Assembly: GCF_000243415.2 (NCBI RefSeq)
Contig: NZ_KI912270.1
Location: 3,224,001-3,288,000 of the forward strand
Length of the DNA stretch: 64,000 nt
Origin: Mycolicibacterium tusciae JS617
GTDB taxonomy: Bacteria; Actinomycetota; Actinomycetes; Mycobacteriales; Mycobacteriaceae
Direction: 5' to 3'
Shown in pieces: positions 1 through 64,000 of this stretch. The notes beneath the pieces were generated by a model. That model was not told the origin of the DNA and did no database searches. It was given only the letters and a program-made list of their open reading frames with translations. The first letter of the stretch is position 1. Each line of letters begins with the position of its first letter. Position numbers and translations under genes: made by a program.

Positions 1-60
1 GTAAACGCCGCCGGTTTTGAATTCTCGACGCGAGGTGCCGACCGAGACGTTTAGTTGGTT

Positions 61-125
61 ATGTATGACTTCGCTTCATGCGTTCATCGCGTTTTCGTTG
101 ACTTCCACAGTCATCAGTCATACAT
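61..125. promoter_or_regulatory. Long-spaced inverted repeat upstream of P450-TetR operon
   Basis: The arms ATGTATGACT (61-70) and AGTCATACAT (116-125) are perfect reverse complements, ten bases each, 45 nt apart. The right arm overlaps the -10 region of the predicted promoter. A TetR gene lies in the same operon, so this is a reasonable candidate for its binding region. The wide spacing suggests two half-sites or looping rather than one compact operator. Function is inferred from position only. Confidence 0.4.
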
Positions 126-126
126 T
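98..126 (+). promoter_or_regulatory. SigA-type promoter for the P450-TetR operon
   Basis: TTGACT at 98-103 and TACATT at 121-126 are separated by exactly 17 nt, a good vegetative promoter match. Transcription would start near 133, about 30 nt before the ATG at 164. This supports the shorter P450 start over a TTG at 17, which would put the promoter inside the gene. Confidence 0.55.
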
Positions 127-163
127 TCGAGCATTCTGTCGTCTCAGTCAGGGCTGGTGGCCA

Positions 164-1396
164 ATGAACGTCGACGTGCTCTGCCCCAATGTCTTCGACG
201 CCGGGCTCCCGACGCTGACCTACGACGTCGAAGAGACGCCCGCCGCAGTGTTCCCGCGAATTCGCGAGGCGCAGTCGCAGGCCCCCATCGCCATCGGACC
301 ATTCGGTCCCGAGATCCTGTCCCACGAATTGGTGCGGACGGTGATGCGTGACGCGCGCTTCACGATCCCGCCCGGAATGAACCTGATGGTGCACGGCATC
401 ACGTCAGGACCACTGTGGGACAAAATGATCAACAGCCTCCTCGGCCTCGAAGGCGAGCCTCATCGCCGGCTGCGCAGCCTGGTGTCCAAGGCCTTCACAC
501 CGCGGGCCAGCGCGCGGCTGCACGACACCATCGTCGACGTGCTCAACGAACTCATCGACCGGGCGGCCGTCGAGGGACGCTGCGACGTCGTCGCCGACAT
601 CGCGCGGCCCTACCCCGTGCCGATCATCTGCGCGCTGCTCGGCGCCCCGCGGGAGGACTGGGAGCAGTTCTCGCTCTGGGCTGACGACATCTTCACCGCG
701 TTCAATCTGGACTTCGAGGCGGGGATCGACGAGTCCCTCGTCATGCGCGCGTGGGACGAACTGGACGTCTACGTCGACGAGATGGTCGCGCGGCGGCGCC
801 ACACCCCCACCGACGATCTGCTGTCCGATCTGATCCGCGCCGAGGACGAAGGCGACCGGCTCAACGCCGCTGAACTGCGCATGCTCGCCGGCGGTCTGCT
901 GCTCGCGGGCACCGACACCACCCGCAACCAGGTGGCCGCATCCATCGACATCCTCGTCGACCACCCCGACCAATGGACACTGCTGGGCGAGCACCCCGAG
1001 CTCGCGGCCACCGCCGTCGAGGAGACCATGCGCCACTCGCCGATCGCGTGCGGCACCCTTCGCACCGTCACCGAGGACACCGAATTCGCGGGCCACCTGT
1101 TCCCCGCCGGAACGTTGGTGCTCGTCAATACCTTTGCCGCCAACCGGGATCCGGCTATCTACACCGACCCCGACCGCTTTGACATCAGCCGGACCGACGC
1201 GCCCGCCGTGCTGAGCTTCGGTGGCGGCATCCACTACTGCCTCGGCGCGAACCTGGCCCGGCTCGAGCTCGCCGAGGCCCTACAGATCCTCACCCGCCGA
1301 ATGCGCGAACCCTCCCGCACAGGTCCGGCGCCCTGGAAGCCGATGATGGGGTTGAGCGGACCGACGACGCTGCCGATCGAGTTCTCCCGTGCCTAA
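164..1396 (+). CDS. Cytochrome P450
   Basis: A soluble bacterial P450 of 410 residues, usual length for the family. It shows the I-helix oxygen-activation motif AGTDTT near residue 248, the K-helix ExxR as EETMR near 287, and the heme loop FGGGIHYCLG near 352-361 with the thiolate Cys. It would oxidise a small hydrophobic substrate with electrons from a ferredoxin; the substrate is not evident. The ATG at 164 is chosen because the reading frame upstream overlaps a strong promoter and has no P450 character. The 3' end overlaps the start of the TetR gene by 8 bp, so the two form an operon and the regulator probably controls this enzyme. Subfamily was not assigned. Confidence 0.93.
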   Translation: MNVDVLCPNVFDAGLPTLTYDVEETPAAVFPRIREAQSQAPIAIGPFGPEILSHELVRTVMRDARFTIPPGMNLMVHGITSGPLWDKMINSLLGLEGEPHRRLRSLVSKAFTPRASARLHDTIVDVLNELIDRAAVEGRCDVVADIARPYPVPIICALLGAPREDWEQFSLWADDIFTAFNLDFEAGIDESLVMRAWDELDVYVDEMVARRRHTPTDDLLSDLIRAEDEGDRLNAAELRMLAGGLLLAGTDTTRNQVAASIDILVDHPDQWTLLGEHPELAATAVEETMRHSPIACGTLRTVTEDTEFAGHLFPAGTLVLVNTFAANRDPAIYTDPDRFDISRTDAPAVLSFGGGIHYCLGANLARLELAEALQILTRRMREPSRTGPAPWKPMMGLSGPTTLPIEFSRA

Positions 1397-2060
1397 CCGC
1401 GGCTGGTCGGGCAATGCCCCGGGGTCCGACGAAGAGGCGATCGACCGGATCCTCGACGTGGCCGACGCCATCATCGCCGAGCGCGGAACCGCCGTACGCA
1501 TCGCCGACGTCGCGCGCATGCTCGGCGTCACCCGTCAGACCGTCTACCGCTACTTCCCCAACACCGAAGAGCTGTTGTTGGCCAGCGGGATGCGTACCGC
1601 AGACGGGTTTCTCGACCAGCTCGCCGAGCACACCAGCGGGTTGACCGAACCCGCCGCGGCGATCGTCGAGGGAATCGCATTCGCCGTCGAGACACTCGCT
1701 GAGGACGCACAATTCGCCAACCTGCTCAGGAACGGATCCAAGAGCGGCACCGCCGTCTCACTGACCTCCGACACCGCCAGGGCATTCAGCCGTTCGATGC
1801 TGCACCGATGCGATGTCGATTGGGAGAGCAACGGTTACGACGAGGCGGCGCTCGATGAGCTGGCCGAGTTGGGGTTGCGCACATTCCATTCGATACTCGT
1901 CGACCCCGGTGAGCCCGCGCGTGACGGCTTTGCTCTGCGCCGCTTCATTTCCCGGTGGTTGGGCCCGGCCGTCGTGTATCCGCGGCTGACCCAGGTCATG
2001 GAGGCGCTGCAGCCCATCAGTGTGCGGCCGCAGCGCAGCCGACCTACAGCCAGCGCATAG
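1389..2060 (+). CDS. TetR-family transcriptional regulator
   Basis: 223 residues, GTG start inside the end of the P450 gene. The N-terminal helix-turn-helix (about residues 15-65) has the TetR pattern AIDRILDVADAIIAERG followed by RIADVARMLGVTRQTVYRYF. The C-terminal ligand-binding half is diverged, as is normal in this family. The overlap with the P450 gene implies translational coupling and an autoregulated P450-TetR unit; the inverted repeat at 61-125 is the best operator candidate. The ligand may be the P450 substrate (inference). Confidence 0.9.
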   Translation: MPNRGWSGNAPGSDEEAIDRILDVADAIIAERGTAVRIADVARMLGVTRQTVYRYFPNTEELLLASGMRTADGFLDQLAEHTSGLTEPAAAIVEGIAFAVETLAEDAQFANLLRNGSKSGTAVSLTSDTARAFSRSMLHRCDVDWESNGYDEAALDELAELGLRTFHSILVDPGEPARDGFALRRFISRWLGPAVVYPRLTQVMEALQPISVRPQRSRPTASA

Positions 2061-2064
2061 CCTG

Positions 2065-2111
2065 ATGCACTATCATTACGCAATTCGCGGGTAATGATGC
2101 GAGGAGTGCAT
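2065..2111. promoter_or_regulatory. Nested dyad immediately upstream of the LysR gene
   Basis: Outer arms ATGCACT (2065-2071) and AGTGCAT (2105-2111) flank inner arms ATCATTAC (2072-2079) and GTAATGAT (2091-2098). All are perfect reverse complements. On the left the arms abut; on the right six bases separate them and contain the GAGGAG ribosome binding site. The dyad fills the whole 53-bp gap between the TetR and LysR genes, so it is a strong candidate for an autoregulatory LysR operator that also masks the ribosome binding site. Confidence 0.6.
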
Positions 2112-2113
2112 AG

Positions 2114-3040
2114 GTGTTTTCACTCGCCCGGCTGTCGTGCTTCGTCGCCGTCGCAGAAGAACTGCACTTCGGACGCGCGGCCGAACGCCTCCACATGACC
2201 CAGCCCCCGCTGAGCCGCCAGATCCAGCAGCTCGAAAGCGAACTCGGCGTACAACTGATCGACCGCACGACCCGGACGGTCACGCTCACCCCCGCCGGCG
2301 TCGCCTTCCTCCCCGATGCGCGACGCATCCTCCAGCTCGCCGAGGGCGCCGCCCAGACCGTCAAGCGGATCCCCGAAGGCGACCTCGGCACGGTCGTCGT
2401 CGGATTCACCGCCGCCTCCGCCCACGTCGTGCTTCCACGACTGCTCAGTGCCGCGCGCGAGAAACTTCCCGACGTGAAACTCGACCTGCGCGAGATGGTC
2501 ACCGCCGTTCAGCTCGACGGCCTGATGAGCGGCGAAGTGGATCTGGGCATGGCCCGCCCGCCGGTCAAGCGGCCCGGCCTTGTCTCGCGACCGCTGTTGC
2601 ACGAGCAGCTGATTGCCGCACTGCCGGAAGAACATCCGCTCGCCGCACTCAACCGTCAGTTGACGCTCAACGACCTCGACGGCCAGGACGTCATCATGTA
2701 TTCGCCTATCCAGGCAAGGTATTTCAACGAACTGCTCATCAGTACGTTCACCATCGCCGGGGCATCGCCGCGCTACGTGCAGTACGTGACGCAGGTGCAC
2801 ACCATGCTGGTGCTGGTCCGCACCGGCATCGGCATCGCGTTGGTGCCGGCGTCGGCCGCGACGCTGCATCCCGACAATGTCGTCTTCCGCACCATCGGTG
2901 CGTTCCGCGAGCGTCCCGTCGAACTCGACGCCGTCTGGCGCGGCGACAGCAGCAACCCCGCGCTGTTGCGTCTGCTCAGAGATGTGCTGCCGCAACGGGA
3001 GTGGACCACCGACAATCTGGTCGAGGACGTGCTGAGCTGA
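2114..3040 (+). CDS. LysR-family transcriptional regulator
   Basis: 308 residues, typical LysR length. The N-terminal winged helix-turn-helix is clear: LHFGRAAERLHMTQPPLSRQ at about 17-36, then the linker helix. The C-terminal co-inducer domain (about 90-295) begins GDLGTVVVGFTAAS. The GTG start at 2114 has GAGGAG eight bases upstream. The target is not obvious: no divergent partner gene lies next to it, and the upstream TetR gene reads the same way. The nested dyad before the gene points to autoregulation. It converges on the serine hydrolase with a 2-bp gap. Confidence 0.92.
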   Translation: MFSLARLSCFVAVAEELHFGRAAERLHMTQPPLSRQIQQLESELGVQLIDRTTRTVTLTPAGVAFLPDARRILQLAEGAAQTVKRIPEGDLGTVVVGFTAASAHVVLPRLLSAAREKLPDVKLDLREMVTAVQLDGLMSGEVDLGMARPPVKRPGLVSRPLLHEQLIAALPEEHPLAALNRQLTLNDLDGQDVIMYSPIQARYFNELLISTFTIAGASPRYVQYVTQVHTMLVLVRTGIGIALVPASAATLHPDNVVFRTIGAFRERPVELDAVWRGDSSNPALLRLLRDVLPQREWTTDNLVEDVLS

Positions 3041-3042
3041 CC

Positions 3043-4266
3043 TTACTTGGGCGCCACCGACAGCCCGGTATAGATCTCGTCGAGAAGGTACGGCAGCATC
3101 GCATTCGCCGTCGTCCTGCCGTCGGGCGACAGGGTGAGATTCGTCCAAATGACCAGTGTCACATCGGCATCCGGGTCGTGGCCGATAAAGGAGTTGAAGC
3201 CCGGCAGCTCGCCCCTGTGGTAGTACATCTGCGCGGTCGGACTGTAGCGCTGATAGGAGATTCCGTATCCGTACTCCTGCCCGCCGGCTGCATCCGGAAT
3301 CTCGACTTGCAGGCTGTCCAACCATTGCCGGTGGAAGTCGGCGTCAAACACCTTGCCTGACACCAGCGCCTTGATCCACGTCGCCAGGTCGTCGGCCGTC
3401 GAGATGGCCCCGCCCGCCGCGGTGGCGTACGACGAATTCTGGTTGGTGTAGTCGACCGGCTCGAGGGTTCCGTCTCTCATCTCGGCCTGCATCCCTGCCG
3501 GATACTCGATGTCGGCGAGTGCGTACTTGCTCTCGCCGTACATATAGCCGTGGGAATACGGCGCCGGAATCGACGTGTCGTCGATCGCGGGCAGTGACGT
3601 CTGCTCGAGGCCGACCGGACCGAACAGTCGGTCCTGGAACTGTTGCGCCAGTGGGCTTCCGCCGACCTTTTCGGCGACAAGACCCAGCAGGGCGTAGTTG
3701 GTGTTGTCGTACTCGTACTCGGTGTCCGGCGGGAAGTTCGGCGGGTGCTTGAAGCCGATGGCGAGGACCTCCTGCGGTGTCCAGGCCTTCGCGGGATCGG
3801 CATCAAGGGCGTCCGCGAGTTCGGGAGCCGCCGTGTAGTTGTAGAGACCGCTGCGCATCTTCAACAGGTCGGCGATGGTGATGTTGTTGCCATCGGGGAC
3901 GTCCGGAACGTAGTCCGAGATCGGATCGTCGAATTTCAGCTTGCCGTCCTGGGCGAGCAGCACGATCAGCGCCGCGGTGAAGGTCTTGGTGTTCGAGGCG
4001 ATCCGGAAATGCGTATCCGCGGCCGGTGGTGCCACTGCGCCGAGTTCGGTCGTGCCGACCGTCGCCTCGAAATCCCCTTGCGGCGTGCGCAGGACGACCA
4101 TGGCGCCGGGAACGTAGAGATCCTTCGCCACCTTCTCCACGACCGCCCGGAACGCCGCCGCGTCGATGGGCTTGAGTGCCGGGGTTGGCGCCGGAGACGA
4201 CGAGCAGCCGGCGATCACAAACGCGACGCACATCGCGGACGACGCGATTCGGACCGTTCTCGTCAT
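3043..4266 (-). CDS. Secreted serine hydrolase lipoprotein (beta-lactamase/DD-peptidase family)
   Basis: 407 residues of the class C beta-lactamase / DD-carboxypeptidase superfamily. The signal peptide ends in a lipobox (VIAGC near residue 21), so the protein is probably membrane-anchored outside the cell. Catalytic motifs are SNTK (SxxK, near 92), YDN in YEYDNTNY (near 190), and HRGELPG in place of KTG near 352. Such proteins act on peptidoglycan peptides, lipids or esters; the substrate cannot be read here. A paralogue of similar design lies at 57280-58425. An ISL3 element is inserted 64 bp upstream of the start and may have replaced part of its promoter. Confidence 0.88.
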   Translation of the reverse strand: MTRTVRIASSAMCVAFVIAGCSSSPAPTPALKPIDAAAFRAVVEKVAKDLYVPGAMVVLRTPQGDFEATVGTTELGAVAPPAADTHFRIASNTKTFTAALIVLLAQDGKLKFDDPISDYVPDVPDGNNITIADLLKMRSGLYNYTAAPELADALDADPAKAWTPQEVLAIGFKHPPNFPPDTEYEYDNTNYALLGLVAEKVGGSPLAQQFQDRLFGPVGLEQTSLPAIDDTSIPAPYSHGYMYGESKYALADIEYPAGMQAEMRDGTLEPVDYTNQNSSYATAAGGAISTADDLATWIKALVSGKVFDADFHRQWLDSLQVEIPDAAGGQEYGYGISYQRYSPTAQMYYHRGELPGFNSFIGHDPDADVTLVIWTNLTLSPDGRTTANAMLPYLLDEIYTGLSVAPK

Positions 4267-4317
4267 GGCCGAACCCTAGGCGCCCGCTCTCGCGCTTGGA
4301 TAGTAGGGACAAAATGG

Positions 4318-4330
4318 CGTCATCGATTGA
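4318..4330. repeat. Left half of the dyad target of ISL3 copy 1
   Basis: The bases CGTCATCGATTGA directly left of the element mirror TCAATTGATGACG directly right of it (5761-5773). Rejoined, the target reads CGTCATC-N4-GATGACG. The last eight bases, TCGATTGA, are the left copy of an 8-bp target duplication; the right copy is TCAATTGA, with one mismatch. Confidence 0.7.
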
Positions 4331-5760
4331 GGCTCTTGTGACTCATTCGTGGGTCATTGGCGGCCAGGCAAGGTGGGGCGGTGTCCTCCGAGAGTGAGCA
4401 TGGCTAGGGCGATTAAGGCGCCGGGGTGGGCGAAGCCGAAGGCGATGCGGGTGATGAGTCGGATCTTGGTGTTGACCGATTCGATGAGTCCGTTGGAGAG
4501 GCCGTGGGCGATGGAAGCGAGGATCTGCTCGCGGTGGCCGGCGATGCGGCGTTGGAGCTTGACGAATGATTCGATGCGGCTGCGCCGTGCCCAAGCGATC
4601 CACCTGTCCAGCGCTTCGGCGGCGTGGTCGGCAGGGAGTTTGAAGACCGTCCGTAGGCCTTCTTTGAGCAGGTAGGCGCGGTAGAGCCGAGGGTCGGTGG
4701 TGGCGATCCAGCGCAGCTTCGCTTGTTGGCGGTCGGTGAGGTTTTCCGGGTTCTTCCACAGCGCGTAGCGGGCGCGCCGCAATGCTTGGGCTGGCCCGGT
4801 GGAGATGGTGGCGCGTCGGCCATGGGCCCACCCGTGCGAGCGGGTATGCCCGCTGCGGCGAGCATCGCTCCAGGCCTGTTGACGCACGGCATCCAATGCC
4901 TCAGTGGCCCAACCAACGACGTGAAACGGGTCGGCACAGCGGATGGCGTCCGGGCATCGTTCGCTGACCACGTCGGCGATCCATTTGGCCCCATCAGCGG
5001 TGACGTGGGTGATCTGGGCGCACCGACCTGCACCTGAGGCTTCTAGCGCGTCGAAGAAGGCGCGCACGGTCGCGCGTTCGTGACCGGGATGCGCCCACAC
5101 CAGGCGGCCGCTGTCGTGGTCGACGACCACAGTTAGGTACTTGTGATGGCGCTTGTAGGAGATCTCATCAATCCCGATCCGCGTCAGGTCGGCGAACCCA
5201 TCGACTCCGGCGACGGTGTCGGCCCACACTCGAGTGATGATCGATCCGACTGTGCGCCAGGCGATCCGCATCAGCTCGGTGATTGCCTTCTTGGAGCAGT
5301 GTGTGGCCAACCAGGCCACCTGCTGGTCGAACGAGCGGGTATGTCCCGCGCCGTGTCGGGCCCAGGGGACTTGTCGCACCGTCGGGCCGTGGGTGGGGCA
5401 GTTGACCCGTGGGGCGTCAGCCTCCAGGAAGACCTGAACGGTTCCCAAATCGAGTCCGCGCCACCGCCGCCGCCCCTGGCCGCGGTCATACCAGGAGGCT
5501 CTCGATCCGCAGTCTCCGCATCGACCCTTAAGCGGTCGTCGCGGTCGCATATGGACCACGAGAGCCTGCGTTTGGTCGTCGAACTCGACGCCCTCGACCA
5601 CCGCGTTCTCGACGCACAACACGGTGCGCCATAGGCTGGCATTCCGCACGCCGTTCTCCGATCTGTAGTTTTTGACCTTCGACAAGCCAAAAACCTAGAC
5701 CGGAAACGGCGTGTGGCCGTTCAGGCGCAATCAGCAACCCACGAATGAGTCACAAGAGCC
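4331..5760. mobile_element. ISL3-family insertion sequence, copy 1
   Basis: A 1430-bp element bounded by perfect 24-bp terminal inverted repeats that begin GGCTCTTGTGACTCATTCGT. It carries one transposase gene on the minus strand. A second copy lies at 32171-33600, 27840 bp away in the same orientation. The copies appear to differ at one base only (G at 4941, C at 32781). The flanks are 8-bp near-identical duplications inside a palindromic target. The right duplication supplies the TGA stop of the neighbouring gene (5761-6681), so that gene was left intact. Confidence 0.93.
4354..5685 (-). CDS. ISL3-family transposase (copy 1)
   Basis: 443 residues, the usual ISL3 length. An N-terminal zinc-binding segment has paired cysteines (GRCGDCGSR near 54-62 and NCPTHG near 95-100), followed by a helix-turn-helix. 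The DDE catalytic core shows D in GIDEISYKR, D in ADPFHVVGW and E in NGLIESVNTKIR. Residue 249, three before the second catalytic Asp, is Arg here and Gly in the other copy; this is the only protein difference seen. The gene looks intact and probably active or recently active. Confidence 0.95.
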   Translation of the reverse strand: MSKVKNYRSENGVRNASLWRTVLCVENAVVEGVEFDDQTQALVVHMRPRRPLKGRCGDCGSRASWYDRGQGRRRWRGLDLGTVQVFLEADAPRVNCPTHGPTVRQVPWARHGAGHTRSFDQQVAWLATHCSKKAITELMRIAWRTVGSIITRVWADTVAGVDGFADLTRIGIDEISYKRHHKYLTVVVDHDSGRLVWAHPGHERATVRAFFDALEASGAGRCAQITHVTADGAKWIADVVSERCPDAIRCADPFHVVGWATEALDAVRQQAWSDARRSGHTRSHGWAHGRRATISTGPAQALRRARYALWKNPENLTDRQQAKLRWIATTDPRLYRAYLLKEGLRTVFKLPADHAAEALDRWIAWARRSRIESFVKLQRRIAGHREQILASIAHGLSNGLIESVNTKIRLITRIAFGFAHPGALIALAMLTLGGHRPTLPGRQ

Positions 5761-6681
5761 TCAATTGATGACGGCGCTGGGTCGGGTGGTGCCTTCAGCG
5801 GACAGACGAGGACGGGTCAGGAAGTCGACCCATGCATGAAGTCGCCGCTTCGGCGGTGTCCACACCTGCCGTTGTTCGCCAGGCCACGCATAGGCCGGCA
5901 CCCCGTCAGAGATCAAATCGAGCAGGCGCGGTTCCTCGAGGACGCGAGCCGAGGCGGCATACAGAGCGTCGGCCCGCGGCGCGATCACGCCGAAGTCCAC
6001 CATCCGAAAGAGCCTGTTCTCACTGTCGATGACCTCTTCGATCGTCACCTCGTCGATCGGGTAGCTCACGGGGAGAACATCCTTCATCGACAGCAGGGCC
6101 TGTGGCCCGCGGGCCCGCGGATGACCGACGAGCCTGGCGACGAGCGCGAACCGGCCCAGCGCCAGGTTGGCGTCGGCCACCAGCGCGTGTGCATACAGCA
6201 CCCGCACCAGAACCACATTCATGAAGAACCGCTCGGCCGGCGCTTCCCGCGACGCCAGTTCCGTATGCGTCAAGTATCCGGCGACGACACTCGCGTTGTG
6301 GGCCAGGTACCAGGATCGGGCCGACGGTGCACGGAAGAAGTCGACCCAGTGCTGCACCGTCGGGCGCGACGGCACCACGTCCTCACGCTCCACCAGAAGC
6401 TTCGCCTCGAGCGTGTCGCGAAGCAGGTCCTCGTTGACCGCGCGCCACCACGGACTACCCGGCGCCGCGGCCTCTGATGCGTTCAGCACACCTCGCGCCT
6501 GCTGCCACCGCATGAACGCGACGACCGCGCGGCGATACGGACGGTAGGGCCGACGCACGCTGCGAAGCGCATACGTCTGCGCGGCCAGGCGGATGCGCGC
6601 CGCAGGATCGTCGCGCACCTCCGAGACCATCCGCTCCGCGGCCTGCGCAGCGGTCACGACGCCAACAAGGCCAGCGGTCAT
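5761..6681 (-). CDS. Conserved actinobacterial protein of unknown function
   Basis: 306 residues from the ATG at 6681, which is preceded by GAGGAG eight bases upstream; a longer reading from 6705 would run through that site. I do not recognise a named domain. Visible features are an Arg/Tyr-rich N-terminal stretch (RRPYRPYRRAVVAF near 46-59), several Trp-containing helices (SPWWRAVNEDLLRD, WYLAHNASVVAGYL, FFMNVVLVRVLYAHAL) and no signal peptide, which suggests an all-helical cytoplasmic protein. It is divergent from a TetR gene 57 bp away that probably regulates it. The stop codon is formed by the target duplication of ISL3 copy 1. Confidence 0.75.
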   Translation of the reverse strand: MTAGLVGVVTAAQAAERMVSEVRDDPAARIRLAAQTYALRSVRRPYRPYRRAVVAFMRWQQARGVLNASEAAAPGSPWWRAVNEDLLRDTLEAKLLVEREDVVPSRPTVQHWVDFFRAPSARSWYLAHNASVVAGYLTHTELASREAPAERFFMNVVLVRVLYAHALVADANLALGRFALVARLVGHPRARGPQALLSMKDVLPVSYPIDEVTIEEVIDSENRLFRMVDFGVIAPRADALYAASARVLEEPRLLDLISDGVPAYAWPGEQRQVWTPPKRRLHAWVDFLTRPRLSAEGTTRPSAVIN

Positions 6682-6707
6682 ATCCCCACTCCTCAATGTG
6701 AACACTA

Positions 6708-6736
6708 TTTACATTAATGGATGTTAGCGTTGTAAA
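6708..6736. promoter_or_regulatory. Candidate TetR operator in divergent intergenic region
   Basis: TTTACA (6708-6713) and TGTAAA (6731-6736) form an inverted repeat 17 nt apart, in the short gap between the unknown gene at 6681 and the TetR start at 6738. The region is AT-rich compared with its surroundings and must hold both promoters. The position fits a shared operator; the match is short, so this is tentative. Confidence 0.4.
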
Positions 6737-6737
6737 C

Positions 6738-7370
6738 ATGCCCGGTCGAGCCGGAATTCCCGACACGGCGGAATCCAAGCGCGACACGTATCACCACGGC
6801 GATCTCAAACGCGCGCTGACGGACGCAGCCCTGCAGTTGGTGCAGGAAAAAGGGCCTAAAGGGTTCACGCTGCGAGAGGTCGCCCGCCGGGCGGGGGTCA
6901 GTGCCGCCGCGCCCTATCGGCACTTCGCCGACAAGGCCCAGCTGCTCGCGGCCGCGGCCACCCAGGGTTTTGTCCAACTCCACGAGACGTTGGATGACAC
7001 CGTCAAGGCGACGCCCGACCTCTCGGCACAGGTGCTCGCGATGGGGAGGGCGTATGTCCGGTGGGCCGTCACCCATCCGGACTACTACCAGGTGATGTTC
7101 GGCTCAGAACTCGACAAGACCGAGAGCCCCGAGGTGCTCGCCGCGGGCGAGCGCGCCTTTGACGACCTGCTGGACACGATCGTGCGATGCCAGGAGTCGG
7201 GACTGCTCCCCAAAGGAGATTCCCGCACCATCGCGGGGCCGATTTGGTCAGTGCTGCACGGTGTTTCGATGCTGACAATCGGCAGCGATCTCATCCATGT
7301 CGGTATTCGTGAAGAACCCGAGGCGCTGATCGAGCGATCGCTGCGCGATCTGCTGTTCGACAACGAGTGA
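6738..7370 (+). CDS. TetR-family regulator with WHG-type C-terminal domain
   Basis: 210 residues from the ATG at 6738; an ATG at 6717 would add seven residues but overlaps the candidate operator. The N-terminal helix-turn-helix reads YHHGDLKRALTDAALQLVQE then FTLREVARRAGVSAAAPYRHF, which is the subgroup carrying a WHG (TetR_C_13-like) effector domain. The C-terminal half contains the ligand pocket. It is divergently paired with the unknown gene 5761-6681 and probably represses it and itself. Confidence 0.88.
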   Translation: MPGRAGIPDTAESKRDTYHHGDLKRALTDAALQLVQEKGPKGFTLREVARRAGVSAAAPYRHFADKAQLLAAAATQGFVQLHETLDDTVKATPDLSAQVLAMGRAYVRWAVTHPDYYQVMFGSELDKTESPEVLAAGERAFDDLLDTIVRCQESGLLPKGDSRTIAGPIWSVLHGVSMLTIGSDLIHVGIREEPEALIERSLRDLLFDNE

Positions 7371-7478
7371 TCCTGCTCTCTTAATGTTTACTCAGAGATG
7401 TTCTGCCACAAGGGGAATAGGCGTCATCGCACAGATGAAAACGTGGTGAGCTGGGCTAATGCGTGCTAGCGTCGAAAC

Positions 7479-7811
7479 ATGCGCTTGAAAGCAAAGATCT
7501 TCGTCGCCTCCGGCGGTTTGCTGCTGTCAGTCGTCGCCCCCGCCGGAATCGCCTCAGCACAGCAAGATGTCGGGCCCATTGTGAATACAACGTGCTCATA
7601 TCCGCAGGTGGTTTCCGCGCTCAACGCGCACGACCCCGCCGCTGCCGCCCAGTTGACCGGCTCGCCGTTCGTGGCTGGATGGATACAGAATTTCCTCGCG
7701 CAGGGGCCCGCTGAACGCACCGTGTTGATTCAGCAGGTGCAGGGCAACCCGCAGGCTGCGGAGTACACCGGGCTGGTTTTGCAAGTCGCCAGCACCTGCA
7801 ACAACTTCTGA
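7479..7811 (+). CDS. Secreted low-molecular-weight antigen, TB8.4 (Rv1174c)-like hemophore-family protein
   Basis: 110 residues with a Sec signal peptide ending near ASAQQ (residue 28). The mature part matches my memory of Mycobacterium tuberculosis TB8.4 closely: VNTTCSYPQVVSALNAHDP near the start and a C-terminal VASTCNNF, with the two conserved cysteines at the ends forming a likely disulphide. The wider Rv0203/Rv1174c group is described as hemophore-related, but heme binding cannot be read from this sequence. No good Shine-Dalgarno is seen, so the transcript may be leaderless. Confidence 0.85.
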   Translation: MRLKAKIFVASGGLLLSVVAPAGIASAQQDVGPIVNTTCSYPQVVSALNAHDPAAAAQLTGSPFVAGWIQNFLAQGPAERTVLIQQVQGNPQAAEYTGLVLQVASTCNNF

Positions 7812-7832
7812 CAGTGAACTCTTAAAGAGTCG

Positions 7833-9194
7833 TTAGGCCGGCCCGGACAGGTTGCCGTCGCGGATGTCATTGCGACATTCGGCTCGGGTCTTCTCGGTTT
7901 GACTCACGCACGCCTGAACCTGTTCCTCGATGCCCGTCGCGTACACCTCGTCGGTTGGGGCGGGCGCGGCCGTCGGATGCGGACTCGGCACGGTGCCCTG
8001 ATAGATCGACCAGAGCTGGGTATTGGTGGCCGGCAATCGCGAGCAGTAGGCCTGCTGCCCGCTCGTCGCGACGCCGGCTGAACCGAGCGGATCGCAGTCC
8101 GCACCGATCCGCACCACCGGGACAGCCGGAGTGCTGGCGGCCGGCGGCGCCGGCGCACGTTGAGCAGCGGGCTCCTCGCGGTTGGCGATGGCCACACCCA
8201 CCGCGATCGCCCCGCCGACTAGCACCGCGGCGGCCCCCGCCGCAAGCAGCCCCAGCCGCAAACGGCGCGATCCCCCGGCATCCTTGCGCCTGTGCTGCTT
8301 TCCCGACGCGGGGGCGGCCATCGTCCTATCGGTGGCGCCCAGACCCTGCGCCGCTTCCGACAGGCCATGGGCCATCGCCTCGGCGAAATCAGTGCAGGTA
8401 TCGAAACGGTCGGCGGGCAACTTGGCCAATGCCCGTTCGAATGCAGGACCCAACCCCGAGAGTTCGGGGATGCGTTCGCCGATGGCGGGCGGGCTGGCCG
8501 TGAGGTGGTTACTGATCACCACCGCGGGATTGTCGTGCTGGAACAACTGCTGCCCGGTGAGGAGATGAAACGCGGTCGCGGCCAGCGCGTATTGATCGGC
8601 CCGGCCGTCGAGAGCCTGGCCCATGAGCTGTTCGGGTGCGGCATAGGCCACCGTGCCGACGGTCATATCGGTGGCGGTCAGACCCGCGGTGTCCTTGACC
8701 CAGCGCGCTATCCCGAAGTCCGCGAGGAGTGCGCGGCTGAACTTGGAGTTCGACTGCGCCAGCAGGATATTCGACGGTTTGACGTCGCGGTGCAGTAGCT
8801 CCTCGCCATGCGCATAGTCCAGCGCGTCGGCCACGGACGTCACTATTCGCACGACGTCCTCGGGCGGCAGACCGCCGCCCTGATGGTCACCTAGCAACCG
8901 TGCGGCATCGGTGCCCTCGACGAAGTCCATCGTGATCCACAGCTGGCCCTCGGCCTCGCCGCGGTCGTGCACGCCCACGATGTGCGGATGCCACAGTCGC
9001 GCAACCACGTCGGCCTCGCGATTGAAGCGTTCGCGGTATTCGCGGTCGATCGTCAACTCGACCGGCAGGATCTTCAGCGCGTCGTACCGCGGCAACCGCG
9101 GATGCTGGACGAGGTACACCTCGCCCATACCGCCCGCGCCGAGCTTATGAACGACGGTGTACCCGGCGAACACGTCGCCTTCGGCTAACGACAT
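7833..9194 (-). CDS. pknF: Transmembrane Ser/Thr protein kinase, PknF-like
   Basis: 453 residues. The kinase domain occupies about 11-270: glycine loop LGAGGMGEV, Lys41 in DALKIL, HRDVKPSN near 137, ADFGIA and APEQ. A single membrane helix follows near 306-330, then a ~120-residue extracellular part with paired cysteines. The start (MSLAEGDVFAGYTVV) and the tail with CDPLGS and AYCSRLPATNTQLWS resemble PknF of M. tuberculosis, so I use that name for the subfamily. Residues needed for activity are present. It converges on the TB8.4-like gene. Confidence 0.88.
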   Translation of the reverse strand: MSLAEGDVFAGYTVVHKLGAGGMGEVYLVQHPRLPRYDALKILPVELTIDREYRERFNREADVVARLWHPHIVGVHDRGEAEGQLWITMDFVEGTDAARLLGDHQGGGLPPEDVVRIVTSVADALDYAHGEELLHRDVKPSNILLAQSNSKFSRALLADFGIARWVKDTAGLTATDMTVGTVAYAAPEQLMGQALDGRADQYALAATAFHLLTGQQLFQHDNPAVVISNHLTASPPAIGERIPELSGLGPAFERALAKLPADRFDTCTDFAEAMAHGLSEAAQGLGATDRTMAAPASGKQHRRKDAGGSRRLRLGLLAAGAAAVLVGGAIAVGVAIANREEPAAQRAPAPPAASTPAVPVVRIGADCDPLGSAGVATSGQQAYCSRLPATNTQLWSIYQGTVPSPHPTAAPAPTDEVYATGIEEQVQACVSQTEKTRAECRNDIRDGNLSGPA

Positions 9195-9302
9195 GGCATC
9201 GCACCCCGCATGGTGGCGGCATCACCGTTTTGTGCCATCGGGAAACCTTCGCACGCGCATGCGCGGGTATTGCTGTGGGGATGCCAATCGGCGTGCCGGG
9301 TG

Positions 9303-10262
9303 CTAGCCCGAGGCCGCGACCGGCAACTGAACCGGCGTGACGAGCTGTCCCGACTCGAGGAAGCTGCTCAGGTTGCGCAGCGTGAGGTCCTCCATCGCCG
9401 CGCGAGTCTCGACAGTGCCGCTGGCGACGTGCGGCAGCACCACGACGTTGTCCATCGACAGCAGTGCCTCCGGCACGTTCGGCTCGTCCGCGAAGACGTC
9501 CAGGCCCGCGCCTGCCAACCGGCCGTCGACCAACGCCGCAACCAATGCGTTCTCGTCGACGACGCTGCCGCGCGCGATGTTGATCAGGTATCCGCTCGAT
9601 CCGAGCGCGTCGAGAACCTCGGCACTCACCAGCTTCTGCGTGCCCGCACCACCGGCGGCAGCTACGACCAGCACGTCGACCCCGGCCGCCAACTCCACCG
9701 GCGAGCCCACATAGGTGTACTCCGAGCCCTGGACCTCATGCCGATTGTGGTAGGAGATCGTGCATCCGAAAGCGCTGAGCCGCTTGGCGATTGCGCTACC
9801 GATCCGGCCCAGTCCAATGATCCCGACGCGGGTATTGCTGACCTGGCGCGTCAGCGGATAGTTGCCGTCGACCGGCCACCGGCCCGCCCGCACATAGCGG
9901 TCCGACGCCGAGAACTGGCGCAGCGTGTCGATCAACAGGCCCACCGCCGTATCGGCCACGCAGTCGGTCAGCACGTCCGGGGTGTTGCTCACGCCGACCC
10001 CGCGAGCGGCCGCCGCGTCGACGTCCGTCGTGTCGTAGCCGACACCGAAGTTCACCACCGCGCCGAGGTTCGGCAGCGCGGCCATCAACTCCGCGTTGAC
10101 CCCGGTGCGGCCCGAGGTCACCACCGCGCGGATCTCGCTACCGTGCTCAGCGAGGAACTCCGCGGGCTCATCGGGCAGTACGTACGCCGCGTAGTCGTCC
10201 TGCAGCGTCTGCGCCAACGACGGTTTCAACGGGCCAACCTGCAACACCGAACGATTGCTCAT
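9303..10262 (-). CDS. D-2-hydroxyacid dehydrogenase (glyoxylate/hydroxypyruvate reductase-like)
   Basis: 319 residues from the ATG at 10262; a longer reading from 10331 adds residues that look non-coding. The NAD(P)-binding Rossmann motif is GIIGLGRIGSAIAK near 142-155. Catalytic residues are Arg in NIARGSVV, Glu in FADEPNVPEAL and His in VLPHVASGT, all conserved. It would reduce short 2-keto acids such as glyoxylate or hydroxypyruvate. It is divergent from the sugar-acid operon that starts at 10568, and a second enzyme of the family ends that operon, so both may act on its products (inference). Confidence 0.88.
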   Translation of the reverse strand: MSNRSVLQVGPLKPSLAQTLQDDYAAYVLPDEPAEFLAEHGSEIRAVVTSGRTGVNAELMAALPNLGAVVNFGVGYDTTDVDAAAARGVGVSNTPDVLTDCVADTAVGLLIDTLRQFSASDRYVRAGRWPVDGNYPLTRQVSNTRVGIIGLGRIGSAIAKRLSAFGCTISYHNRHEVQGSEYTYVGSPVELAAGVDVLVVAAAGGAGTQKLVSAEVLDALGSSGYLINIARGSVVDENALVAALVDGRLAGAGLDVFADEPNVPEALLSMDNVVVLPHVASGTVETRAAMEDLTLRNLSSFLESGQLVTPVQLPVAASG

Positions 10263-10432
10263 AGTGCTGCCCACGCTACGACGACCTGCGGATACCCGTC
10301 CAACATTCGATTCGCATGGACTTATATCCAAAGAGCATCACTGGCAGGCCACCAGCCGTCGCGAGGTATCGGTACGTTGCTACGTCACACAACGCCGCAG
10401 CTCAAGTCATATTTATGGGGCTCCTGAAAAAC

Positions 10433-10446
10433 GGGACGACCGTCCC
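10433..10446. promoter_or_regulatory. Palindrome in divergent promoter region of sugar-acid operon
   Basis: GGGACG-AC-CGTCCC is a dyad of two 6-bp arms with a 2-bp centre. It lies in the 305-bp gap between the dehydrogenase (start 10262) and the ABC transporter operon (start 10568). The size and shape fit an IclR- or TetR-type operator, and an IclR regulator is encoded in the operon itself. No other strong signal was seen in this gap apart from the AGGAGG before 10568. Confidence 0.45.
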
Positions 10447-10567
10447 ATAATCGTCCGATATCGCCATTTGGCCCGGGTTGACGCTATCGAAACAGCGTCC
10501 TTACCGTGTGGTTGCGATCACAAGTCTCATCCACATACGTGGACGTCACTCCAGCCCAGGAGGATCG

Positions 10568-12148
10568 ATGCTTTTCAGGAGTCCACGCACCGCGCTCCGA
10601 CGCCGGGTGCTGGCCATGACGCTGGCGGCGGTCACCGTCACCGCCTCCGGGTGCACCGTCGCCAACTCTCGCCACGGCGGCTACGACCCCAACACCCTGC
10701 GCATCGTCCTCGCCCAGGAGCCGCCGACCCTGGAGCCCTGTGAGAGCTCACTGACCTCCACCGGCATCGTCGTCCGCTCCAACATCACCGAGCCGCTCAT
10801 CGAGCGCGACCCCAACTCCGGCGACCTGCAGCCGCTGCTCGCCACCGAGTGGCGCCAGAGTGCGCCGAACCAGTGGACGTTCAAGGTCCGCGACGGCGTC
10901 ACTTTCTCCAACGGCGCACCGATGACCGCCAAGGACGCCGCCTATTCGATCGATCGCGCGGTGAACTCCGACTTGAACTGCAACGTCGACGGCTACGTGT
11001 TCGGCGACGACCCCTTGGAGGTCGCCACACCCGACGACAGCACCCTCGTGGTGGGCACCAAGTCTCCCGATCCGATTCTCCCGCTGCGCATCTCGTTCGT
11101 CGAGATCGTGCCGACCGGCACCTCCATGACCGAGAAGGTGCGCGAGCCCATCGGCACCGGCCCTTACGCGATCGACGACTGGGAGTACGGGCAGCGGCTC
11201 TTCCTCAAGCGCAACGACACCTACTGGGGCTCCAAGCCCCCGTTCGCCAAGGCCGAATACCAGTGGCGCAGCGAGGGCAGCGTCCGCGCGGCGATGATCA
11301 CCAATGACGAGACCGACATCGCCGTGAGCCTCGGACCCGAGGACGGCGCCGAGGATCTCGGTGTGCCGTTCCAGAACAACGAGACCACCGCCCTGCGCAT
11401 GCAGGCCACCGAGGCGCCACTCAACGACATTCGCGTCCGCCAGGCCATCAACTACGCCGTCAACCGTGAAGGCATCGTCAAGGCGCTGTTCCGCGGACTC
11501 GGTGACCCCGCCTCACAGCTGATCCCCTCCGGCGTCGTCGGATACAACCCGGATCTGCAGCTGTGGCCACACGACCTCGACAAGGCCAGGGCGCTCATCG
11601 ACGAGGCCAGGGCCGACGGTGTGCCCGTCGACACCGAGATCCGCCTCATCGGCCGCACCGCCCAGTTCCCGAAGATCAGCGAGACCATCGAGGTGCTGCA
11701 GAGCGAGTTCTCCGACATCGGCCTCAACGTGAAGATCGAGATGATGGACACGTCCAACCAGCTGCTGTACCAGTTGCGGCCGTTCCTCGAGGGCGCCGGC
11801 CCCTACCTGCTGATGATCATGCATGGCAACCAGGCCGGTGACGCCGCGTTCACCATGGACCAGTACATGCTGTCCGACGGACCTCAAGCCGCCTACGGCA
11901 CACCGGAATTCGACACGAAGATCCGCGCCGCCGAGGAGCTCACCGGACAGCAGCGCCAGGATGCCTTCGCGAAGCTCTTCGCCGACGAGCCGCAGGAGAT
12001 CATGCAGATGGCCTACCTCGCGCATATGAAGGGCATCCTCGGCAAATCGCCTCGAGTCGACTACACCCCCAACTCCGCCACCGGTGACGAGATGCGGCTG
12101 GCCGAGATGACGCCCGCCGGCTCCGCCACCCCCACGGTCGCCCAGTAA
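10568..12148 (+). CDS. ABC importer substrate-binding lipoprotein (oligopeptide/dipeptide family 5)
   Basis: 526 residues; the ATG at 10568 has GGAGG five bases upstream. The signal peptide ends in a lipobox (TASGC near 26), so it is an extracellular lipoprotein. The fold is solute-binding family 5: NITEPLIERDPNSGDLQPLLATEW near the start, WTFKVRDGVTFSNGAPMTAKD, and IRVRQAINYAVNREGIVKALF in the middle. It heads a five-gene transporter set. Family 5 proteins bind peptides but also sugars, opines and other solutes. The link to glucarate dehydratase downstream suggests a sugar-acid or its conjugate (inference). Confidence 0.92.
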   Translation: MLFRSPRTALRRRVLAMTLAAVTVTASGCTVANSRHGGYDPNTLRIVLAQEPPTLEPCESSLTSTGIVVRSNITEPLIERDPNSGDLQPLLATEWRQSAPNQWTFKVRDGVTFSNGAPMTAKDAAYSIDRAVNSDLNCNVDGYVFGDDPLEVATPDDSTLVVGTKSPDPILPLRISFVEIVPTGTSMTEKVREPIGTGPYAIDDWEYGQRLFLKRNDTYWGSKPPFAKAEYQWRSEGSVRAAMITNDETDIAVSLGPEDGAEDLGVPFQNNETTALRMQATEAPLNDIRVRQAINYAVNREGIVKALFRGLGDPASQLIPSGVVGYNPDLQLWPHDLDKARALIDEARADGVPVDTEIRLIGRTAQFPKISETIEVLQSEFSDIGLNVKIEMMDTSNQLLYQLRPFLEGAGPYLLMIMHGNQAGDAAFTMDQYMLSDGPQAAYGTPEFDTKIRAAEELTGQQRQDAFAKLFADEPQEIMQMAYLAHMKGILGKSPRVDYTPNSATGDEMRLAEMTPAGSATPTVAQ

Positions 12149-12163
12149 GGAAGGCCAGACCCC

Positions 12164-13093
12164 ATGTTCTCCTTCATCCGGCGCCGGACATACACCAGCG
12201 CACTGCCTTTGATCATCGTGCTGCTGGGAGTGTTCCTGCTCGCGCGCCTCACCGGTGACCCCACCAACCTGTACCTGCCCGAGTCCGCGACGCCCGAACA
12301 GCGCGAAGCCTTCGCCAAGGCCAACGGTTTCGACCAGCCGGTATGGACGCAGCTCGTCGACTACTTCAAGGGCGTCCTGCATTTCGACTTCGGCACCTCA
12401 CTGCGCACCGGTGAGTCCGCCTCCGAGATGGCGTTCCGCGCATTCCCCGCCACCCTGCAGTTGGCCTTCACCACAATGCTTCTCGCCGTAGTCGGCGCCA
12501 TCGTCGTCGGCTGCTGGGCCGCCTACCGGCCCAACTCGCTTGCCGACCGGTTCTCCAGCCTGCTGTCCATGACCGCAGCGTCCATCCCCGACTTCTGGTT
12601 CGCCATCACCGGCGTGTGGCTCTTCGCGGTGCTCCTCGGCGTGCTGCCCACCTCCGGCGTCGACAGCGGCATCCTGTCCTGGATCCTGCCGATCGCCACC
12701 CTGATGATCCGGCCCCTCGGTGTGCTCACCCAAGTCGTGCGCGGTGCAATGGTTTCCGCACTCTCCGCGCCGTATGTACGGCTGGCCCGCAGCAAGGGCG
12801 CCAGCGACTTCCGCGTCGTGTCCCACCACGCGCTCCGCAACGCCGCCGCCCCCGCGCTGACCGTCGCCGGCGACCTGGCCGTCGGACTGATCAACGGCGC
12901 GGTCGTCGTCGAGGCGATCTTCGGCTGGCCCGGTATCGGCAAGCTGATGATCGACGCGATCCTGCAACGCGACTTCGCCGTCCTGCAGGCCGCCGTCCTG
13001 CTGACCGCCGTGAGCATCTTCCTGCTCAACATCTTCATCGACGCCTGCTACGCGCTGCTCGACGCACGTGTCCGCGAACCGGTAATGGCCTAA
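12164..13093 (+). CDS. ABC transporter permease, DppB-type
   Basis: 309 residues, about six membrane helices. The binding-protein-dependent permease signature reads YVRLARSKGASDFRVVSHHALRNA near 206-229, which docks to the ATPases. The N-terminal part with LIIVLLGVFLLARLTGDP is typical of the B-type subunit. RBS GGAAGG lies 10 bp before the ATG. It pairs with the C-type permease 13 bp downstream. Confidence 0.93.
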   Translation: MFSFIRRRTYTSALPLIIVLLGVFLLARLTGDPTNLYLPESATPEQREAFAKANGFDQPVWTQLVDYFKGVLHFDFGTSLRTGESASEMAFRAFPATLQLAFTTMLLAVVGAIVVGCWAAYRPNSLADRFSSLLSMTAASIPDFWFAITGVWLFAVLLGVLPTSGVDSGILSWILPIATLMIRPLGVLTQVVRGAMVSALSAPYVRLARSKGASDFRVVSHHALRNAAAPALTVAGDLAVGLINGAVVVEAIFGWPGIGKLMIDAILQRDFAVLQAAVLLTAVSIFLLNIFIDACYALLDARVREPVMA

Positions 13094-13106
13094 GGGAGAA
13101 AGAGAT

Positions 13107-14096
13107 ATGAGTACTGGAATCGATCTCGTACCCGTCAAGCCGACCACCGCCATCGTCGGTGAGCCTGGGCAAGACGACGCCAAAAAGGGCACTGCGTCGA
13201 AATGGTTCAGTATGCTGCTCAACGACCGCGTCGCTGCCGCCGCGGCCCTGATCCTTGGCTTGGTCTTCCTCACCGCGATCCTCGGCCCGACGCTCGTCGG
13301 TGACCTCGCCACCAAGATCGACCTGGACAACTCCAACCAGGCACCGTTCACGTTCGCGCACGGCTGGGCCAACTTCCTCGGCACCGACCCACTGGGCCGC
13401 AGCATGCTGGCCCGGCTGATCGTCGCGTGCCAGACGACCCTGTCGGTCGCGATCCCTGCCGTGGTGATCTCCGCGGTCGTCGGCTCGGCCGTCGGTATGT
13501 GGGCCGGCTACTACCGCGGCTGGCGCGAGACGGTCGCCATGCGCGTCGCCGACGTGATCATGAGCTTCCCGTCGCTGCTGCTCGCGGTCGTCGTGCTCTA
13601 CGTCTTCTCCCCCAGCGCGGCGAATATCGTTCTGGTGCTTGCGATCACCCGCATTCCGGTCTACCTGCGCACCGCTCGCGCCGAATCCGCGGAGCTGCAG
13701 AGCCGGCTGTTCGTCGACGCCGCCCGCACCTTCGGCGCACCTGCGGGCTCCATCATCTTCCGCCACGTCCTGCCGATCGTGCTGCCGACACTGCTGACCG
13801 TCGCGACATTGGACTTCTGCTACGTGATGTTGGCGGAGAGCTCGCTGAGCTTCCTCGGCATCGGCATCCAGCCGCCCGACGTCAGCTGGGGCCTGATGGT
13901 CGCCCAGGGGCGGACCTACCTGCACACCGCGTGGTGGCTGTCGTTCTTTCCCGGCCTGGCCATCGTCATCACCACCGTGTCGGCGACCATCCTGGCCGCG
14001 TGGGCCCGCATCGCCACCGATCCCGCGCAGCGGTGGCGCCTCACCGTCCCGCAGAAGAAGCTGTCCCGCTTCACCAAGACGACCAAGCGCATCTGA
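13107..14096 (+). CDS. ABC transporter permease, DppC-type
   Basis: 329 residues with an N-terminal cytoplasmic segment, then helices. C-type features are HGWANFLGTDPLGRSMLARL near 91-110, typical of DppC/OppC, and the coupling segment SRLFVDAARTFGAPAGSIIFRHVLP near 197-221. RBS AGGGAGAAAG precedes the ATG. Together with the preceding gene it forms the membrane channel of the importer. Confidence 0.93.
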   Translation: MSTGIDLVPVKPTTAIVGEPGQDDAKKGTASKWFSMLLNDRVAAAAALILGLVFLTAILGPTLVGDLATKIDLDNSNQAPFTFAHGWANFLGTDPLGRSMLARLIVACQTTLSVAIPAVVISAVVGSAVGMWAGYYRGWRETVAMRVADVIMSFPSLLLAVVVLYVFSPSAANIVLVLAITRIPVYLRTARAESAELQSRLFVDAARTFGAPAGSIIFRHVLPIVLPTLLTVATLDFCYVMLAESSLSFLGIGIQPPDVSWGLMVAQGRTYLHTAWWLSFFPGLAIVITTVSATILAAWARIATDPAQRWRLTVPQKKLSRFTKTTKRI

Positions 14097-14108
14097 GAGA
14101 GGGACGTC

Positions 14109-15131
14109 ATGACCGCTGCAATAGACCACAAGCCGACCGTTGGCCAGACCGACGCCAAGCCCGTGCTCGACGTCGACGGCATGAGTGTCGAGATCCGCAC
14201 CATCGGCGGCACCGTCCGCGCCGTCAACGAGGTCAGCTTCACCGCGCGTCGCGGTGAAACCCTCGCTCTGCTCGGCGAATCCGGCTGCGGCAAGTCGATG
14301 ACCGCCACCGCGCTCGTCGGCCTGCTCGAACCCGTCGCGGACGTGGTCGAGGGTTCGGCCACCCTCGGCGGCGTGGACCTGTTCAAGGCGGGCCCCGCGA
14401 AGCGTCGCGAGATGGCTGGCACCGAACTCGCGATCGTGTTCCAGGACGCGCTCACCGCGCTCAACCCGCTCTACACCGTGGGAACCCAACTCGCCGAACC
14501 GTTTCGGATTCACCACAACCTGTCCGCCAAGGAAGCCAAGCGCAAGGCCGTCGACCTGATGACCCGCGTCGGCATCCCGCAGCCAGAGTCGCGGCTCAAC
14601 TCCTACCCGCACCAGTTCTCCGGTGGTATGCGCCAACGCCTGCTCATCGCGATGGCCGTCGCGCTCAACCCCAGTGTGCTGATCGCCGACGAGCCCACCA
14701 CCGCGCTGGACGTCACCGTGCAGGCACAGATCATGGCGCTGCTGCGCGATCTCCGCACCGAGTTCGACATGGCGGTCGTCCTCATCACCCACGATCTGGC
14801 CCTGGTCGCCGAGGAAGCCGACCGGGTCGCGGTGATGTACGCGGGCAACATCGTCGAAACCGGCGCGGTGGCCGAGGTTTTCGCCAACCCGAAGCACCCC
14901 TACACCAAGGGCCTGCTGGACTCGGTGCCCGTGAACGCCCGCCGCGGTGACGACCTCAAGTCCATCGGCGGAACGCCACCGGACCTGCAGGCGATCCCCG
15001 ACGGCTGCGTGTATCAGGCCCGCTGCCCGCTGGCCCGCGAGATCTGCGCGACGACCCGGCCGACGCTCGACACCGTGGCAGCTGGCCGCAAGGCCGCCTG
15101 TCACTTCCCGGAAGAGGTCTCCAATGTCTGA
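14109..15131 (+). CDS. ABC transporter ATPase, DppD-type
   Basis: 340 residues. Walker A is GESGCGKS near 58-65, the signature is [14 protein letters not shown], Walker B is [14 protein letters not shown] and the switch His is in LITHDLAL. The C-terminal oligopeptide-ATPase extension has the cysteine pattern [15 protein letters not shown], which in this family may hold an Fe-S cluster. The stop overlaps the start of the partner ATPase by 8 bp, indicating coupled synthesis. Confidence 0.94.
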
Positions 15132-16131
15132 AGTATCTGAGAACCTGCTCGAGGTCCGCGACCTGCGCAAGTCCTTCCGGGTAGCAGGTGCAGGCAAGAA
15201 GAAGCTGTGTGCGCTGGACGGCATCACGCTGGACCTGAAGCGCGGCGAAACGCTCGGCCTGGTCGGCGAGTCAGGCTGCGGAAAGTCCACGCTGGCAAGG
15301 ACATTGTTGATGCTGGAGCGCCCTGATGAAGGGACCGTGCGCTTTGACGGCGTCGACCCGTACAGCCTGCGCGGCAAAAACCTGCTGAACTTCCGCCGCC
15401 GGGTGCAGATGGTGTTCCAGGACCCGTACGCATCGCTGAACTCCCGCATGTCGGCCGGCGACATCATCGCCGAGCCGTGGCGCAGCCACAAAGACATGTA
15501 CCCGACTCGCAAGGACCGCGACATGCGGGTGCGCGGCCTGCTCGACCTCGTCGGCCTCGGCGCCAACGCGGCCGACAAGTACCCGCAGGAGTTCTCCGGC
15601 GGCCAGCGTCAGCGCATCGGCATCGCCCGCGCGCTCGCACTCGACCCCGACGTGATCATCTGCGACGAGCCGGTGTCCGCGCTCGACCTGTCGGTGCAGG
15701 CGCAGGTGCTCAACCTGCTCAACGAACTCCAGGGCGAACTGGGCATCAGTTACATCTTCATCAGCCACGACCTGTCGGTGGTGCGCCACGTCGCCGACCG
15801 CGTTTCGGTGATGTACCTGGGCCGCATCATCGAGAGCGGACCCACCGAAGCGGTTTTCGAGCGCCCCAACCACCCATACACCGCGGCGCTGATGTCGGCC
15901 GCCCCGAAACTCGACAGCGCGCAGCGCAAGGACCGGATCCTGCTCAAGGGTGAGGTGCCGTCCCCGATCGACCCGCCGTCGGGCTGCCGGTTCCGCACCC
16001 GCTGCTGGAAGGCCACCGAGATCTGCGCCACCACCGCACCACCAAGCGCGGCGGACCCAGCGGTCGCCGGGCACGCCGCCGAATGCCACCATCCCCTGCT
16101 GGCGGAAGGCAGCATGCTGGCCACGGCATGA
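15124..16131 (+). CDS. ABC transporter ATPase, DppF-type
   Basis: 335 residues from the ATG at 15124, inside the end of the DppD gene. Walker A is GESGCGKS, the signature FSGGQRQRIGIARA, Walker B VIICDEPVSALDLS, and the switch His in FISHDLSV. The C-terminal Cys cluster GCRFRTRCWKATEIC matches its partner. A longer in-frame reading from 14947 lies wholly inside DppD and is rejected. The last bases overlap the TauE-like gene in an ATGA junction. Confidence 0.94.
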   Translation: MSEVSENLLEVRDLRKSFRVAGAGKKKLCALDGITLDLKRGETLGLVGESGCGKSTLARTLLMLERPDEGTVRFDGVDPYSLRGKNLLNFRRRVQMVFQDPYASLNSRMSAGDIIAEPWRSHKDMYPTRKDRDMRVRGLLDLVGLGANAADKYPQEFSGGQRQRIGIARALALDPDVIICDEPVSALDLSVQAQVLNLLNELQGELGISYIFISHDLSVVRHVADRVSVMYLGRIIESGPTEAVFERPNHPYTAALMSAAPKLDSAQRKDRILLKGEVPSPIDPPSGCRFRTRCWKATEICATTAPPSAADPAVAGHAAECHHPLLAEGSMLATA

Positions 16132-16856
16132 GCGTATGGGGATATTGCATAGTGGCGGCGGCGATCATGCTGGCATCGGCGCTGCAGGCGTCGATCGGAT
16201 TCGGCATCGGCATGCTCTCCGCGCCGATCGTCGCGCTCGTCGACCCCGCCCTGATACCCGGCACCCTGATCATGGTCGCGACCCTGGTCACGCTGATGGT
16301 ACTGGTGCGCGAACGCGAAGACATCGACCTGCACGGCGCCAAATGGGCTCTGGTGGGGCGGGTTCCGGGCACCATAGCCGGCGCACTGCTACTGGCGATA
16401 CTGCCCGAACGCGGCCTGGCGATCATGCTCGCCCTCGTCGTGCTTCTCGGTGTCGGCTTGACCAGCTTCGGCTGGATCCCGGTGGCGCGGCGGCGCAACG
16501 TCGTACTGGCCGGGGCGGCCTCGGGGGTGCTCGGTACCGCGACGGCGATCGGAGGACCGCCGATGGCTCTGGTGTGGCAGCGCAAGGAGGGTGCGGTGCT
16601 GCGCAGCACGATGAGCGGGTTCTTCCTCGTCGGCTCGATCATGTCGATCGCCGCGCTGGCGGCCACCGGCGCGGTCAACGGCCACACTATGGCGATGTTC
16701 GCGATTCTCATTCCCGCCGCGGCGGCCGGCTACATGCTGTCCCAAGGCCTGAACCGGTTCTTGGATCCGAATCGATTGCGCTGGTTGGCGATCGGTATGT
16801 CAGGAGTGGGCGCCGTCGTGCTGATCGGCCGCGAACTGTTCGCGATGGGAGGCTGA
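16128..16856 (+). CDS. TauE/SafE (TSUP) family membrane permease
   Basis: 242 residues, about eight membrane helices and almost no loops. The pattern SIGFGIGMLSAPIVALVDPALIPGTLI near the N-terminus and TAIGGPPMALVWQRKEG in the middle is typical of TSUP transporters, which move sulfite, sulfonates or small organic anions. Translation is coupled to the ABC ATPase through the ATGA overlap. In this operon it may export or import an organic-acid by-product (inference). Confidence 0.88.
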   Translation: MSVWGYCIVAAAIMLASALQASIGFGIGMLSAPIVALVDPALIPGTLIMVATLVTLMVLVREREDIDLHGAKWALVGRVPGTIAGALLLAILPERGLAIMLALVVLLGVGLTSFGWIPVARRRNVVLAGAASGVLGTATAIGGPPMALVWQRKEGAVLRSTMSGFFLVGSIMSIAALAATGAVNGHTMAMFAILIPAAAAGYMLSQGLNRFLDPNRLRWLAIGMSGVGAVVLIGRELFAMGG

Positions 16857-16857
16857 C

Positions 16858-17688
16858 ATGTCAGAAGAACTCGTCGTACGCTCCTCGCGTGCGGGTGTGA
16901 AATCCGCGGTCCGCACCGTCGAGCTGCTGGAATTCCTCGCCGCCCGCCACGACGAGCCCGCGCGACTGCGTGAGATCAGCCACGCCCTCGACATGCCACG
17001 CAGCAGCGCCCACGCCCTGCTGCGCACACTCGTCGCCCAGGGATGGGTGCGCACCGACGCGACGGGCACCCTGTACACGATCGGCGTGCGAGCGCTGCTG
17101 GTCGGCACCAGCTACCTCGACAGCGACCCGTACCTGCCGCTGATCACACCGTTCCTCGACGACCTGCGCGACGACCTGGACGAGACCTTCCACCTGGGCC
17201 GGCTCGACGGCACTGACATCGTCTACCTCGCGACGCGGGAGTCCAAGAGCTACACCCGCACGTCGAATCGGGTCGGCAGGAGGCTGCCCGCCTACGCCAC
17301 CGCGCTCGGAAAGTCGCTCCTTGCCGAGCGATTCGGCACCGAACGTGACGAGCACGTCCCGGCGGCGCTCAAGCCGCTGACCGACAAGACGATCGTCGAC
17401 CGCGCCGCTCTCGATGCCCAACTCGACACCGTGCGCATCCGTGGCTTCGCCACCGACGACGAGGAGAACACCCCCGGGCTGCGGTGCTTCGCCGTGGCGC
17501 TGCACTACTGCCAGCCCGCGCAGGATGCCATCAGCGCATCCGTGCCGCTCGGCCGACTGACCCCACAACGCGAACACGAGATCGCCGACGCGCTGCGCAC
17601 CATGGGCGACAAGGTGTCTCGCGTGGTGCGGCCCCTGGCCAACGGCGACAAGTGGTTCGCGACCCACCTATCAGGAGATTCGCTGTGA
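16858..17688 (+). CDS. IclR-family transcriptional regulator
   Basis: 276 residues. The N-terminal winged helix (about 17-80) reads [42 protein letters not shown]. The C-terminal effector domain contains [17 protein letters not shown], the hallmark of IclR ligand-binding domains. It begins 1 bp after the TauE-like gene and overlaps the glucarate dehydratase start (GTGA), so it is inside the operon it probably controls. IclR proteins often sense the catabolic substrate. The palindrome at 10433-10446 is the best operator candidate. Confidence 0.93.
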
Positions 17689-19031
17689 CAACCCCCAAGA
17701 GCACGCCCGCAATACGCGACATCACCGTGATCCCGGTTGCCGGACGTGACAGCATGTTGCTGAACCTCAGCGGGGCGCACGGCCCGTTCTTCACCCGAAA
17801 CCTGCTGATCCTCACCGATTCCGACGGCAATACCGGCGTCGGCGAGGTTCCAGGGGGCGAGCCGATCCGCCGCACCCTCGAAGATGCCCGCACGATCATC
17901 ACCGGCCGCAGCATCGGCGACCACCACGCGATCCTCAACGATATGAGGCGGGCGTTCGCCGACCGCGACGCCGGTGGCCGCGGCACCCAGACGTTCGACC
18001 TGCGCATCGCCATCCACGACGTCACCGCCGTCGAGTCCGCACTTCTCGACCTGCTCGGCAAGCATCTCGAAGTCCCGGTCGCCGCGCTGCTGGGCAACGG
18101 CCAGCAGCGCGACCGCGTGCAGGCGCTGGGGTATCTGTTCTTCGTCGGTGACCGCACCAAGACCGACCTTGCATATCAGTCACCTGCCGACGAACCCGCA
18201 GGCGCCGATGACTGGCTGAAGGTTCGCCATGAGGAGGCGCTGACCCCCGACGCCGTCGTGCGCCTCGCCGAAGCGGCCGCCACCCGGTACGGCTTCCGCG
18301 ACTTCAAGCTCAAGGGCGGGGTGCTGCCCGCGCCCGACGAGGCCAAGGCCGTCATCGCCCTCAAGGACCGGTTCCCCGACGCACGAATCACCTTGGACCC
18401 CAACGGCGGATGGCTGCTCGCCGATGCGATCAAGACCTGCCGTGAGCTCACCGATGTGCTCGCCTACGCCGAGGACCCGGTCGGACCCGAGGGTGGATTC
18501 TCCGGCCGCGAGGTGATGGCCGAGTTCAAGCGTGCCACCGGCCTGCCCACCGCGACGAACATGATCGGCACCGACTGGCGCGAACTCGGCCATGCGATCC
18601 GCGCCAACGCCGTTGACATCCCCCTTGCCGACCCGCACTTCTGGACGATGGCGGGATCGGTGCGCGTCGCGCAGCTCTGCGACGCGTGGGGCCTGACGTG
18701 GGGTTCGCACTCCAACAATCACTTCGACGTTTCGCTGGCGATGTTCACCCACGTCGCCGCGGCCGCTCCCGGTGACATCACCGCCATCGACACCCACTGG
18801 ATCTGGCAGGACGGACAACGCATCACCAAGCAGCCTCATCAGATCGTCGACGGCTATCTGACGGTGCCCGAGAAGCCCGGTCTCGGTGTGGAACTCGACG
18901 ACGATGCGGTCGCCGCCGCACACGCGCTGTACCAACGTGAAGGACTCGGCAGCCGCGACGACGCGATCGCCATGCAGTACCTGATCCCGGGCTGGACGTT
19001 CGACAGCAAACGTCCGGCGCTGCAGCGATGA
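17685..19031 (+). CDS. gudD: Glucarate dehydratase (enolase superfamily)
   Basis: 448 residues, close to the 446 of Escherichia coli GudD. It removes water from D-glucarate (often also L-idarate) to give 5-keto-4-deoxyglucarate. Seen motifs: the KxK base in DFKLKGG, metal ligands Asp in TLDPNGG, Glu in [11 protein letters not shown] and Asn in [13 protein letters not shown], the catalytic His in [13 protein letters not shown], and Asp in [14 protein letters not shown] start overlapping the IclR stop, with AGGAG upstream. The rest of the classical pathway (ketodeoxyglucarate aldolase or dehydratase) is not in this operon. Confidence 0.93.
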
Positions 19032-19993
19032 AGATCGTGATTGCCGATATCAACCTGCTCCCGCATCGCGAGCGGTTCGAAGCCGCGATGCCCACAGGCG
19101 CGGTCGTTCAGTGGCACCCGGGCGGTGTGCCGCACGACGACTTGCGGGACGCCGACGTCCACATCGGCAGCCGGTTCACCGCGGAAATGGCGTCGGCGGC
19201 CGAAAAGCTTCGGCTGATCCACATCGCCGGCGCGGGCACCGACAAGGTCGACTTCGACGCATTGCCGCCTGACGTGCTGGTGGCCAACACCTTTCATCAC
19301 GAGCGATCGATCGCCGAATACATCGTCGCCGCCGCCGTCATGCTGCGCCGGGACTTCTTGGACCAGGACCGCAAGCTCCGCCGCAATACCTGGGCGACCT
19401 CCGTCTACAACCCCGCGATCCCGCAAGCGCCGACCCTTGGAGCCGCGCACATCGGATTCGTCGGATTCGGGCACATCGGGCAGCAGGCCTGGAAACTGTT
19501 CCGCGCCTTCGGATGTACCGCAGCGGCCGTGACGGGATCCGGTCGCATTCCCGACTGCGGGCTGTCCTGGGCTGGTGACACCTCGCATCTGAACCGGCTG
19601 ATGGATGATTGTGACGTAGCGGTGGTTTCGGCGCCGCTGAACGCACACTCGGTCGGAATGATCGGCGACGAACAGCTGAGGCTGCTCGGCGTGGACGGGG
19701 TGTTGATCAACGTCGGACGCGGCCCGTTGGCGCAGGAGCCGGCGTTGCACAATGCCCTGGCCGACAGGGTGATTCGGGCCGCCGCGATCGACGTCTGGTA
19801 CCGCTACCCGACCAACTGCACCCAGAGCGCACCGAGCAACCTACCGTTCGCCGATCTGCCGAACATACTGATGACGCCCCACTCGTCGGGGGTTACCAGG
19901 GATACGTTCGCAGGCCGCGCCGACGACATCGCCGCCAACATCGGACGGCTGGAACGGGGCGAGCCGCTGGAGAATGTCGTGGCGCCCAACTAG
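19028..19993 (+). CDS. D-2-hydroxyacid dehydrogenase ending the sugar-acid operon
   Basis: 321 residues, ATG overlapping the gudD stop (ATGA). The Rossmann motif is [14 protein letters not shown] near 140-153. Catalytic Arg is in NVGRGPLA and His in [11 protein letters not shown], but the usual catalytic Glu region reads [10 protein letters not shown], with Glu missing at that place, as in some phosphonate- or formate-dehydrogenase-like branches. It may reduce a keto-acid made from 5-keto-4-deoxyglucarate (inference). Its TAG stop shares the palindrome CTAG with the stop of the convergent gene. Confidence 0.85.
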
Positions 19994-20673
19994 CTCTTGC
20001 CGTTGTTGTCGCGCGCCGCCTGCCGCTCCTCCTTCTCTGCCTCGGCCAGGTCGCCAACACGCTCGGCGTGCACGCGCTTGTCCACCGCCTCACTGCGCTT
20101 GTCGGCTGCATCATCCAACTCGGCCTTGGCGGCCGCGGTCGTCGCTTCCTCCGCCGCTGTGATCGTCTGCTGCTTGGCGCGTTTCGCCGTTTCAACGGTC
20201 TCTACCTTCTTGGCAGCACCCTCGTCGATGCGCTGCTTGGTTTCGGTCGTCCGCTTGGCCGCGCTCTGCACCGCCTGCCCCTTGCGCTTCTCGGCCGCCG
20301 ACCGCGTCTCTTGCACCTTGCGGTCCGCAGTCGCGCGGGCTTCGCTGGGCGCGGCCGCGACGTCATCCTGCTTGCGCCGCAGCTCGTCGTCGGCCTTCTC
20401 TCTCTTCTGGGCCGCCAGTTCGTCGAGCCGCGCGGCTTCGCCCAATGCCTCACTGCGCTCGATCAGATCGGTGCCGCGCTTTGCGACGTCGGTGTCGCGC
20501 AGCATATTTCCCACGGCTGAGTCGACCGTTCCGACCGAACGCTCATAGAGCAGTCGGGCAGGCGCTTCCGAATCGATGCGGGTGAGTACACCTTGTTCGA
20601 AAAGTCGCAATGGCGCCCGGGCAATCCGGTATTGCAGCCGCAATGCGGCGAACGGGATATCAGTGATCTTCAT
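19990..20673 (-). CDS. Ala/Lys-rich coiled-coil protein of unknown function
   Basis: 227 residues from the ATG at 20673, which has GGAG upstream. An N-terminal ~95-residue part looks folded (ITDIPFAALRLQYRIARAPLRLF), and the rest is a long, highly charged Ala/Lys/Glu coiled coil with no signal peptide or membrane helix. I do not know its function; similar mycobacterial proteins are often labelled IF2-like only because of composition. It begins 1 bp after the stop of the CsbD-like gene and shares a CTAG stop overlap with the convergent dehydrogenase. Confidence 0.75.
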   Translation of the reverse strand: MKITDIPFAALRLQYRIARAPLRLFEQGVLTRIDSEAPARLLYERSVGTVDSAVGNMLRDTDVAKRGTDLIERSEALGEAARLDELAAQKREKADDELRRKQDDVAAAPSEARATADRKVQETRSAAEKRKGQAVQSAAKRTTETKQRIDEGAAKKVETVETAKRAKQQTITAAEEATTAAAKAELDDAADKRSEAVDKRVHAERVGDLAEAEKEERQAARDNNGKS

Positions 20674-20674
20674 G

Positions 20675-21232
20675 TCAGCTCCTGTCATCCGCGTGTTCGA
20701 TGGTCTCCGCGCGCAGCCGCGCCTGATTTGCCTGTGCCTGTGTCCGGACGGCGTCGCTGACGGAGTGCCGATGCTCGTCGACCGCGTCGCTGTACTCCTG
20801 CGCAGCGGCTTCGACGTCGGCGCGCTCGTCGGCTTTCGCGCGCACGATGTCGCGTTGTGCGTCCATCTCCGCCTTCGCCTGCTCCTGGACCGCCTCCCGG
20901 TTCCCGGCCTCATCGGCCGCGGATTTCGCGACGGCCTCCTCACCACGCACCCGCTGGACGGCCGCCGCCGCCTCCGCACCCGCCTCCAGGCGTCCTTGCG
21001 AGCCTTCGCGCTTCGCGTCATCGGCCAGAGACATCGCCTGTGCGGCCTCGGCGTCGGCCTGGGCTTCGGCCTTGGCGGCGTCTTTTCGTTCCTTCGCCTC
21101 GGTCTGCTGGAGCTGTCCCTCAGCGGTCAACGAGTCGTTACCCGTCACCGCGCCGGCGATTTCCTTCGCCTTGCCCTTCACCGAATCGACCATGGTTTTG
21201 CGGGCCTCGCCCGCCTTTTCGCCGTCAGTCAT
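20675..21232 (-). CDS. CsbD-like N-terminus plus charged coiled coil
   Basis: 185 residues. The first ~50 (VDSVKGKAKEIAGAVTGNDSLTAEGQLQQ) match the CsbD stress-protein pattern; the remainder is an Ala/Glu/Arg coiled coil. CsbD proteins are SigB-dependent general stress proteins in Bacillus. The fusion to a coiled coil, with a second coiled-coil gene 1 bp downstream, suggests the two products interact. The AGGAGATG context at the start is good. Confidence 0.78.
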   Translation of the reverse strand: MTDGEKAGEARKTMVDSVKGKAKEIAGAVTGNDSLTAEGQLQQTEAKERKDAAKAEAQADAEAAQAMSLADDAKREGSQGRLEAGAEAAAAVQRVRGEEAVAKSAADEAGNREAVQEQAKAEMDAQRDIVRAKADERADVEAAAQEYSDAVDEHRHSVSDAVRTQAQANQARLRAETIEHADDRS

Positions 21233-21314
21233 TGCATCTCCTCTCCACTGAGAGGTTCCACATAACCGTCGATCGAAAACCTGCCGCAGCTACGCCGGCA
21301 ATCCGACGGGCTCG

Positions 21315-21779
21315 TCAGCTCGGATCGGTGGCCGCTTCCGGGACGTGCCTGGCCACGGTCTCGTCCAAGGTCTCACGCAGAGCACGTACTTCGGTGAGCA
21401 AGCGTTCGAGGTCGTCGCGCTCGATGTGCAACACCTCGGCCCTACCCGTGGTCGTCACGGTGGCATTGCGCAGTTTGCCGCGGCGAAGCGCGGATTCACC
21501 GATGATCTCGCCCGGCCCCACGAGGGCGATGCGGTCATGACCGACGTACACCCCTGCCTCCCCGCTGAGCAGGATGTAGCAGGCGTCTGAGGGTGTTTGT
21601 TCGCGGATCAGCGGCCAGGGCCCCGAGGTCGAGGTGCGGTGCGCAGCTTCGACGAGACGCTTCAGGTCATCGTCGGAGAACTTCTCGAAGGTCGGAAATT
21701 CGCGTAGCCGGCGGACGCTTTCCTGCCGTTCCTGCATGAGGGCCTCTGCGCTGGCGCGTTCGTACTTGCGATTGTCCAT
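21315..21779 (-). CDS. Stand-alone cyclic-nucleotide-binding domain protein
   Basis: 154 residues. One cNMP-binding (CAP_ED) domain spans about 25-145: LIREQTPSDACYILLSGEAGVYV, then the phosphate-binding cassette PGEIIGESALRRGKLRNATV with the Glu and Arg expected for nucleotide binding. No DNA-binding domain follows, unlike Crp. It lies 82 bp upstream of the CsbD-like gene on the same strand and may be a sensor for that group (inference). Confidence 0.85.
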   Translation of the reverse strand: MDNRKYERASAEALMQERQESVRRLREFPTFEKFSDDDLKRLVEAAHRTSTSGPWPLIREQTPSDACYILLSGEAGVYVGHDRIALVGPGEIIGESALRRGKLRNATVTTTGRAEVLHIERDDLERLLTEVRALRETLDETVARHVPEAATDPS

Positions 21780-21857
21780 TGTGGGTCCCCGATCCGCGAT
21801 GTGGCCCTGACGTCGAGGAGCCTATCCACAGCGGGGCCCCTACAAGATCAAAACCCT

Positions 21858-21891
21858 GCGATTTCGGTGCGCATACGTTCGATGAGCGACC
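21858..21891. repeat. Palindromic intergenic repeat, copy A, left half (split by IS481 element)
   Basis: GCGATTTCGGTGCGC (21858-21872) is the left arm of a ~53-bp palindrome seen at two other places. The loop bases GTTCGATGAGCGACC (21877-21891) are repeated exactly at 23223-23237 on the far side of the element, forming a 15-bp duplication. The right arm resumes at 23238. Confidence 0.8.
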
Positions 21892-23222
21892 TGTCCTGTT
21901 CGGGGACATCGCTGACACCGGTATGTCTTGAGACATCGCTGACACCTGAGTAGGGCCTCGACCACGATGGTTCATGGCCCAGAAGGTGACGGCAATGGAC
22001 ATTCGGATGGCTGCGGCGTTGGCCGGGCAAGTGGACAACGTGGCGGAGTTCTGTCGCCGCGAGCACATCAGTCGGCAGACGTTCTACAAGTTTCGTGGGC
22101 GCTTCCGTGACGGTGGGATCGACGGGCTGCAGGATCGGTCCCGACGGCCATTGACCTCGCCGGGTCAGACCTGCCCCGAGGTCGAGGACCTGGTGGTGCG
22201 CCGCCGCAAACAGTTGATCGAGCAGGGGCGAGATCACGGCGCCCAATCGATCGTGTGGTCATTGCAACGCGACGGTGTGCAGGCAGTGCCGTCGCCGTCG
22301 ACGGTGTGGCAGATCCTGACCCGCCGCGGGCTGATCACCCCGCAGCCGCAGAAACGTCCGAAGTCGGCGACGAAGCGGTTCGTGTTCGCGCGGCCCAATG
22401 AATGCTGGCAGTCAGATTGGACCGGATGGTGGCTTGCCGGTGGCAGTGCGGTGGCCATCGCGGGCAGCCTCGATGACCACTCCCGCTATGCCGTGGGGTT
22501 GCGCGCCGATGCCGGCGACGCCGACGGTGACCTCGTCTGGTCGGTCATCATGGCTGGTATCGACGAGTGTGGGATACCGTCGATGTCGTTGTCGGACAAC
22601 GGAATCGTCTACACCGGTAGATTCCATGCGCATGAATCGGCGTTCGAGATCAACCTGCGCGCCCTTGGTGTGCGCACGATCAACTCGGCACCGTTTCATC
22701 CGCAGACCTGCGGCAAGATCGAGCGGTTCTGGCAGACACTGAAGAAGTGGCTGTCCGCGCGGGACCCGGCGGCCACCGTCGCCGAACTCAACGACCTGCT
22801 CGAGGAGTTCCGCAGCTTCTACAACCACCAACGGCCCCACCGTGCGCTGCGTGGAGCCACCCCGGCCGAGGCGTTTCACGCCACCGCCAAGGCCCGCCCA
22901 GCCGACCGCCCACTTCCCGCACCCGTGTTCGTCAGCCACCACACCGTCGGCGAGCAGTCGGGCTACGTGTGCGCTGCGCCCTACAGGATCAACGTCGGCC
23001 TGCGCTGGGCCGGCCACGAATGCGACGTCATCCGCGACGGTGACCACATCGCGATCTTCAGCGGCAACCGACTCGTCCGCGCATTCACCGCCGACCCCGC
23101 CCGCTACCACCAACCCGCCGAACCAAACACCCGTACCTATCGCACTCGCGAGCCCAAACCGGCACCATGAGTGTCAGCGATGTCCCAAGACAAAAGTGTC
23201 AGCGATGTCCCGAGACACCACA
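21892..23222. mobile_element. IS481-family insertion sequence
   Basis: A 1331-bp element flanked by the 15-bp direct repeat GTTCGATGAGCGACC. Its outer ends (21892-21918 and 23196-23222) are imperfect 27-bp inverted repeats matching at 22 positions, starting TGT and ending ACA. Each end also carries a second inner copy of the same motif (21924-21945 and 23171-23192), sharing GACATCGCTGACAC or its complement. These doubled ends probably provide two transposase-binding sites per end. Confidence 0.88.
21974..23170 (+). CDS. IS481-family transposase
   Basis: 398 residues. An N-terminal helix-turn-helix (VAEFCRREHISRQTFYKFRGRF near 25-46) is followed by an integrase-like DDE core: first Asp in WQSDWTG, second in SLSDNGIVY, Glu in CGKIERFWQTLKKWL. 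The domain ends with NHQRPHRALRGATPAEAF, characteristic of this family. The frame is intact, so the element may still be mobile. Confidence 0.94.
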   Translation: MAQKVTAMDIRMAAALAGQVDNVAEFCRREHISRQTFYKFRGRFRDGGIDGLQDRSRRPLTSPGQTCPEVEDLVVRRRKQLIEQGRDHGAQSIVWSLQRDGVQAVPSPSTVWQILTRRGLITPQPQKRPKSATKRFVFARPNECWQSDWTGWWLAGGSAVAIAGSLDDHSRYAVGLRADAGDADGDLVWSVIMAGIDECGIPSMSLSDNGIVYTGRFHAHESAFEINLRALGVRTINSAPFHPQTCGKIERFWQTLKKWLSARDPAATVAELNDLLEEFRSFYNHQRPHRALRGATPAEAFHATAKARPADRPLPAPVFVSHHTVGEQSGYVCAAPYRINVGLRWAGHECDVIRDGDHIAIFSGNRLVRAFTADPARYHQPAEPNTRTYRTREPKPAP

Positions 23223-23252
23223 GTTCGATGAGCGACCGTACGCGCACCGAAA
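23223..23252. repeat. Palindromic intergenic repeat, copy A, right half
   Basis: Continues from the second copy of the loop (23223-23237) into GTACGCGCACCGAAA, the right arm, which then diverges from the consensus end ATCGC. It lies just beyond the end of the kinase gene at 23261. Confidence 0.75.
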
Positions 23253-23260
23253 CCACAGAG

Positions 23261-24817
23261 TCAGCGCCGATCCGTGCCGTACTCCAGAGCCGGCTCGGCG
23301 GAGTCGACGCCGCTCCTGCTGAGGATGGTCAGCATGTCGGGCTGCACCTCGTAGCGCGCGCCGTCGGCGGGGTTGGTCGCGGTGAATCCGCTGCCGGACG
23401 GGGTGGCATCGGACAGCTGGAGATTGGCACCGTCGCGCAGACGTTCTCCGCGGTAGTAGTACGTGCCCGGGCCCGACTCGCACACGACCGCAATGGATTT
23501 CGCGGTTCTGATCGCAGCCGCGGGCGAGCTCCCCGCGTCACATCGCGCCGTGCGGCCGACGAACCCCTGCGCGTCTGTTCCCGACACTCCCGAGATGGGT
23601 TCGGAACTGGCCGACGGCGACGTCGTCGTGGTGCTGGTCGTCGTGGTGCCGGTCGACGGCGACTCCTCCGACGGCGTGGTCGTGACCGTCGTCGTCTCCG
23701 GCGGTGGCGCGGCGAGCCTGGTCTGCGGCGCCGAGGCGCCGCCGCGGTCGCCGAAGACCAGCACCGAGGCGAGCACCACGGCCGCGGTGAACATCACGAT
23801 CGTCGCGGCCACCAGCGCCACCTGCGTAGTTCCGAACCGCGACCTCTTGCGCGGCGGAGCAGGCGGCGGAATCGGGGCGTGCGGCTGCTGGTAGCTCGTC
23901 CGCGCCGGATTCGGGTCGACGGCGGAGAACTGCCTGGTATTGGTCGGCGCCGGCGGCATCGGCACGGGAGCCGGCGTCGAATCCGAGATCGCCGACGCGG
24001 CGGCCTTGGCCAGTTCGCCAGCCGTCGGATAGCGGTCGGTGGGCTGCTTGGCCATGCCCTTGGCGATCACGTCGTCGAAGGCGCGGTTGATTCCCCGACG
24101 CATGATGCTGGGCCGTGGCGGCGGCGAGAACATGTGCGCGCCCATCATCTGCCGCACATCGCCCGCCTCGAACGGGGCACGGCCAGTGAGGCACTCATAG
24201 AGCAGGCAGGTCAGGGAGTACACGTCCGCGGCCGGACCACCTCGCCCGCCGCTGAACCGTTCGGCGGCCATGTAGGCACATGAGCCGATGACCAGTCCGG
24301 TGCTCGTCACATTCGCCTCGCCGCCGCCGTGCGCGATACCGAAGTCGACCAGGTAGGCGAAGTCGTCGGGCGTCAGCAGTACGTTCTCCGGCTTGATATC
24401 GCGGTGCACAAGGCCATTTCCATGTGCCGCGTCCAGCGCGGCGGCCACCTGACTGACGATCGACACCGCACGCCCGGGCGGAAGCGGGCCCTTGGCCAGC
24501 AGTTCGTCTTTCAGGCTGGCCCCCTCGACCAGGCGCATGTCGATATAGAGGACGCCGTCGATGTCGCCGAAGTCATGCACCGGGATGACGTGCGGTTCCT
24601 GAAGACGCGCGGCGACGCGGGATTCGCGCCGGAATCGTTGCTGAAAGCTCTGGTCCGCCGCCACCTCGGGGCGAAGCAGCTTGATCGCCACCAGACGCTC
24701 TCTGACGGTGTCATAGGCGCGGTATACCTCGCCCATTCCGCCTTCGCCGATCAGAGACTGAAGCTCATACGGTCCGAATTGCGTACCCACGCGAGTGCCG
24801 CCGTTCGGGGAACCCAT
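23261..24817 (-). CDS. Transmembrane Ser/Thr protein kinase
   Basis: 518 residues. Kinase domain about 16-275: loop IGEGGMGEVY, Lys46 in VAIKLL, HRDIKPEN, VDFGIA, and MAAERF instead of the usual APE. One membrane helix lies near 330-352 (VALVAATIVMFTAAVVLASVLVFG). A Thr/Ser-rich linker then leads to a ~110-residue extracellular domain with two cysteines. All residues for catalysis are present. The external part probably senses a cell-wall signal, as in related mycobacterial kinases. The IS481 element lies 38 bp beyond its 3' end. Confidence 0.9.
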   Translation of the reverse strand: MGSPNGGTRVGTQFGPYELQSLIGEGGMGEVYRAYDTVRERLVAIKLLRPEVAADQSFQQRFRRESRVAARLQEPHVIPVHDFGDIDGVLYIDMRLVEGASLKDELLAKGPLPPGRAVSIVSQVAAALDAAHGNGLVHRDIKPENVLLTPDDFAYLVDFGIAHGGGEANVTSTGLVIGSCAYMAAERFSGGRGGPAADVYSLTCLLYECLTGRAPFEAGDVRQMMGAHMFSPPPRPSIMRRGINRAFDDVIAKGMAKQPTDRYPTAGELAKAAASAISDSTPAPVPMPPAPTNTRQFSAVDPNPARTSYQQPHAPIPPPAPPRKRSRFGTTQVALVAATIVMFTAAVVLASVLVFGDRGGASAPQTRLAAPPPETTTVTTTPSEESPSTGTTTTSTTTTSPSASSEPISGVSGTDAQGFVGRTARCDAGSSPAAAIRTAKSIAVVCESGPGTYYYRGERLRDGANLQLSDATPSGSGFTATNPADGARYEVQPDMLTILSRSGVDSAEPALEYGTDRR

Positions 24818-25191
24818 ATGAATCCTTCCATCCTTTCGAAAGTGTGTGTGCAGGTCGATCCGCTGCGCTCATCCGAGTTCCCGCAACGCGATCTTCCTTA
24901 ACCCGCTCCCCGCAGCAGGTAGCTTGTGGCACCATCATTTGGGCCTTTGAAAAGGCCAGTGAAAGGGCCTTTGAAAGCAAAGCAGCACAAGCGATTTGCT
25001 TCAGTAGCCGAGTCTACAAAGGGTCGCGGAGCATTGCGAACTGATGACCGTCGACCTGCGCTGACGCCACCTGGGTGGTTCACCCTGAGTAGTTCGTCAC
25101 AAATTCACAGGCATAACGTTGGCAGCGAAGGGGAACCCCCATCTGTCGACGACAAGTCGGAACCCGTAAAAGATTTGCGACAGGAGCCGCA
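24818..25191. promoter_or_regulatory. Divergent intergenic region with a 16-bp palindrome
   Basis: A 374-bp gap between the kinase and the mycolate methyltransferase, which are divergent. GGCCTTT-GA-AAAGGCC (24942-24957) is a perfect dyad apart from its 2-bp centre. GGGCCTTTGAAA occurs twice (24941-24952 and 24965-24976). The region must carry both promoters. CAGGAG at 25181-25186 is the ribosome binding site for 25192. No convincing gene is seen. Confidence 0.5.
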
Positions 25192-26139
25192 GTGGCTAGT
25201 TCAAGTGAAAAATCCCAGGTGAGTGCCCCCACTGCGCAGTCCAAGTGGCTTTCCGACTCAGCGGCCCAGACCCGTGGCTCTGACAAGGACGAAGTCCAGT
25301 TCCACTACGACATCTCCAATGAGTTCTTCAAGCTGTGGCAGGACCCGACCCAGACCTACAGCTGCGCGTACTTCGAGCGTGACGACATGTCCCTCGAGGA
25401 AGCGCAGATGGCCAAGGTCGATCTCTCGCTCGGCAAGCTCGGCCTTCAACCGGGGATGACGCTGCTCGACATCGGCTGTGGCTGGGGTTCGACGATCATG
25501 CGCGCCGTGGACAAGTACGACGTCAACGTCATCGGGCTGACGCTCTCGGAGAACCAGAAGCAGCACATCGAGGACCACTGGTTCGCCAACTCCACGAGCA
25601 ATCGGTACATGGAAGTCCGGCTGCAACCGTGGGAGGACTTCGACGAGCCCGTCGACCGCGTCGTATCCATCGGCGCGTTCGAGCACTTCGGGTTCAACAA
25701 GTACGACGACTACTTCAAGAAGACGTTCAGCCTGATGCCCGACGACGGGGTGATGTTGCTACACACGATCATCATTCCGGAAGACGAGGAGATCAAAGCC
25801 AAGAAATTGCCGCTGACCATGTCGCGCGTGCGGTTCATCAAATTCATCATGGACGAGATCTACCCCGGCGGCCGGTTGCCCTTGGCGTCGATGGTCACGC
25901 AGCACGCGGTGAAGGCAGGCTTCGACGTCACCCTCGAGCAGCATCTGCAGCCTCACTACACCCGCACTCTGGATACCTGGGCGGCCAATCTGGAATCCAA
26001 CAAGGACGCCGCCATCGCCGTCACGTCCGAACAGATCTACGAGCGATTTCTGAAGTATCTGACGGGATGCGCCGACCTGTTCCGCGCGGGCTACACCGAT
26101 GTGTGTCAGTTCACGTGTGAGAAGAAGCAAGACACTTAG
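25192..26139 (+). CDS. Mycolic acid methyltransferase (CmaA/MmaA/PcaA family)
   Basis: 315 residues, GTG start with CAGGAG upstream. An S-adenosylmethionine enzyme that modifies double bonds of meromycolic chains (cyclopropanation or methyl branching). Motifs: [15 protein letters not shown] loop [18 protein letters not shown], the active-site Glu-His in GAFEHFG, His in MLLHT, Tyr in [10 protein letters not shown] and the tail [20 protein letters not shown]. All expected bicarbonate-site residues appear present, so it looks active. The ~35-residue N-terminal extension recalls CmaA2. The exact product (cis or trans cyclopropane) cannot be told. A second family member follows 24 bp downstream. 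Confidence 0.92.
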
Positions 26140-26163
26140 ATTAGTTTAGTAGGGTCGTCGACA

Positions 26164-27048
26164 ATGACTGACGTGAAATCCGGAACACCCGATATGCGGC
26201 CACATTTCGAGGAAATACAGGCCCACTACGACCTTTCGGACGAGTTCTTCGGCTTGTTCCAAGATTCCTCGCGAACGTACAGTTGCGCGTTCTTCCAGCG
26301 CAACGACATGACGCTCGGCGAGGCGCAGTTAGCCAAGATCGACCTGGCGCTCGGCAAGCTGGATTTGCAGCCGGGCATGACGTTGCTTGATGTCGGCTGC
26401 GGCTGGGGTTCGGTGATGAAGCGCGCCGTCGAGCGCTACGACGTCAATGTCGTGGGGCTCACGCTGAGCAAGAACCAGCACCGCTACTGCGAGCAGCTCT
26501 TCGCCACGCTCGACACCGATCGCAACGCCCGCGTCGAGCTGCACGGCTGGGAGGAGTTCGACGAACCCGTCGACCGCATCATCAGCATCGAGGCGTTCGA
26601 GGCGTTCCCCAAGGAGCGGTACTTGCCCTTCTTCGAGACGTGCTATCGAATCCTTCCCCACGGTGGCCGACTGGTGCTGCAGACGATCATGGGTCATCCG
26701 CTGAAGCGCTGGCCCGACCTCGGCATCCCCATCGTCATGTCCGACCTGAAGTTCATGCGGTTCATCGCGAAGGAGATCTTCCCCGGCGGCTCCATCCCGT
26801 GCGACGAGGACATCATCGGGCTCTCGAGCGACGCCGGCTTCTCGATGCACCACTCCGAGACCCTGAACCCCCACTACGTCCGCACGCTCGAGACCTGGGC
26901 CAAGAACCTCGAGGCCGCGCACGACGAGGCGGTCGCCGCCACCTCCGAAGAGGTTTACGAGCGCTACATGAAGTACCTGACCGGATGCGCGGACTTCTTC
27001 CAGCGGGGCATCAGCGAACTCGGCCAGTTCACTTTGATCAAGGGCTGA
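26164..27048 (+). CDS. Mycolic acid methyltransferase paralogue with altered active site
   Basis: 294 residues of the same family as the upstream gene. SAM loop LLDVGCGWGS and GLTLSKNQH are intact. Two active-site positions differ: the usual EHFG is EAFP (as in the MmaA1/UmaA branch, EAF) and the His of LLHT is Gln in LVLQT. Gln at that place is known from MmaA4, which makes hydroxymycolates. The combination is unusual and its reaction cannot be assigned by motif. It sits in tandem with an apparently normal paralogue and ends 7 bp before the convergent KasB-like gene. Confidence 0.9.
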   Translation: MTDVKSGTPDMRPHFEEIQAHYDLSDEFFGLFQDSSRTYSCAFFQRNDMTLGEAQLAKIDLALGKLDLQPGMTLLDVGCGWGSVMKRAVERYDVNVVGLTLSKNQHRYCEQLFATLDTDRNARVELHGWEEFDEPVDRIISIEAFEAFPKERYLPFFETCYRILPHGGRLVLQTIMGHPLKRWPDLGIPIVMSDLKFMRFIAKEIFPGGSIPCDEDIIGLSSDAGFSMHHSETLNPHYVRTLETWAKNLEAAHDEAVAATSEEVYERYMKYLTGCADFFQRGISELGQFTLIKG

Positions 27049-27055
27049 CCGCGGG

Positions 27056-28306
27056 TCAGGGTGCGCCGAAGGCCAGGGCGACGTTGTTGCCGCCGAGGCC
27101 GAATGAATTCGACACCGCGTACCGGTAGTCGCCGTGGCGGGGCCGATCGGCCACCACGTCCAGATCGATCTCGGGGTCCAGCGTCTTCAGGTTGCGGGTC
27201 GCCGGAATGACGCCGTCGCGCAGCGCCTGCACCGTCAGCACCGCCTCCACCGCTCCGGCGGCACCCAATGAATGCCCCAGCGCCGCCTTGGGCGCATACA
27301 CCGCCGCGGCATGGTCACCCAGTGCGCGCCGGATCGCACGGGCTTCGGCCAGGTCACCGAGCCTGGTGCCGGTCGCGTGCGCATTGATGTGGTCGACGTC
27401 CGTTGGCTTGATGCCCGCGAGCGTGATCGCCCTGCTGATGGCGTCGCCCGCCCGCTCACCGCTGGGGTCGGGGTCCACCACGTCATAGCCGTCGGACGTG
27501 ATGGCCGCGCCCATCAGCCGGGCCAGGATGGGCGCACCGCGCGCCTTGGCGTGTTCTTCGGTCTCGATGAGCATCAGCGCGCCGGCCTCGCCGAACACCA
27601 TGCCGTCCCGGTCGGTGTCGAACGCGCGGCACGCGCCTGCCGGATCGTCATTGTTGGTCGACAGCCATCCGAGGTTGTTGAACGCCGCGACGGGTACGGC
27701 CTCGATGCAGTTGTCGACACCGCCGCAGATGGCCACGTCGGCCTCGCCGAGAATGATCCCCTGCCAGGCCTCCGCGATTGCCGCGGCACCCGACGCGTCC
27801 GCCAGCACCGGCGACGTAACTCCCGCCTTCGCCTGGAAGTCCAGCCCCACCGAGGCGGCCGGAGCATTGGGCATGTGCATCTGTACGGCCAGGGGGTTGG
27901 CGGCTCGCAATCCACGTGCGTTGAGGTCGTAGTAGAGCTTGATCATCGCCTCGGTGCTGGCCAGCGCGAGCCCGATCGAGACGAGGAGGCGGCGGGTGTC
28001 GACTTCGGGAGATCCGGCGGCGTCCCACAGCCGGCGGCCCAGCACCCGCGACATTTTCTGCATGTACGACAGCCGACGCAGCTCGACGCGGTTGAGATGT
28101 TGGTCGAAATCCTCGCGGAGTACACCACCGATGCGAACGGGAAAGTCGTACTCGTCGACGAAAGGCTTATCGAGCCTGCGGATCCCGCTCTGCCCCTCCA
28201 GCAATTGCTGCCAGGTGTCCTCGGCATTGGTTGCGAGGGCATTGCTCGACGCGAGAGCGGTAACGACGACATCGGGAAAACCGTCGCCGGTGGTCTTGCT
28301 CGCCAT
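27056..28306 (-). CDS. KasA/KasB-like beta-ketoacyl-ACP synthase with catalytic Cys replaced by Asp
   Basis: 416 residues, the same length as KasA. Alignment from memory with KasB places the KasB motif ACASGAEAIARAW against ADASGAAAIAEAW here, so residue 170, the acyl-accepting Cys, is Asp (codon GAC at 27797-27799). The other catalytic residues are kept: His310 in NAHATGT, Lys340 and His345 in APKAALGHSLGAAG. The protein cannot form the normal acyl-thioester. It may decarboxylate, act as a partner subunit or chain-length factor, or bind acyl chains. It is convergent with two mycolate methyltransferases, which suggests a role in mycolate metabolism (inference). Confidence 0.92.
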   Translation of the reverse strand: MASKTTGDGFPDVVVTALASSNALATNAEDTWQQLLEGQSGIRRLDKPFVDEYDFPVRIGGVLREDFDQHLNRVELRRLSYMQKMSRVLGRRLWDAAGSPEVDTRRLLVSIGLALASTEAMIKLYYDLNARGLRAANPLAVQMHMPNAPAASVGLDFQAKAGVTSPVLADASGAAAIAEAWQGIILGEADVAICGGVDNCIEAVPVAAFNNLGWLSTNNDDPAGACRAFDTDRDGMVFGEAGALMLIETEEHAKARGAPILARLMGAAITSDGYDVVDPDPSGERAGDAISRAITLAGIKPTDVDHINAHATGTRLGDLAEARAIRRALGDHAAAVYAPKAALGHSLGAAGAVEAVLTVQALRDGVIPATRNLKTLDPEIDLDVVADRPRHGDYRYAVSNSFGLGGNNVALAFGAP

Positions 28307-28444
28307 GGGCCACCAAAGTCCTTTACTCAGCTAGCTGACCTGGTCGAGATTTCCCCAATCTACGACGGAATATGCACCGTCGTAGCGACTTTTTGAACCC
28401 GCCGGAAACCCCACAGGACCCGCAACTGTCCTAGCGTCGATTCT

Positions 28445-29323
28445 ATGACGGATATCGATCTCGAGGCACTCTCGACGGACACCCACGGCTACACCGTCGA
28501 CGACGACGACGATGACGACCCGATCCTGCTCGACCGGGACGGCAACCACATCGAAACGTGGCGGGAGCGATATCCGTATGACACTCGGCTGCCCCGCGAG
28601 GAATACGAGCGAGTGAAGCGGCGGCTACAGATCGAGTTACTCAAGCTGCAGAACTGGAGCAAGCGCACGGGTGCCCGGCACGTCGTCGTTTTCGAGGGCC
28701 GCGATGCCGCCGGGAAGGGCGGCACCATCAAGCGGTTCATGGAACATCTCAACCCTCGCGGCGCGCGGGTGGTGGCGCTGGAAAAGCCAACCGACCTCGA
28801 AAAGGCGCAGTGGTATTTCCAGCGCTACGTCACGCATCTGCCGACGGCCGGCGAGATGGTGCTGTTCGACCGCTCGTGGTACAACCGCGCGGGCGTCGAG
28901 AAGGTGATGGGCTTCTGTACGCCCGAGGAGCACGCCGAATTCTTAAGGCAGGCACCGATGTTCGAAGACATGCTGGTCAGCCAGGGCTTGGACCTCACCA
29001 AGTTCTGGTTCTCGGTGTCACCTGCCGAGCAGCGCACGCGGTTCGCGATCAGGTTGGTCGACCCCGTGCGCAACTGGAAGTTCTCGCCGATGGACATGGC
29101 GTCGGTGGACAAGTGGGAGGAGTACACGGCGGCCAAGGAGGAGATGTTCGCCGCGACCGATACCGATTACGCGCCGTGGATCGTGGTCAAGAGCAACGAC
29201 AAGAAGCGCGCCCGCATCAACGCGATGCGCCATCTGCTGGCGAAGTTCGACTACGACGAGAAGGACGAAGAAGTCGTTGGCGAGCCGGACCCGTTGATCG
29301 TGGGCCGAGCGCTGGAGGACTGA
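28445..29323 (+). CDS. ppk2: Polyphosphate kinase 2
   Basis: 292 residues, PPK2 class I. It transfers phosphate between polyphosphate and nucleotides, usually making GTP or ATP. Walker A is EGRDAAGKGG near 79-88, and Walker B is LFDRSWYNRAGVEKVMGFC near 136-154. The lid region carries the basic residues RRFA-type RTRFAIR. An acidic tract DDDDDDD precedes the core near residue 19. It resembles Rv3232c of M. tuberculosis. Its neighbours do not form an obvious operon with it. Confidence 0.93.
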   Translation: MTDIDLEALSTDTHGYTVDDDDDDDPILLDRDGNHIETWRERYPYDTRLPREEYERVKRRLQIELLKLQNWSKRTGARHVVVFEGRDAAGKGGTIKRFMEHLNPRGARVVALEKPTDLEKAQWYFQRYVTHLPTAGEMVLFDRSWYNRAGVEKVMGFCTPEEHAEFLRQAPMFEDMLVSQGLDLTKFWFSVSPAEQRTRFAIRLVDPVRNWKFSPMDMASVDKWEEYTAAKEEMFAATDTDYAPWIVVKSNDKKRARINAMRHLLAKFDYDEKDEEVVGEPDPLIVGRALED

Positions 29324-29333
29324 GGAGGCTTGG

Positions 29334-29843
29334 TCAGACCTCGACGGCGTTCTTGGCGGCGGCCTTGCGCAGGCGACCTGCCCAAATCGCACTCTCGGCC
29401 TTCGCGACGCCCATGACGTTGTGCGCGGTCTCCCACAGCGTGCTGCCGCGGTCGGCATGTACGGGGGGCAGGCCGGCGGCGCAGCGCATGACCATGGCAC
29501 CGAGGTTCGCCGAGGTCATGTAGGGCACCACGAGAAGCTTCGCGCAGGCACCCTTCCCCTCGACCTTCATCAGGCGAGGACGTCGTGGACCCGGCCGGTC
29601 GATGGTCCGTGCGCCGGTGACGATCGAATCGAGGTCGACCGGCCCCTCGGTGGGCGACCAGTTGATACCGATATCGACGATCTCGCCGAGGGACGCGTGC
29701 AGCACGCCGATGAGCTCAGGCAGCTCAGAGGCAACCGAAGCGGTATGCGGCCACCACGCCCCGTCGATATCGGAGCCCAATTGGCTGGCCATCACGAGTC
29801 GCACGGGACGGGCCATCCGCCGCGTCCCAGAGAGACCGTTCAC
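29334..29843 (-). CDS. DUF5994 family protein
   Basis: 169 residues, GTG start that overlaps the TGA of the upstream microprotein gene (GTGA). The domain reads GSDIDGAWWPHTASVASELPELIGVL near 25-50 and VMRCAAGLPPVHADRG later, which I recognise as the actinobacterial DUF5994 family. Function is unknown. No signal peptide or membrane helix. The overlap implies coupled synthesis with the 46-residue protein. It is convergent with ppk2, 10 bp away. Confidence 0.8.
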   Translation of the reverse strand: MNGLSGTRRMARPVRLVMASQLGSDIDGAWWPHTASVASELPELIGVLHASLGEIVDIGINWSPTEGPVDLDSIVTGARTIDRPGPRRPRLMKVEGKGACAKLLVVPYMTSANLGAMVMRCAAGLPPVHADRGSTLWETAHNVMGVAKAESAIWAGRLRKAAAKNAVEV

Positions 29844-29980
29844 GACGAAGGCTTAGTAGAAGACGACTTCTTTGGGTCTTCATCCGAGAAAGTGGGGTTC
29901 TCCGTGGGCTCGGTGGAGGGCCCGCGCTTGTCGACGACCGCCGGCTCGTAGGGGTGTGAAAACAGGTCCGACGAATCCAT
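29840..29980 (-). CDS. 46-residue acidic, Ser/Pro-rich microprotein
   Basis: An unreported-looking small gene. The ATG at 29980 has AAGGA eight bases upstream, and its TGA overlaps the GTG of the DUF5994 gene in a GTGA junction. The product begins MDSSDLFSHPYEPAVVDKRG and ends KKSSSTKPSS; it has no membrane helix and appears disordered. The ribosome binding site, tight coupling and codon use support translation. It may be a partner of the DUF5994 protein or a translational lead-in. Confidence 0.6.
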   Translation of the reverse strand: MDSSDLFSHPYEPAVVDKRGPSTEPTENPTFSDEDPKKSSSTKPSS

Positions 29981-30174
29981 AGAACACGTCCTTAAAACGT
30001 ACGGGTACAGCCCATACATGCGATGTGGGCGGACTTAGATCGGTCCGCAGGCTGATCGCAGCAGCGACGGAATAGAAGTGCTGGGCGAAAGGCCTGACAT
30101 CCAATTTACCCGACCGGCAGCATTTACGGTGACGCGGCTCATCGTCCGAGGGGCGAAAGGCCCCTAAAACGTGT

Positions 30175-30207
30175 TGTGGGCTGGCGGGAAGAACCCACCA
30201 GCCCACA
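30175..30207 (-). terminator. Terminator of cspA
   Basis: A perfect 10-bp stem: TGTGGGCTGG (30175-30184) pairs with CCAGCCCACA (30198-30207) around a 13-nt loop. On the minus strand it lies 15 bp beyond the cspA stop and is followed by AACACGTTTT, a partial U tract, as expected for intrinsic termination. Confidence 0.75.
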
Positions 30208-30221
30208 CGACGAAGATTTAC

Positions 30222-30425
30222 TTATACGGCTGTCACACCGACTGCCTGCGGGCCCTTGGCCCCCTGCTCGACGGTGAACTCAACGCGCTGGTTCTCCTCG
30301 AGCGACTTGTAACCATTTCCCTGGATTTCGCTGAAGTGAACGAAAACATCGTCCGCTCCGCCATCCGGTGCGATGAAGCCGAAGCCCTTATCGCTGTTGA
30401 ACCACTTCACAGTTCCCTGCGTCAT
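30222..30425 (-). CDS. cspA: Cold-shock protein CspA
   Basis: 67 residues, full-length cold-shock domain with RNP1 KGFGFI and RNP2 VFVHF. It binds single-stranded RNA and DNA as a chaperone. The sequence is close to mycobacterial CspA (Rv3648c type). AGGAAAG lies just upstream of the ATG, and a terminator follows. The upstream 336 bp could include a long regulated leader, common for this family. Confidence 0.96.
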
Positions 30426-30761
30426 ACTTTCCTACTTCTTTCGTTCTGAAAACGGATGTCGACAAACACCCGGGTAAAAGGGTATCACGGCTTGCGCACA
30501 AAATGTATTCGCTTGCACTGGAAGGATTTTGGATTATCTGTCGATGGCGGGTGGCTCGTCTGCGGCGGATACTCTTGCCACCACCGTTGTCGACTTCAGT
30601 TGGGCAGCAATACTTCTGACGCGAACGCGAGCTATCGGTTGCGACACGGTAACGGAAGGATACCCATCCGGGTATCAGTAGTCACAAATATCCCACTGGT
30701 CACTATCGTCACATCAGCCAGCTATGACGTCCGTGCGACGTCGTGCCACGAAAGGTGTGAC
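30426..30761. promoter_or_regulatory. Divergent intergenic region between cspA and DUF4185 gene
   Basis: 336 bp, less GC-rich than the surroundings. It must carry the cspA promoter and probable 5' leader on the minus strand and the promoter of the DUF4185 gene on the plus strand, with AAAGG at about 30751 as ribosome binding site. An open frame through it joins the downstream gene but begins far upstream of the signal peptide and lacks coding character. No other gene is seen. Confidence 0.4.
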
Positions 30762-32123
30762 ATGTCGCCGCGTCATCTCATCGCATCGATATCGGTGGTA
30801 TCGGCGACCGCACTCACCGTCGCCATCGGCGTCGCACCAGCGGCTTTCGCCCAGCCCTGCAGCGGTGCCGCGGCGGCCATCCAACCGCCTGCGGCCTCGA
30901 ACACCGGCGAGACCCCGGATCTGCCAGGACGAGACAGTCGGCCACGAGGTCAGCGACCGACCGGCGCGGAGGACGGTGCCGCCTTGCCCAGCCTGGGCCA
31001 GGTTCCGGGCGCTAGCCCCCGCTCCGCGCAGGTGGAACAGCAAGCCGCCGTCGTCGATCCCGCCCGGCCCGCTGTTCCGGACGCGAATCCCGTGGCCCCG
31101 CCGGCACCGCCACCGGCACCCCCCGGCACGTCGCTCGTCGGCTGGGTGACCGGGCCGCAGAGCCCGAACGACACCGTCAACCGGTTCGCCGTCACCGGCA
31201 CCGACCTCGGCATCATGTGGGACAACGGCAGCGGCGAGGTGCTGATGGCCTTCGGCGACACCTACGGCTATTGCGGGGTGCGAGGCCAGCAATGGCGCTA
31301 CAACGTGCTGTTCCGCAGCCGCGATGGCGCCCTGTCCAACACCGTCGCCGCCACGAGTTCGCCCCTGTGGTCCCAGGGACTTTCCAAACAGATCATCAAC
31401 AGCATCAAGTTTTCACCGACCGAGAAGGGCATCATCCCGACCGCCGGCATCGCCGTCGGCAACACCCAGTACCTCAATTTCATGTCGATCAAGAACTGGG
31501 ACAGCGACGGCCGGTGGACGACGAACTTCTCGGGCATCGCGGTGTCGCCGGACAACGGTGAGCACTGGGGCGTCTATCCGGACTCCATTCGTCCGTCCTC
31601 GCCGAACAGCGTCGACCGCGTTCAGTACGTCGCGGGCAACGAGAACTTCCAGCAGGGCGCGTTCATGAAGCCGGGCCCCGGTGACCCCTACATCTACTCT
31701 TTCGGCACGCCGTCGGGGCGCGGCGGTGCGGCGTACATATCGCGCGTTCTGCCCGCAGGGGTGCCGGACCTCCGCAGGTACGAGTACTGGAGTTCGGCTT
31801 CCAACACGTGGGTGCCCGGCAATCCAGGGGCTGCGACGCCGGTGATCCCCGGGCCGGTCAGCGAGATGTCGGGGCAGTTCAACAGGCACTTGAACCAGTA
31901 CTTGGTGATGTATGGCAACGGCGCCAACGACATGGTCATGAGGACTGCGCCTGCGCCGCAGGGGCCGTGGAGTCCGGAGCGGTTGCTTGTGCCGTCGATG
32001 CAGTTCCCCGGTGGTATCTATGCACCGTTCCTGCATCCGTGGTCGACGGGCAGGGAGCTCTACTACAACGTGTCCCTGTGGTCGGAGTACAACGTGATGT
32101 TGATGAGAACCGTTCTGCCCTAG
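30762..32123 (+). CDS. Secreted DUF4185 protein, possible endo-D-arabinanase (GH183-like)
   Basis: 453 residues from the ATG at 30762. The Sec signal peptide ends near AAFAQ (residue 30), followed by a Pro/Ala-rich linker (about 60-125) and a ~320-residue beta-propeller-like DUF4185 domain with LMAFGDTYGYCG, GAFMKPGPGDPYIYSFGTPSGRGG and FHPW-type FLHPWSTGRELYYNVSLW. DUF4185 proteins have been reported as endo-D-arabinanases that cut mycobacterial arabinogalactan; whether this member is active is not known. Acidic residues in AFGDTYG are candidates for catalysis. ISL3 copy 2 lies 47 bp after the stop and separates it from a peptidoglycan amidase. Confidence 0.8.
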   Translation: MSPRHLIASISVVSATALTVAIGVAPAAFAQPCSGAAAAIQPPAASNTGETPDLPGRDSRPRGQRPTGAEDGAALPSLGQVPGASPRSAQVEQQAAVVDPARPAVPDANPVAPPAPPPAPPGTSLVGWVTGPQSPNDTVNRFAVTGTDLGIMWDNGSGEVLMAFGDTYGYCGVRGQQWRYNVLFRSRDGALSNTVAATSSPLWSQGLSKQIINSIKFSPTEKGIIPTAGIAVGNTQYLNFMSIKNWDSDGRWTTNFSGIAVSPDNGEHWGVYPDSIRPSSPNSVDRVQYVAGNENFQQGAFMKPGPGDPYIYSFGTPSGRGGAAYISRVLPAGVPDLRRYEYWSSASNTWVPGNPGAATPVIPGPVSEMSGQFNRHLNQYLVMYGNGANDMVMRTAPAPQGPWSPERLLVPSMQFPGGIYAPFLHPWSTGRELYYNVSLWSEYNVMLMRTVLP

Positions 32124-32170
32124 GCGCGGGCTGGGGAGGCACCACGGTCCTGCGGCGCGTCATCAAACGA

Positions 32171-33600
32171 GGCTCTTGTGACTCATTCGTGGGTCATTGG
32201 CGGCCAGGCAAGGTGGGGCGGTGTCCTCCGAGAGTGAGCATGGCTAGGGCGATTAAGGCGCCGGGGTGGGCGAAGCCGAAGGCGATGCGGGTGATGAGTC
32301 GGATCTTGGTGTTGACCGATTCGATGAGTCCGTTGGAGAGGCCGTGGGCGATGGAAGCGAGGATCTGCTCGCGGTGGCCGGCGATGCGGCGTTGGAGCTT
32401 GACGAATGATTCGATGCGGCTGCGCCGTGCCCAAGCGATCCACCTGTCCAGCGCTTCGGCGGCGTGGTCGGCAGGGAGTTTGAAGACCGTCCGTAGGCCT
32501 TCTTTGAGCAGGTAGGCGCGGTAGAGCCGAGGGTCGGTGGTGGCGATCCAGCGCAGCTTCGCTTGTTGGCGGTCGGTGAGGTTTTCCGGGTTCTTCCACA
32601 GCGCGTAGCGGGCGCGCCGCAATGCTTGGGCTGGCCCGGTGGAGATGGTGGCGCGTCGGCCATGGGCCCACCCGTGCGAGCGGGTATGCCCGCTGCGGCG
32701 AGCATCGCTCCAGGCCTGTTGACGCACGGCATCCAATGCCTCAGTGGCCCAACCAACGACGTGAAACGGGTCGGCACAGCCGATGGCGTCCGGGCATCGT
32801 TCGCTGACCACGTCGGCGATCCATTTGGCCCCATCAGCGGTGACGTGGGTGATCTGGGCGCACCGACCTGCACCTGAGGCTTCTAGCGCGTCGAAGAAGG
32901 CGCGCACGGTCGCGCGTTCGTGACCGGGATGCGCCCACACCAGGCGGCCGCTGTCGTGGTCGACGACCACAGTTAGGTACTTGTGATGGCGCTTGTAGGA
33001 GATCTCATCAATCCCGATCCGCGTCAGGTCGGCGAACCCATCGACTCCGGCGACGGTGTCGGCCCACACTCGAGTGATGATCGATCCGACTGTGCGCCAG
33101 GCGATCCGCATCAGCTCGGTGATTGCCTTCTTGGAGCAGTGTGTGGCCAACCAGGCCACCTGCTGGTCGAACGAGCGGGTATGTCCCGCGCCGTGTCGGG
33201 CCCAGGGGACTTGTCGCACCGTCGGGCCGTGGGTGGGGCAGTTGACCCGTGGGGCGTCAGCCTCCAGGAAGACCTGAACGGTTCCCAAATCGAGTCCGCG
33301 CCACCGCCGCCGCCCCTGGCCGCGGTCATACCAGGAGGCTCTCGATCCGCAGTCTCCGCATCGACCCTTAAGCGGTCGTCGCGGTCGCATATGGACCACG
33401 AGAGCCTGCGTTTGGTCGTCGAACTCGACGCCCTCGACCACCGCGTTCTCGACGCACAACACGGTGCGCCATAGGCTGGCATTCCGCACGCCGTTCTCCG
33501 ATCTGTAGTTTTTGACCTTCGACAAGCCAAAAACCTAGACCGGAAACGGCGTGTGGCCGTTCAGGCGCAATCAGCAACCCACGAATGAGTCACAAGAGCC
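32171..33600. mobile_element. ISL3-family insertion sequence, copy 2
   Basis: A 1430-bp element with the same 24-bp terminal inverted repeats as copy 1. Perfect 8-bp target duplications TCAAACGA flank it (32163-32170 and 33601-33608). The rejoined target is CGTCATC-AAAC-GATGACG, again a palindrome. It sits between two plus-strand envelope genes, 44 bp before the amidase start, and probably separates that gene from its original promoter. Confidence 0.95.
32194..33525 (-). CDS. ISL3-family transposase (copy 2)
   Basis: 443 residues, identical to copy 1 except Gly for Arg at residue 249 (base 32781), next to the second catalytic Asp in CADPFHV. The DDE residues are intact. Comparison with family members would show which residue is ancestral and whether one copy is impaired. 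Confidence 0.95.
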   Translation of the reverse strand: MSKVKNYRSENGVRNASLWRTVLCVENAVVEGVEFDDQTQALVVHMRPRRPLKGRCGDCGSRASWYDRGQGRRRWRGLDLGTVQVFLEADAPRVNCPTHGPTVRQVPWARHGAGHTRSFDQQVAWLATHCSKKAITELMRIAWRTVGSIITRVWADTVAGVDGFADLTRIGIDEISYKRHHKYLTVVVDHDSGRLVWAHPGHERATVRAFFDALEASGAGRCAQITHVTADGAKWIADVVSERCPDAIGCADPFHVVGWATEALDAVRQQAWSDARRSGHTRSHGWAHGRRATISTGPAQALRRARYALWKNPENLTDRQQAKLRWIATTDPRLYRAYLLKEGLRTVFKLPADHAAEALDRWIAWARRSRIESFVKLQRRIAGHREQILASIAHGLSNGLIESVNTKIRLITRIAFGFAHPGALIALAMLTLGGHRPTLPGRQ

Positions 33601-33644
33601 TCAAACGATGACGCCGTCTGAAGACAACTGCTTATCCTGACGCC

Positions 33645-34340
33645 ATGGACGACATCAGCCGTCGCCGCCTGCTCTGGCTGGGCGGCGCCGGATTGACGGC
33701 GACCGTCGTGCCGATCACCCTGCCGTCGTTGTCGTCCGCTGCACCCGCAGCGCATGAGATTTTGTGTCGAGCCGCCTGGGGCGCAGCTGCTGCTCACCCC
33801 GGGGGCAGGACGCACACCCTCAATCGGATGACGGTCCACCACACCGAAGTGGTCCTTGGCGACAACTCCAACGCCCCCGCCCGGCTCCGCCAGCACCAGC
33901 GCTACCACCAGGAAACGCAAGGGTGGATCGATATTGCCTATCACTTCAGTGTCGACCGCCGCGGCAACATCTACCAGCTGCGCAGTCCCGACCTGGTGGG
34001 CGACACGGCGACGAGCTACGACCCGACCGGTCACTTTCTTGTCGTCTGCGAAGGGGACTTCGACCAAGACGAGGTCTCGGAAGACCAGCTGAACGGTACT
34101 GCTCTGGTATTAGCTTGGGCCGCACAGCAATTCGGTATCCCGACTCAAACTCTCGCAGGCCACCGCGACTTCAGCTCGAGTACGACGTGCCCTGGTGCCG
34201 GCCTTTACCAACACATCACTTCGGGCGACCTGCAAAGCCGCGTGGACAGTCTGTTGGCGGCCGGCCCAGTGGATCTCGCGATGAGCTGCGGGCCCGAGGC
34301 GACCGAGATTGTCGCAGAAATCGAAGCCGGTCTCCGCTGA
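33645..34340 (+). CDS. Secreted N-acetylmuramoyl-L-alanine amidase (PGRP/Amidase_2 type)
   Basis: 231 residues. The start DDISRRRLLWLGGAGLTA is a Tat-type signal with twin Arg, cleaved near SSAAPA. The amidase domain has zinc ligands His in MTVHHTE (near 64), His in LAGHRDFSS (near 177) and Cys in TTCPGAGLY (near 186), and the Tyr in DIAYHFSVDRRGNIYQLR. It would cut the bond between peptidoglycan sugar and stem peptide. The 3' tail of ~35 residues is extra. ISL3 copy 2 ends 44 bp upstream, so its expression may now depend on a promoter in or at the edge of the element. Confidence 0.9.
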   Translation: MDDISRRRLLWLGGAGLTATVVPITLPSLSSAAPAAHEILCRAAWGAAAAHPGGRTHTLNRMTVHHTEVVLGDNSNAPARLRQHQRYHQETQGWIDIAYHFSVDRRGNIYQLRSPDLVGDTATSYDPTGHFLVVCEGDFDQDEVSEDQLNGTALVLAWAAQQFGIPTQTLAGHRDFSSSTTCPGAGLYQHITSGDLQSRVDSLLAAGPVDLAMSCGPEATEIVAEIEAGLR

Positions 34341-34343
34341 CTG

Positions 34344-34961
34344 CTACCGCGGACCGTCGACCTCATAGGTACCGAGGTCATCTCGGAAGACCACCTGCAC
34401 TCTGCGCTTCGCACCGTTGATGGTCACGTCACACGTGAAGCCCTGGCCCACTTCGACCTTCGGGTTCTTGCCGTCATTGCACTTGACCGCCGAAACATCG
34501 TTGGCGCCATAGCCGTTGATCGGATCGCTGAGAATTTGCGTCACACCAGCCTCAGCCTGCCCGACATCGAGAACCGTGCCGGTGCCGAAGACGCCGGTCA
34601 CCCAGAGCCCGCCGACCAACGCCACCGCCCCGATCACGACGATCGCGACGGCCGCACCGGCGATCATCGGCCCGCGCGCCTGTTTGGCAGGCGGCGGCGA
34701 CGCGGACGCTGGTGGCGGCGCAGGCTGTTGGCCGTACTGCGGCGACGCCGGTTGCCAACCAGGCTGCTGCGGCGGGGGGTAGTACGGCGGGGGCTGTTGT
34801 TGCGGCGGCGGGTAGTAGGGGCGCGGCTGCTGTCGCGGCGGGTACGGCGGGCGCGGGTGCTGCTGCGGTGGCGGGTACGCGGGCCTACCCGGCGGTTGCT
34901 GCGCGCCACCGGGGCGAGCCCACCACGGCTCGCCCTGGCCCTGTCCTGGCGGGCGCGTCAT
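34344..34961 (-). CDS. Pro/Gln/Tyr-rich membrane protein with extracellular DUF4333 domain
   Basis: 205 residues; the ATG at 34961 overlaps the TGA of the upstream metallopeptidase gene (ATGA). Residues ~15-95 are a low-complexity PPQQ/YYPPPQQ stretch in the cytoplasm, followed by one membrane helix (MIAGAAVAIVVIGAVALVGGLWV near 98-120) and a ~75-residue DUF4333 domain with paired cysteines (VKCNDG and FTCDV). Such domains occur on many actinobacterial surface proteins with unknown role. Coupled to the metallopeptidase. Confidence 0.85.
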   Translation of the reverse strand: MTRPPGQGQGEPWWARPGGAQQPPGRPAYPPPQQHPRPPYPPRQQPRPYYPPPQQQPPPYYPPPQQPGWQPASPQYGQQPAPPPASASPPPAKQARGPMIAGAAVAIVVIGAVALVGGLWVTGVFGTGTVLDVGQAEAGVTQILSDPINGYGANDVSAVKCNDGKNPKVEVGQGFTCDVTINGAKRRVQVVFRDDLGTYEVDGPR

Positions 34962-36373
34962 GAGAATCGCTCGAAACACTCGTCGGGGTCACTGGACAAC
35001 CCGAGCCGATAGGCAAGTATCCGGGAGAATCCCGCGGGTGCCGGTATCCCGTTGACATCGCTGGCGGCCAGCCCGTTGGCCAGCAGCCCCGCCACCGCCT
35101 CGTCGGTGTCACCCGGCGACAAGACGAAGTCAGCGCCGTCCTCATCGGTCATCTTCCCTTGCGCCACGCCGGTCAGACAGGCCGTACGCAAAGCCGATAC
35201 CGGGGTGTCGATCTTCACGCCGCGCTCTTTTTGCACGGCCAGTGCGTAACGGGATGTCACCATCGACAATGCGGTGTTGTCACCTTGAACCAGAACCTCA
35301 TCCTGCTCCTCGTTCCTGGGCGCGCCTGCCGCTTCCAGAGCAGGCATGTCGACGAATATCTTGTTGGACTCGGGGCAGTACGCCGTCGGTTCGGTGACCG
35401 TGGCACCGGTGCATTCGGACCGGTCGCTGGTCAGCGTCGGAGCCTCGGACGGCTGGAAGGTGTTGCCGAGCACGTCCATCAACTGCCCGAGGGTGTCGTC
35501 GTTGATCGGGCTGTCCAGCGACTGCGTATCGGAGCCGAAGGTCACGTGTTCGGGCAGATCGCCCTGCCGCCTGGTGATCTCGTCCATGTCGATCGCGGCG
35601 CACTGATCGGCGCCGCCGGTGAAGCCCAGTTGAAAGGCGCTGACCCGGTCGAGGGCCGAACCGTGTGGGTCGTCAGTGGGTCCACCCTCCAATCGGTCGC
35701 GGATGTAGATCACCCCGGCGAGCACATGGTTGAGACCGTCGCCGGTGCTCAACGTGAACCGCGGTGAATCTCCGGCCGCCACCCAATGCAGGTACACGCC
35801 GGCGAAGCAGTCGGCCTGCTGTTCCCTGACCAGACCGGGGGTATCCAGGTCGGCCAGGCCGGCCATCCACTGCAGTGCGTGTCCGTACTCGTGGGCGATC
35901 ACCCCGACCACACCCATGTCACCGAAGTACTCCTGCGCGACCGGCAAAAAGACACCGCGGTCCCAGATCATCGTGTTGAGCTTGAAGCAGTAGGCAGCGT
36001 TGGGGGCCTGGTACATGTCCGCCCCGCACAACTCCGGACTGTTCGGATCGTTCGAGTCGTATGACGCAAGAGTGTCCACAGGTTCGAACTCGCCGGGCAG
36101 ATAGTTCGCGTAGTTCTTGGTCCAGAAATCCTGAATATCGTTGACCGACAACAGCGCCAAGCGATCCATCGGGCCGTCGTCGGTGTACTCGACGGTGCCC
36201 TCGGGCGGCGGTGCATTCGGTCGGGGACCGCTCGGCCCCTCGGTGACGGGCAGGCCTCCGACGCGTTCGGGGTTGAAGAGCATGGACGTCGCACGACCGT
36301 TGACCACGGTCGGTGTGCACGCCGTCACCAACAGCGCCGCACACGCGATCGTCAGCGCGAACCGAGCCTTCAC
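34958..36373 (-). CDS. Zinc metallopeptidase lipoprotein (neutral zinc metallopeptidase family)
   Basis: 471 residues. The signal peptide ends in a lipobox LLVTAC near 19. The HExxH zinc motif is VIAHEYGHALQ near 158-168, and the third ligand is Glu in REQQADCFAG near 183-192. Paired cysteines (ELCGADMY / AAYCFK) suit an extracellular enzyme. The ~230-residue C-terminal part has no motif I recognise. It is the first gene of a pair with the DUF4333 protein, and divergent from a Ser/Thr kinase. A smaller zinc metallopeptidase-like lipoprotein lies at 55269-56144. Confidence 0.88.
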   Translation of the reverse strand: MKARFALTIACAALLVTACTPTVVNGRATSMLFNPERVGGLPVTEGPSGPRPNAPPPEGTVEYTDDGPMDRLALLSVNDIQDFWTKNYANYLPGEFEPVDTLASYDSNDPNSPELCGADMYQAPNAAYCFKLNTMIWDRGVFLPVAQEYFGDMGVVGVIAHEYGHALQWMAGLADLDTPGLVREQQADCFAGVYLHWVAAGDSPRFTLSTGDGLNHVLAGVIYIRDRLEGGPTDDPHGSALDRVSAFQLGFTGGADQCAAIDMDEITRRQGDLPEHVTFGSDTQSLDSPINDDTLGQLMDVLGNTFQPSEAPTLTSDRSECTGATVTEPTAYCPESNKIFVDMPALEAAGAPRNEEQDEVLVQGDNTALSMVTSRYALAVQKERGVKIDTPVSALRTACLTGVAQGKMTDEDGADFVLSPGDTDEAVAGLLANGLAASDVNGIPAPAGFSRILAYRLGLSSDPDECFERFS

Positions 36374-36544
36374 TCGTCTTTACCCCTTGTCAGTGCCGAA
36401 CCGCTTGCTCAACTTTGCCGTTTCCACCGGACTTCAGCAGGAAGATTAGGCGAATTGTCCCGACGTCGGCGGGACTGCGTGGCCCGAACACCGGGCACGG
36501 CCCCTGCGCGCGACGGATACTGCTGGTGAGGAGGTGGGATCGAG

Positions 36545-38121
<1,577 letters not shown>

Positions 38122-38125
<4 letters not shown>

Positions 38126-39087
38126 GCGCAGTTGCCGACCGGCAGCAGGTCGGCATGCTCGGTGAGCCAGGTCGCGATCCGCGTCAAAGCCTGTGTGCCG
38201 TCGTCGAATGCACCGGAATTCGGCTCAACCGCCACCGCGACCACCGCCAGGCCATCGTTTACCGGGACCACTCCGAACTGGCGGACCAGATAGTCACCCG
38301 CTGGCGACGGACCCCAGCCGCCTTTGAATTTCGCGCCGGGAATCTGGCCGAGTCCCCAGGTCTGATCGGGCTCAATCTGTCCCATCAGATCCATGATCGG
38401 CTGGTTCCTGGGGTCACACGCCGCGGACGACAGAAACGTCGCCTGGTCGGTGAGCGACCATGTCGTCTGACCGAATGCGGTGAACTCGGGCCTGAGCCTT
38501 TGCGATTCGACGGCGGTCGGTGCGCCGGCCTCCGCGAGCACTGCTTGGACCTTGGCCGCCGCGGTAGCCGGGTCACCCAGGCTCGCCCAGATCGATTCGG
38601 CTGCATCGTTGTCCGATTGCGTGATCGCGGCGCGCATCGCCTCGGTGACCCCGGGCGGGTCAGTTTCACGAAGTCCCGCGATGGCCAGCGGCACCTTGAT
38701 GGTCGACCACGCGGTCCCCGTGAACCATTCGCCTGCCGTCACAGGTTCCGGGCCGACACCGACGGGCCGAACGACGATGCCCACTTGCGCGTTGAGTTCG
38801 GCGGCGAGTGTGGCGAACTCGGTGGCGAACAACGCGGCGTCGACGGGCGCCGGGGTTCCCGGGGCGAGTGTGGCCGGGGATGGGGGTTGCGGGGCCGGTG
38901 CACTGCTCTGTGCGGACGACGGCGCCGAGGCGAGATCGCGGCCGATGACGTAGCCACCGCCGAGGATTCCGATGGCCGCCAGCGCGGCGATGAGCACGAC
39001 CAACAACAGAGATCGGCGGGGACGATTCTGCTTCGAGCGGGTGTGTCTGGAACCCGGAGTCGGTCGGCTGTTGGTCGTGGTGGCCAT
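38122..39087 (-). CDS. Membrane-anchored class A beta-lactamase/transpeptidase-like protein
   Basis: 321 residues from the ATG at 39087 (GGGGGAG upstream). One N-terminal membrane helix (LLLVVLIAALAAIGILGGGYVIG near 26-48), a Pro/Ala linker, then a serine beta-lactamase fold: STIK (SxxK near 129), SDN in ITQSDNDAAES near 157, and KGG in AKFKGGWG in place of KTG. These three motifs mark penicillin-recognising enzymes; substrate may be peptidoglycan or none. It overlaps the convergent kinase gene by 3 bp. Confidence 0.85.
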
Positions 39088-39197
39088 CTCCCCCAGTATC
39101 ACCGCTGATAGCGCGGAGTCCGCGCAGCAAGGCGGCACCCTGTTGATAACAATGTCATCACTGCGGTGCCGCCGATCAACATTTCACCGCGACGCGG

Positions 39198-41009
39198 TTA
39201 CTTCTCCGCGCCGTTGATCCTCGGCGTGATGAGCATGCCCTTCTCGACGCCCCACATCGTCGCGATGGTCTTGTACTCGCCGGTCTGCATCAGGTGTTCG
39301 AGCGCCTTCAGCAGCGAGTGCGCGAGGCCGGATCCCTTGGCGACCGGCCAGCCATAGGGCGCGGAGTCGAAAATCTCACCCGCGGTTTCCAGTCCACCGC
39401 CGGACGTCTTGATCGCGAACGACGTCACCGGTGAATCCGCCGACATCGCATCGACTTCCCCGTTGATCAGCGCAGCGGTGAGATCGTCCTGGCTGACGAA
39501 CACCTTCTTGTCGATCGGTGGCTGCCCGGCGGCTTCACATGCGCTGCTCTTGGCCGGAATCTCCTCTGCCTCTTGCAAAGACGGGTATGCGACACCGACG
39601 GACAATCCGCACGCATTGTTCGGATCCACTCCGCCGCCTGGTCGTTGCGCCCACAGCGTGCCGGCCTCGAAGTAGGTGACGAAGTCGGCCGACCCCTCAC
39701 GCTCCTTGGTGTCGGTGAACGACGACATCCCGACGTTGAAGTCGCCCCCACGCACGGAGGGAATGATCGCCTCGAACGCGGTTTCCCGATACTCGGGCAC
39801 CAGGCCCAGCGTCCGGGTGACCGCATTCATCAGGTCGACGTCGAACCCGACGATCGCCCCGCTGGCATCCTTGAATTCGTTTGGGGCATAAGGCACATTC
39901 ACCCCGATGATCAGCCGGCCCGTCGACCTGATGTCTTCTGGCACCGTGGCTGCGATCGCTGCCACCGCGCCCGGGCGCGCCTGCGGCGTCATCGTCGACG
40001 AACTCTCCGCCACACTCGCGGGCTCGGCACCACCGGACCCGCCGCCCCGCCACTGCCAGACCCCGAGGCCCCCGGCCACCACCACCGAAGCGACCGCGAC
40101 GGCGACCGCGATCAGGCGCCCGGACACCCGTCGACCGGTCGGGGCGGCTCGTCGCGCCGAGTGCCGCCCGCTGCCTGCCATTCGCACCGGGGCACTCAGC
40201 GCACGCCGTGCGGCAGCGGCCAATTCGGCGGCCGACCTATACCGTTTCGCGGGCGACTTGGCCATGCCCTTGGCGATGACCGCGTCGAAGGCCGCCAACT
40301 TCGGATCCATCGCCGAGGGGCGCGGTATCGGCTGGGTCATGTGCCCGGCGATCTGCTGTTCGAGACTCTTCGCCGGATAGGGCCGGTCGCCCGTCAGGCA
40401 TTCGTAAAGCACACACGTCAATGCGTAGATATCAGACGTCGGGTCGACCGGCTTGCCCTCGAACCGCTCGGGGGCCATGTACGCCATCGTCCCCAGCGTG
40501 CTACCCGCCGTCGTCAGCCCTACTTCCCCGGCACTGCGCGCCAGGCCGAAGTCGATCAGGTAGACGAAGTCGCGGTCGGTGATCAGGATGTTCGACGGTT
40601 TGACGTCGCGGTGAATCAGCCCGGCGGCATGCGCGGCGTCCAGCGCCGTCGCGACCTGTTCGGCCACCTTCACCGAGAACTCCGGAGCCAGTGGTCCGTC
40701 CGTATCGGTGAGCATGGTTCCGAGGTTGCGGCCTTCGATCAGCCGCATATCCAGATACAGCCGGCCGTCGATCTCGCCGAAACTATGGATCGGCACCACA
40801 TGTGGGTCGTTGAGTCCGGCCGCCGCCTGCGATTCTCGGCGGAAACGCGCCTGGAACGTATCGTCGGCCGCCATATTCGGCGGAAGCACCTTGAGCGCGA
40901 CTATTCGGTCGGTTCTGGTGTCGTAGGCCCGGTAGACCTCGCCCATTCCCCCTCGCCCTATCAGCTCCTGCAGCTGATAGGGCCCGAATGGTGTCGCATC
41001 CACCGTCAA
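39198..41009 (-). CDS. Ser/Thr kinase fused to an extracellular amino-acid-type solute-binding domain
   Basis: 603 residues. Kinase domain 8-270: loop IGRGGMGEVY 17-26, Lys40, His-Arg-Asp at 133-135, Asp-Phe-Gly at 153-155, Ala-Pro-Glu near 179-181. A single membrane helix spans about 298-318. The outside part, about 364-598, is a family 3 solute-binding domain: GRLIIGVNVPYAPNEFKDASG, IVGFDVDLMNAVTRTLG, IIPSVRGGDFNVGMSSFTDT, GEVDAMSADSP and GEYKTIATMWGV. This is a one-protein receptor: ligand capture outside, phosphorylation inside. The ligand is probably an amino acid such as Glu, Gln or Asp (inference). Confidence 0.92.
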   Translation of the reverse strand: MTVDATPFGPYQLQELIGRGGMGEVYRAYDTRTDRIVALKVLPPNMAADDTFQARFRRESQAAAGLNDPHVVPIHSFGEIDGRLYLDMRLIEGRNLGTMLTDTDGPLAPEFSVKVAEQVATALDAAHAAGLIHRDVKPSNILITDRDFVYLIDFGLARSAGEVGLTTAGSTLGTMAYMAPERFEGKPVDPTSDIYALTCVLYECLTGDRPYPAKSLEQQIAGHMTQPIPRPSAMDPKLAAFDAVIAKGMAKSPAKRYRSAAELAAAARRALSAPVRMAGSGRHSARRAAPTGRRVSGRLIAVAVAVASVVVAGGLGVWQWRGGGSGGAEPASVAESSSTMTPQARPGAVAAIAATVPEDIRSTGRLIIGVNVPYAPNEFKDASGAIVGFDVDLMNAVTRTLGLVPEYRETAFEAIIPSVRGGDFNVGMSSFTDTKEREGSADFVTYFEAGTLWAQRPGGGVDPNNACGLSVGVAYPSLQEAEEIPAKSSACEAAGQPPIDKKVFVSQDDLTAALINGEVDAMSADSPVTSFAIKTSGGGLETAGEIFDSAPYGWPVAKGSGLAHSLLKALEHLMQTGEYKTIATMWGVEKGMLITPRINGAEK

Positions 41010-41102
41010 CTCCTCGGCAAGCGGGCCCCCCGCGTCGCGTGTCGCTCGAAACTACCTCACGTTTGCCAGAAAGTCGTAAATGTGTCGCGGTAGGACCGTC
41101 GC

Positions 41103-42458
41103 TCAGAGGCGTCCCGACGGCACTTCTGGCGCGCCGGCTGCGACCGATGCGACCTGTTTGACGGCGCGGACGGTGACCCGCCCGCCGCGCGCGGGCGTCA
41201 TGATCACGTGCTTGAGTTTCGTCTTCTCACCAGGCTCGGAGGTCGCGGCCAGCTCGACGCGACGAAGGATCTCGCGCAGCACGATGCGCATCTCCACCAT
41301 CGCGAAACCCGCACCGAGACAACGCCGATTGCCGCCACCGAACGGGAACCACGTCGTCGGGCTCAGTGTCGCGCCGACCATCCGGTCCGGATCGAATTTG
41401 TCCGGATCCGGGTAGACGTTCGGATCGGCGTGAACCGATGTGATGCTGGGGACCACCATCACCCCGGCCGGTAGCTGGTAGCCCGCCACCTCGACAGGTT
41501 CCTTCAGGATCCGACCCACATCGGGCACCACCGGGCGGATCCGCAGCGTCTCCTTGGCAATCGCATCGAGGTACTCGTCGCCGGCGGCATCACCGGCTTC
41601 GGCCGCGGCGACCGCCTTCGCCAAGATCGCCGGGTGGCGGGTCAACCGCTCCAACGCCCACGCCAGCCCGGTGGCGGTGGTGTCGTGGCCGGCGACCAGC
41701 AGGGTGATCAGCTGATCGCGCAATTCCTTGTCGCTCATGCCGCCCGCCTGGACCAGCATCGCCAGGGCGTCGGTGCGCTCGGCGATATCGGGATCGGCGC
41801 GGCGTTCGGCGATTTCGGCGTACAGCAGCCGGTCGGATTCCTCGATGTTGCGCGCCAACCGCCGCCACGGGAGGCGGCTCTGCAGGCTCGGTTTCGCGAT
41901 CGCCAACGACTCCCACGGGCCGACTCTCAACAGCCGCGGCATCACGTCACGCAGCGCCGCCAGCCGTACCGGGTCGCTGGCTCCGATCACCGTCCGCAGG
42001 ATCACCTCCAGGGTGATCTCCGAGGTCCTCGGTGCCACCGGGAACGGCTCGCCCACTGGCCAGCCCGCAATGCTGTCCGCCGCGATCTCGGCCATCAACT
42101 CGGCCTGCCGCGCGACGGCGTCGCGATGGAACGGCGCCATCATCAACCGGCGGCGCTCACGATGGACGTCGTCGTCGATCACCAGGACCGAGCTGTCGCC
42201 CAACAGACCGCCCAACATCGAATTGGCTTCGCCCGCATGGAAAATCCGCGGGTCACCGGCGAACACCGTCTTGATGACGTCCGGATCGGCCAGGTAGACC
42301 ATCTCCCCCATCATCGTGTTGCGCAGCGTGAAGATCTTGCCGTGACGGCGCCGGCATGCCGCGACGAACTGCGGCCACCAGCGCATCATCAACACCAGCT
42401 GCAGCGCCGCGGGCAACTTGGGCCCTGCGGGCAGGCCATTCTGCGCTGTTGGACTCAT
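41103..42458 (-). CDS. Cytochrome P450 (CYP135/CYP138-like)
   Basis: 451 residues from the ATG at 42458; a reading from 42494 adds an Arg-rich stretch without support. The I-helix motif AGHDTTATGLAWA, ExxR as KETLRIRP and the heme loop FPFGGGNRRCLGAGFA are all present. The N-terminal pattern GPKLPAALQLVLMMRWW recalls mycobacterial CYP135/138-type enzymes, which are longer than the P450 at 164-1396. Substrate unknown. It is divergent from the large membrane protein at 42613. Confidence 0.9.
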   Translation of the reverse strand: MSPTAQNGLPAGPKLPAALQLVLMMRWWPQFVAACRRRHGKIFTLRNTMMGEMVYLADPDVIKTVFAGDPRIFHAGEANSMLGGLLGDSSVLVIDDDVHRERRRLMMAPFHRDAVARQAELMAEIAADSIAGWPVGEPFPVAPRTSEITLEVILRTVIGASDPVRLAALRDVMPRLLRVGPWESLAIAKPSLQSRLPWRRLARNIEESDRLLYAEIAERRADPDIAERTDALAMLVQAGGMSDKELRDQLITLLVAGHDTTATGLAWALERLTRHPAILAKAVAAAEAGDAAGDEYLDAIAKETLRIRPVVPDVGRILKEPVEVAGYQLPAGVMVVPSITSVHADPNVYPDPDKFDPDRMVGATLSPTTWFPFGGGNRRCLGAGFAMVEMRIVLREILRRVELAATSEPGEKTKLKHVIMTPARGGRVTVRAVKQVASVAAGAPEVPSGRL

Positions 42459-42612
42459 GCCTAATACGCTACGTGCGCGAGTCAGCCCGGGCAAGCCTCG
42501 GCGTTTCCGGTCGGGACGGGAAGGGGGGACGGAAACGACCCAAACCCAGATCTGCGGCTAATGTGTCGGCGAGTCGCGCACCCGCGCGGCGCATCGGAAA
42601 GATCCTTGATAC

Positions 42613-44985
42613 ATGCGAGTTGACGGGCGGGACATCACCGTCACGGGCAGCCTGCTGCAGCCCTTGACCCGCCGGACCAACGACATCATCCGCGTGGCCC
42701 TGTCCGCGGTGTTCCTGGCCGTCGTCATCACCAGTTCGCTGATCACCCGCAACGAGTGGGTCGCCCTCGAACAGTCGGTGTCCGAGATCGTCGCCGTCCT
42801 GACTCCCACCCAGGCCAACCTGGTCTACCTGGTTTACGGCGTCGCAATCCTGGCGTTGCCGTTCGTGATCCTGGTCAGCCTTGTCGTCGCACGTCAGTGG
42901 AAACTGCTCGGTGCGTATGCGGCCGCGGCCGCGATCGCCGGGCTCGCGCTGTCGATCACCAACGCGGGTATCGCGGCGCCGCAGTGGCATTTCGACCTCT
43001 CCGACCGCCTCGACACGCTGCCTTCCCAATTCGTCGACGATCCGCGCTGGATCGCGATGCTCGCCGCGGTGCTCACCGTCTCGGGGCCATGGCTGCCCGC
43101 GCGGTGGCGGCGTTGGTGGTGGGCGCTGCTGCTGGCGTTCGTGCCGATCCATCTCGTCATCAGCGCCGTGGTCCCCGCGCGCTCGCTGTTCGGGCTGGCC
43201 GTCGGCTGGTTCATCGGCGCCTTGGTCGTGCTCGTCGTTGGAACTCCCGGGCTCGACGTGCCGCTTGAGGGGGCGGTTCGCGCGATGGCCCGTCGCGGGT
43301 GCGTCGTGTCCGCGCTCAAGGTGGTGCGGCCGTCCGGGGCCGGGCCGCTGATCCTGCAGGCGGAGTGCGAGCACCAGCAGACGACGGCCGTGATGGAGAT
43401 GTACGGACCACATCAACGCGGCGGCGGGGTTCTCCTGCAGCTGTGGCGCAAGGTGCGGCTGCGCGACCGAGAGACTGCACCCCTGCATGCATCCATGCGC
43501 CGCGCCGTCGAACACCGGGCGTTGATGGCCATCGCGATCGGTCAACTCAAGATCGCCAATACCTCCACAGTCGCCGTGGCCGCGCTCGAGCGCAGCTGGA
43601 CGTTGTACGCCCACACTCCCGTCAGCGGAACGCCGATCGGCGACTGCACCGCGGCCATTCCCGTCAGCCGGGTCTGGGAATCACTGCGCGAACTTCACGA
43701 CTGCCAGATCTCGCACGGAGATCTGCGCGCCAGCGAGATCACAGTCGACGAGTCCGTGTTGTTCGGCGGTTTCGACAGCGCGGAGTACGGCGCAACCCAG
43801 GCGCAACTGCGATCCGACATCGCGCAGCTGCTGGTGACGACGACACATCTATACGACGCGCCGACAGCGGTGCGGGCCGCCATCGACGTGTTCGGCAAGG
43901 ACACCGTACTGTCCGCCTCGCGGCGGCTCACGAAAGCGGCTGTGCCGTCACGCATCCGGCAATCCGTACGGGATCCGAAGGCCGTCATCTCCGCCGCGCG
44001 CGACGAGGTGAAGAGTCAGACCCGCGTCGACGAGATCCGCACCGAGACCGTCACCCGGTTCACCCGCGGCCAGCTGATCCAACTCGTGCTGTTGATCGCT
44101 CTGGTCTATGTCGCCTATCCGTTCATCAGCTCGGTGCCGACATTCCTCACCGAATTGCGCACAGCGAACTGGTGGTTCGCACTGCTGGGGTTGGCGGCGT
44201 CGATGCTGACGTACCTCGGTGCCGCGGCCGCGCTGTGGGCGGCCGCCGATGGCGTGGTCAAGCTATGGGGCCTGATCGTCATGCAGGTGGCCAACAAGTT
44301 CGCAGCCACCACGACCCCTGCGGGCGTCGGCGGTCTGGCGCTCAGCGCCAGGTATCTGCAGAAGGGCGGCCTCACCGCGATACGCGCGACGACCGCAGTC
44401 GCGCTGCAACAGTCGGTTCAGGTGATGACCCACATCCTGCTGCTGATCTTCTTCAGCACCGCAGCGGGCGTGTCGGCCAACCTTTCTCGGTTCGTTCCCA
44501 GCGTCGACGTCCTGTATTTGGTGGCCGGCCTGCTGCTCGGCCTCATCGGCACGTTCTTACTGGTGCCCAGGCTGCGGCGATGGCTGGCGACGTCGGTGCG
44601 TCCACGGCTGCAGGAGGTGATCGGTCATCTCATCGAACTCGGCCGCGAACCCAAGCGCCTGGCCGTGGTCGTGCTCGGCTGCGCGGCAACCACTCTCGGC
44701 AATGCGTTTGCGCTGTGGGCCGCCATCGAGGCGTTCGGCGGCGACACGTCGTTCATCACCGTCACCGTCGTGACGATGGTCGGTGGCACCTTGGCTTCGG
44801 CGGCGCCGACACCTGGCGGCGTGGGTGCGGTCGAGGCGGCGCTGATCGGTGGTCTGGCCGCCTTCGGGATGGCCGCGGCGATCGCGGTTCCGTCGGTGCT
44901 GCTCTACCGGGTGCTGACGACCTGGCTGCCGGTGTTCGTCGGCTGGCAGGTCATGCGGTGGATGACGAAGAACTCCAAGATCTAG
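42613..44985 (+). CDS. Large membrane protein: kinase-like middle domain between two membrane blocks (UPF0104/MprF-type C-terminus)
   Basis: 790 residues. The N-terminal block (about 25-225) has six or so helices. The middle (about 230-470) has kinase-like landmarks: ISHGDLRASEITVDESVLFGGFD resembles the HxDL..N and DFG segments, but the Lys and Asp positions are altered, so it may be a pseudokinase. The C-terminal block (about 490-785) is a flippase-type LPG_synthase_TM domain with FAATTTPAGVGGLALSARYL and SAAPTPGGVGAVEAALIGGL. It probably moves or senses a lipid (inference). It is followed by an IS110-type element 97 bp downstream. Confidence 0.82.
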   Translation: MRVDGRDITVTGSLLQPLTRRTNDIIRVALSAVFLAVVITSSLITRNEWVALEQSVSEIVAVLTPTQANLVYLVYGVAILALPFVILVSLVVARQWKLLGAYAAAAAIAGLALSITNAGIAAPQWHFDLSDRLDTLPSQFVDDPRWIAMLAAVLTVSGPWLPARWRRWWWALLLAFVPIHLVISAVVPARSLFGLAVGWFIGALVVLVVGTPGLDVPLEGAVRAMARRGCVVSALKVVRPSGAGPLILQAECEHQQTTAVMEMYGPHQRGGGVLLQLWRKVRLRDRETAPLHASMRRAVEHRALMAIAIGQLKIANTSTVAVAALERSWTLYAHTPVSGTPIGDCTAAIPVSRVWESLRELHDCQISHGDLRASEITVDESVLFGGFDSAEYGATQAQLRSDIAQLLVTTTHLYDAPTAVRAAIDVFGKDTVLSASRRLTKAAVPSRIRQSVRDPKAVISAARDEVKSQTRVDEIRTETVTRFTRGQLIQLVLLIALVYVAYPFISSVPTFLTELRTANWWFALLGLAASMLTYLGAAAALWAAADGVVKLWGLIVMQVANKFAATTTPAGVGGLALSARYLQKGGLTAIRATTAVALQQSVQVMTHILLLIFFSTAAGVSANLSRFVPSVDVLYLVAGLLLGLIGTFLLVPRLRRWLATSVRPRLQEVIGHLIELGREPKRLAVVVLGCAATTLGNAFALWAAIEAFGGDTSFITVTVVTMVGGTLASAAPTPGGVGAVEAALIGGLAAFGMAAAIAVPSVLLYRVLTTWLPVFVGWQVMRWMTKNSKI

Positions 44986-45081
44986 ACGGTATGAGGGGCT
45001 GGGGCCCCGCTCACATGTGAACGTGGGTTGCCGACAGGAATGTGGTCCTGGCCGGTAGAGCCACAGATGTGGGAGGCCCCA

Positions 45082-46164
45082 GTGAAGGTTCAGCGTACGA
45101 GTGTTGGTTTGGATGTGCACGCACGATCGGTGGTCGCATGCGGTCTTGATGGTGAGACCGGGGAGCTCTTCGAGCGGCGGTTGACTCCGGATCACGGGGA
45201 GATCCTGGCGTGGTTGGGTGATCTGCCTGGGCCGGTTGCTGCGACCTATGAGGCGGGCCCGACGGGTTTCGTGTTGGCGCGCAGCATCAACGCCGCCGGG
45301 ATCAGGTGTTCAGTCGCCGCGCCATCGAAGTTGCAGCGCCCGGTCGGCGATCGGGTCAAGACCGATAAACGCGATGCTCGTCATCTGGCCCGGTTGTTGC
45401 ATCTGGGTGAGATCGTCGAAGTCGAGATCCCCGGCGTGGAGCAGGAATCTGCGCGTGATCTGTTCCGGGCGCGGGAGGCCTGCCGCAAGGACCTGATGGC
45501 CGCCCGCCATCGACTCTCCAAGCTGCTGCTGCGCCGAGGGATCGTCTACTACGGCGGAACGGCCTGGTCACGAAATCACGAACGGTGGCTGCAGAGCCAG
45601 CGGTTCGACGACCCCGCGCTGGCGATCGCCTACGACACCGCCTTCGACACGGTGTTGACCACCACCGCTCGCCGGGGCCGCCTGGATGCGGCGATCACCG
45701 CGATGGCCGCCGATTCCACGTTCACCCCGGTGGTGACGCGGCTGGGGTGTCTGCGCGGGGTCTCGACGTTGACGGCGTTCGGGTTGGCCACCGAGATCGG
45801 CGACTGGCACCGGCTGAGCGGGCGTTCGATCGGCGCCTATCTGGGGCTGGTGCCATGCGAGTACTCCTCGGGAGACAACAGGGTCCAGGGCGGGTTGACC
45901 CGCACCGGCAACGGCCACGCCCGCCGGTTGTTGATCGAGGCGGCTTGGCATCACCGGCCGTCGTATCGGCCCGGTGAGGTGATGCGGCGTCGCTGGGATG
46001 CCGCCCCACCGGCAGCGCGAGCTCGCGGGCAGGCCGCCAACCGGCGACTGCACGCCCGCTGGCTGCGGTTCAACGAACGCCGCAAGCGTCCAGTGGTGGC
46101 CAATGCCGCCATCGCCCGCGAGTTGGCCGGCTGGTGCTGGTCGTTGGCCGTCATGGACGACTGA
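45082..46164 (+). CDS. IS110-family transposase (DEDD recombinase)
   Basis: 360 residues from the GTG at 45082, preceded by GGGAGG. The N-terminal RuvC-like DEDD domain has Asp in VGLDVHA, Glu in TYEAGPTGF and Asp residues in KTDKRDARHLARLL. The C-terminal Transposase_20 domain has LRGVSTLTAFGLATEIGD and SIGAYLGLVPCEYSSGDN, with the catalytic Ser near there. IS110 enzymes work with a bridge RNA encoded by the element's non-coding end. Element boundaries are not marked by inverted repeats and I could not fix them. Only 96 bp lie upstream before the preceding gene; the longer gap is downstream. Confidence 0.93.
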   Translation: MKVQRTSVGLDVHARSVVACGLDGETGELFERRLTPDHGEILAWLGDLPGPVAATYEAGPTGFVLARSINAAGIRCSVAAPSKLQRPVGDRVKTDKRDARHLARLLHLGEIVEVEIPGVEQESARDLFRAREACRKDLMAARHRLSKLLLRRGIVYYGGTAWSRNHERWLQSQRFDDPALAIAYDTAFDTVLTTTARRGRLDAAITAMAADSTFTPVVTRLGCLRGVSTLTAFGLATEIGDWHRLSGRSIGAYLGLVPCEYSSGDNRVQGGLTRTGNGHARRLLIEAAWHHRPSYRPGEVMRRRWDAAPPAARARGQAANRRLHARWLRFNERRKRPVVANAAIARELAGWCWSLAVMDD

Positions 46165-46396
46165 GAACAACTGAATCGTCCAGGTGTCCGTATCGAGGTG
46201 ATCGGCAAGCGTCTTGGAGTGACCCGCGGAAATCGCTATGAGCAATCATGTTGCCCTGCAACTGATCACGCTCGATTACTAGACCTGCGATCCACTCCGA
46301 CTCGAAGACCCGTCCTGCGGTAACCAACCCGCGCATATCAGACTGACACGCGTCGACACGACACGCTCGGCACCCACGAACGCTCACCTGGTCAAC

Positions 46397-46434
46397 GAAG
46401 CGGCGGCCGCAGCGACGGTTGCGGCCGCCGCTTC
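46397..46434. terminator. Very stable 15-bp hairpin
   Basis: GAAGCGGCGGCCGCA (46397-46411) pairs perfectly with TGCGGCCGCCGCTTC (46420-46434) around an 8-nt loop. No T tract follows on either strand. It could be a transcription barrier, the end of the IS110-type element or part of its RNA. It does not share sequence with the other repeats. Confidence 0.5.
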
Positions 46435-46470
46435 ACCCTGCCCACTTGACAAACCACTCCCCATATCAGT

Positions 46471-46517
46471 GCGATTTCGGTGCGCTGACGTTCGATGAGC
46501 GACCGTACGCGCACCGA
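46471..46517. repeat. Palindromic intergenic repeat, copy B (uninterrupted)
   Basis: Left arm GCGATTTCGGTGCGC (46471-46485), 23-nt loop containing CGTTCGATGAGCGACC, and right arm GCGCACCGA (46509-46517), after which it diverges by one base (ACATC for AATCG). It is the intact version of the repeats split at 21858 and 47409, and precedes the DUF559 gene. Confidence 0.8.
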
Positions 46518-46565
46518 CATCACTATCTGAGGGAACCAAACGACGCTGGCAAGCGTCCATTGGTT

Positions 46566-47426
46566 GTGCTGAACGACGTGCTTCGTGACCAAGACGGAGT
46601 CATCACCCTGGCTCAGGCCCGCAGCGTCGGACTCAGCTTGGAGTCCGTAGAGCGCCGAGTACAGGCCGGCGCATGGCGGCGGTGCAGCCGTGGGGTGTAT
46701 TTCGTCGACGACCGCGAGTTCGGCGATCGAGCGCGTATCCGCGCCGCCGTATGGGGTTACGGGGATCGCGCGACGGCCAGCGGACTTGCGGCCGCGTGGC
46801 TGCACAAGCTGACGCAGTTCGCTCCGGACATAGTTGACGTGACCATGCCGCGTACCGGGCACGGGCGTTGCCACGATGGAACCCGACTGCGGCGGCGAGA
46901 TCTCGATCCCAACGATGTATCCGTCATTGACGGGATACGTGTAACAGCAAGAGCGATAACAATTCTCGAGACTGCGATCATTCGTCCTGGCGGTGCCGAA
47001 CTGATGGATAGAGCTCTGCAACGTGATGTTGATCTGCGACAGCTGTGGCGAGCGCATCTCCGCAACAAAGGTCGATACGGATCACCCGCAGCCCGGCGCT
47101 TGCTGAACGCCGCCGATGACGGAGCGCGGTCGGCCGCAGAGCGTCTACTCGTGAAACTCCTACGTGAAGCGGGCATCACCGGCTGGCGAACGAACTACCC
47201 GGTTGCGGGCTACAAGGTCGATGTCGGATTTCCCGCGGCCCGGGTGGCTGTCGAGACGGATGGCTGGGCGTTCCACTCGGATGCGAAGGCATTTCAGATC
47301 GACCGGAAGAGGCAGAACGCTATCGCGCTGGCGGGATGGCAGGTCCTGAGGTTCACCTGGCTGGACTTGACGGAGCATCCGCAGCGCGTGATAGCCACCA
47401 TCCGCCACGCGATTTCGGTGCGCTGA
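46566..47426 (+). CDS. AbiEi-like N-terminus with DUF559 (Vsr-like endonuclease fold) C-terminus
   Basis: 286 residues if started at the GTG 46566; the start is uncertain as no good ribosome binding site is seen. Residues ~5-60 (LRDQDGVITLAQARSVGLSLESVERRVQAGAWRRCSRGVY) are the winged-helix domain named after AbiEi antitoxins. The C-terminus (~200-285) is DUF559 with the nuclease-like pattern VDVGFPAARVAVETDGWAFH and VLRFTW. The last five codons and the stop lie in a palindromic repeat, and another copy lies 50 bp before the start. Common in mycobacteria, role unknown. Confidence 0.78.
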   Translation: MLNDVLRDQDGVITLAQARSVGLSLESVERRVQAGAWRRCSRGVYFVDDREFGDRARIRAAVWGYGDRATASGLAAAWLHKLTQFAPDIVDVTMPRTGHGRCHDGTRLRRRDLDPNDVSVIDGIRVTARAITILETAIIRPGGAELMDRALQRDVDLRQLWRAHLRNKGRYGSPAARRLLNAADDGARSAAERLLVKLLREAGITGWRTNYPVAGYKVDVGFPAARVAVETDGWAFHSDAKAFQIDRKRQNAIALAGWQVLRFTWLDLTEHPQRVIATIRHAISVR

Positions 47427-47436
47427 CGTTCGGTGA
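47409..47436. repeat. Palindromic intergenic repeat, copy C, left half (split by IS3 element)
   Basis: Left arm GCGATTTCGGTGCGC (47409-47423) encodes the last five codons of the DUF559 gene. The loop continues TGACGTTCGGTGA to 47436, where the IS3 element begins. GGTGA (47432-47436) is repeated at 48937-48941. Confidence 0.8.
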
Positions 47437-47445
47437 CGGGCGTTG

Positions 47446-48411
47446 TCAAGCTGCGTGGAGTCGGTTGGGGTCGGTTTCGGCGGGGAGGTTGATGCCGACG
47501 ACGGGGCTGGGACTGTTGGTGTGTGGACGGTTGCGGAAGCGTTCGGGGTGGGCGTCGTAGTAGGCCTGTAGGGCGTGGTCGCGGCGATCCCATTGCCGCG
47601 TCCACGTTCCGTTGTGAACCTCGTCCGGAGTGAACAGCGCGATGCCGCTGTGGCGGTGGTGCTGGTTGTACCAAGGCACGTAGGCGCTCACCCAGGCGCG
47701 GGCGGCGTCGAGATCGTCGAAGACGCCCGGGTAGTTCGGTCGGTACTTCATCGTGCGGAACTCCGATTCGGAGTACGGGTTGTCGTTGCTGACGTGGGGC
47801 CGGTTGTGGGTCCGGCCGATTCCGAGATCGGCGAGGAGGTCCTTGAGCACGGTGGAGCGCATCGCCGGCCCGGAATCGGCGTGCACCACCAAGGGTGGTC
47901 CGTGTTCGGTGAACGCGGTCTCGAACATCTCCACGGCCATGTCGTCGCACTCGCGTTCCTCGACCCGCCAGCCCACGATCTTGCGGGAGTAGATGTCGAT
48001 GATCGAGTACGCCTTGAACGCCACACCACGCCACGGGCTCCGCAAGTCGGTGATATCCCAACTCCAGATCTGTTGCGGTCCGGTCGCTTTGAGCACCGGC
48101 GCCGACCGTGGCGCCTTGTTATTCGAACGGGTCGGCGCGACCGGCCGCGCACTTTGATCCTCGATCGCGGCCGCGATGCGCCACCACGACCGCCGCGACG
48201 CCAACACCACACCGGCATCCCACATCTCGGCGAAGGACTGATCCACCGACATCCCCGTCAGCCAGCCGGCGAGGATATGTTCGGCGATCGCCGCACGGTC
48301 GGAGACGCCGATACGCGAGGGGTAGGCCCGATCCTTGTGCGGCACCGGGTCGGCCACGCGCGGGCGCGGGTGCGATCGGTAGTGCCAGCTCGAGCGCGAC
48401 AGATCGATCAT
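47446..48411 (-). CDS. IS3-family transposase OrfB
   Basis: 321 residues as read from an internal ATG; the frame is open upstream to the OrfA region, so the functional product is probably an OrfA-OrfB fusion made by -1 frameshifting. The integrase core has Asp in WSWDITDLRSP, Asp in VVHADSGPAMRS and Glu in NPYSESEFRTMKYR. Ends with the WYNQHHRHSGI motif typical of IS3 elements. Confidence 0.9.
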   Translation of the reverse strand: MIDLSRSSWHYRSHPRPRVADPVPHKDRAYPSRIGVSDRAAIAEHILAGWLTGMSVDQSFAEMWDAGVVLASRRSWWRIAAAIEDQSARPVAPTRSNNKAPRSAPVLKATGPQQIWSWDITDLRSPWRGVAFKAYSIIDIYSRKIVGWRVEERECDDMAVEMFETAFTEHGPPLVVHADSGPAMRSTVLKDLLADLGIGRTHNRPHVSNDNPYSESEFRTMKYRPNYPGVFDDLDAARAWVSAYVPWYNQHHRHSGIALFTPDEVHNGTWTRQWDRRDHALQAYYDAHPERFRNRPHTNSPSPVVGINLPAETDPNRLHAA

Positions 48412-48446
48412 CGCCAGCGCTTGCCGTTGCGAACCGGTCGCCGCGG

Positions 48447-48911
48447 TCAGCTCGGCGACGAGTCCGTTCTCGGCGTCGAGGAATCGTCGAGATTGCGGAT
48501 CGTCGGGGTGGAGTCGGGCCCTGGCACGTTCAATTCGTGCAAGAGCCCGATAGCTTTTCCCAACGCCTCGTTGGTCGCCTCGAGCTCGCGGACCCGCGCC
48601 CGCAACCCAGCCAGTTCGGCCGCCTCGCGTTCCTGCTTTGCCGTCTTCGCCTGAACGAACGCCGCTCGTCTCCCAGGGGGACCTGTCATACCGCTACCCT
48701 CTCGCGGAATCAGGCCCCGGTCGAGATCACCGGCGAACACCGTGGCTTCCCAGCGCCTCAACTGGCGGACAGAAACCCCCTGAGCAGCACGCCAGGCCTC
48801 CTTCTGGCCATAAGGCTGCAAGTGATACTCAACGACGAAATCATGAATCTCCGCAGCCGTGAACCCCGGACTGATCGACACAACCCAACTCCCCACTCTG
48901 GTCGTCAACAT
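48447..48911 (-). CDS. IS3-family transposase OrfA
   Basis: 154 residues. N-terminal helix-turn-helix (GFTAAEIHDFVVEYHLQPYGQKEAWRAAQGVSVRQLRRWE split around 16-56) and a C-terminal leucine zipper-like helix (ELAGLRARVRELEATNEALGKAIGLL). Its 3' end overlaps the OrfB frame, which lies at -1, the arrangement used by IS3 elements for programmed frameshifting. No classic A-rich slippery site was seen. Confidence 0.85.
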   Translation of the reverse strand: MLTTRVGSWVVSISPGFTAAEIHDFVVEYHLQPYGQKEAWRAAQGVSVRQLRRWEATVFAGDLDRGLIPREGSGMTGPPGRRAAFVQAKTAKQEREAAELAGLRARVRELEATNEALGKAIGLLHELNVPGPDSTPTIRNLDDSSTPRTDSSPS

Positions 48912-48936
48912 GACTCACAACCAGCGTGGCAAAGAG

Positions 48937-48966
48937 GGTGAGCGATCGTACGCGCACCGAAATCGC
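48937..48966. repeat. Palindromic intergenic repeat, copy C, right half
   Basis: After the duplicated GGTGA (48937-48941), the loop and right arm continue GCGATCGTAC then GCGCACCGAAATCGC (48952-48966), a perfect complement of the left arm at 47409-47423. It ends 18 bp before the DUF2237 gene. Confidence 0.82.
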
Positions 48967-48984
48967 TACCTGCATACTGAGCCC

Positions 48985-49371
48985 ATGGCTGAACTCAACG
49001 TGCTGGGCGGCCCGTTGGAGCCGTGCGGCACTGACCCGATGACGGGCTTCTTCCGCGACGGCTGCTGCTCGACCGGACCTCAGGACATCGGCAGACACAC
49101 CATCTGCGCTGTCGTGACCGCCGAGTTCCTCGAGCATCAACGCTCCATCGGCAACGATCTGTCGACACCGATGCCGCAATACCGCTTTCCTGGTTTGGAG
49201 CCCGGCGAACGCTGGTGCGTCACCGCGGTGAATTGGCAGAGGGCATATCAGGACGGCTGCGCGGCCCCCGTGGTCCTGGCCTGCACCCACCAGCGCACCC
49301 TCGAGATCGTGCCGATTGAGGCGCTGCGCGAGTACGCCGTCGACGTACCCGACGACCTGGGCAGCCTTTAA
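48985..49371 (+). CDS. DUF2237 family protein
   Basis: 128 residues from the ATG at 48985. The family motifs are NVLGGPLEPCGTDPMTGFFRDGCC near 4-27 and CTHQRTLEIVPIEALREYA near the C-terminus, with several conserved cysteines. Function unknown; cysteine clustering suggests metal binding. A longer reading upstream runs into the palindromic repeat and is rejected. Confidence 0.88.
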   Translation: MAELNVLGGPLEPCGTDPMTGFFRDGCCSTGPQDIGRHTICAVVTAEFLEHQRSIGNDLSTPMPQYRFPGLEPGERWCVTAVNWQRAYQDGCAAPVVLACTHQRTLEIVPIEALREYAVDVPDDLGSL

Positions 49372-49417
49372 GGCAATACCCGTCAGCACATCACCGATCG
49401 GGCATAGCGTGTCCGCT

Positions 49418-49900
49418 ATGACAGATCAGGTCCCCGCGGTGGCCCCCGGGCATCCGCCGGAGAAGCTTCTGAAAGCCGTCAACCCACTGCTCCGCTTCCT
49501 GCTGGGTACACCGTTGGCGGGACCGCTGCGCCGGCAGCTGATGGTGCTGAACTTCAAGGGACGAAAATCGGGCCGGCAGTTCTCGATTCCGGTGAGCGCC
49601 CATCACATCGACGGTGCGTTGTACGCGATCGCCAATGCGGGGTGGAAGCACAACTTCAGCGGCGGCGCCGACGCCGAGGTTCTCCACGACGGCAAGACGA
49701 CGAAGATGCACGGCGAGGTGATCTCGGATCCGGCCGTCGTCGCCGATCTCGCGCACCGTTGCGCCCAGTCCTACGGCGTCAAGAAGGCGCAGACGATGAT
49801 GGGGCTCAACTTCCGCGACGACCGGATCCCGACCGTCGACGAGTTCGCCGAGGCGGTCGCCCGCGACAAGCTCGTCGCCGTCAAGTTCACCCCGCGCTGA
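49418..49900 (+). CDS. Deazaflavin (F420)-dependent nitroreductase family protein
   Basis: 160 residues. The split beta-barrel Ddn-type domain shows VLNFKGRKSGRQFSIPVSAHHIDGALYAIANAGWKHNF near 37-75, where the Gly/Arg/Lys-rich loop would bind F420 phosphates. Members reduce nitro compounds, quinones or unsaturated ketones; this N-terminal version is shorter than Ddn of M. tuberculosis. No signal peptide. CATAGCGT just upstream of the ATG may be a -10 region, giving a near-leaderless transcript. Confidence 0.82.
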   Translation: MTDQVPAVAPGHPPEKLLKAVNPLLRFLLGTPLAGPLRRQLMVLNFKGRKSGRQFSIPVSAHHIDGALYAIANAGWKHNFSGGADAEVLHDGKTTKMHGEVISDPAVVADLAHRCAQSYGVKKAQTMMGLNFRDDRIPTVDEFAEAVARDKLVAVKFTPR

Positions 49901-49997
49901 AGCGTTGATGCCCGGCTGCTGCTGAAATCCCGCCCGACACCGGAGATTCCGGCTCGCTGAGGTCTGGGCACCCATCAGGGCGACAGGAGGCAAGGAG

Positions 49998-51455
49998 ATG
50001 GCCGAGGTGTCTCCAGAGTCGAACGTCGCCGACGGGTTCGGCGGGTACGAACCCGAACTGAAACGAACGCTCGGCCAGTTCCAAGTGTTCGCGCTCTCGT
50101 TCGCGTTCATCTCGGTCGCGGTAGGCGTCTTCGGTACCTACGACGACGTTCTGCAGAACGCCGGGCCGGTGGGCATCTGGCTTTGGGTGATCGTGGCGAT
50201 CGGACAGACCCTTGTGGCTCTCGTGATCGCGCAGTTCGCCGCACGCATTCCCCTGAGTGGCTCGTCCTACCAGTGGGGTTCACGACTGGCCAACCCGAAG
50301 GTCGGCTGGTGGTTCGGCTGGGCCAACTTCTGCATCTTGGCATTGGGTGTGGTGGCCATCAACAATGCGCTGTCCAAAATGGCACTGATGCCGCTGCTCG
50401 GCATGGCAGAAGACGAGGGCACCGCGCGGGTGATCACGGTGGCGCTGATGATCATCGAGGCAGTGGTTGTCATCGCCTCGACCCGCCTCTTGGCGATGAT
50501 CAACAGCGGTGCGGTGGGTCTGGAACTGTCGCTGGTGATCGTATTGACCATCGCGCTTTTCGTGGCTGTCGCGGTTTCCGGGAAGGGTTCGGTCGCCAAC
50601 CTCGTATCCCGAGGTATTGCCGAGGACGCCCCCAACTATTTCGCTGTCGGCGGTGGGTTGATGCTCGCGACGGTCCTGGGCATGACCACCCTCGTCGGTT
50701 TCGATGCCGCGGCAAACCTCGCCGAGGAAGCCAAGAACCCCTACCGCAATGTCCCGCGTGCGGTGGTCGGCTCGGTCGTCGCGGCCGGGGTCCTCGGACT
50801 GGTGTTTTTGATTGCACTCACCGTCGCGATCGACGACATACCGAGAATCAGCGCCAGCGACTCACCCGTGGTGCTGATCCTGCGCGATCAGTTGGGTCCG
50901 GTCACCGAGAGCATCCTGCTCGCCGCAATCGTCTTTGCGTTCTTCGGCGCCGGTTTGGTGACCCTGGCCACCGGCTCGCGGATCGTCTACGCGATGGCGC
51001 GCGACTCCCGCTTTCCCGCCCACGGGTTGATGCGCCGCGTCAATCCACGGACGCAGACACCGATTCCGGCCACGATCTTGATCGTCGTTCTGGGGATCGT
51101 CCTGATGGTCGCGATGCCGGGTGACGCACTGCTGGAGCTGATCACCACCGGGACGATCATCGGTCCCCTCCTGTACGGCGCGACCATCGTTCTCTACCTG
51201 TGTGTACGTAAGGGACTCGAGCGTGTGGAAGGCGCGTTCGACCTCGGCCGCTTCGAAATGCCGGTCGCGATCAGCGCCTTGGTCTGGTCGGCCATCGCGG
51301 TGTTTGTGATCGTGGCCCCCTCGTCGGCGAGGGTGCCCATCGTGGTTGTGGTCGGACTGTTCCTCATCGGCGGTCTGTACTTCCTGAAATTGTGGACGTT
51401 CGACCGCGGCGTCCTGGAGACCGAGCCGGAAAACACCGAAATGTTCAAACACTGA
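49998..51455 (+). CDS. APC-family amino acid/polyamine permease
   Basis: 485 residues, about 12 membrane helices. The APC fold is supported by FALSFAFISVAVGVFGTYDDVL near 30-51, SGSSYQWGSRLANPKVGWWFGW and FDAAANLAEEAKNPYRNVPRAVVGS. GGCAAGGAG lies before the ATG. The FAD-dependent oxidase begins 14 bp downstream, so the transporter may import the substrate of that oxidase, for example an amine or amino acid (inference). Confidence 0.9.
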   Translation: MAEVSPESNVADGFGGYEPELKRTLGQFQVFALSFAFISVAVGVFGTYDDVLQNAGPVGIWLWVIVAIGQTLVALVIAQFAARIPLSGSSYQWGSRLANPKVGWWFGWANFCILALGVVAINNALSKMALMPLLGMAEDEGTARVITVALMIIEAVVVIASTRLLAMINSGAVGLELSLVIVLTIALFVAVAVSGKGSVANLVSRGIAEDAPNYFAVGGGLMLATVLGMTTLVGFDAAANLAEEAKNPYRNVPRAVVGSVVAAGVLGLVFLIALTVAIDDIPRISASDSPVVLILRDQLGPVTESILLAAIVFAFFGAGLVTLATGSRIVYAMARDSRFPAHGLMRRVNPRTQTPIPATILIVVLGIVLMVAMPGDALLELITTGTIIGPLLYGATIVLYLCVRKGLERVEGAFDLGRFEMPVAISALVWSAIAVFVIVAPSSARVPIVVVVGLFLIGGLYFLKLWTFDRGVLETEPENTEMFKH

Positions 51456-51469
51456 CCGAGGGGTTCGCG

Positions 51470-52822
51470 GTGACCACCATGTTGACCGGTGAGGTTGTAC
51501 GCCAAGGAGATTCGGGCTACGACGCCGCGCGGATCAGCTACAACCAGTTGTTCTCCCATCATCCCGAGGCCGTCGTGTTCTGTGGTGAGACGCAGGATGT
51601 GGTCAACGCCCTGACGTGGGCCCGGCAGAACGACGTTGCCGTTCGGATCAGGAGTGGTGGACATTGCCTGGAGGGATGGTCGGTGGTCGACGACGGTCTT
51701 GTCATCGACGTGAGCCGGCTGAAGTCCGCGACGGTCGACGAAGCATCCATGACTGCCACCGTCGGCGCGGGGCTCAACCAGCTCGAAGCGGTGACCGCGC
51801 TCGGTCAGACCGGCTGCGCTGCGCCCACCGGCACCGAAGGAACAGTCGGGCTGGTCGGTGCGACGCTCGGAGGTGGCTTCGGTCTGCTCACCCGCAATTT
51901 CGGCATGGCATCCGACAATCTCTTGGCAGCAGAGGTCGTTGTTGCACCGGTAGGCGGCGGCGCCACGACGATCATCGCCGACGACGAGAACAACGCCGAC
52001 CTGCTGTGGGCGTTGCGGGGCGCAGGCAACGGCAATTTCGGCGTCGTCACCTCGCTCACGTACCGAATCCATCCACTGACGCACGCCGTGTACGTCGTCG
52101 CGACGTGGCCGGGGCTGGACGATGTTTCGGACGTCTTCGAGCTCTGGCAGCAGTGCGCCCCTCATGCCGACCATCGCTTGACGAGCCAACTCGAAATTCG
52201 TCGCGATGAGGTCGTGCTGGTCGGTGCGCTGGCCGCCGGCTCGAAGTCGGAGGCATTGCGGATGCTGACGCCGATCCTTTCTGTCGGCGACCCGCGGGTG
52301 ATCGCAAAGGAGGCGAGTTGGGCGGACACGTACACGGGATTTCAAATACTGCCAGGCGACGAGGCGGCGAACTGGAAGTTCGTCTCGCAGTTCATTTATG
52401 ACCCGTTCCCGCTGGACGCGGTGAACCTCATCAAGACGTTCATGGCGCAGGCGCCGACACCGGACTGCAGCTACTTCACCAACGCATTCGGGGGCGCCGT
52501 CAAGAACACTGAGCCTTCCGGCGGCTCCGCGTTTGCGCACCGCAACGCCCTCTACTACGCCGAACCCGGCGCAGGCTGGGGTACTCGCGGTGGGGTCCCC
52601 GCTGCGGTCGACCCGTTGACCGCGGAGTGCGAAGCCTGGGTCGCGAAATTCGGTGAAGCGTTGCAGCCCTATGTGAATGGGGCCTACGTCAACGTCCCGA
52701 ACGCGGGTATGCCGGGTTGGGAAACCGCGTATTGGGGATCCAACGTGGACCGGCTCCGCACCATCAAGGCGAAATACGACCCCGACAACATGTTCAGTTA
52801 CGAACAAAGCGTGCCTCGTTAG
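51470..52822 (+). CDS. FAD-binding oxidase, berberine-bridge-enzyme type
   Basis: 450 residues, GTG start with GAGGGG upstream. The PCMH FAD-binding domain contains VRIRSGGHCLEGWSV near 60-74, where the His is the usual covalent FAD link, and VGATLGGGFGLLTRNFGMASDNLL near 125-148. The BBE tail YWGSNVDRLRTIKAKYDPDNMFSYEQSV is clear. Such enzymes oxidise amines, alcohols or sugars with O2. It follows an APC permease (14-bp gap) and converges on the methyltransferase gene with overlapping stops. Confidence 0.9.
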   Translation: MTTMLTGEVVRQGDSGYDAARISYNQLFSHHPEAVVFCGETQDVVNALTWARQNDVAVRIRSGGHCLEGWSVVDDGLVIDVSRLKSATVDEASMTATVGAGLNQLEAVTALGQTGCAAPTGTEGTVGLVGATLGGGFGLLTRNFGMASDNLLAAEVVVAPVGGGATTIIADDENNADLLWALRGAGNGNFGVVTSLTYRIHPLTHAVYVVATWPGLDDVSDVFELWQQCAPHADHRLTSQLEIRRDEVVLVGALAAGSKSEALRMLTPILSVGDPRVIAKEASWADTYTGFQILPGDEAANWKFVSQFIYDPFPLDAVNLIKTFMAQAPTPDCSYFTNAFGGAVKNTEPSGGSAFAHRNALYYAEPGAGWGTRGGVPAAVDPLTAECEAWVAKFGEALQPYVNGAYVNVPNAGMPGWETAYWGSNVDRLRTIKAKYDPDNMFSYEQSVPR

Positions 52823-53766
52823 GCGCGCGCCGTGCTCACATTGCGTGCGATCTCGTCGAGATGCGTCTCCCAGGTGCCACAGCATCCGCCGAACACATCG
52901 AGGTGCGGGTACCGACCCGCGAGACCGCCGACGAGTTCACCGAGTGCAGCGGGGTCACCCATCTCCAAATGCCCCAGCGTGCACAGCGAGATCTTGTCCA
53001 TCATCGCGGCGTTGGGGCGCAGCGCACGCACCCGCTCGAACCACGAGCCGGGTTCAATGGCGGGCATGAACTCGAACGGGTGTGAACAGTTGATGCCGTA
53101 GAACGCCGGCCGGTCCTCCCCGGTTTCCGCGTCGATCGTCTCGATCGCGTCCTTCACCGATGGACCCGAATTCAACCGGCTCGTGCTGTGATCCAGCGTG
53201 AACAGGACCGCCAACGGCAGCCCGACTTGCGCTGCGGCGCGGGACAATCCGATAACCTCCGGCACGCCGTTGAAGGTCATGGCCTGTATCAGATCCACGC
53301 CGGCTTCGGCCAGGGTGGTCAGCTGCTCGCTGTGGTAGTCCTGCGACTCGTCCGCGGTGATCGTGTGATTCGTCTCGTATGCGTCGCCGCGCGGGCCGAC
53401 GATGCCCGCGATCTTGAGCGCGGGCACCTGCCCCTCGTACGGCTGCGTGACATCGCGCAGGAAGCCGATCGCCCGCAACTGGAAATCGGCGAGCGCCTCG
53501 CTGGAATAGCCGAGCAGTGAGCCCCAGTCAGGACTCGCGCGGTAGTCGAGACCGCCCACGATCACGCCGAAACCGTGCCGCGCGGCGGTGTCGAGGTAGC
53601 GGCCGTACATCCCACGCAGTTCGGTCATGGCGAGCGGGTTGTCGAGCAGGGGGAACATGGCGAAGTGCGGGAGATCGAACCCGTACTTGTACATGATCTC
53701 GGTTTCTTGGCCACCCTCGGTGAGGTAGTTCAGCCCGGGCTGCTGGTTGGAAAACTCGGCTGGCAT
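52819..53766 (-). CDS. Homocysteine S-methyltransferase-like enzyme
   Basis: 315 residues. The zinc-binding motifs of the family are seen: Cys in YGINCSHPFEF near 222 and the pair in FGGCCGTWETHL near 297. The N-terminal part has LTEGGQETEI near 15-24. It would transfer a methyl group to homocysteine from a donor such as S-methylmethionine or a betaine, but distant members do other chemistry. It overlaps the convergent FAD-oxidase gene by 4 bp. Confidence 0.85.
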   Translation of the reverse strand: MPAEFSNQQPGLNYLTEGGQETEIMYKYGFDLPHFAMFPLLDNPLAMTELRGMYGRYLDTAARHGFGVIVGGLDYRASPDWGSLLGYSSEALADFQLRAIGFLRDVTQPYEGQVPALKIAGIVGPRGDAYETNHTITADESQDYHSEQLTTLAEAGVDLIQAMTFNGVPEVIGLSRAAAQVGLPLAVLFTLDHSTSRLNSGPSVKDAIETIDAETGEDRPAFYGINCSHPFEFMPAIEPGSWFERVRALRPNAAMMDKISLCTLGHLEMGDPAALGELVGGLAGRYPHLDVFGGCCGTWETHLDEIARNVSTARA

Positions 53767-53884
53767 TGCGGCCTTCCCGCAGAAGGGTGATGCGCAGCCA
53801 TCAGAGTAGCCCCGGCATTCGGAACGACATCAAGAATCCTCCAAGGCGTCCGGCGCATCATTGCGCGACCGGAAAGGAACGCCC

Positions 53885-55141
53885 ATGTCAAAGGTCTTGA
53901 GTAGCGCCGTGGTATTCGCGGCGACAGCTGTCGTGGTGGTCGGATGCTCGTCGTCGACGGAGCCGGCCGCGCACCGCAGCACACCCGCCCCGGCGTCGCC
54001 GTCCGCGACCCAGTCCGCGACCCCGTCCGCAGAGATGGTGGCTCACAACACCGAAGCACCGATCCAGGAAGTGCCCTGGTCGGAGGTGGGCCCCGGCTGG
54101 ACGCTCGCGATGTGGAACGAAGCCACACCCTCGAATGCCGGCGACGAGTTCGCCCCTGGCGAACCGACGCCCTACAACGCGGCGACGACGTTGTACCTCG
54201 TCAACCCCGAGGGCGGTCGTTACGCCATCACGACGTTCGAAGCCCCGGGCGAGAACGGCTCGCTGCCCTCATTGGTCGACTGGTCGGGCGACGGGACTCG
54301 GGCGCTGTTTTCTCGGCGCGGCGACTACTTGACGGTCATCGAGGTCGATCTGCGCAGCGGCGAGCGGACCTCGTTCCCCGTCAAGGATGGGTTCTCCGTC
54401 AGCCCGCGCTACTCGAAGCCCGAGGGTAAGGCGGTGCTGCTGGCGACGTCGAACTCCGCCGATAGCCCGGCGTCGCTTCGGCGCGTCGACCTCACCGGCG
54501 CCCAGCAGCTGACGTACCCGGTGGACAACCTCGGCAGCGAGTTCAACTCCGACTATCTCTCCACCCCCGACGGCACGCGACTGGTGCTGGGCACCGACAC
54601 CGGTCTGTCGTTGATGGGCAACGACGGCACACCGGGCGCGAGGCTGCCGGTTCCAGAAGCCGACAACTGCTATCCCCTGCGATGGTGGGAGACCGACATC
54701 GCGCTGGCACGTTGCAACGGACCGGATTTCAGCTATTCGCGGCTGTGGCTCGTGCCCCTCGACGGTGCGGCGCCGACGCCACTGACTTTTGAAAACGATG
54801 GGACGCGGGGCCAGGACTTGGCCGACCTCAACGCCTGGCAGCTGCCGGAAGGCACGTTCGTGCAGGCGGCCGGCGGATGCGGTCACGTCTACCTCGCCAC
54901 GCTCAACCACGCCGACGGGACAACCACCCCGGTGTCCGTACCGGACGTGGACGAACAACGCAGCGTCCGGGTGCTCGGCGTCGCCGACGGTCAGCTCCAG
55001 CTGCAAGCCACGCTGTCGTGCGGCAGCGGCGAATCGCTCCTCGCCTACAACCCGGCGTCGGGAACATCGACGGTGTTGCTCGGTAGCGACATCAAGGGCG
55101 GCGGCGTCGTCGACGCGGTGACCTACCCCGATTCGCAATAG
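53885..55141 (+). CDS. Secreted lipoprotein, probable beta-propeller
   Basis: 418 residues from the ATG at 53885 (AAAGGAA upstream). The lipobox is VVVGC near 21, followed by a Ser/Thr/Pro-rich linker. The rest has repeated WSGDGTRALF / TPDGTRLVLG / YLSTPDG strand patterns typical of TolB- or WD-like propellers, plus extracellular cysteines. No enzymatic motif is seen. Function unknown. Confidence 0.8.
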   Translation: MSKVLSSAVVFAATAVVVVGCSSSTEPAAHRSTPAPASPSATQSATPSAEMVAHNTEAPIQEVPWSEVGPGWTLAMWNEATPSNAGDEFAPGEPTPYNAATTLYLVNPEGGRYAITTFEAPGENGSLPSLVDWSGDGTRALFSRRGDYLTVIEVDLRSGERTSFPVKDGFSVSPRYSKPEGKAVLLATSNSADSPASLRRVDLTGAQQLTYPVDNLGSEFNSDYLSTPDGTRLVLGTDTGLSLMGNDGTPGARLPVPEADNCYPLRWWETDIALARCNGPDFSYSRLWLVPLDGAAPTPLTFENDGTRGQDLADLNAWQLPEGTFVQAAGGCGHVYLATLNHADGTTTPVSVPDVDEQRSVRVLGVADGQLQLQATLSCGSGESLLAYNPASGTSTVLLGSDIKGGGVVDAVTYPDSQ

Positions 55142-55268
55142 AGCCCTCGGGATCCCATGGGTTGCGCCAAGCCACCCGGTTCACGATAAATGGCCTGGTC
55201 ATCATTTACTTCCCGCCCGAAATCTGCGACTGTGTCAATTTCAGGGGTCACATCTAAGGGGTTATGCC

Positions 55269-56144
55269 ATGCGTAGTCGAATTCTGCCGGTGCTCGCGGC
55301 CGGGTTGGTCGTGGTCGGGTGTGGTAGCGGTACTCCCAAGGAGGAGGCCGACGCTCCCGAAACTTCCGCTGCCGCGGAACCTTCGGTGAAGGGGAAGGTC
55401 GACGCGGATGCCCCGGAGGCCCCCGCCGACGGCACCGGCGGAACGATGATCGTCACCTACGAGGACGCCGACACCCCAGAAGCGTTGAACGGGAAGAAGA
55501 TCCAGCAGGACAATCGCATGCTCGAAGACCTCGCCGACGACATCAATCAGACGCTGGTGCTGCCCAACGACATCGCGCTGCGCGGCGCGCAATGCGGTAC
55601 TCCGAACGCATATTGGAGTGAGGCCGATAACGCCATCACCATGTGCTACGAGGACACTGATTGGTCCATGAACGTTTTCACAAAGGCGGGCGACGCCGAT
55701 CCCCTTCAGTCAGCGCTCGGCTCTGAGTACACGACGTTCTATCACGAGACCGGCCACATGGCGATCAGCATTTACGACCTGCCGGTCACCGGGCGCGAGG
55801 AGGACGTCGCCGATCAGGCCGCCGCCTACTTGCTGCTGACGCCCGGCGAGGACGGTCAGGCCGATCCGGAATCGGTGCAGTCCGTGAAGGACTTCGCGCG
55901 CGCGTTCGCCGCACTTGCCGAGGTGCAGACTGAGTTCACCGCCGAAGACATGGCCGACGAGCACTCACTGAACCTGCAGCGTGTGTACAACATGGAGTGC
56001 TGGATCTATGGGTCGAATCCAGACGCCAATGGCGACTTGGTCGCCAACGGTCAACTGCCCGAGGACCGCGCGTCAGGCTGCCCGGCGGAGTGGCAGCAGC
56101 TGGACGAGGCGTGGTCGACGTTGCTCGAGCCGCACTGGAAGTAG
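55269..56144 (+). CDS. Putative metallopeptidase lipoprotein (DUF4344-like)
   Basis: 291 residues. Lipobox LVVVGC near 18, acidic linker, then a domain with the HExxH motif FYHETGHMAISIYDLPVTGREEDVADQAAAYLLL near 163-196; the downstream Glu-Asp pair would give the third zinc ligand. Paired cysteines (GAQCGTPNAYW / AITMCYED) fit secretion. The catalytic pattern is like the larger protein at 34958-36373 but the two are not close. ATG at 55269. Confidence 0.82.
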   Translation: MRSRILPVLAAGLVVVGCGSGTPKEEADAPETSAAAEPSVKGKVDADAPEAPADGTGGTMIVTYEDADTPEALNGKKIQQDNRMLEDLADDINQTLVLPNDIALRGAQCGTPNAYWSEADNAITMCYEDTDWSMNVFTKAGDADPLQSALGSEYTTFYHETGHMAISIYDLPVTGREEDVADQAAAYLLLTPGEDGQADPESVQSVKDFARAFAALAEVQTEFTAEDMADEHSLNLQRVYNMECWIYGSNPDANGDLVANGQLPEDRASGCPAEWQQLDEAWSTLLEPHWK

Positions 56145-56241
56145 GCGGTTGCGACGGCGCCGCTTCCGGTCCGCCCGACCGCTGGGTGTGATCTTGATAA
56201 CTCGCAGGTAGTCGCTTTGCAGGCGCGACGGTGAACATTAT

Positions 56242-56270
56242 TGACATTCGCGTCGACGGCAATTGCTAAA
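56242..56270 (+). promoter_or_regulatory. Consensus-like promoter before DUF4436 gene
   Basis: TTGACA (56242-56247) and TGCTAA (56265-56270) are 17 nt apart; the -35 is a perfect consensus. Transcription would start near 56277, about 33 bp before the GTG at 56310. Confidence 0.6.
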
Positions 56271-56309
56271 GCACTGACAGAACCGCCGTCCGCCCATAAC
56301 ATTCCGTCC

Positions 56310-57233
56310 GTGGAACCCCAGAACCCGCAGGCGCCAGAGCGCCAAGGAAATTCGCGTCACGGCGCCCCCGAGCCGAAATCGGGCCGGCGGGTCGGAGCCA
56401 TCGTCGGCGTCGTCCTCGTCGTCCTGTTGGCCTACGCCGGCACGCTGTTCGCCTATTGGTGGCTGTCCGGATCGTCGACGGAGTTGGGGCCGGCCGACAC
56501 CGGCGACGGATCCGAAACCGTGGTTCTGGTGACGGTGAAAGCACTGCGCACGGTGGACTACCAAGCCGACGTCAAGGTGCTCGTCATCCCGCAGGATGAC
56601 CTCACCGATGAACGTCTTGAGGTGCTCAACACCGACATCTCGGTTCGACTGTTTCCGTGGAACACCTTGGGGGACCTCAACTTCCCGTCGGGCGAGGCCC
56701 CAGCCGAGAAGACCACCACACTTGACCTCAACGGTGACGTGAACAACTGGCCGTTCGATTCGTATACGAGCGAACCGATCAGCGCCACCCTGCTCGTCGG
56801 CTCTGGCGACGAGCGGGAATTCATGCCCGCCCGGGTAGAAGTGGAAGGGGCGCTGCAGGGCTGGGACATCACCAGCGAAGAGGTCCCCCCTGGCCCGCAG
56901 ACGACGGGCACCGACGAAGCAACCCAGGTGACGATGAAACGGTCACTCGGTCCGCTCGCCTTCGATCTCGGTATCTGCATTGTCCTGATCACGCTGCCGA
57001 CGTTGGCGATCACCACTGCGCTGCAGGTGATCACGAGACGTAAGGCATTCCAGATGCCATTCCTGACGTGGTACGCCGCGATGCTGTTCGCGGTTGTCCC
57101 ACTCCGAAATATCCTGCCTGGCGCACCTCCGCCGGGAGCATGGATCGACGTCGGCCTGGTGTTGTGGGTCCTGGTCGCCCTGGTGACCGCCATGTTGATG
57201 GCTGTCATCTCCTGGTGGAAGCAGGTCGACTAA
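56310..57233 (+). CDS. DUF4436 membrane protein
   Basis: 307 residues from the GTG at 56310. A membrane helix near 30-52 (GAIVGVVLVVLLAYAGTLFAYWW), an extracellular beta-rich domain (about 65-215) with VVLVTVKALRTVDYQADVKVLV and WPFDSYTSEPISATL, and three or four helices at the end (LGICIVLITLPTLAITTALQVI to the C-terminus). DUF4436 is common in actinobacteria, unknown function. A promoter with a perfect -35 lies upstream and a bidirectional terminator downstream. Confidence 0.86.
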   Translation: MEPQNPQAPERQGNSRHGAPEPKSGRRVGAIVGVVLVVLLAYAGTLFAYWWLSGSSTELGPADTGDGSETVVLVTVKALRTVDYQADVKVLVIPQDDLTDERLEVLNTDISVRLFPWNTLGDLNFPSGEAPAEKTTTLDLNGDVNNWPFDSYTSEPISATLLVGSGDEREFMPARVEVEGALQGWDITSEEVPPGPQTTGTDEATQVTMKRSLGPLAFDLGICIVLITLPTLAITTALQVITRRKAFQMPFLTWYAAMLFAVVPLRNILPGAPPPGAWIDVGLVLWVLVALVTAMLMAVISWWKQVD

Positions 57234-57246
57234 ACCGCGAATAGTC

Positions 57247-57277
57247 CTGGGACGTACCGGATCACGGTACGTCCCAG
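57247..57277. terminator. Bidirectional hairpin terminator
   Basis: CTGGGACGTACCG (57247-57259) pairs perfectly with CGGTACGTCCCAG (57265-57277) around a 5-nt loop. It lies exactly between the stops of two convergent genes (57233 and 57280). No U tract, as for many mycobacterial terminators. Confidence 0.8.
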
Positions 57278-57279
57278 TG

Positions 57280-58425
57280 CTATATCCAAATGCCTTCGAG
57301 CTCTTCGGCGATGACCCCCGGATCCTGGGTGTCGGTATTGCAGCTGACGGCGACGGCCGTGCGTCGGTCCGCGCTGACGTGGAACGCGGTGACGTACCCG
57401 GCCCAGGAACCGTCGTGGTCGAGGCTGCCGTCGGACAGGATGAAGATTCCGGCGCCATAGCGGTCACCATCGTCTCCGGTGTCCGCGGCTCCGGTGAGTT
57501 GCGCATCGAGAAGAGCTTGACCACCCACCTTGCCGGTGCGGTAGTTGTCTGCCCACCGGACCAGTTGACTGGGTGTGGTTTGGACGCCGCCGTCGCCGAC
57601 CTGCTCCCAGGCGGTGACCGCCACGTTGTACGTGCGGGTGTCCTCGTCATACTCATACGGCAAGGCACTGCCCGGAATCGCCTTGAAATCCATGACCATC
57701 GCCAGATCAAGCGGTTTGAAGATTTCGGCTCTCAGGAACGCGGGCAACGGTTGTCCGGATACCCGCGCCACGATCTCGCCGAGCAAGAAGTAGTTGGAGT
57801 TCGAATAGTCGAAGCGTTCACCGGGCTCGAATTGCAGCTCCGGCGCATCAGCCAACGCCCGCAGCGCCTGCTCCTGCGTCGTCCGATCGCTGTATTCGTA
57901 CCCCTCGTCCTCCAGCAGGCCGATGTAGTCGGGGATGCCGCTGGTTTGGTTCATCACCTGTGCGACGGTCACCGTTTGTGCCCACGCGGGTAATCCCGGT
58001 ACGTGGGTGGCGAGCGTGTCGTCGAGCGAGAGCTTTCCGGTCTGCGCAAGTAGCAGGATCGCAGCAGCAGTGAATTGCTTTGACACCGAAGCGATGTCGA
58101 ACGCGGTGTCCTCAGTGATCGGTGCGCCGGTTTCCAGGTCCGCAAGGCCGCGAGCGCCCGCCCACACCACGTTTCCTTCGACTCCGACCGCGGCGGAGCA
58201 TCCCGGCTCGTCGGCCTCGACGGAGCCGTCGAGCACGCTCTGACTGCGGGCTGCGAGCTCGGGGTCCGTCGCCGCTGCCCCGGTGGCTGCCGCCGTGCTC
58301 TCCTGTCTTGGTGGTGCGTGCGTCTGTGGGGAGTCTCCCCCGCCTGCGCATGCTCCGACTAACAGCACCACCGCGAGCAGCGCCGGCCAGCCTTTGACCG
58401 TTGCCGCACCGCGACCAGTCGCCAT
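57280..58425 (-). CDS. Secreted serine hydrolase lipoprotein (class C beta-lactamase family)
   Basis: 381 residues. Lipobox LLVGAC near 26. Catalytic motifs are SVSK (near 113), YSN in FDYSNSNYFLLG (near 210) and HDGSWAGYVTAF near 333 in place of KTG. The gene resembles the serine hydrolase at 3043-4266 in design. Substrate unknown. The stop abuts the bidirectional terminator. Confidence 0.88.
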   Translation of the reverse strand: MATGRGAATVKGWPALLAVVLLVGACAGGGDSPQTHAPPRQESTAAATGAAATDPELAARSQSVLDGSVEADEPGCSAAVGVEGNVVWAGARGLADLETGAPITEDTAFDIASVSKQFTAAAILLLAQTGKLSLDDTLATHVPGLPAWAQTVTVAQVMNQTSGIPDYIGLLEDEGYEYSDRTTQEQALRALADAPELQFEPGERFDYSNSNYFLLGEIVARVSGQPLPAFLRAEIFKPLDLAMVMDFKAIPGSALPYEYDEDTRTYNVAVTAWEQVGDGGVQTTPSQLVRWADNYRTGKVGGQALLDAQLTGAADTGDDGDRYGAGIFILSDGSLDHDGSWAGYVTAFHVSADRRTAVAVSCNTDTQDPGVIAEELEGIWI

Positions 58426-58479
58426 GGCGCCGAGGATATCGCCCCGAGCTTTGAATCAAGTGTCAGCGGCAGCAATTCG

Positions 58480-58614
58480 GATCGAGCACCCGCCGGTATC
58501 GCGCCCGGCTCAGTACCCGGCTTCATCGTCGCCCAGATCATCGGTGGACTCGTCGGGCTGGCGTCGAAACTCAATCCCGCCGCGGTGCAAATGATGCCCC
58601 TGAGACATCTGTGA
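58480..58614 (+). pseudogene. C-terminal remnant of a MIP/aquaporin-family gene
   Basis: Reading in the frame that ends with TGA at 58612-58614 gives AGIAPGSVPGFIVAQIIGGLVG, which matches the end of actinobacterial aquaporin-like (MIP family) proteins as I remember them (pattern FAGIAPASVPGFIVAQLVGG). The 5' part of the gene, including both NPA boxes, is missing and replaced by the divergent serine hydrolase promoter area. No start is visible, so this is a decayed fragment. Confidence 0.6.
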
Positions 58615-58773
58615 ACGGTGTGGCGGAAATTTTCCTGGCTAACCCAAGTTTTTCCCAGATTCAAGGTTGAATTTATCTGATTCGGGGAACATTGCCATTG
58701 GTCGGTGGCGTGATGGGAAACACCATCGATATGAATTCAACTGGATTCGGGCATCCACTTGAGGGGGGAAAAG

Positions 58774-59208
58774 ATGGATCCTAGATTGAGTCCAAGCTGG
58801 ATCATGGCGATTCTCGTGCCGGTGCTGATAGTGATGGCCATCGCGATCGTCGTAGAGCGTTTTCAACGCCGGCGGGATCACGCTGACGGCGTCCTGGTGT
58901 CCTTCGACGACCTACGGTTGACCGGAACTCAACTCCTTGTGGGGCGTGGGCGCGACGCCCAACGGTTCCCGCTCGCCGGGCTCCATGCCAAGGTCAACAT
59001 CACCAGCTCGTCGGGCCAGGCCGGTACCGCCGATGTGCATCTCACCATCTAGAACGCGGGTCAAGACATCCACCGGTCGCAGCCGTACACCTACGGTGCC
59101 AGCGGCGGCGCGCAGGCGTTCGCGATCAAGTTCAACTTGCTCAGCGGCTACCGCCGCAACGCCACCGCCACGCCTGAGAACCACCTCTCGGATCGCCGCG
59201 TCGCCTGA
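58774..59208 (+). pseudogene. Small membrane protein gene interrupted by an in-frame TAG
   Basis: The ATG at 58774 (GAGGGGGGAAAAG upstream) starts a 145-codon frame (stop codon included) with one internal TAG at 59050-59052, codon 93. Before it: a membrane helix (SWIMAILVPVLIVMAIAIVV near 9-28) and a small domain with RLTGTQLLVGRGRDAQRFPL. After it the same frame runs on with coding character (PYTYGASGGAQAFAIKFNLL) to TGA at 59206. A single base change from GAG or CAG would restore the gene. Either a recent nonsense mutation, a readthrough site or a sequencing error. Confidence 0.7.
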
Positions 59209-59238
59209 TTCGTCTCCCCGGCCGGTTGCGCTGGTGAG

Positions 59239-59907
59239 TCAGGTCTCTACTCCGTAGCCGCCACGGAGATCCTTATGGGCGGCTTTCAATACGCGGTCGC
59301 ACAGCGCCACCAGCGCATCGACATCGAGCGCCGATTCGTCGCCGAGCTTCTTGAGCCACGATCCTTCTTCTTCCTTAAGCTCGGTCCACTTTCGCTCCCC
59401 AACGATCGCCTGATCGTCAGTCGGTGGGACGTCGGCGACTGCCTGAATCAGCTGCTTCTTGCACGTATCCAACTGTGTCAGCGAGTAGCCGTGCTCGCGG
59501 AATTGACGGTCCCATTCGTCAAGTACTAACTCGGTGAGGTCGCGGACGGGTTCGGCGGCATAAATCATCAACTCGGCGATTCCGTCGTCGAGGCCCAGCC
59601 GTCTACGAAATTCGTACAATTCCCTGATTGCCTCAGCCCGCCTCTGGCTGGGGCTCTGTTCGGTGACTTCCGCGCCGGCGAGTTGTTCTGCTCCGCGTCG
59701 AAGGTGGAGGGTCGCGGAGATGAGGGACTTCAGGACGGCCTTTTTGTCGTCGCCCGCCCGCTTCTCGTAGTCGAGGACCAACGCATGGTCCCTTTCCTCT
59801 TTCTTCGTTCTGGCGTCGATGCGCTTGGTCCAAATCGCCACCGCCGCAGTCGATACAACGGACGCGAACGGCACCAGCGTGGTCGAGAGCAACGTGACCC
59901 AACTCAT
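59239..59907 (-). CDS. Hypothetical protein with N-terminal membrane helix
   Basis: 222 residues from the ATG at 59907; a longer reading from 59970 lacks a ribosome binding site. A short membrane segment (VTLLSTTLVPFASVVSTAAVAIW near 4-26) is followed by a long, charged helical region (KEERDHALVLDYEKRAGDDKKAVL) and no motif I recognise. Single-pass, mostly cytoplasmic. Function unknown. Confidence 0.65.
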   Translation of the reverse strand: MSWVTLLSTTLVPFASVVSTAAVAIWTKRIDARTKKEERDHALVLDYEKRAGDDKKAVLKSLISATLHLRRGAEQLAGAEVTEQSPSQRRAEAIRELYEFRRRLGLDDGIAELMIYAAEPVRDLTELVLDEWDRQFREHGYSLTQLDTCKKQLIQAVADVPPTDDQAIVGERKWTELKEEEGSWLKKLGDESALDVDALVALCDRVLKAAHKDLRGGYGVET

Positions 59908-60090
59908 CGCGTTGATAGTCCCCGAGGCGTGTGCACGACGCTCAGTGTGCCTGACTGTGTCGTAGCGCACGACGGATTAACAGGCATCGGTCGATGGTGA
60001 TCCGAGGCGCGGAGCCCCCAAAGCCGCAAAGAAAAGTCGCGGACCTGAGTAGGTCCGCGACTTCTCCGATGTCATGCGACACCGCAGGCG

Positions 60091-60173
60091 TGGCAGGTAC
60101 AGGATTCGAACCTGTGTAGGCGTTAGCCGACGGATTTACAGTCCGCTCCCATTGGCCGCTCGGGCAACCTGCC
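60091..60173 (-). tRNA. tRNA-Tyr (anticodon GTA)
   Basis: 83 nt class II tRNA on the minus strand. The acceptor strands GGCAGGT and ACCTGCC pair, the anticodon loop reads CTGTAAA, the long variable arm is typical of Tyr, and the T loop is GGTTCGAATCC. Discriminator A; CCA is not encoded. It lies just upstream of the YajQ gene, divergent from it. Confidence 0.95.
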
Positions 60174-60276
60174 TGGGTGCTGCACCCCCGGGGTGCCGGT
60201 TTGGTGCGAATAGCAGGGTACAACGAGGATGGGGCTAAGACGAAAACGCACCGACATTCGAGGAGGGCCGAGTCCA

Positions 60277-60768
60277 ATGGCGGATTCATCGTTCGACATC
60301 GTGAGCAAGGTCGACCGTCAAGAGGCCGACAACGCGCTGAACCAGGCGGCCAAGGAGCTGTCCACCCGCTACGACTTCCGCGGCACCGACACGTCCATCG
60401 CCTGGCAGGGCGACGAGACCGTCGTGATCACGTCTTCGACCGAGGAGCGGGTCAAGGCGGCGATCGACGTCTTCAAGGAGAAGCTGATCCGCCGCGACAT
60501 CTCCATGAAAGCCTTCGATGCCGGCGAGCCGCAGGCCTCGGGCAAGACCTACAAGGTCAGCGGCCAGATCAAGCAGGGCATCAGCAGCGAGGACGCCAAG
60601 AAGATCACCAAGATCATCCGCGACGAGGGCCCCAAGGGCGTCAAGGCCCAGATCCAGGGCGAGGAGATCCGGGTCTCGTCGAAGAAACGTGATGATCTGC
60701 AGGCGGTTCAGGCGTTACTGAAGGGCGCCGACCTCGACGTGGCGTTGCAGTTCGTCAACTACCGCTGA
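60277..60768 (+). CDS. YajQ family cyclic-di-GMP/nucleotide-binding protein
   Basis: 163 residues from the ATG at 60277 (AGGAGGG upstream). The UPF0234/YajQ pattern is clear: [21 protein letters not shown] at the start, [42 protein letters not shown] and [16 protein letters not shown] at the end. Homologues bind c-di-GMP or nucleotides in other bacteria. In M. tuberculosis it corresponds to the Rv0566c region, near gpsA, as here. Confidence 0.92.
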
Positions 60769-60774
60769 CGATCT

Positions 60775-61578
60775 CTAGCCGATCGACACCAACCCGTCGA
60801 TCTGATCCGTGGGCAGGTCGCCGTCCACGATAGCGGTCACCGTCATCCAGTTGAGGTTGATGCCGCCCTTGTGGTTGTCCAAGAAGGCGGTGTCGGCGGC
60901 ATCGCGGCCGGTGGCGATGCGAACCAACGTCTGCCGCGGCGCCAGCAGGGTGGCATCGACGACCCGCCACTGTCCGTCGACGAACGCCTCGGCGACGGCG
61001 TGAAAGTCCATCGGGTACAGCCCCGGTGCATACACCGAAACAAGACGGGCCGGTACGAAGACGGCCCGGAGTAGCGCAACCACGAGGTGGGCGTAATCGC
61101 GGCAGACACCGGTGCCGGCGAGCAAGGTGTCGGCCGCCCCATCGATCGGATCACTGGATCCGGGCACGTAGTTCAGCCGCGTCCCCACCCATGAGGACAC
61201 CCGCTCCAGCAGCGTCTCCGAATCGACATACTTACCGAATTCCGTCTCCGCGAAGCCGAAGAACTTATCGGACTCCGCGTATCGGCTCGGACGAAGGTAC
61301 ATGGACTGGTCATACTCGGTCACCGGCGCCGCGTCGGTACGTCCGGTCACGGTGGCCGCGTAGTCGACCTTCAACACCCCGGGCGGGACCTGCAGTTTGT
61401 GGATGCGATTCCCGTGCGTTCCGCTTATCTCCAAGGGCTGCACGGGTTTTCCATCCAGGATGAAGGACAGCGACTCCGACACTTGGGCATTGGGGTGCGG
61501 CGCGACCGCGATCTGAAACTCCAGTTCGGTCGGCGCGGTGATGGCGACTTCGAGCTCTGCGCCCACGTCTCGCTTCAT
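60775..61578 (-). CDS. Transglutaminase-like protein
   Basis: 267 residues from the ATG at 61578. An N-terminal beta domain is followed by the transglutaminase core: Cys in GTGVCRDYAHL near 157, His in MDFHAVAEAFV near 188 and Asp in WRVVDATLLAPR near 203. No signal peptide, so probably cytoplasmic, and possibly a cysteine protease or amidase rather than a crosslinker. Converges on YajQ. Confidence 0.87.
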   Translation of the reverse strand: MKRDVGAELEVAITAPTELEFQIAVAPHPNAQVSESLSFILDGKPVQPLEISGTHGNRIHKLQVPPGVLKVDYAATVTGRTDAAPVTEYDQSMYLRPSRYAESDKFFGFAETEFGKYVDSETLLERVSSWVGTRLNYVPGSSDPIDGAADTLLAGTGVCRDYAHLVVALLRAVFVPARLVSVYAPGLYPMDFHAVAEAFVDGQWRVVDATLLAPRQTLVRIATGRDAADTAFLDNHKGGINLNWMTVTAIVDGDLPTDQIDGLVSIG

Positions 61579-61748
61579 GGTGCTGATGATGCGCCTCTCA
61601 GTCAGGATCCGCGAGCCGGCCGGCGGCCAGGCCCAATCGTGGGAGAAGCGCCTATCCCCTCGGCGTTGACCCGCGCCACTGCATCTACCCACATGTGTTC
61701 GCGACAAACCCGTCCGCGCAGCTCGCCGACAGTCATACGCTGATCGGC

Positions 61749-62774
61749 ATGGCATCTGCGCAACGCGAACCCAAAGTCGTCGTCCTCGGTGGAGGCTCCT
61801 GGGGCACCACCGTGGCGTCCATCTGCGCCCGACGAGGGCCGACGCTGCAATGGGTGCGCTCCGAGGAGACCGCCAACGACATCAACGAGAAACATCGCAA
61901 CTCGAAATACCTCGGCAACGAGGTCGAGTTGTCGCCGACGCTGCAGGCCACCACCGACTTCTCCGAGGCCGCCGATTGCGCCGACGTCGTCGTGATGGGC
62001 GTGCCCTCGCACGGCTTCCGCGGCGTGCTCGAGCACCTGGCCAAGGAGCTACGGCCGTGGGTTCCGGTGGTGTCCCTGGTGAAGGGCCTCGAGCAGGGCA
62101 CCAACTATCGGATGAGCCAGATCGTCAACGAGGTGCTGCCCGGTCACCCGGCGGGCATCCTGGCCGGGCCTAACATCGCGCGGGAGGTCGCCGAGGGATA
62201 TGCCGCCGCCGCGGTACTCGCGATGCCCGACCAGAGTCTCGCGGCGAACCTTGGAAACCTGTTCCGCACGAAGAGATTTCGGACCTATACCACCGATGAT
62301 GTCGTCGGGGTGGAGATGGCGGGTGCGCTCAAGAACGTGTACGCGATCGCCGTGGGGATGGGCTATTCCCTTGGCATCGGCGAAAATACCCGCGCGATGG
62401 TGATTGCCCGCGCCTTGCGGGAGATGTCGAAGCTCGGCGAAGCGATGGGCGGTCATCGTGACACGTTCGCGGGCCTGGCCGGCATGGGTGACCTCATCGT
62501 CACATGCACCAGCCAGCGCAGCCGCAACCGCCACGTCGGCGAACAACTCGGCTCCGGTAAGACGATCGAAGAGATCATCTCCTCCATGAATCAGGTCGCC
62601 GAGGGCGTGAAGGCCGCAAGCGTGATCATGGAATTCGCGGAAAAGTACGGCATCTCGATGCCTATCGCGCGCGAAGTCGACGGCGTGGTCAACCACGGTT
62701 CCACCGTCGAACAGGCCTACCGTGGCCTGGCCGCCGAGAAGCCCGGCCATGAGGTGCACGGCGCAGGATTCTGA
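61749..62774 (+). CDS. gpsA: NAD(P)+ glycerol-3-phosphate dehydrogenase
   Basis: 341 residues from the ATG at 61749. It makes sn-glycerol-3-phosphate for phospholipids. N-terminal Rossmann motif VVVLGGGSWGTT, AGPNIAREVAEG near 140, catalytic Lys in AGALKNVYAIA near 195 and the GAGMGDLIVTCTS-type motif GLAGMGDLIVTCTSQRSRN. Full length and intact. The order YajQ / gpsA matches the Rv0566c-Rv0564c region of M. tuberculosis. Confidence 0.95.
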   Translation: MASAQREPKVVVLGGGSWGTTVASICARRGPTLQWVRSEETANDINEKHRNSKYLGNEVELSPTLQATTDFSEAADCADVVVMGVPSHGFRGVLEHLAKELRPWVPVVSLVKGLEQGTNYRMSQIVNEVLPGHPAGILAGPNIAREVAEGYAAAAVLAMPDQSLAANLGNLFRTKRFRTYTTDDVVGVEMAGALKNVYAIAVGMGYSLGIGENTRAMVIARALREMSKLGEAMGGHRDTFAGLAGMGDLIVTCTSQRSRNRHVGEQLGSGKTIEEIISSMNQVAEGVKAASVIMEFAEKYGISMPIAREVDGVVNHGSTVEQAYRGLAAEKPGHEVHGAGF

Positions 62775-62784
62775 GTCCGGTGGC

Positions 62785-63318
62785 TCAGTTGAAGTACGGG
62801 TTGGTGCCCTCGGGACGATCCACCAGCGGGTTGCGACCACCGTTGATGATGTAGCTGCCCGTTGGGCTGAGAACGAACCCCGACTGGATGCGGCTGTCCG
62901 AACAGGTCGTCACGGACCCGTCGCTGCCGCAGCTGACCGTCTGATAGCTGAGACGCGAACCCGCCGGGAGCGGCTTGGCGTTGACACTTGCAAAGACATC
63001 GCCAGCCGCAGTGGAGAACGCCGGCGCGCCCGGCCCGCCGCTGACAAGGTTCTCGCCCTGTGGCGCCCCGGGGATCGGGCCACTGCAGCCGTAGCCACCG
63101 TTGCGCTGCATGACGCAGGTCAAGCCGTCGGGCGTCTTGAAGGCGTACCAGTCATTGCCCATCACCTGGTACTCCGACAGGTTCGCCGGTGCGTACGCGT
63201 TCACGTTGGGCGGCGGCGGAGGTGGCGGTGCCGGCGGCTGAGCCATGGCGATACCCGGCAGTCCGATGAGGGCCGCGGAGCCAACAACGCCGATCAGCAT
63301 TCTGTTCAGCACGTCCAC
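62785..63318 (-). CDS. Secreted protein of unknown function
   Basis: 177 residues, GTG start at 63318 (an ATG at 63300 is also possible). Signal peptide ending near IAMAQ (residue 26), a Pro-rich stretch PPAPPPPPPPN, then a small domain with two disulphide candidates (LTCVMQRNGGYGCSG and VSCGSDGSVTTCSDS). The pattern is common in mycobacterial secreted proteins with unknown function. Converges on gpsA, 10 bp away. Confidence 0.75.
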   Translation of the reverse strand: MDVLNRMLIGVVGSAALIGLPGIAMAQPPAPPPPPPPNVNAYAPANLSEYQVMGNDWYAFKTPDGLTCVMQRNGGYGCSGPIPGAPQGENLVSGGPGAPAFSTAAGDVFASVNAKPLPAGSRLSYQTVSCGSDGSVTTCSDSRIQSGFVLSPTGSYIINGGRNPLVDRPEGTNPYFN

Positions 63319-63512
63319 ACCCTAAGTGGCGCGCCTGCGACTCGCAGCATGCCCCTGACATCGGCCTCTGGCCTGCGGGCGTTACCTGCTTAGCCAGCGA
63401 TTGGGTGCGCCGGCAGTCGCTGACGGGCTGTCTCGAATTGAAGTTCTCGCTGGATCGACGGGCATAGTTCGTCGCTGGATCGATGGTGAGTGTTAGTACT
63501 GGGGCCGCCCGA

Positions 63513-64000
63513 TCAGGCGGGCAGTGGTGTGCTGGCGAGGTGGTTGAGGATCTTGCCGATGTTGTGGACCGCGGCGTGGAATGTCCATTCGCTGCGTGCT
63601 CGGGCCAGGCCTCTGCCGGTGAATCGGCGGAATCCGAGGTTGTGCTTGGCATGTCCGAATGGTGTCTCGGCGATGTGAGATCGCATGGCGTACTGAATGA
63701 TTCCCTGCGGGGTGCGTAACCGGTGAGCCATCGCCGCGATCGGATCGGCGTCGGTGGGCGGTGGCCCTTGAGTGGGATGTTCGGTGGCCGCGTGGTGCAC
63801 GTCGCGGGCCTTGCCGGTAGCGATCAGCCGGTCTGGTCCTGGCGCGGTCAGGTTCTCGTTCGTGCAGTAGCCGGCGTCGGCGAGCACCATCGCGATCGAG
63901 GAGGCGGTGGCCGTGGTTGATGTGTCATCGCGGCGGTGGCCGGTGATCAGGTCCGCGGACTTGATGGCCTTGTCGATCATGTCGGTGTAGTACTGGTTGT
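63513..64000 (-). CDS. IS1182-like transposase, C-terminal part (runs off the window)
   Basis: Partial gene; the reading continues beyond 64000. The visible end has ADAGYCTNENL, GPDRLIATGKARD, HRLRTPQGIIQYAMRSHIAETPFGHAKHNLGFRRFTGRG and WTFHAAVHNIGKILNHL, typical of the DDE_Tnp_1 domain of IS1182 elements. The element boundary on the left is not certain; TCGCTGGATCGA occurs twice (63447-63458 and 63472-63483) and may mark it. Confidence 0.85.
   Translation of the reverse strand, partial: NQYYTDMIDKAIKSADLITGHRRDDTSTTATASSIAMVLADAGYCTNENLTAPGPDRLIATGKARDVHHAATEHPTQGPPPTDADPIAAMAHRLRTPQGIIQYAMRSHIAETPFGHAKHNLGFRRFTGRGLARARSEWTFHAAVHNIGKILNHLASTPLPA

Follow-up and report, generated by a model that had tools for sequence, protein, structure and literature searches.

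Why should unrelated insertion sequences (IS) come to lie in the loop of one and the same palindrome? The question is raised by the 64-kb stretch of Mycolicibacterium tusciae DNA analysed here (the window), in which the original prediction described a palindromic repeat entered by two IS. The repeat is real: its 15-nt arm occurs exactly at 21858, 46471, 47409 and, on the minus strand, 48952, and the window holds 17 matches to it at up to 3 mismatches, against a mean of 6.56 after shuffling, with 0 of 100 shuffles reaching 17. The proposed arm pairs held for the left arms, which are exact, but not for the right arms 23242-23256 and 46509-46523, which carry 2 mismatches each; the only perfect arm pair in the window is 47409/48952. 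Hairpin site 1 (left arm 21858-21872, plus strand; right arm 23242-23256, minus strand) is split by an IS481-family element. Site 2 (46471-46523) is uninterrupted and adjoins an IS110-family element; it folds with a z value of -3.3 on one strand and -4.6 on the other, and scores 72.2 bits with the covariance model introduced below, being one of that model's own training sequences. The left arm of site 3 (47409-47423, plus strand) overlaps the 3' end of a DUF559-domain gene, whose stop codon ends at 47426; an IS3-family element separates it from an equally exact right arm (48952-48966, minus strand). At the right edge of the window lies a fourth hairpin, locus L099, whose arm and half-loop (63397-63423, plus strand) begin 3 bases past the stop codon of ORF 62722-63393 and are followed by an IS1182-family element running from 63424 to beyond 64000. 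No Rfam family matched at these sites, and full-text matches to two 11-mers of the arm were judged unrelated from titles and the first lines of abstracts. A search for viral relatives of the DUF559-domain protein confirmed none.

The palindrome had been put forward as a repeat family acting as an IS hot spot, and counting it through the genome bears this out. The arm pair recurs at 9 sites under a strict pattern; a covariance model built from these sites found 20 distinct intact sites at E<1e-5, and a looser pattern added 4, giving 24 hairpins without IS. Another 24 hairpins carry an IS in the loop, the two split ones of the window among them. The resulting 48 sites are a lower bound, and they dispose of the possibility that only the three copies first noticed exist; two weak covariance-model sites (C4:1741989 and 3741173) are excluded from the count. 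The hairpins are about 49-53 bp long and lie directly at stop codons: with a home-made gene caller, 31 of the 32 examined had a gene 3' end within 40 bp and 14 of the 32 sat between convergent genes. They have no U-run, which counts against reading them as terminators. The name REP, with which the original prediction compared them, does not fit well. REP elements are short intergenic palindromes of which a genome usually has >100 copies (accessible text of PMC2817692), and one of their ends bears a GTAG or CGTC tag (PMC3733652, likewise as accessible); the present family is palindromic and at gene ends, but its 24 intact and 24 occupied sites, even as a lower bound, fall short of such numbers. 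Gene-3'-end (terminator-like) hairpin is a better name. The hairpins with an IS in the loop are of the CGG stem type in 24 of 24 cases, and the 8 hairpins of GTG type that were found are all unoccupied (Fisher p 0.004), so that the sequence of the stem, or some other property, must carry a certain weight.

Both IS families first recognised at the palindrome are indeed there, but four families use it. The element in the loop of site 1 (21892-23222, plus strand; transposase ORF 21974-23170) has NCBIfam IS481 as its best transposase profile, at 219.1 bits just below the cut-off of 224, and ends that are inverted repeats of each other with 88% identity along some 42 bp; this profile and these terminal inverted repeats place it in the IS481 family. 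Its target duplication is the 15-bp GTTCGATGAGCGACC, as originally read (left copy 21877-21891, with its midpoint on the dyad axis at offset 0.0; right copy 23223-23237; both plus strand). Six of its 7 genomic copies are in a hairpin loop and one (L091) is outside any hairpin. Titles and the beginnings of abstracts yielded no earlier report of hairpin targeting by IS481, a weak indication given that subscription papers are mostly not covered. The element that splits the loop at site 3, of the IS3 family (47437-48938, minus strand; ORFs 47446-48411 and 48447-48911, both minus), matched NCBIfam IS3 at 143.6 bits, below the cut-off of 160, as well as Pfam rve, while its second ORF matched no family in NCBIfam or Pfam. 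All 7 of its genomic copies occupy hairpin loops, and their comparison revises the duplication from the predicted 5 bp (GGTGA) to 3 bp, TGA (left 47434-47436, right 48939-48941, plus strand), because the GG or CG that precedes the right-hand copy is part of the element's end. The IS1182-family element of site 4 (63424-64000, minus strand, continuing past the window) has an identical copy whose transposase scores 229.8 bits against NCBIfam IS1182, below the cut-off of 270. All 11 copies are in hairpin loops (fragments of 72% identity at two places were excluded), 9 of the 11 have identical 4-bp duplications, and removing one duplication copy leaves a centred hairpin for 11/11.

The insertions are placed with great precision. 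When the offset of the dyad from the duplication midpoint was searched over +/-12 bases, the midpoint coincided with the dyad axis, to half a base or better, in 24/24 loop insertions, whether the duplication was 3, 4 or 15 bp: the offset was 0.0 in 7/7 IS3 copies and in 6/6 hairpin copies of IS481, and 0 or +/-0.5 in 11/11 IS1182 copies. At three of these 24 sites (L096, L099 and L102) mismatches or indels break the stem, so that the palindrome scores (5.6-7.0) are below the 99% point of random positions (8.8), a control whose top quantiles are inflated because it was drawn from the loci themselves, which contain hairpins. IS256-family copies of the same genome were at hairpins in 0 of 11 cases, with palindrome scores of 2.0-4.8 against a random median of 3.8. 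The hairpin is a preferred landing site of four unrelated elements, three of which enter at its exact symmetry centre.

The fourth element seems to arrive differently. This IS110-family, IS1111-type element (44986-46467, plus strand; ORF 45028-46164) is flanked by AG cores, on the left at 44984-44985 and on the right at 46468-46469, and ends 3 bases ahead of the intact hairpin at 46471. It matches the NCBIfam IS110 RNA-guided transposase at 196.5 bits, above the cut-off of 140; its non-coding ends measure 42 nt on the left (to the first possible start) and 303 nt on the right, and this longer right end, with its guide loop and putative RNA, is as in the IS1111 group. Six of its 10 genomic copies abut a hairpin arm, L082 among them showing the left arm only, and 4 are elsewhere; left flanks end in TAG. 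In the predicted right-target guide (46228-46238, plus strand), GAAATCGCTA is the reverse complement of the target TAGCGATTTC, and 9 bases of this guide (AAAUCGCUA) form one strand of a predicted internal loop, of which the predicted left-target guide ATTACTAG (46275-46282, plus strand) is the other. The foot of the hairpin is complementary to the guide in this right-end loop. Across the window's element and 7 homologues, 8 in all, changes in the guide go with changes in the target: the match counted from the core averages 6.25 nt in these 8 versus 2.21 nt in 56 mispairs (permutation 4/20000), one mispair reaching 9 matched nt and the window's own copy matching just 2 contiguous bases from the core. 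As judged from sequence, the element appears to be steered to the hairpin edge by an RNA guide.

Homologues in other genomes enter hairpins with other stems. For IS481 homologues, 13 of 19 loci examined had a duplication of 13-16 bp whose centre was no more than 1 base from a dyad. The offset was 0.0 in all 9 IS1182 homologous insertions examined, out of 15 outside loci; two of them (L196 and L201, IS1182-type, from another genome) have hairpin sequence in common on both element sides and, with nearly the same hairpin, may not be independent. IS3 homologues gave 0.0 in 8 of 17 cases and were off axis in 9. One IS group uses two different stems within a single genome (L201, L206), and in Jiangella muralis an IS481-clade copy sits in an unrelated stem. 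Because of these other stems, the symmetry or shape of the target seems to count above stem sequence.

We consider it probable that a symmetric terminator-like hairpin is read by three DDE transposases and reached by the fourth element through RNA guidance. The palindrome would be a family of gene-3'-end hairpins, often between convergent genes, and its position and fold make a two-way, intrinsic-type transcription terminator the most likely role. Its two-fold symmetry, as duplex or extruded cruciform, would be recognised by the IS3, IS1182 and IS481 target complexes, and the duplications show that each transposase cuts with a stagger symmetrical about the dyad, leaving axis-centred repeats of 3, 4 or 15 bp. 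On the IS1111-type route, a guide in the putative right-end RNA would pair with the foot of the hairpin, at TAGCGATTT(C). For all these elements the hairpin would offer a safe landing site between genes. More tentatively, the dyad axis at gene-end terminators, probably in the form of a hairpin tip or an extruded cruciform, could be a largely sequence-independent address, read independently and to the exact base by IS3, IS481 and IS1182 and by base pairing in IS110.

It is rather unlikely that what the transposases recognise is instead the sequence of a short symmetric motif at the apex, approximately TCGCTSAGCGA, with the hairpin mattering only as its carrier. Many targets and intact copies do have an apex close to this motif, and the 8 unused GTG-type hairpins have other stems and often other apices; yet the apex varies among targets (GACCGCAGCGGG, CCCGTCAACGAC, TCACGCTGAGCGTGA, ACCGTAACCATTACGG) with no loss of centring of the duplication, and the Jiangella muralis stem is unrelated. 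Alternatively, what attracts the transposases might be a stalled RNA polymerase or termination factor at the hairpin and not the symmetry of the DNA. The location of the hairpins at gene ends agrees with such a coupling to termination, as does staphylococcal IS1272/TnSha1, which enters hairpins of which several are RNA-seq-confirmed terminators (accessible text of PMC4923244), but coupling alone would not explain centring on the dyad base, and we regard it as improbable.

Insertion anywhere, followed by survival in harmless spacers, would suit the position of the hairpins at gene 3' ends, where an insertion should cost little. Selection of this kind cannot put 24/24 duplications on the dyad axis, and the IS256-family copies, all 11 away from hairpins, argue against it as well; dyad centring and this control rule the model out, leaving it a very slight probability. 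Nor do the arms bound a composite mobile unit, as the original prediction had allowed. That they are the ends of such a unit, or that hairpin and IS spread jointly, could be read from the hairpins at 46471 and 47409, which bracket the DUF559-domain gene, and from the shared hairpin sequence of L196 and L201. However, 24 sites have the hairpin without an IS, and the IS copies of this genome differ in loop sequence, duplication and flanks; IS-free hairpins and distinct flanks rule the composite unit out, and its chances are negligible.

Earlier publications describe both REP palindromes and terminator hairpins as IS targets. REP palindromes are specific targets of IS3, IS110, IS4, IS256 and IS5 (Tobes and Pareja 2006, PMC1525189, accessible part), and are, as here, intergenic palindromic repeats targeted by several IS families. 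The present hairpins differ in host group, in length and position at stop codons and in their 48 sites; IS481 and IS1182 are absent from the list in that part of PMC1525189, and in the present genome a single dyad base is the insertion centre for three enzymes. IS1397 and ISKpn1 of the IS3 family insert in REP sequences (same source) and, by description, resemble our IS3-family insertions within a palindromic repeat, but that repeat family is unrelated to the present hairpin. IS1272/TnSha1, of the IS1182 family, enters staphylococcal terminator hairpins with no primary-sequence consensus reported, partly deleting or replacing the hairpin and making no target duplication (PMC4923244, PMC5678879, as far as accessible). 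Our IS1182-family element likewise targets hairpins, in 11/11 copies and 9/9 homologous insertions examined, but makes a 4-bp duplication centred on the apex and keeps the hairpin on both sides. IS621, an IS110-family recombinase with an RNA guide in an internal loop, targets REP, and the IS1111 group has its RNA in a long right end (Durrant 2024, PMC11208160, accessible text). Sub-terminal inverted repeats of 7-17 bp are a further mark of the IS1111 group. Our element shares the recombinase family and the internal-loop guide, in an RNA predicted from sequence, and differs in host and in its target, the foot of a gene-end hairpin. TRIT, reportedly from Gardner 2011 (RNIE), is said to be a conserved structured motif at M. 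tuberculosis gene ends. The motif, mentioned in the accessible text of PMC3526491, resembles our hairpins in position and structure, as a structured motif at mycobacterial gene 3' ends (here within 40 bp for 31/32).

Little is understood of how most transposases choose their targets. In this genome, three unrelated enzymes whose staggers are 3, 4 and 15 bp are centred on one and the same base of a single hairpin family, while another element is seemingly RNA-guided, a clean natural experiment from which designed hairpins can separate shape from sequence. Such elements could become tools for insertion at gene ends that leaves genes unharmed. With an IS in the loop of 24 of the 48 hairpins found, a part for gene-end hairpins in genome evolution is suggested, and if the sequence-independent dyad address is true, bacterial terminators would serve mobile DNA as a shared safe-harbour code.

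The arm GCGATTTCGGTGCGC was found without mismatch at positions 21858, 46471 and 47409 of the window, with a further exact copy at 48952 on the minus strand. The left arms are exact; of the right ones, those at 23242 and 46509 each carry two mismatches. Allowing up to three mismatches brought the number of GCGATTTCGGTGCGC matches to 17; shuffled sequence averaged 6.56, and none of 100 shuffles reached 17. No Rfam family matched at the window's hairpin sites; at 30174-30522 (minus strand), the Rfam cspA thermoregulator scored 75.2 bits, slightly below its gathering score of 78. A genome-wide search for inverted arm pairs, which had been proposed together with the original prediction, returned 9 sites in the 7.3-Mb genome under a strict pattern, and the reversed control returned none. 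A covariance model trained on these 9 sites retrieved at least 20 distinct sites at E<1e-5, including the training sites, a lower bound since 150 of 6021 first-pass candidates were scored. A looser pattern gave 18 sites: the stem is of CGG type (ATTTCGGTGC) in 11 and of GTG type (ATTTGTGTGC) in 7, four of the latter not found before. Intact sites amount to 16 CGG-type and 8 GTG-type, counting among the latter contig position C4:3778972 from the covariance search. When its arms were lengthened, the strict pattern matched 15 of the 297 genomes searched in the genus, that of M. tusciae JS617 among them, and its reversed control had no match across the 297. Within one genome the stems resemble each other, and inner stems vary between genomes (CTGGGAGG in genome G279, TGGGTTGCG in G262), which may reflect homogenisation or a species-specific reader.

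Four transposases were assigned by NCBIfam to IS3, IS481, IS1182 and IS110, with scores above the curated cut-off for IS110 and below it for the other three. In the M. tusciae genome, hairpin loops hold 7 of 7 IS3 copies, 6 of 7 IS481 copies (the seventh, locus L091, lies outside any hairpin) and 11 of 11 IS1182 copies, one of them split. Scoring the repeats for an IS in the loop, another check proposed at the outset, therefore gave 24 occupied hairpins (7 IS3, 6 IS481 and 11 IS1182). The IS481 duplication in the window is 15 bp, as had been claimed. The IS3 duplication, put at 5 bp, is in fact 3 bp, because comparison of seven copies assigns the GG or CG before the right-hand copy to the element; this right end reads GAGGG in four copies and GAGCG in three, and CG is accompanied by a left-side GC in all three. 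We then joined the flanks of each copy by script, removed one duplication and subtracted the duplication midpoint from the best dyad within 12 bases. The offset was 0.0 in 7/7 IS3 copies (3-bp duplication) and in the 6/6 IS481 hairpin copies (15 bp), and 0 or ±0.5 in 11/11 IS1182 copies (4 bp). For three of the 24 loci (L096, L099 and L102) the palindrome scores, 5.6 to 7.0, fall short of 8.8, which marks the 99% point at random positions. The two duplication copies are non-identical at the IS1182 loci L104 and L107 and at the IS481 locus L086. At L104, L107 and L209, an IS1182-type locus of another genome, the central base is C in one copy and G in the other, and L104 differs at one further base; the C/G difference could stem from recombination between copies or from insertion via a flipped hairpin tip.

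As a control, none of 11 examined IS256-family copies of the same genome lies at a hairpin; their palindrome scores (2.0 to 4.8) compare with a median of 3.8 at random positions (n=20000). These 11, from 45 matches and 20 fetched loci, form two groups of like copies, and in the second the duplications measured 8 to 10 bp, which makes the element ends less certain. At six places the IS256-family transposase match breaks off near profile position 338, and the final 40 positions are found some 3-4 kb away (L098 616-5795, and near C4:561566, 1571594, 2175696, 2472922 and 5289597). The gap in L098, the one of the six whose content was read, carries genes for two tyrosine recombinases, one of them with a DUF6262 end, and resembles a Tn554-type set; this IS256-plus-recombinase stretch interrupts one IS110-family copy (L085/L098).

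Centring extends to other genomes. Among 19 of 80 returned IS481 homologues (near full length and at least 59% identical, except the partial L126; other partial or more distant loci were left out), 13 show duplications of 13 to 16 bp whose centre falls no more than one base from a dyad: six in Mycolicibacterium rhodesiae, three in M. sediminis, and one each in Mycobacterium sp. MFM001, Mycolicibacterium sp. J2, an actinomycete MAG and Jiangella muralis. The stems differ among these 13 sites. Of the remaining six, L130 sits inside a hairpin but its duplication could not be resolved, and the other five could not be resolved. For IS1182, the offset was 0.0 in 9/9 homologues examined, out of 15 outside loci and from three genomes with several copies, although L196 and L201 sit in almost identical hairpins and are perhaps not independent; L201 and L206 are the same element in two hairpins of one genome with different stems. 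IS3 homologues (17 of 26 outside loci) are divided: 8/17 have offset 0.0 (four genomes) and 9/17 are off axis (four genomes, one common to the centred set), two of the latter (L217, L230) within longer inverted repeats with stems scored 18 and 17.

The IS110-family element uses the hairpin differently, 6 of its 10 copies (one split) abutting an arm. The second arm is also present in five of these six, L082 having the left arm only, and at two of the sites an IS481 or IS1182 copy occupies the loop between the arms. TAG precedes the left end in 10/10 copies, and in the window this TAG doubles as the upstream gene's stop codon; the right junction is AG in nine and AA in one, and three of ten right flanks start exactly with AGCGATTT. 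The right end has a strong predicted fold (z -5.1) that contains an internal loop of strands AAAUCGCUA and AUUACUAGAC. Strand AAAUCGCUA can base-pair with TAGCGATTT and, when extended by its next base, with TAGCGATTTC, which is TAG plus the hairpin foot. In the 8 of 29 loci readable by pattern for guide and right flank (the window's own and seven homologues), guide and target match from the core over a mean of 6.25 contiguous bases, against 2.21 in 56 mispairs (the largest, 9, between related guides); 4 of 20000 permutations were as good. The window copy reaches only 2, a low score explained by two extra bases at its junction. Placing the guide in the right end matches the description of the IS1111 group (PMC11208160).

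With a home-made gene caller, a gene 3' end lies within 40 bp of 31/32 hairpins, and 29/32 overlap a 3' end or lie within 7 bp of one. The 32 comprise 19 intact, 10 IS1182 and 3 window sites; six IS3, five IS481, one split IS1182 and four added GTG-type sites stand outside this set. Genes converge on 14/32 hairpins; convergent pairs are also common in the window (14/55 adjacent called pairs), and therefore the stop-codon position is the stronger signal. This position fits a hairpin that may act as a two-way terminator. A U-run is absent from the hairpin. Mycobacteria have a known structured motif at the ends of genes, TRIT. Within 46471-47436, two hairpins flank a gene whose DUF559/REase_MTES_1575 product has an AbiEi-type match at its N terminus.

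Sequence comparison establishes the hairpin family, its gene-end position, its use by four IS families, the centring and the guide-target covariation, and suggests that the transposases read symmetry or hairpin shape. Insertion in M. tusciae solely into CGG-type stems (24/24, against none in 8 GTG-type hairpins; p 0.004) counts against a pure shape model; homologues elsewhere do use GATTTGTG-like stems (L196, L201, L198, L203, L113). Searches limited to open-licence papers turned up no published account of hairpin targeting by IS481 elements or of mycobacterial hairpins as IS targets. REP palindromes are described as targets for IS from five families (PMC1525189), and IS1272, of the IS1182 family, as entering hairpins without duplication (PMC4923244, PMC5678879). 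For the elements themselves, the spacer at the gene end would offer a safe site for insertion.
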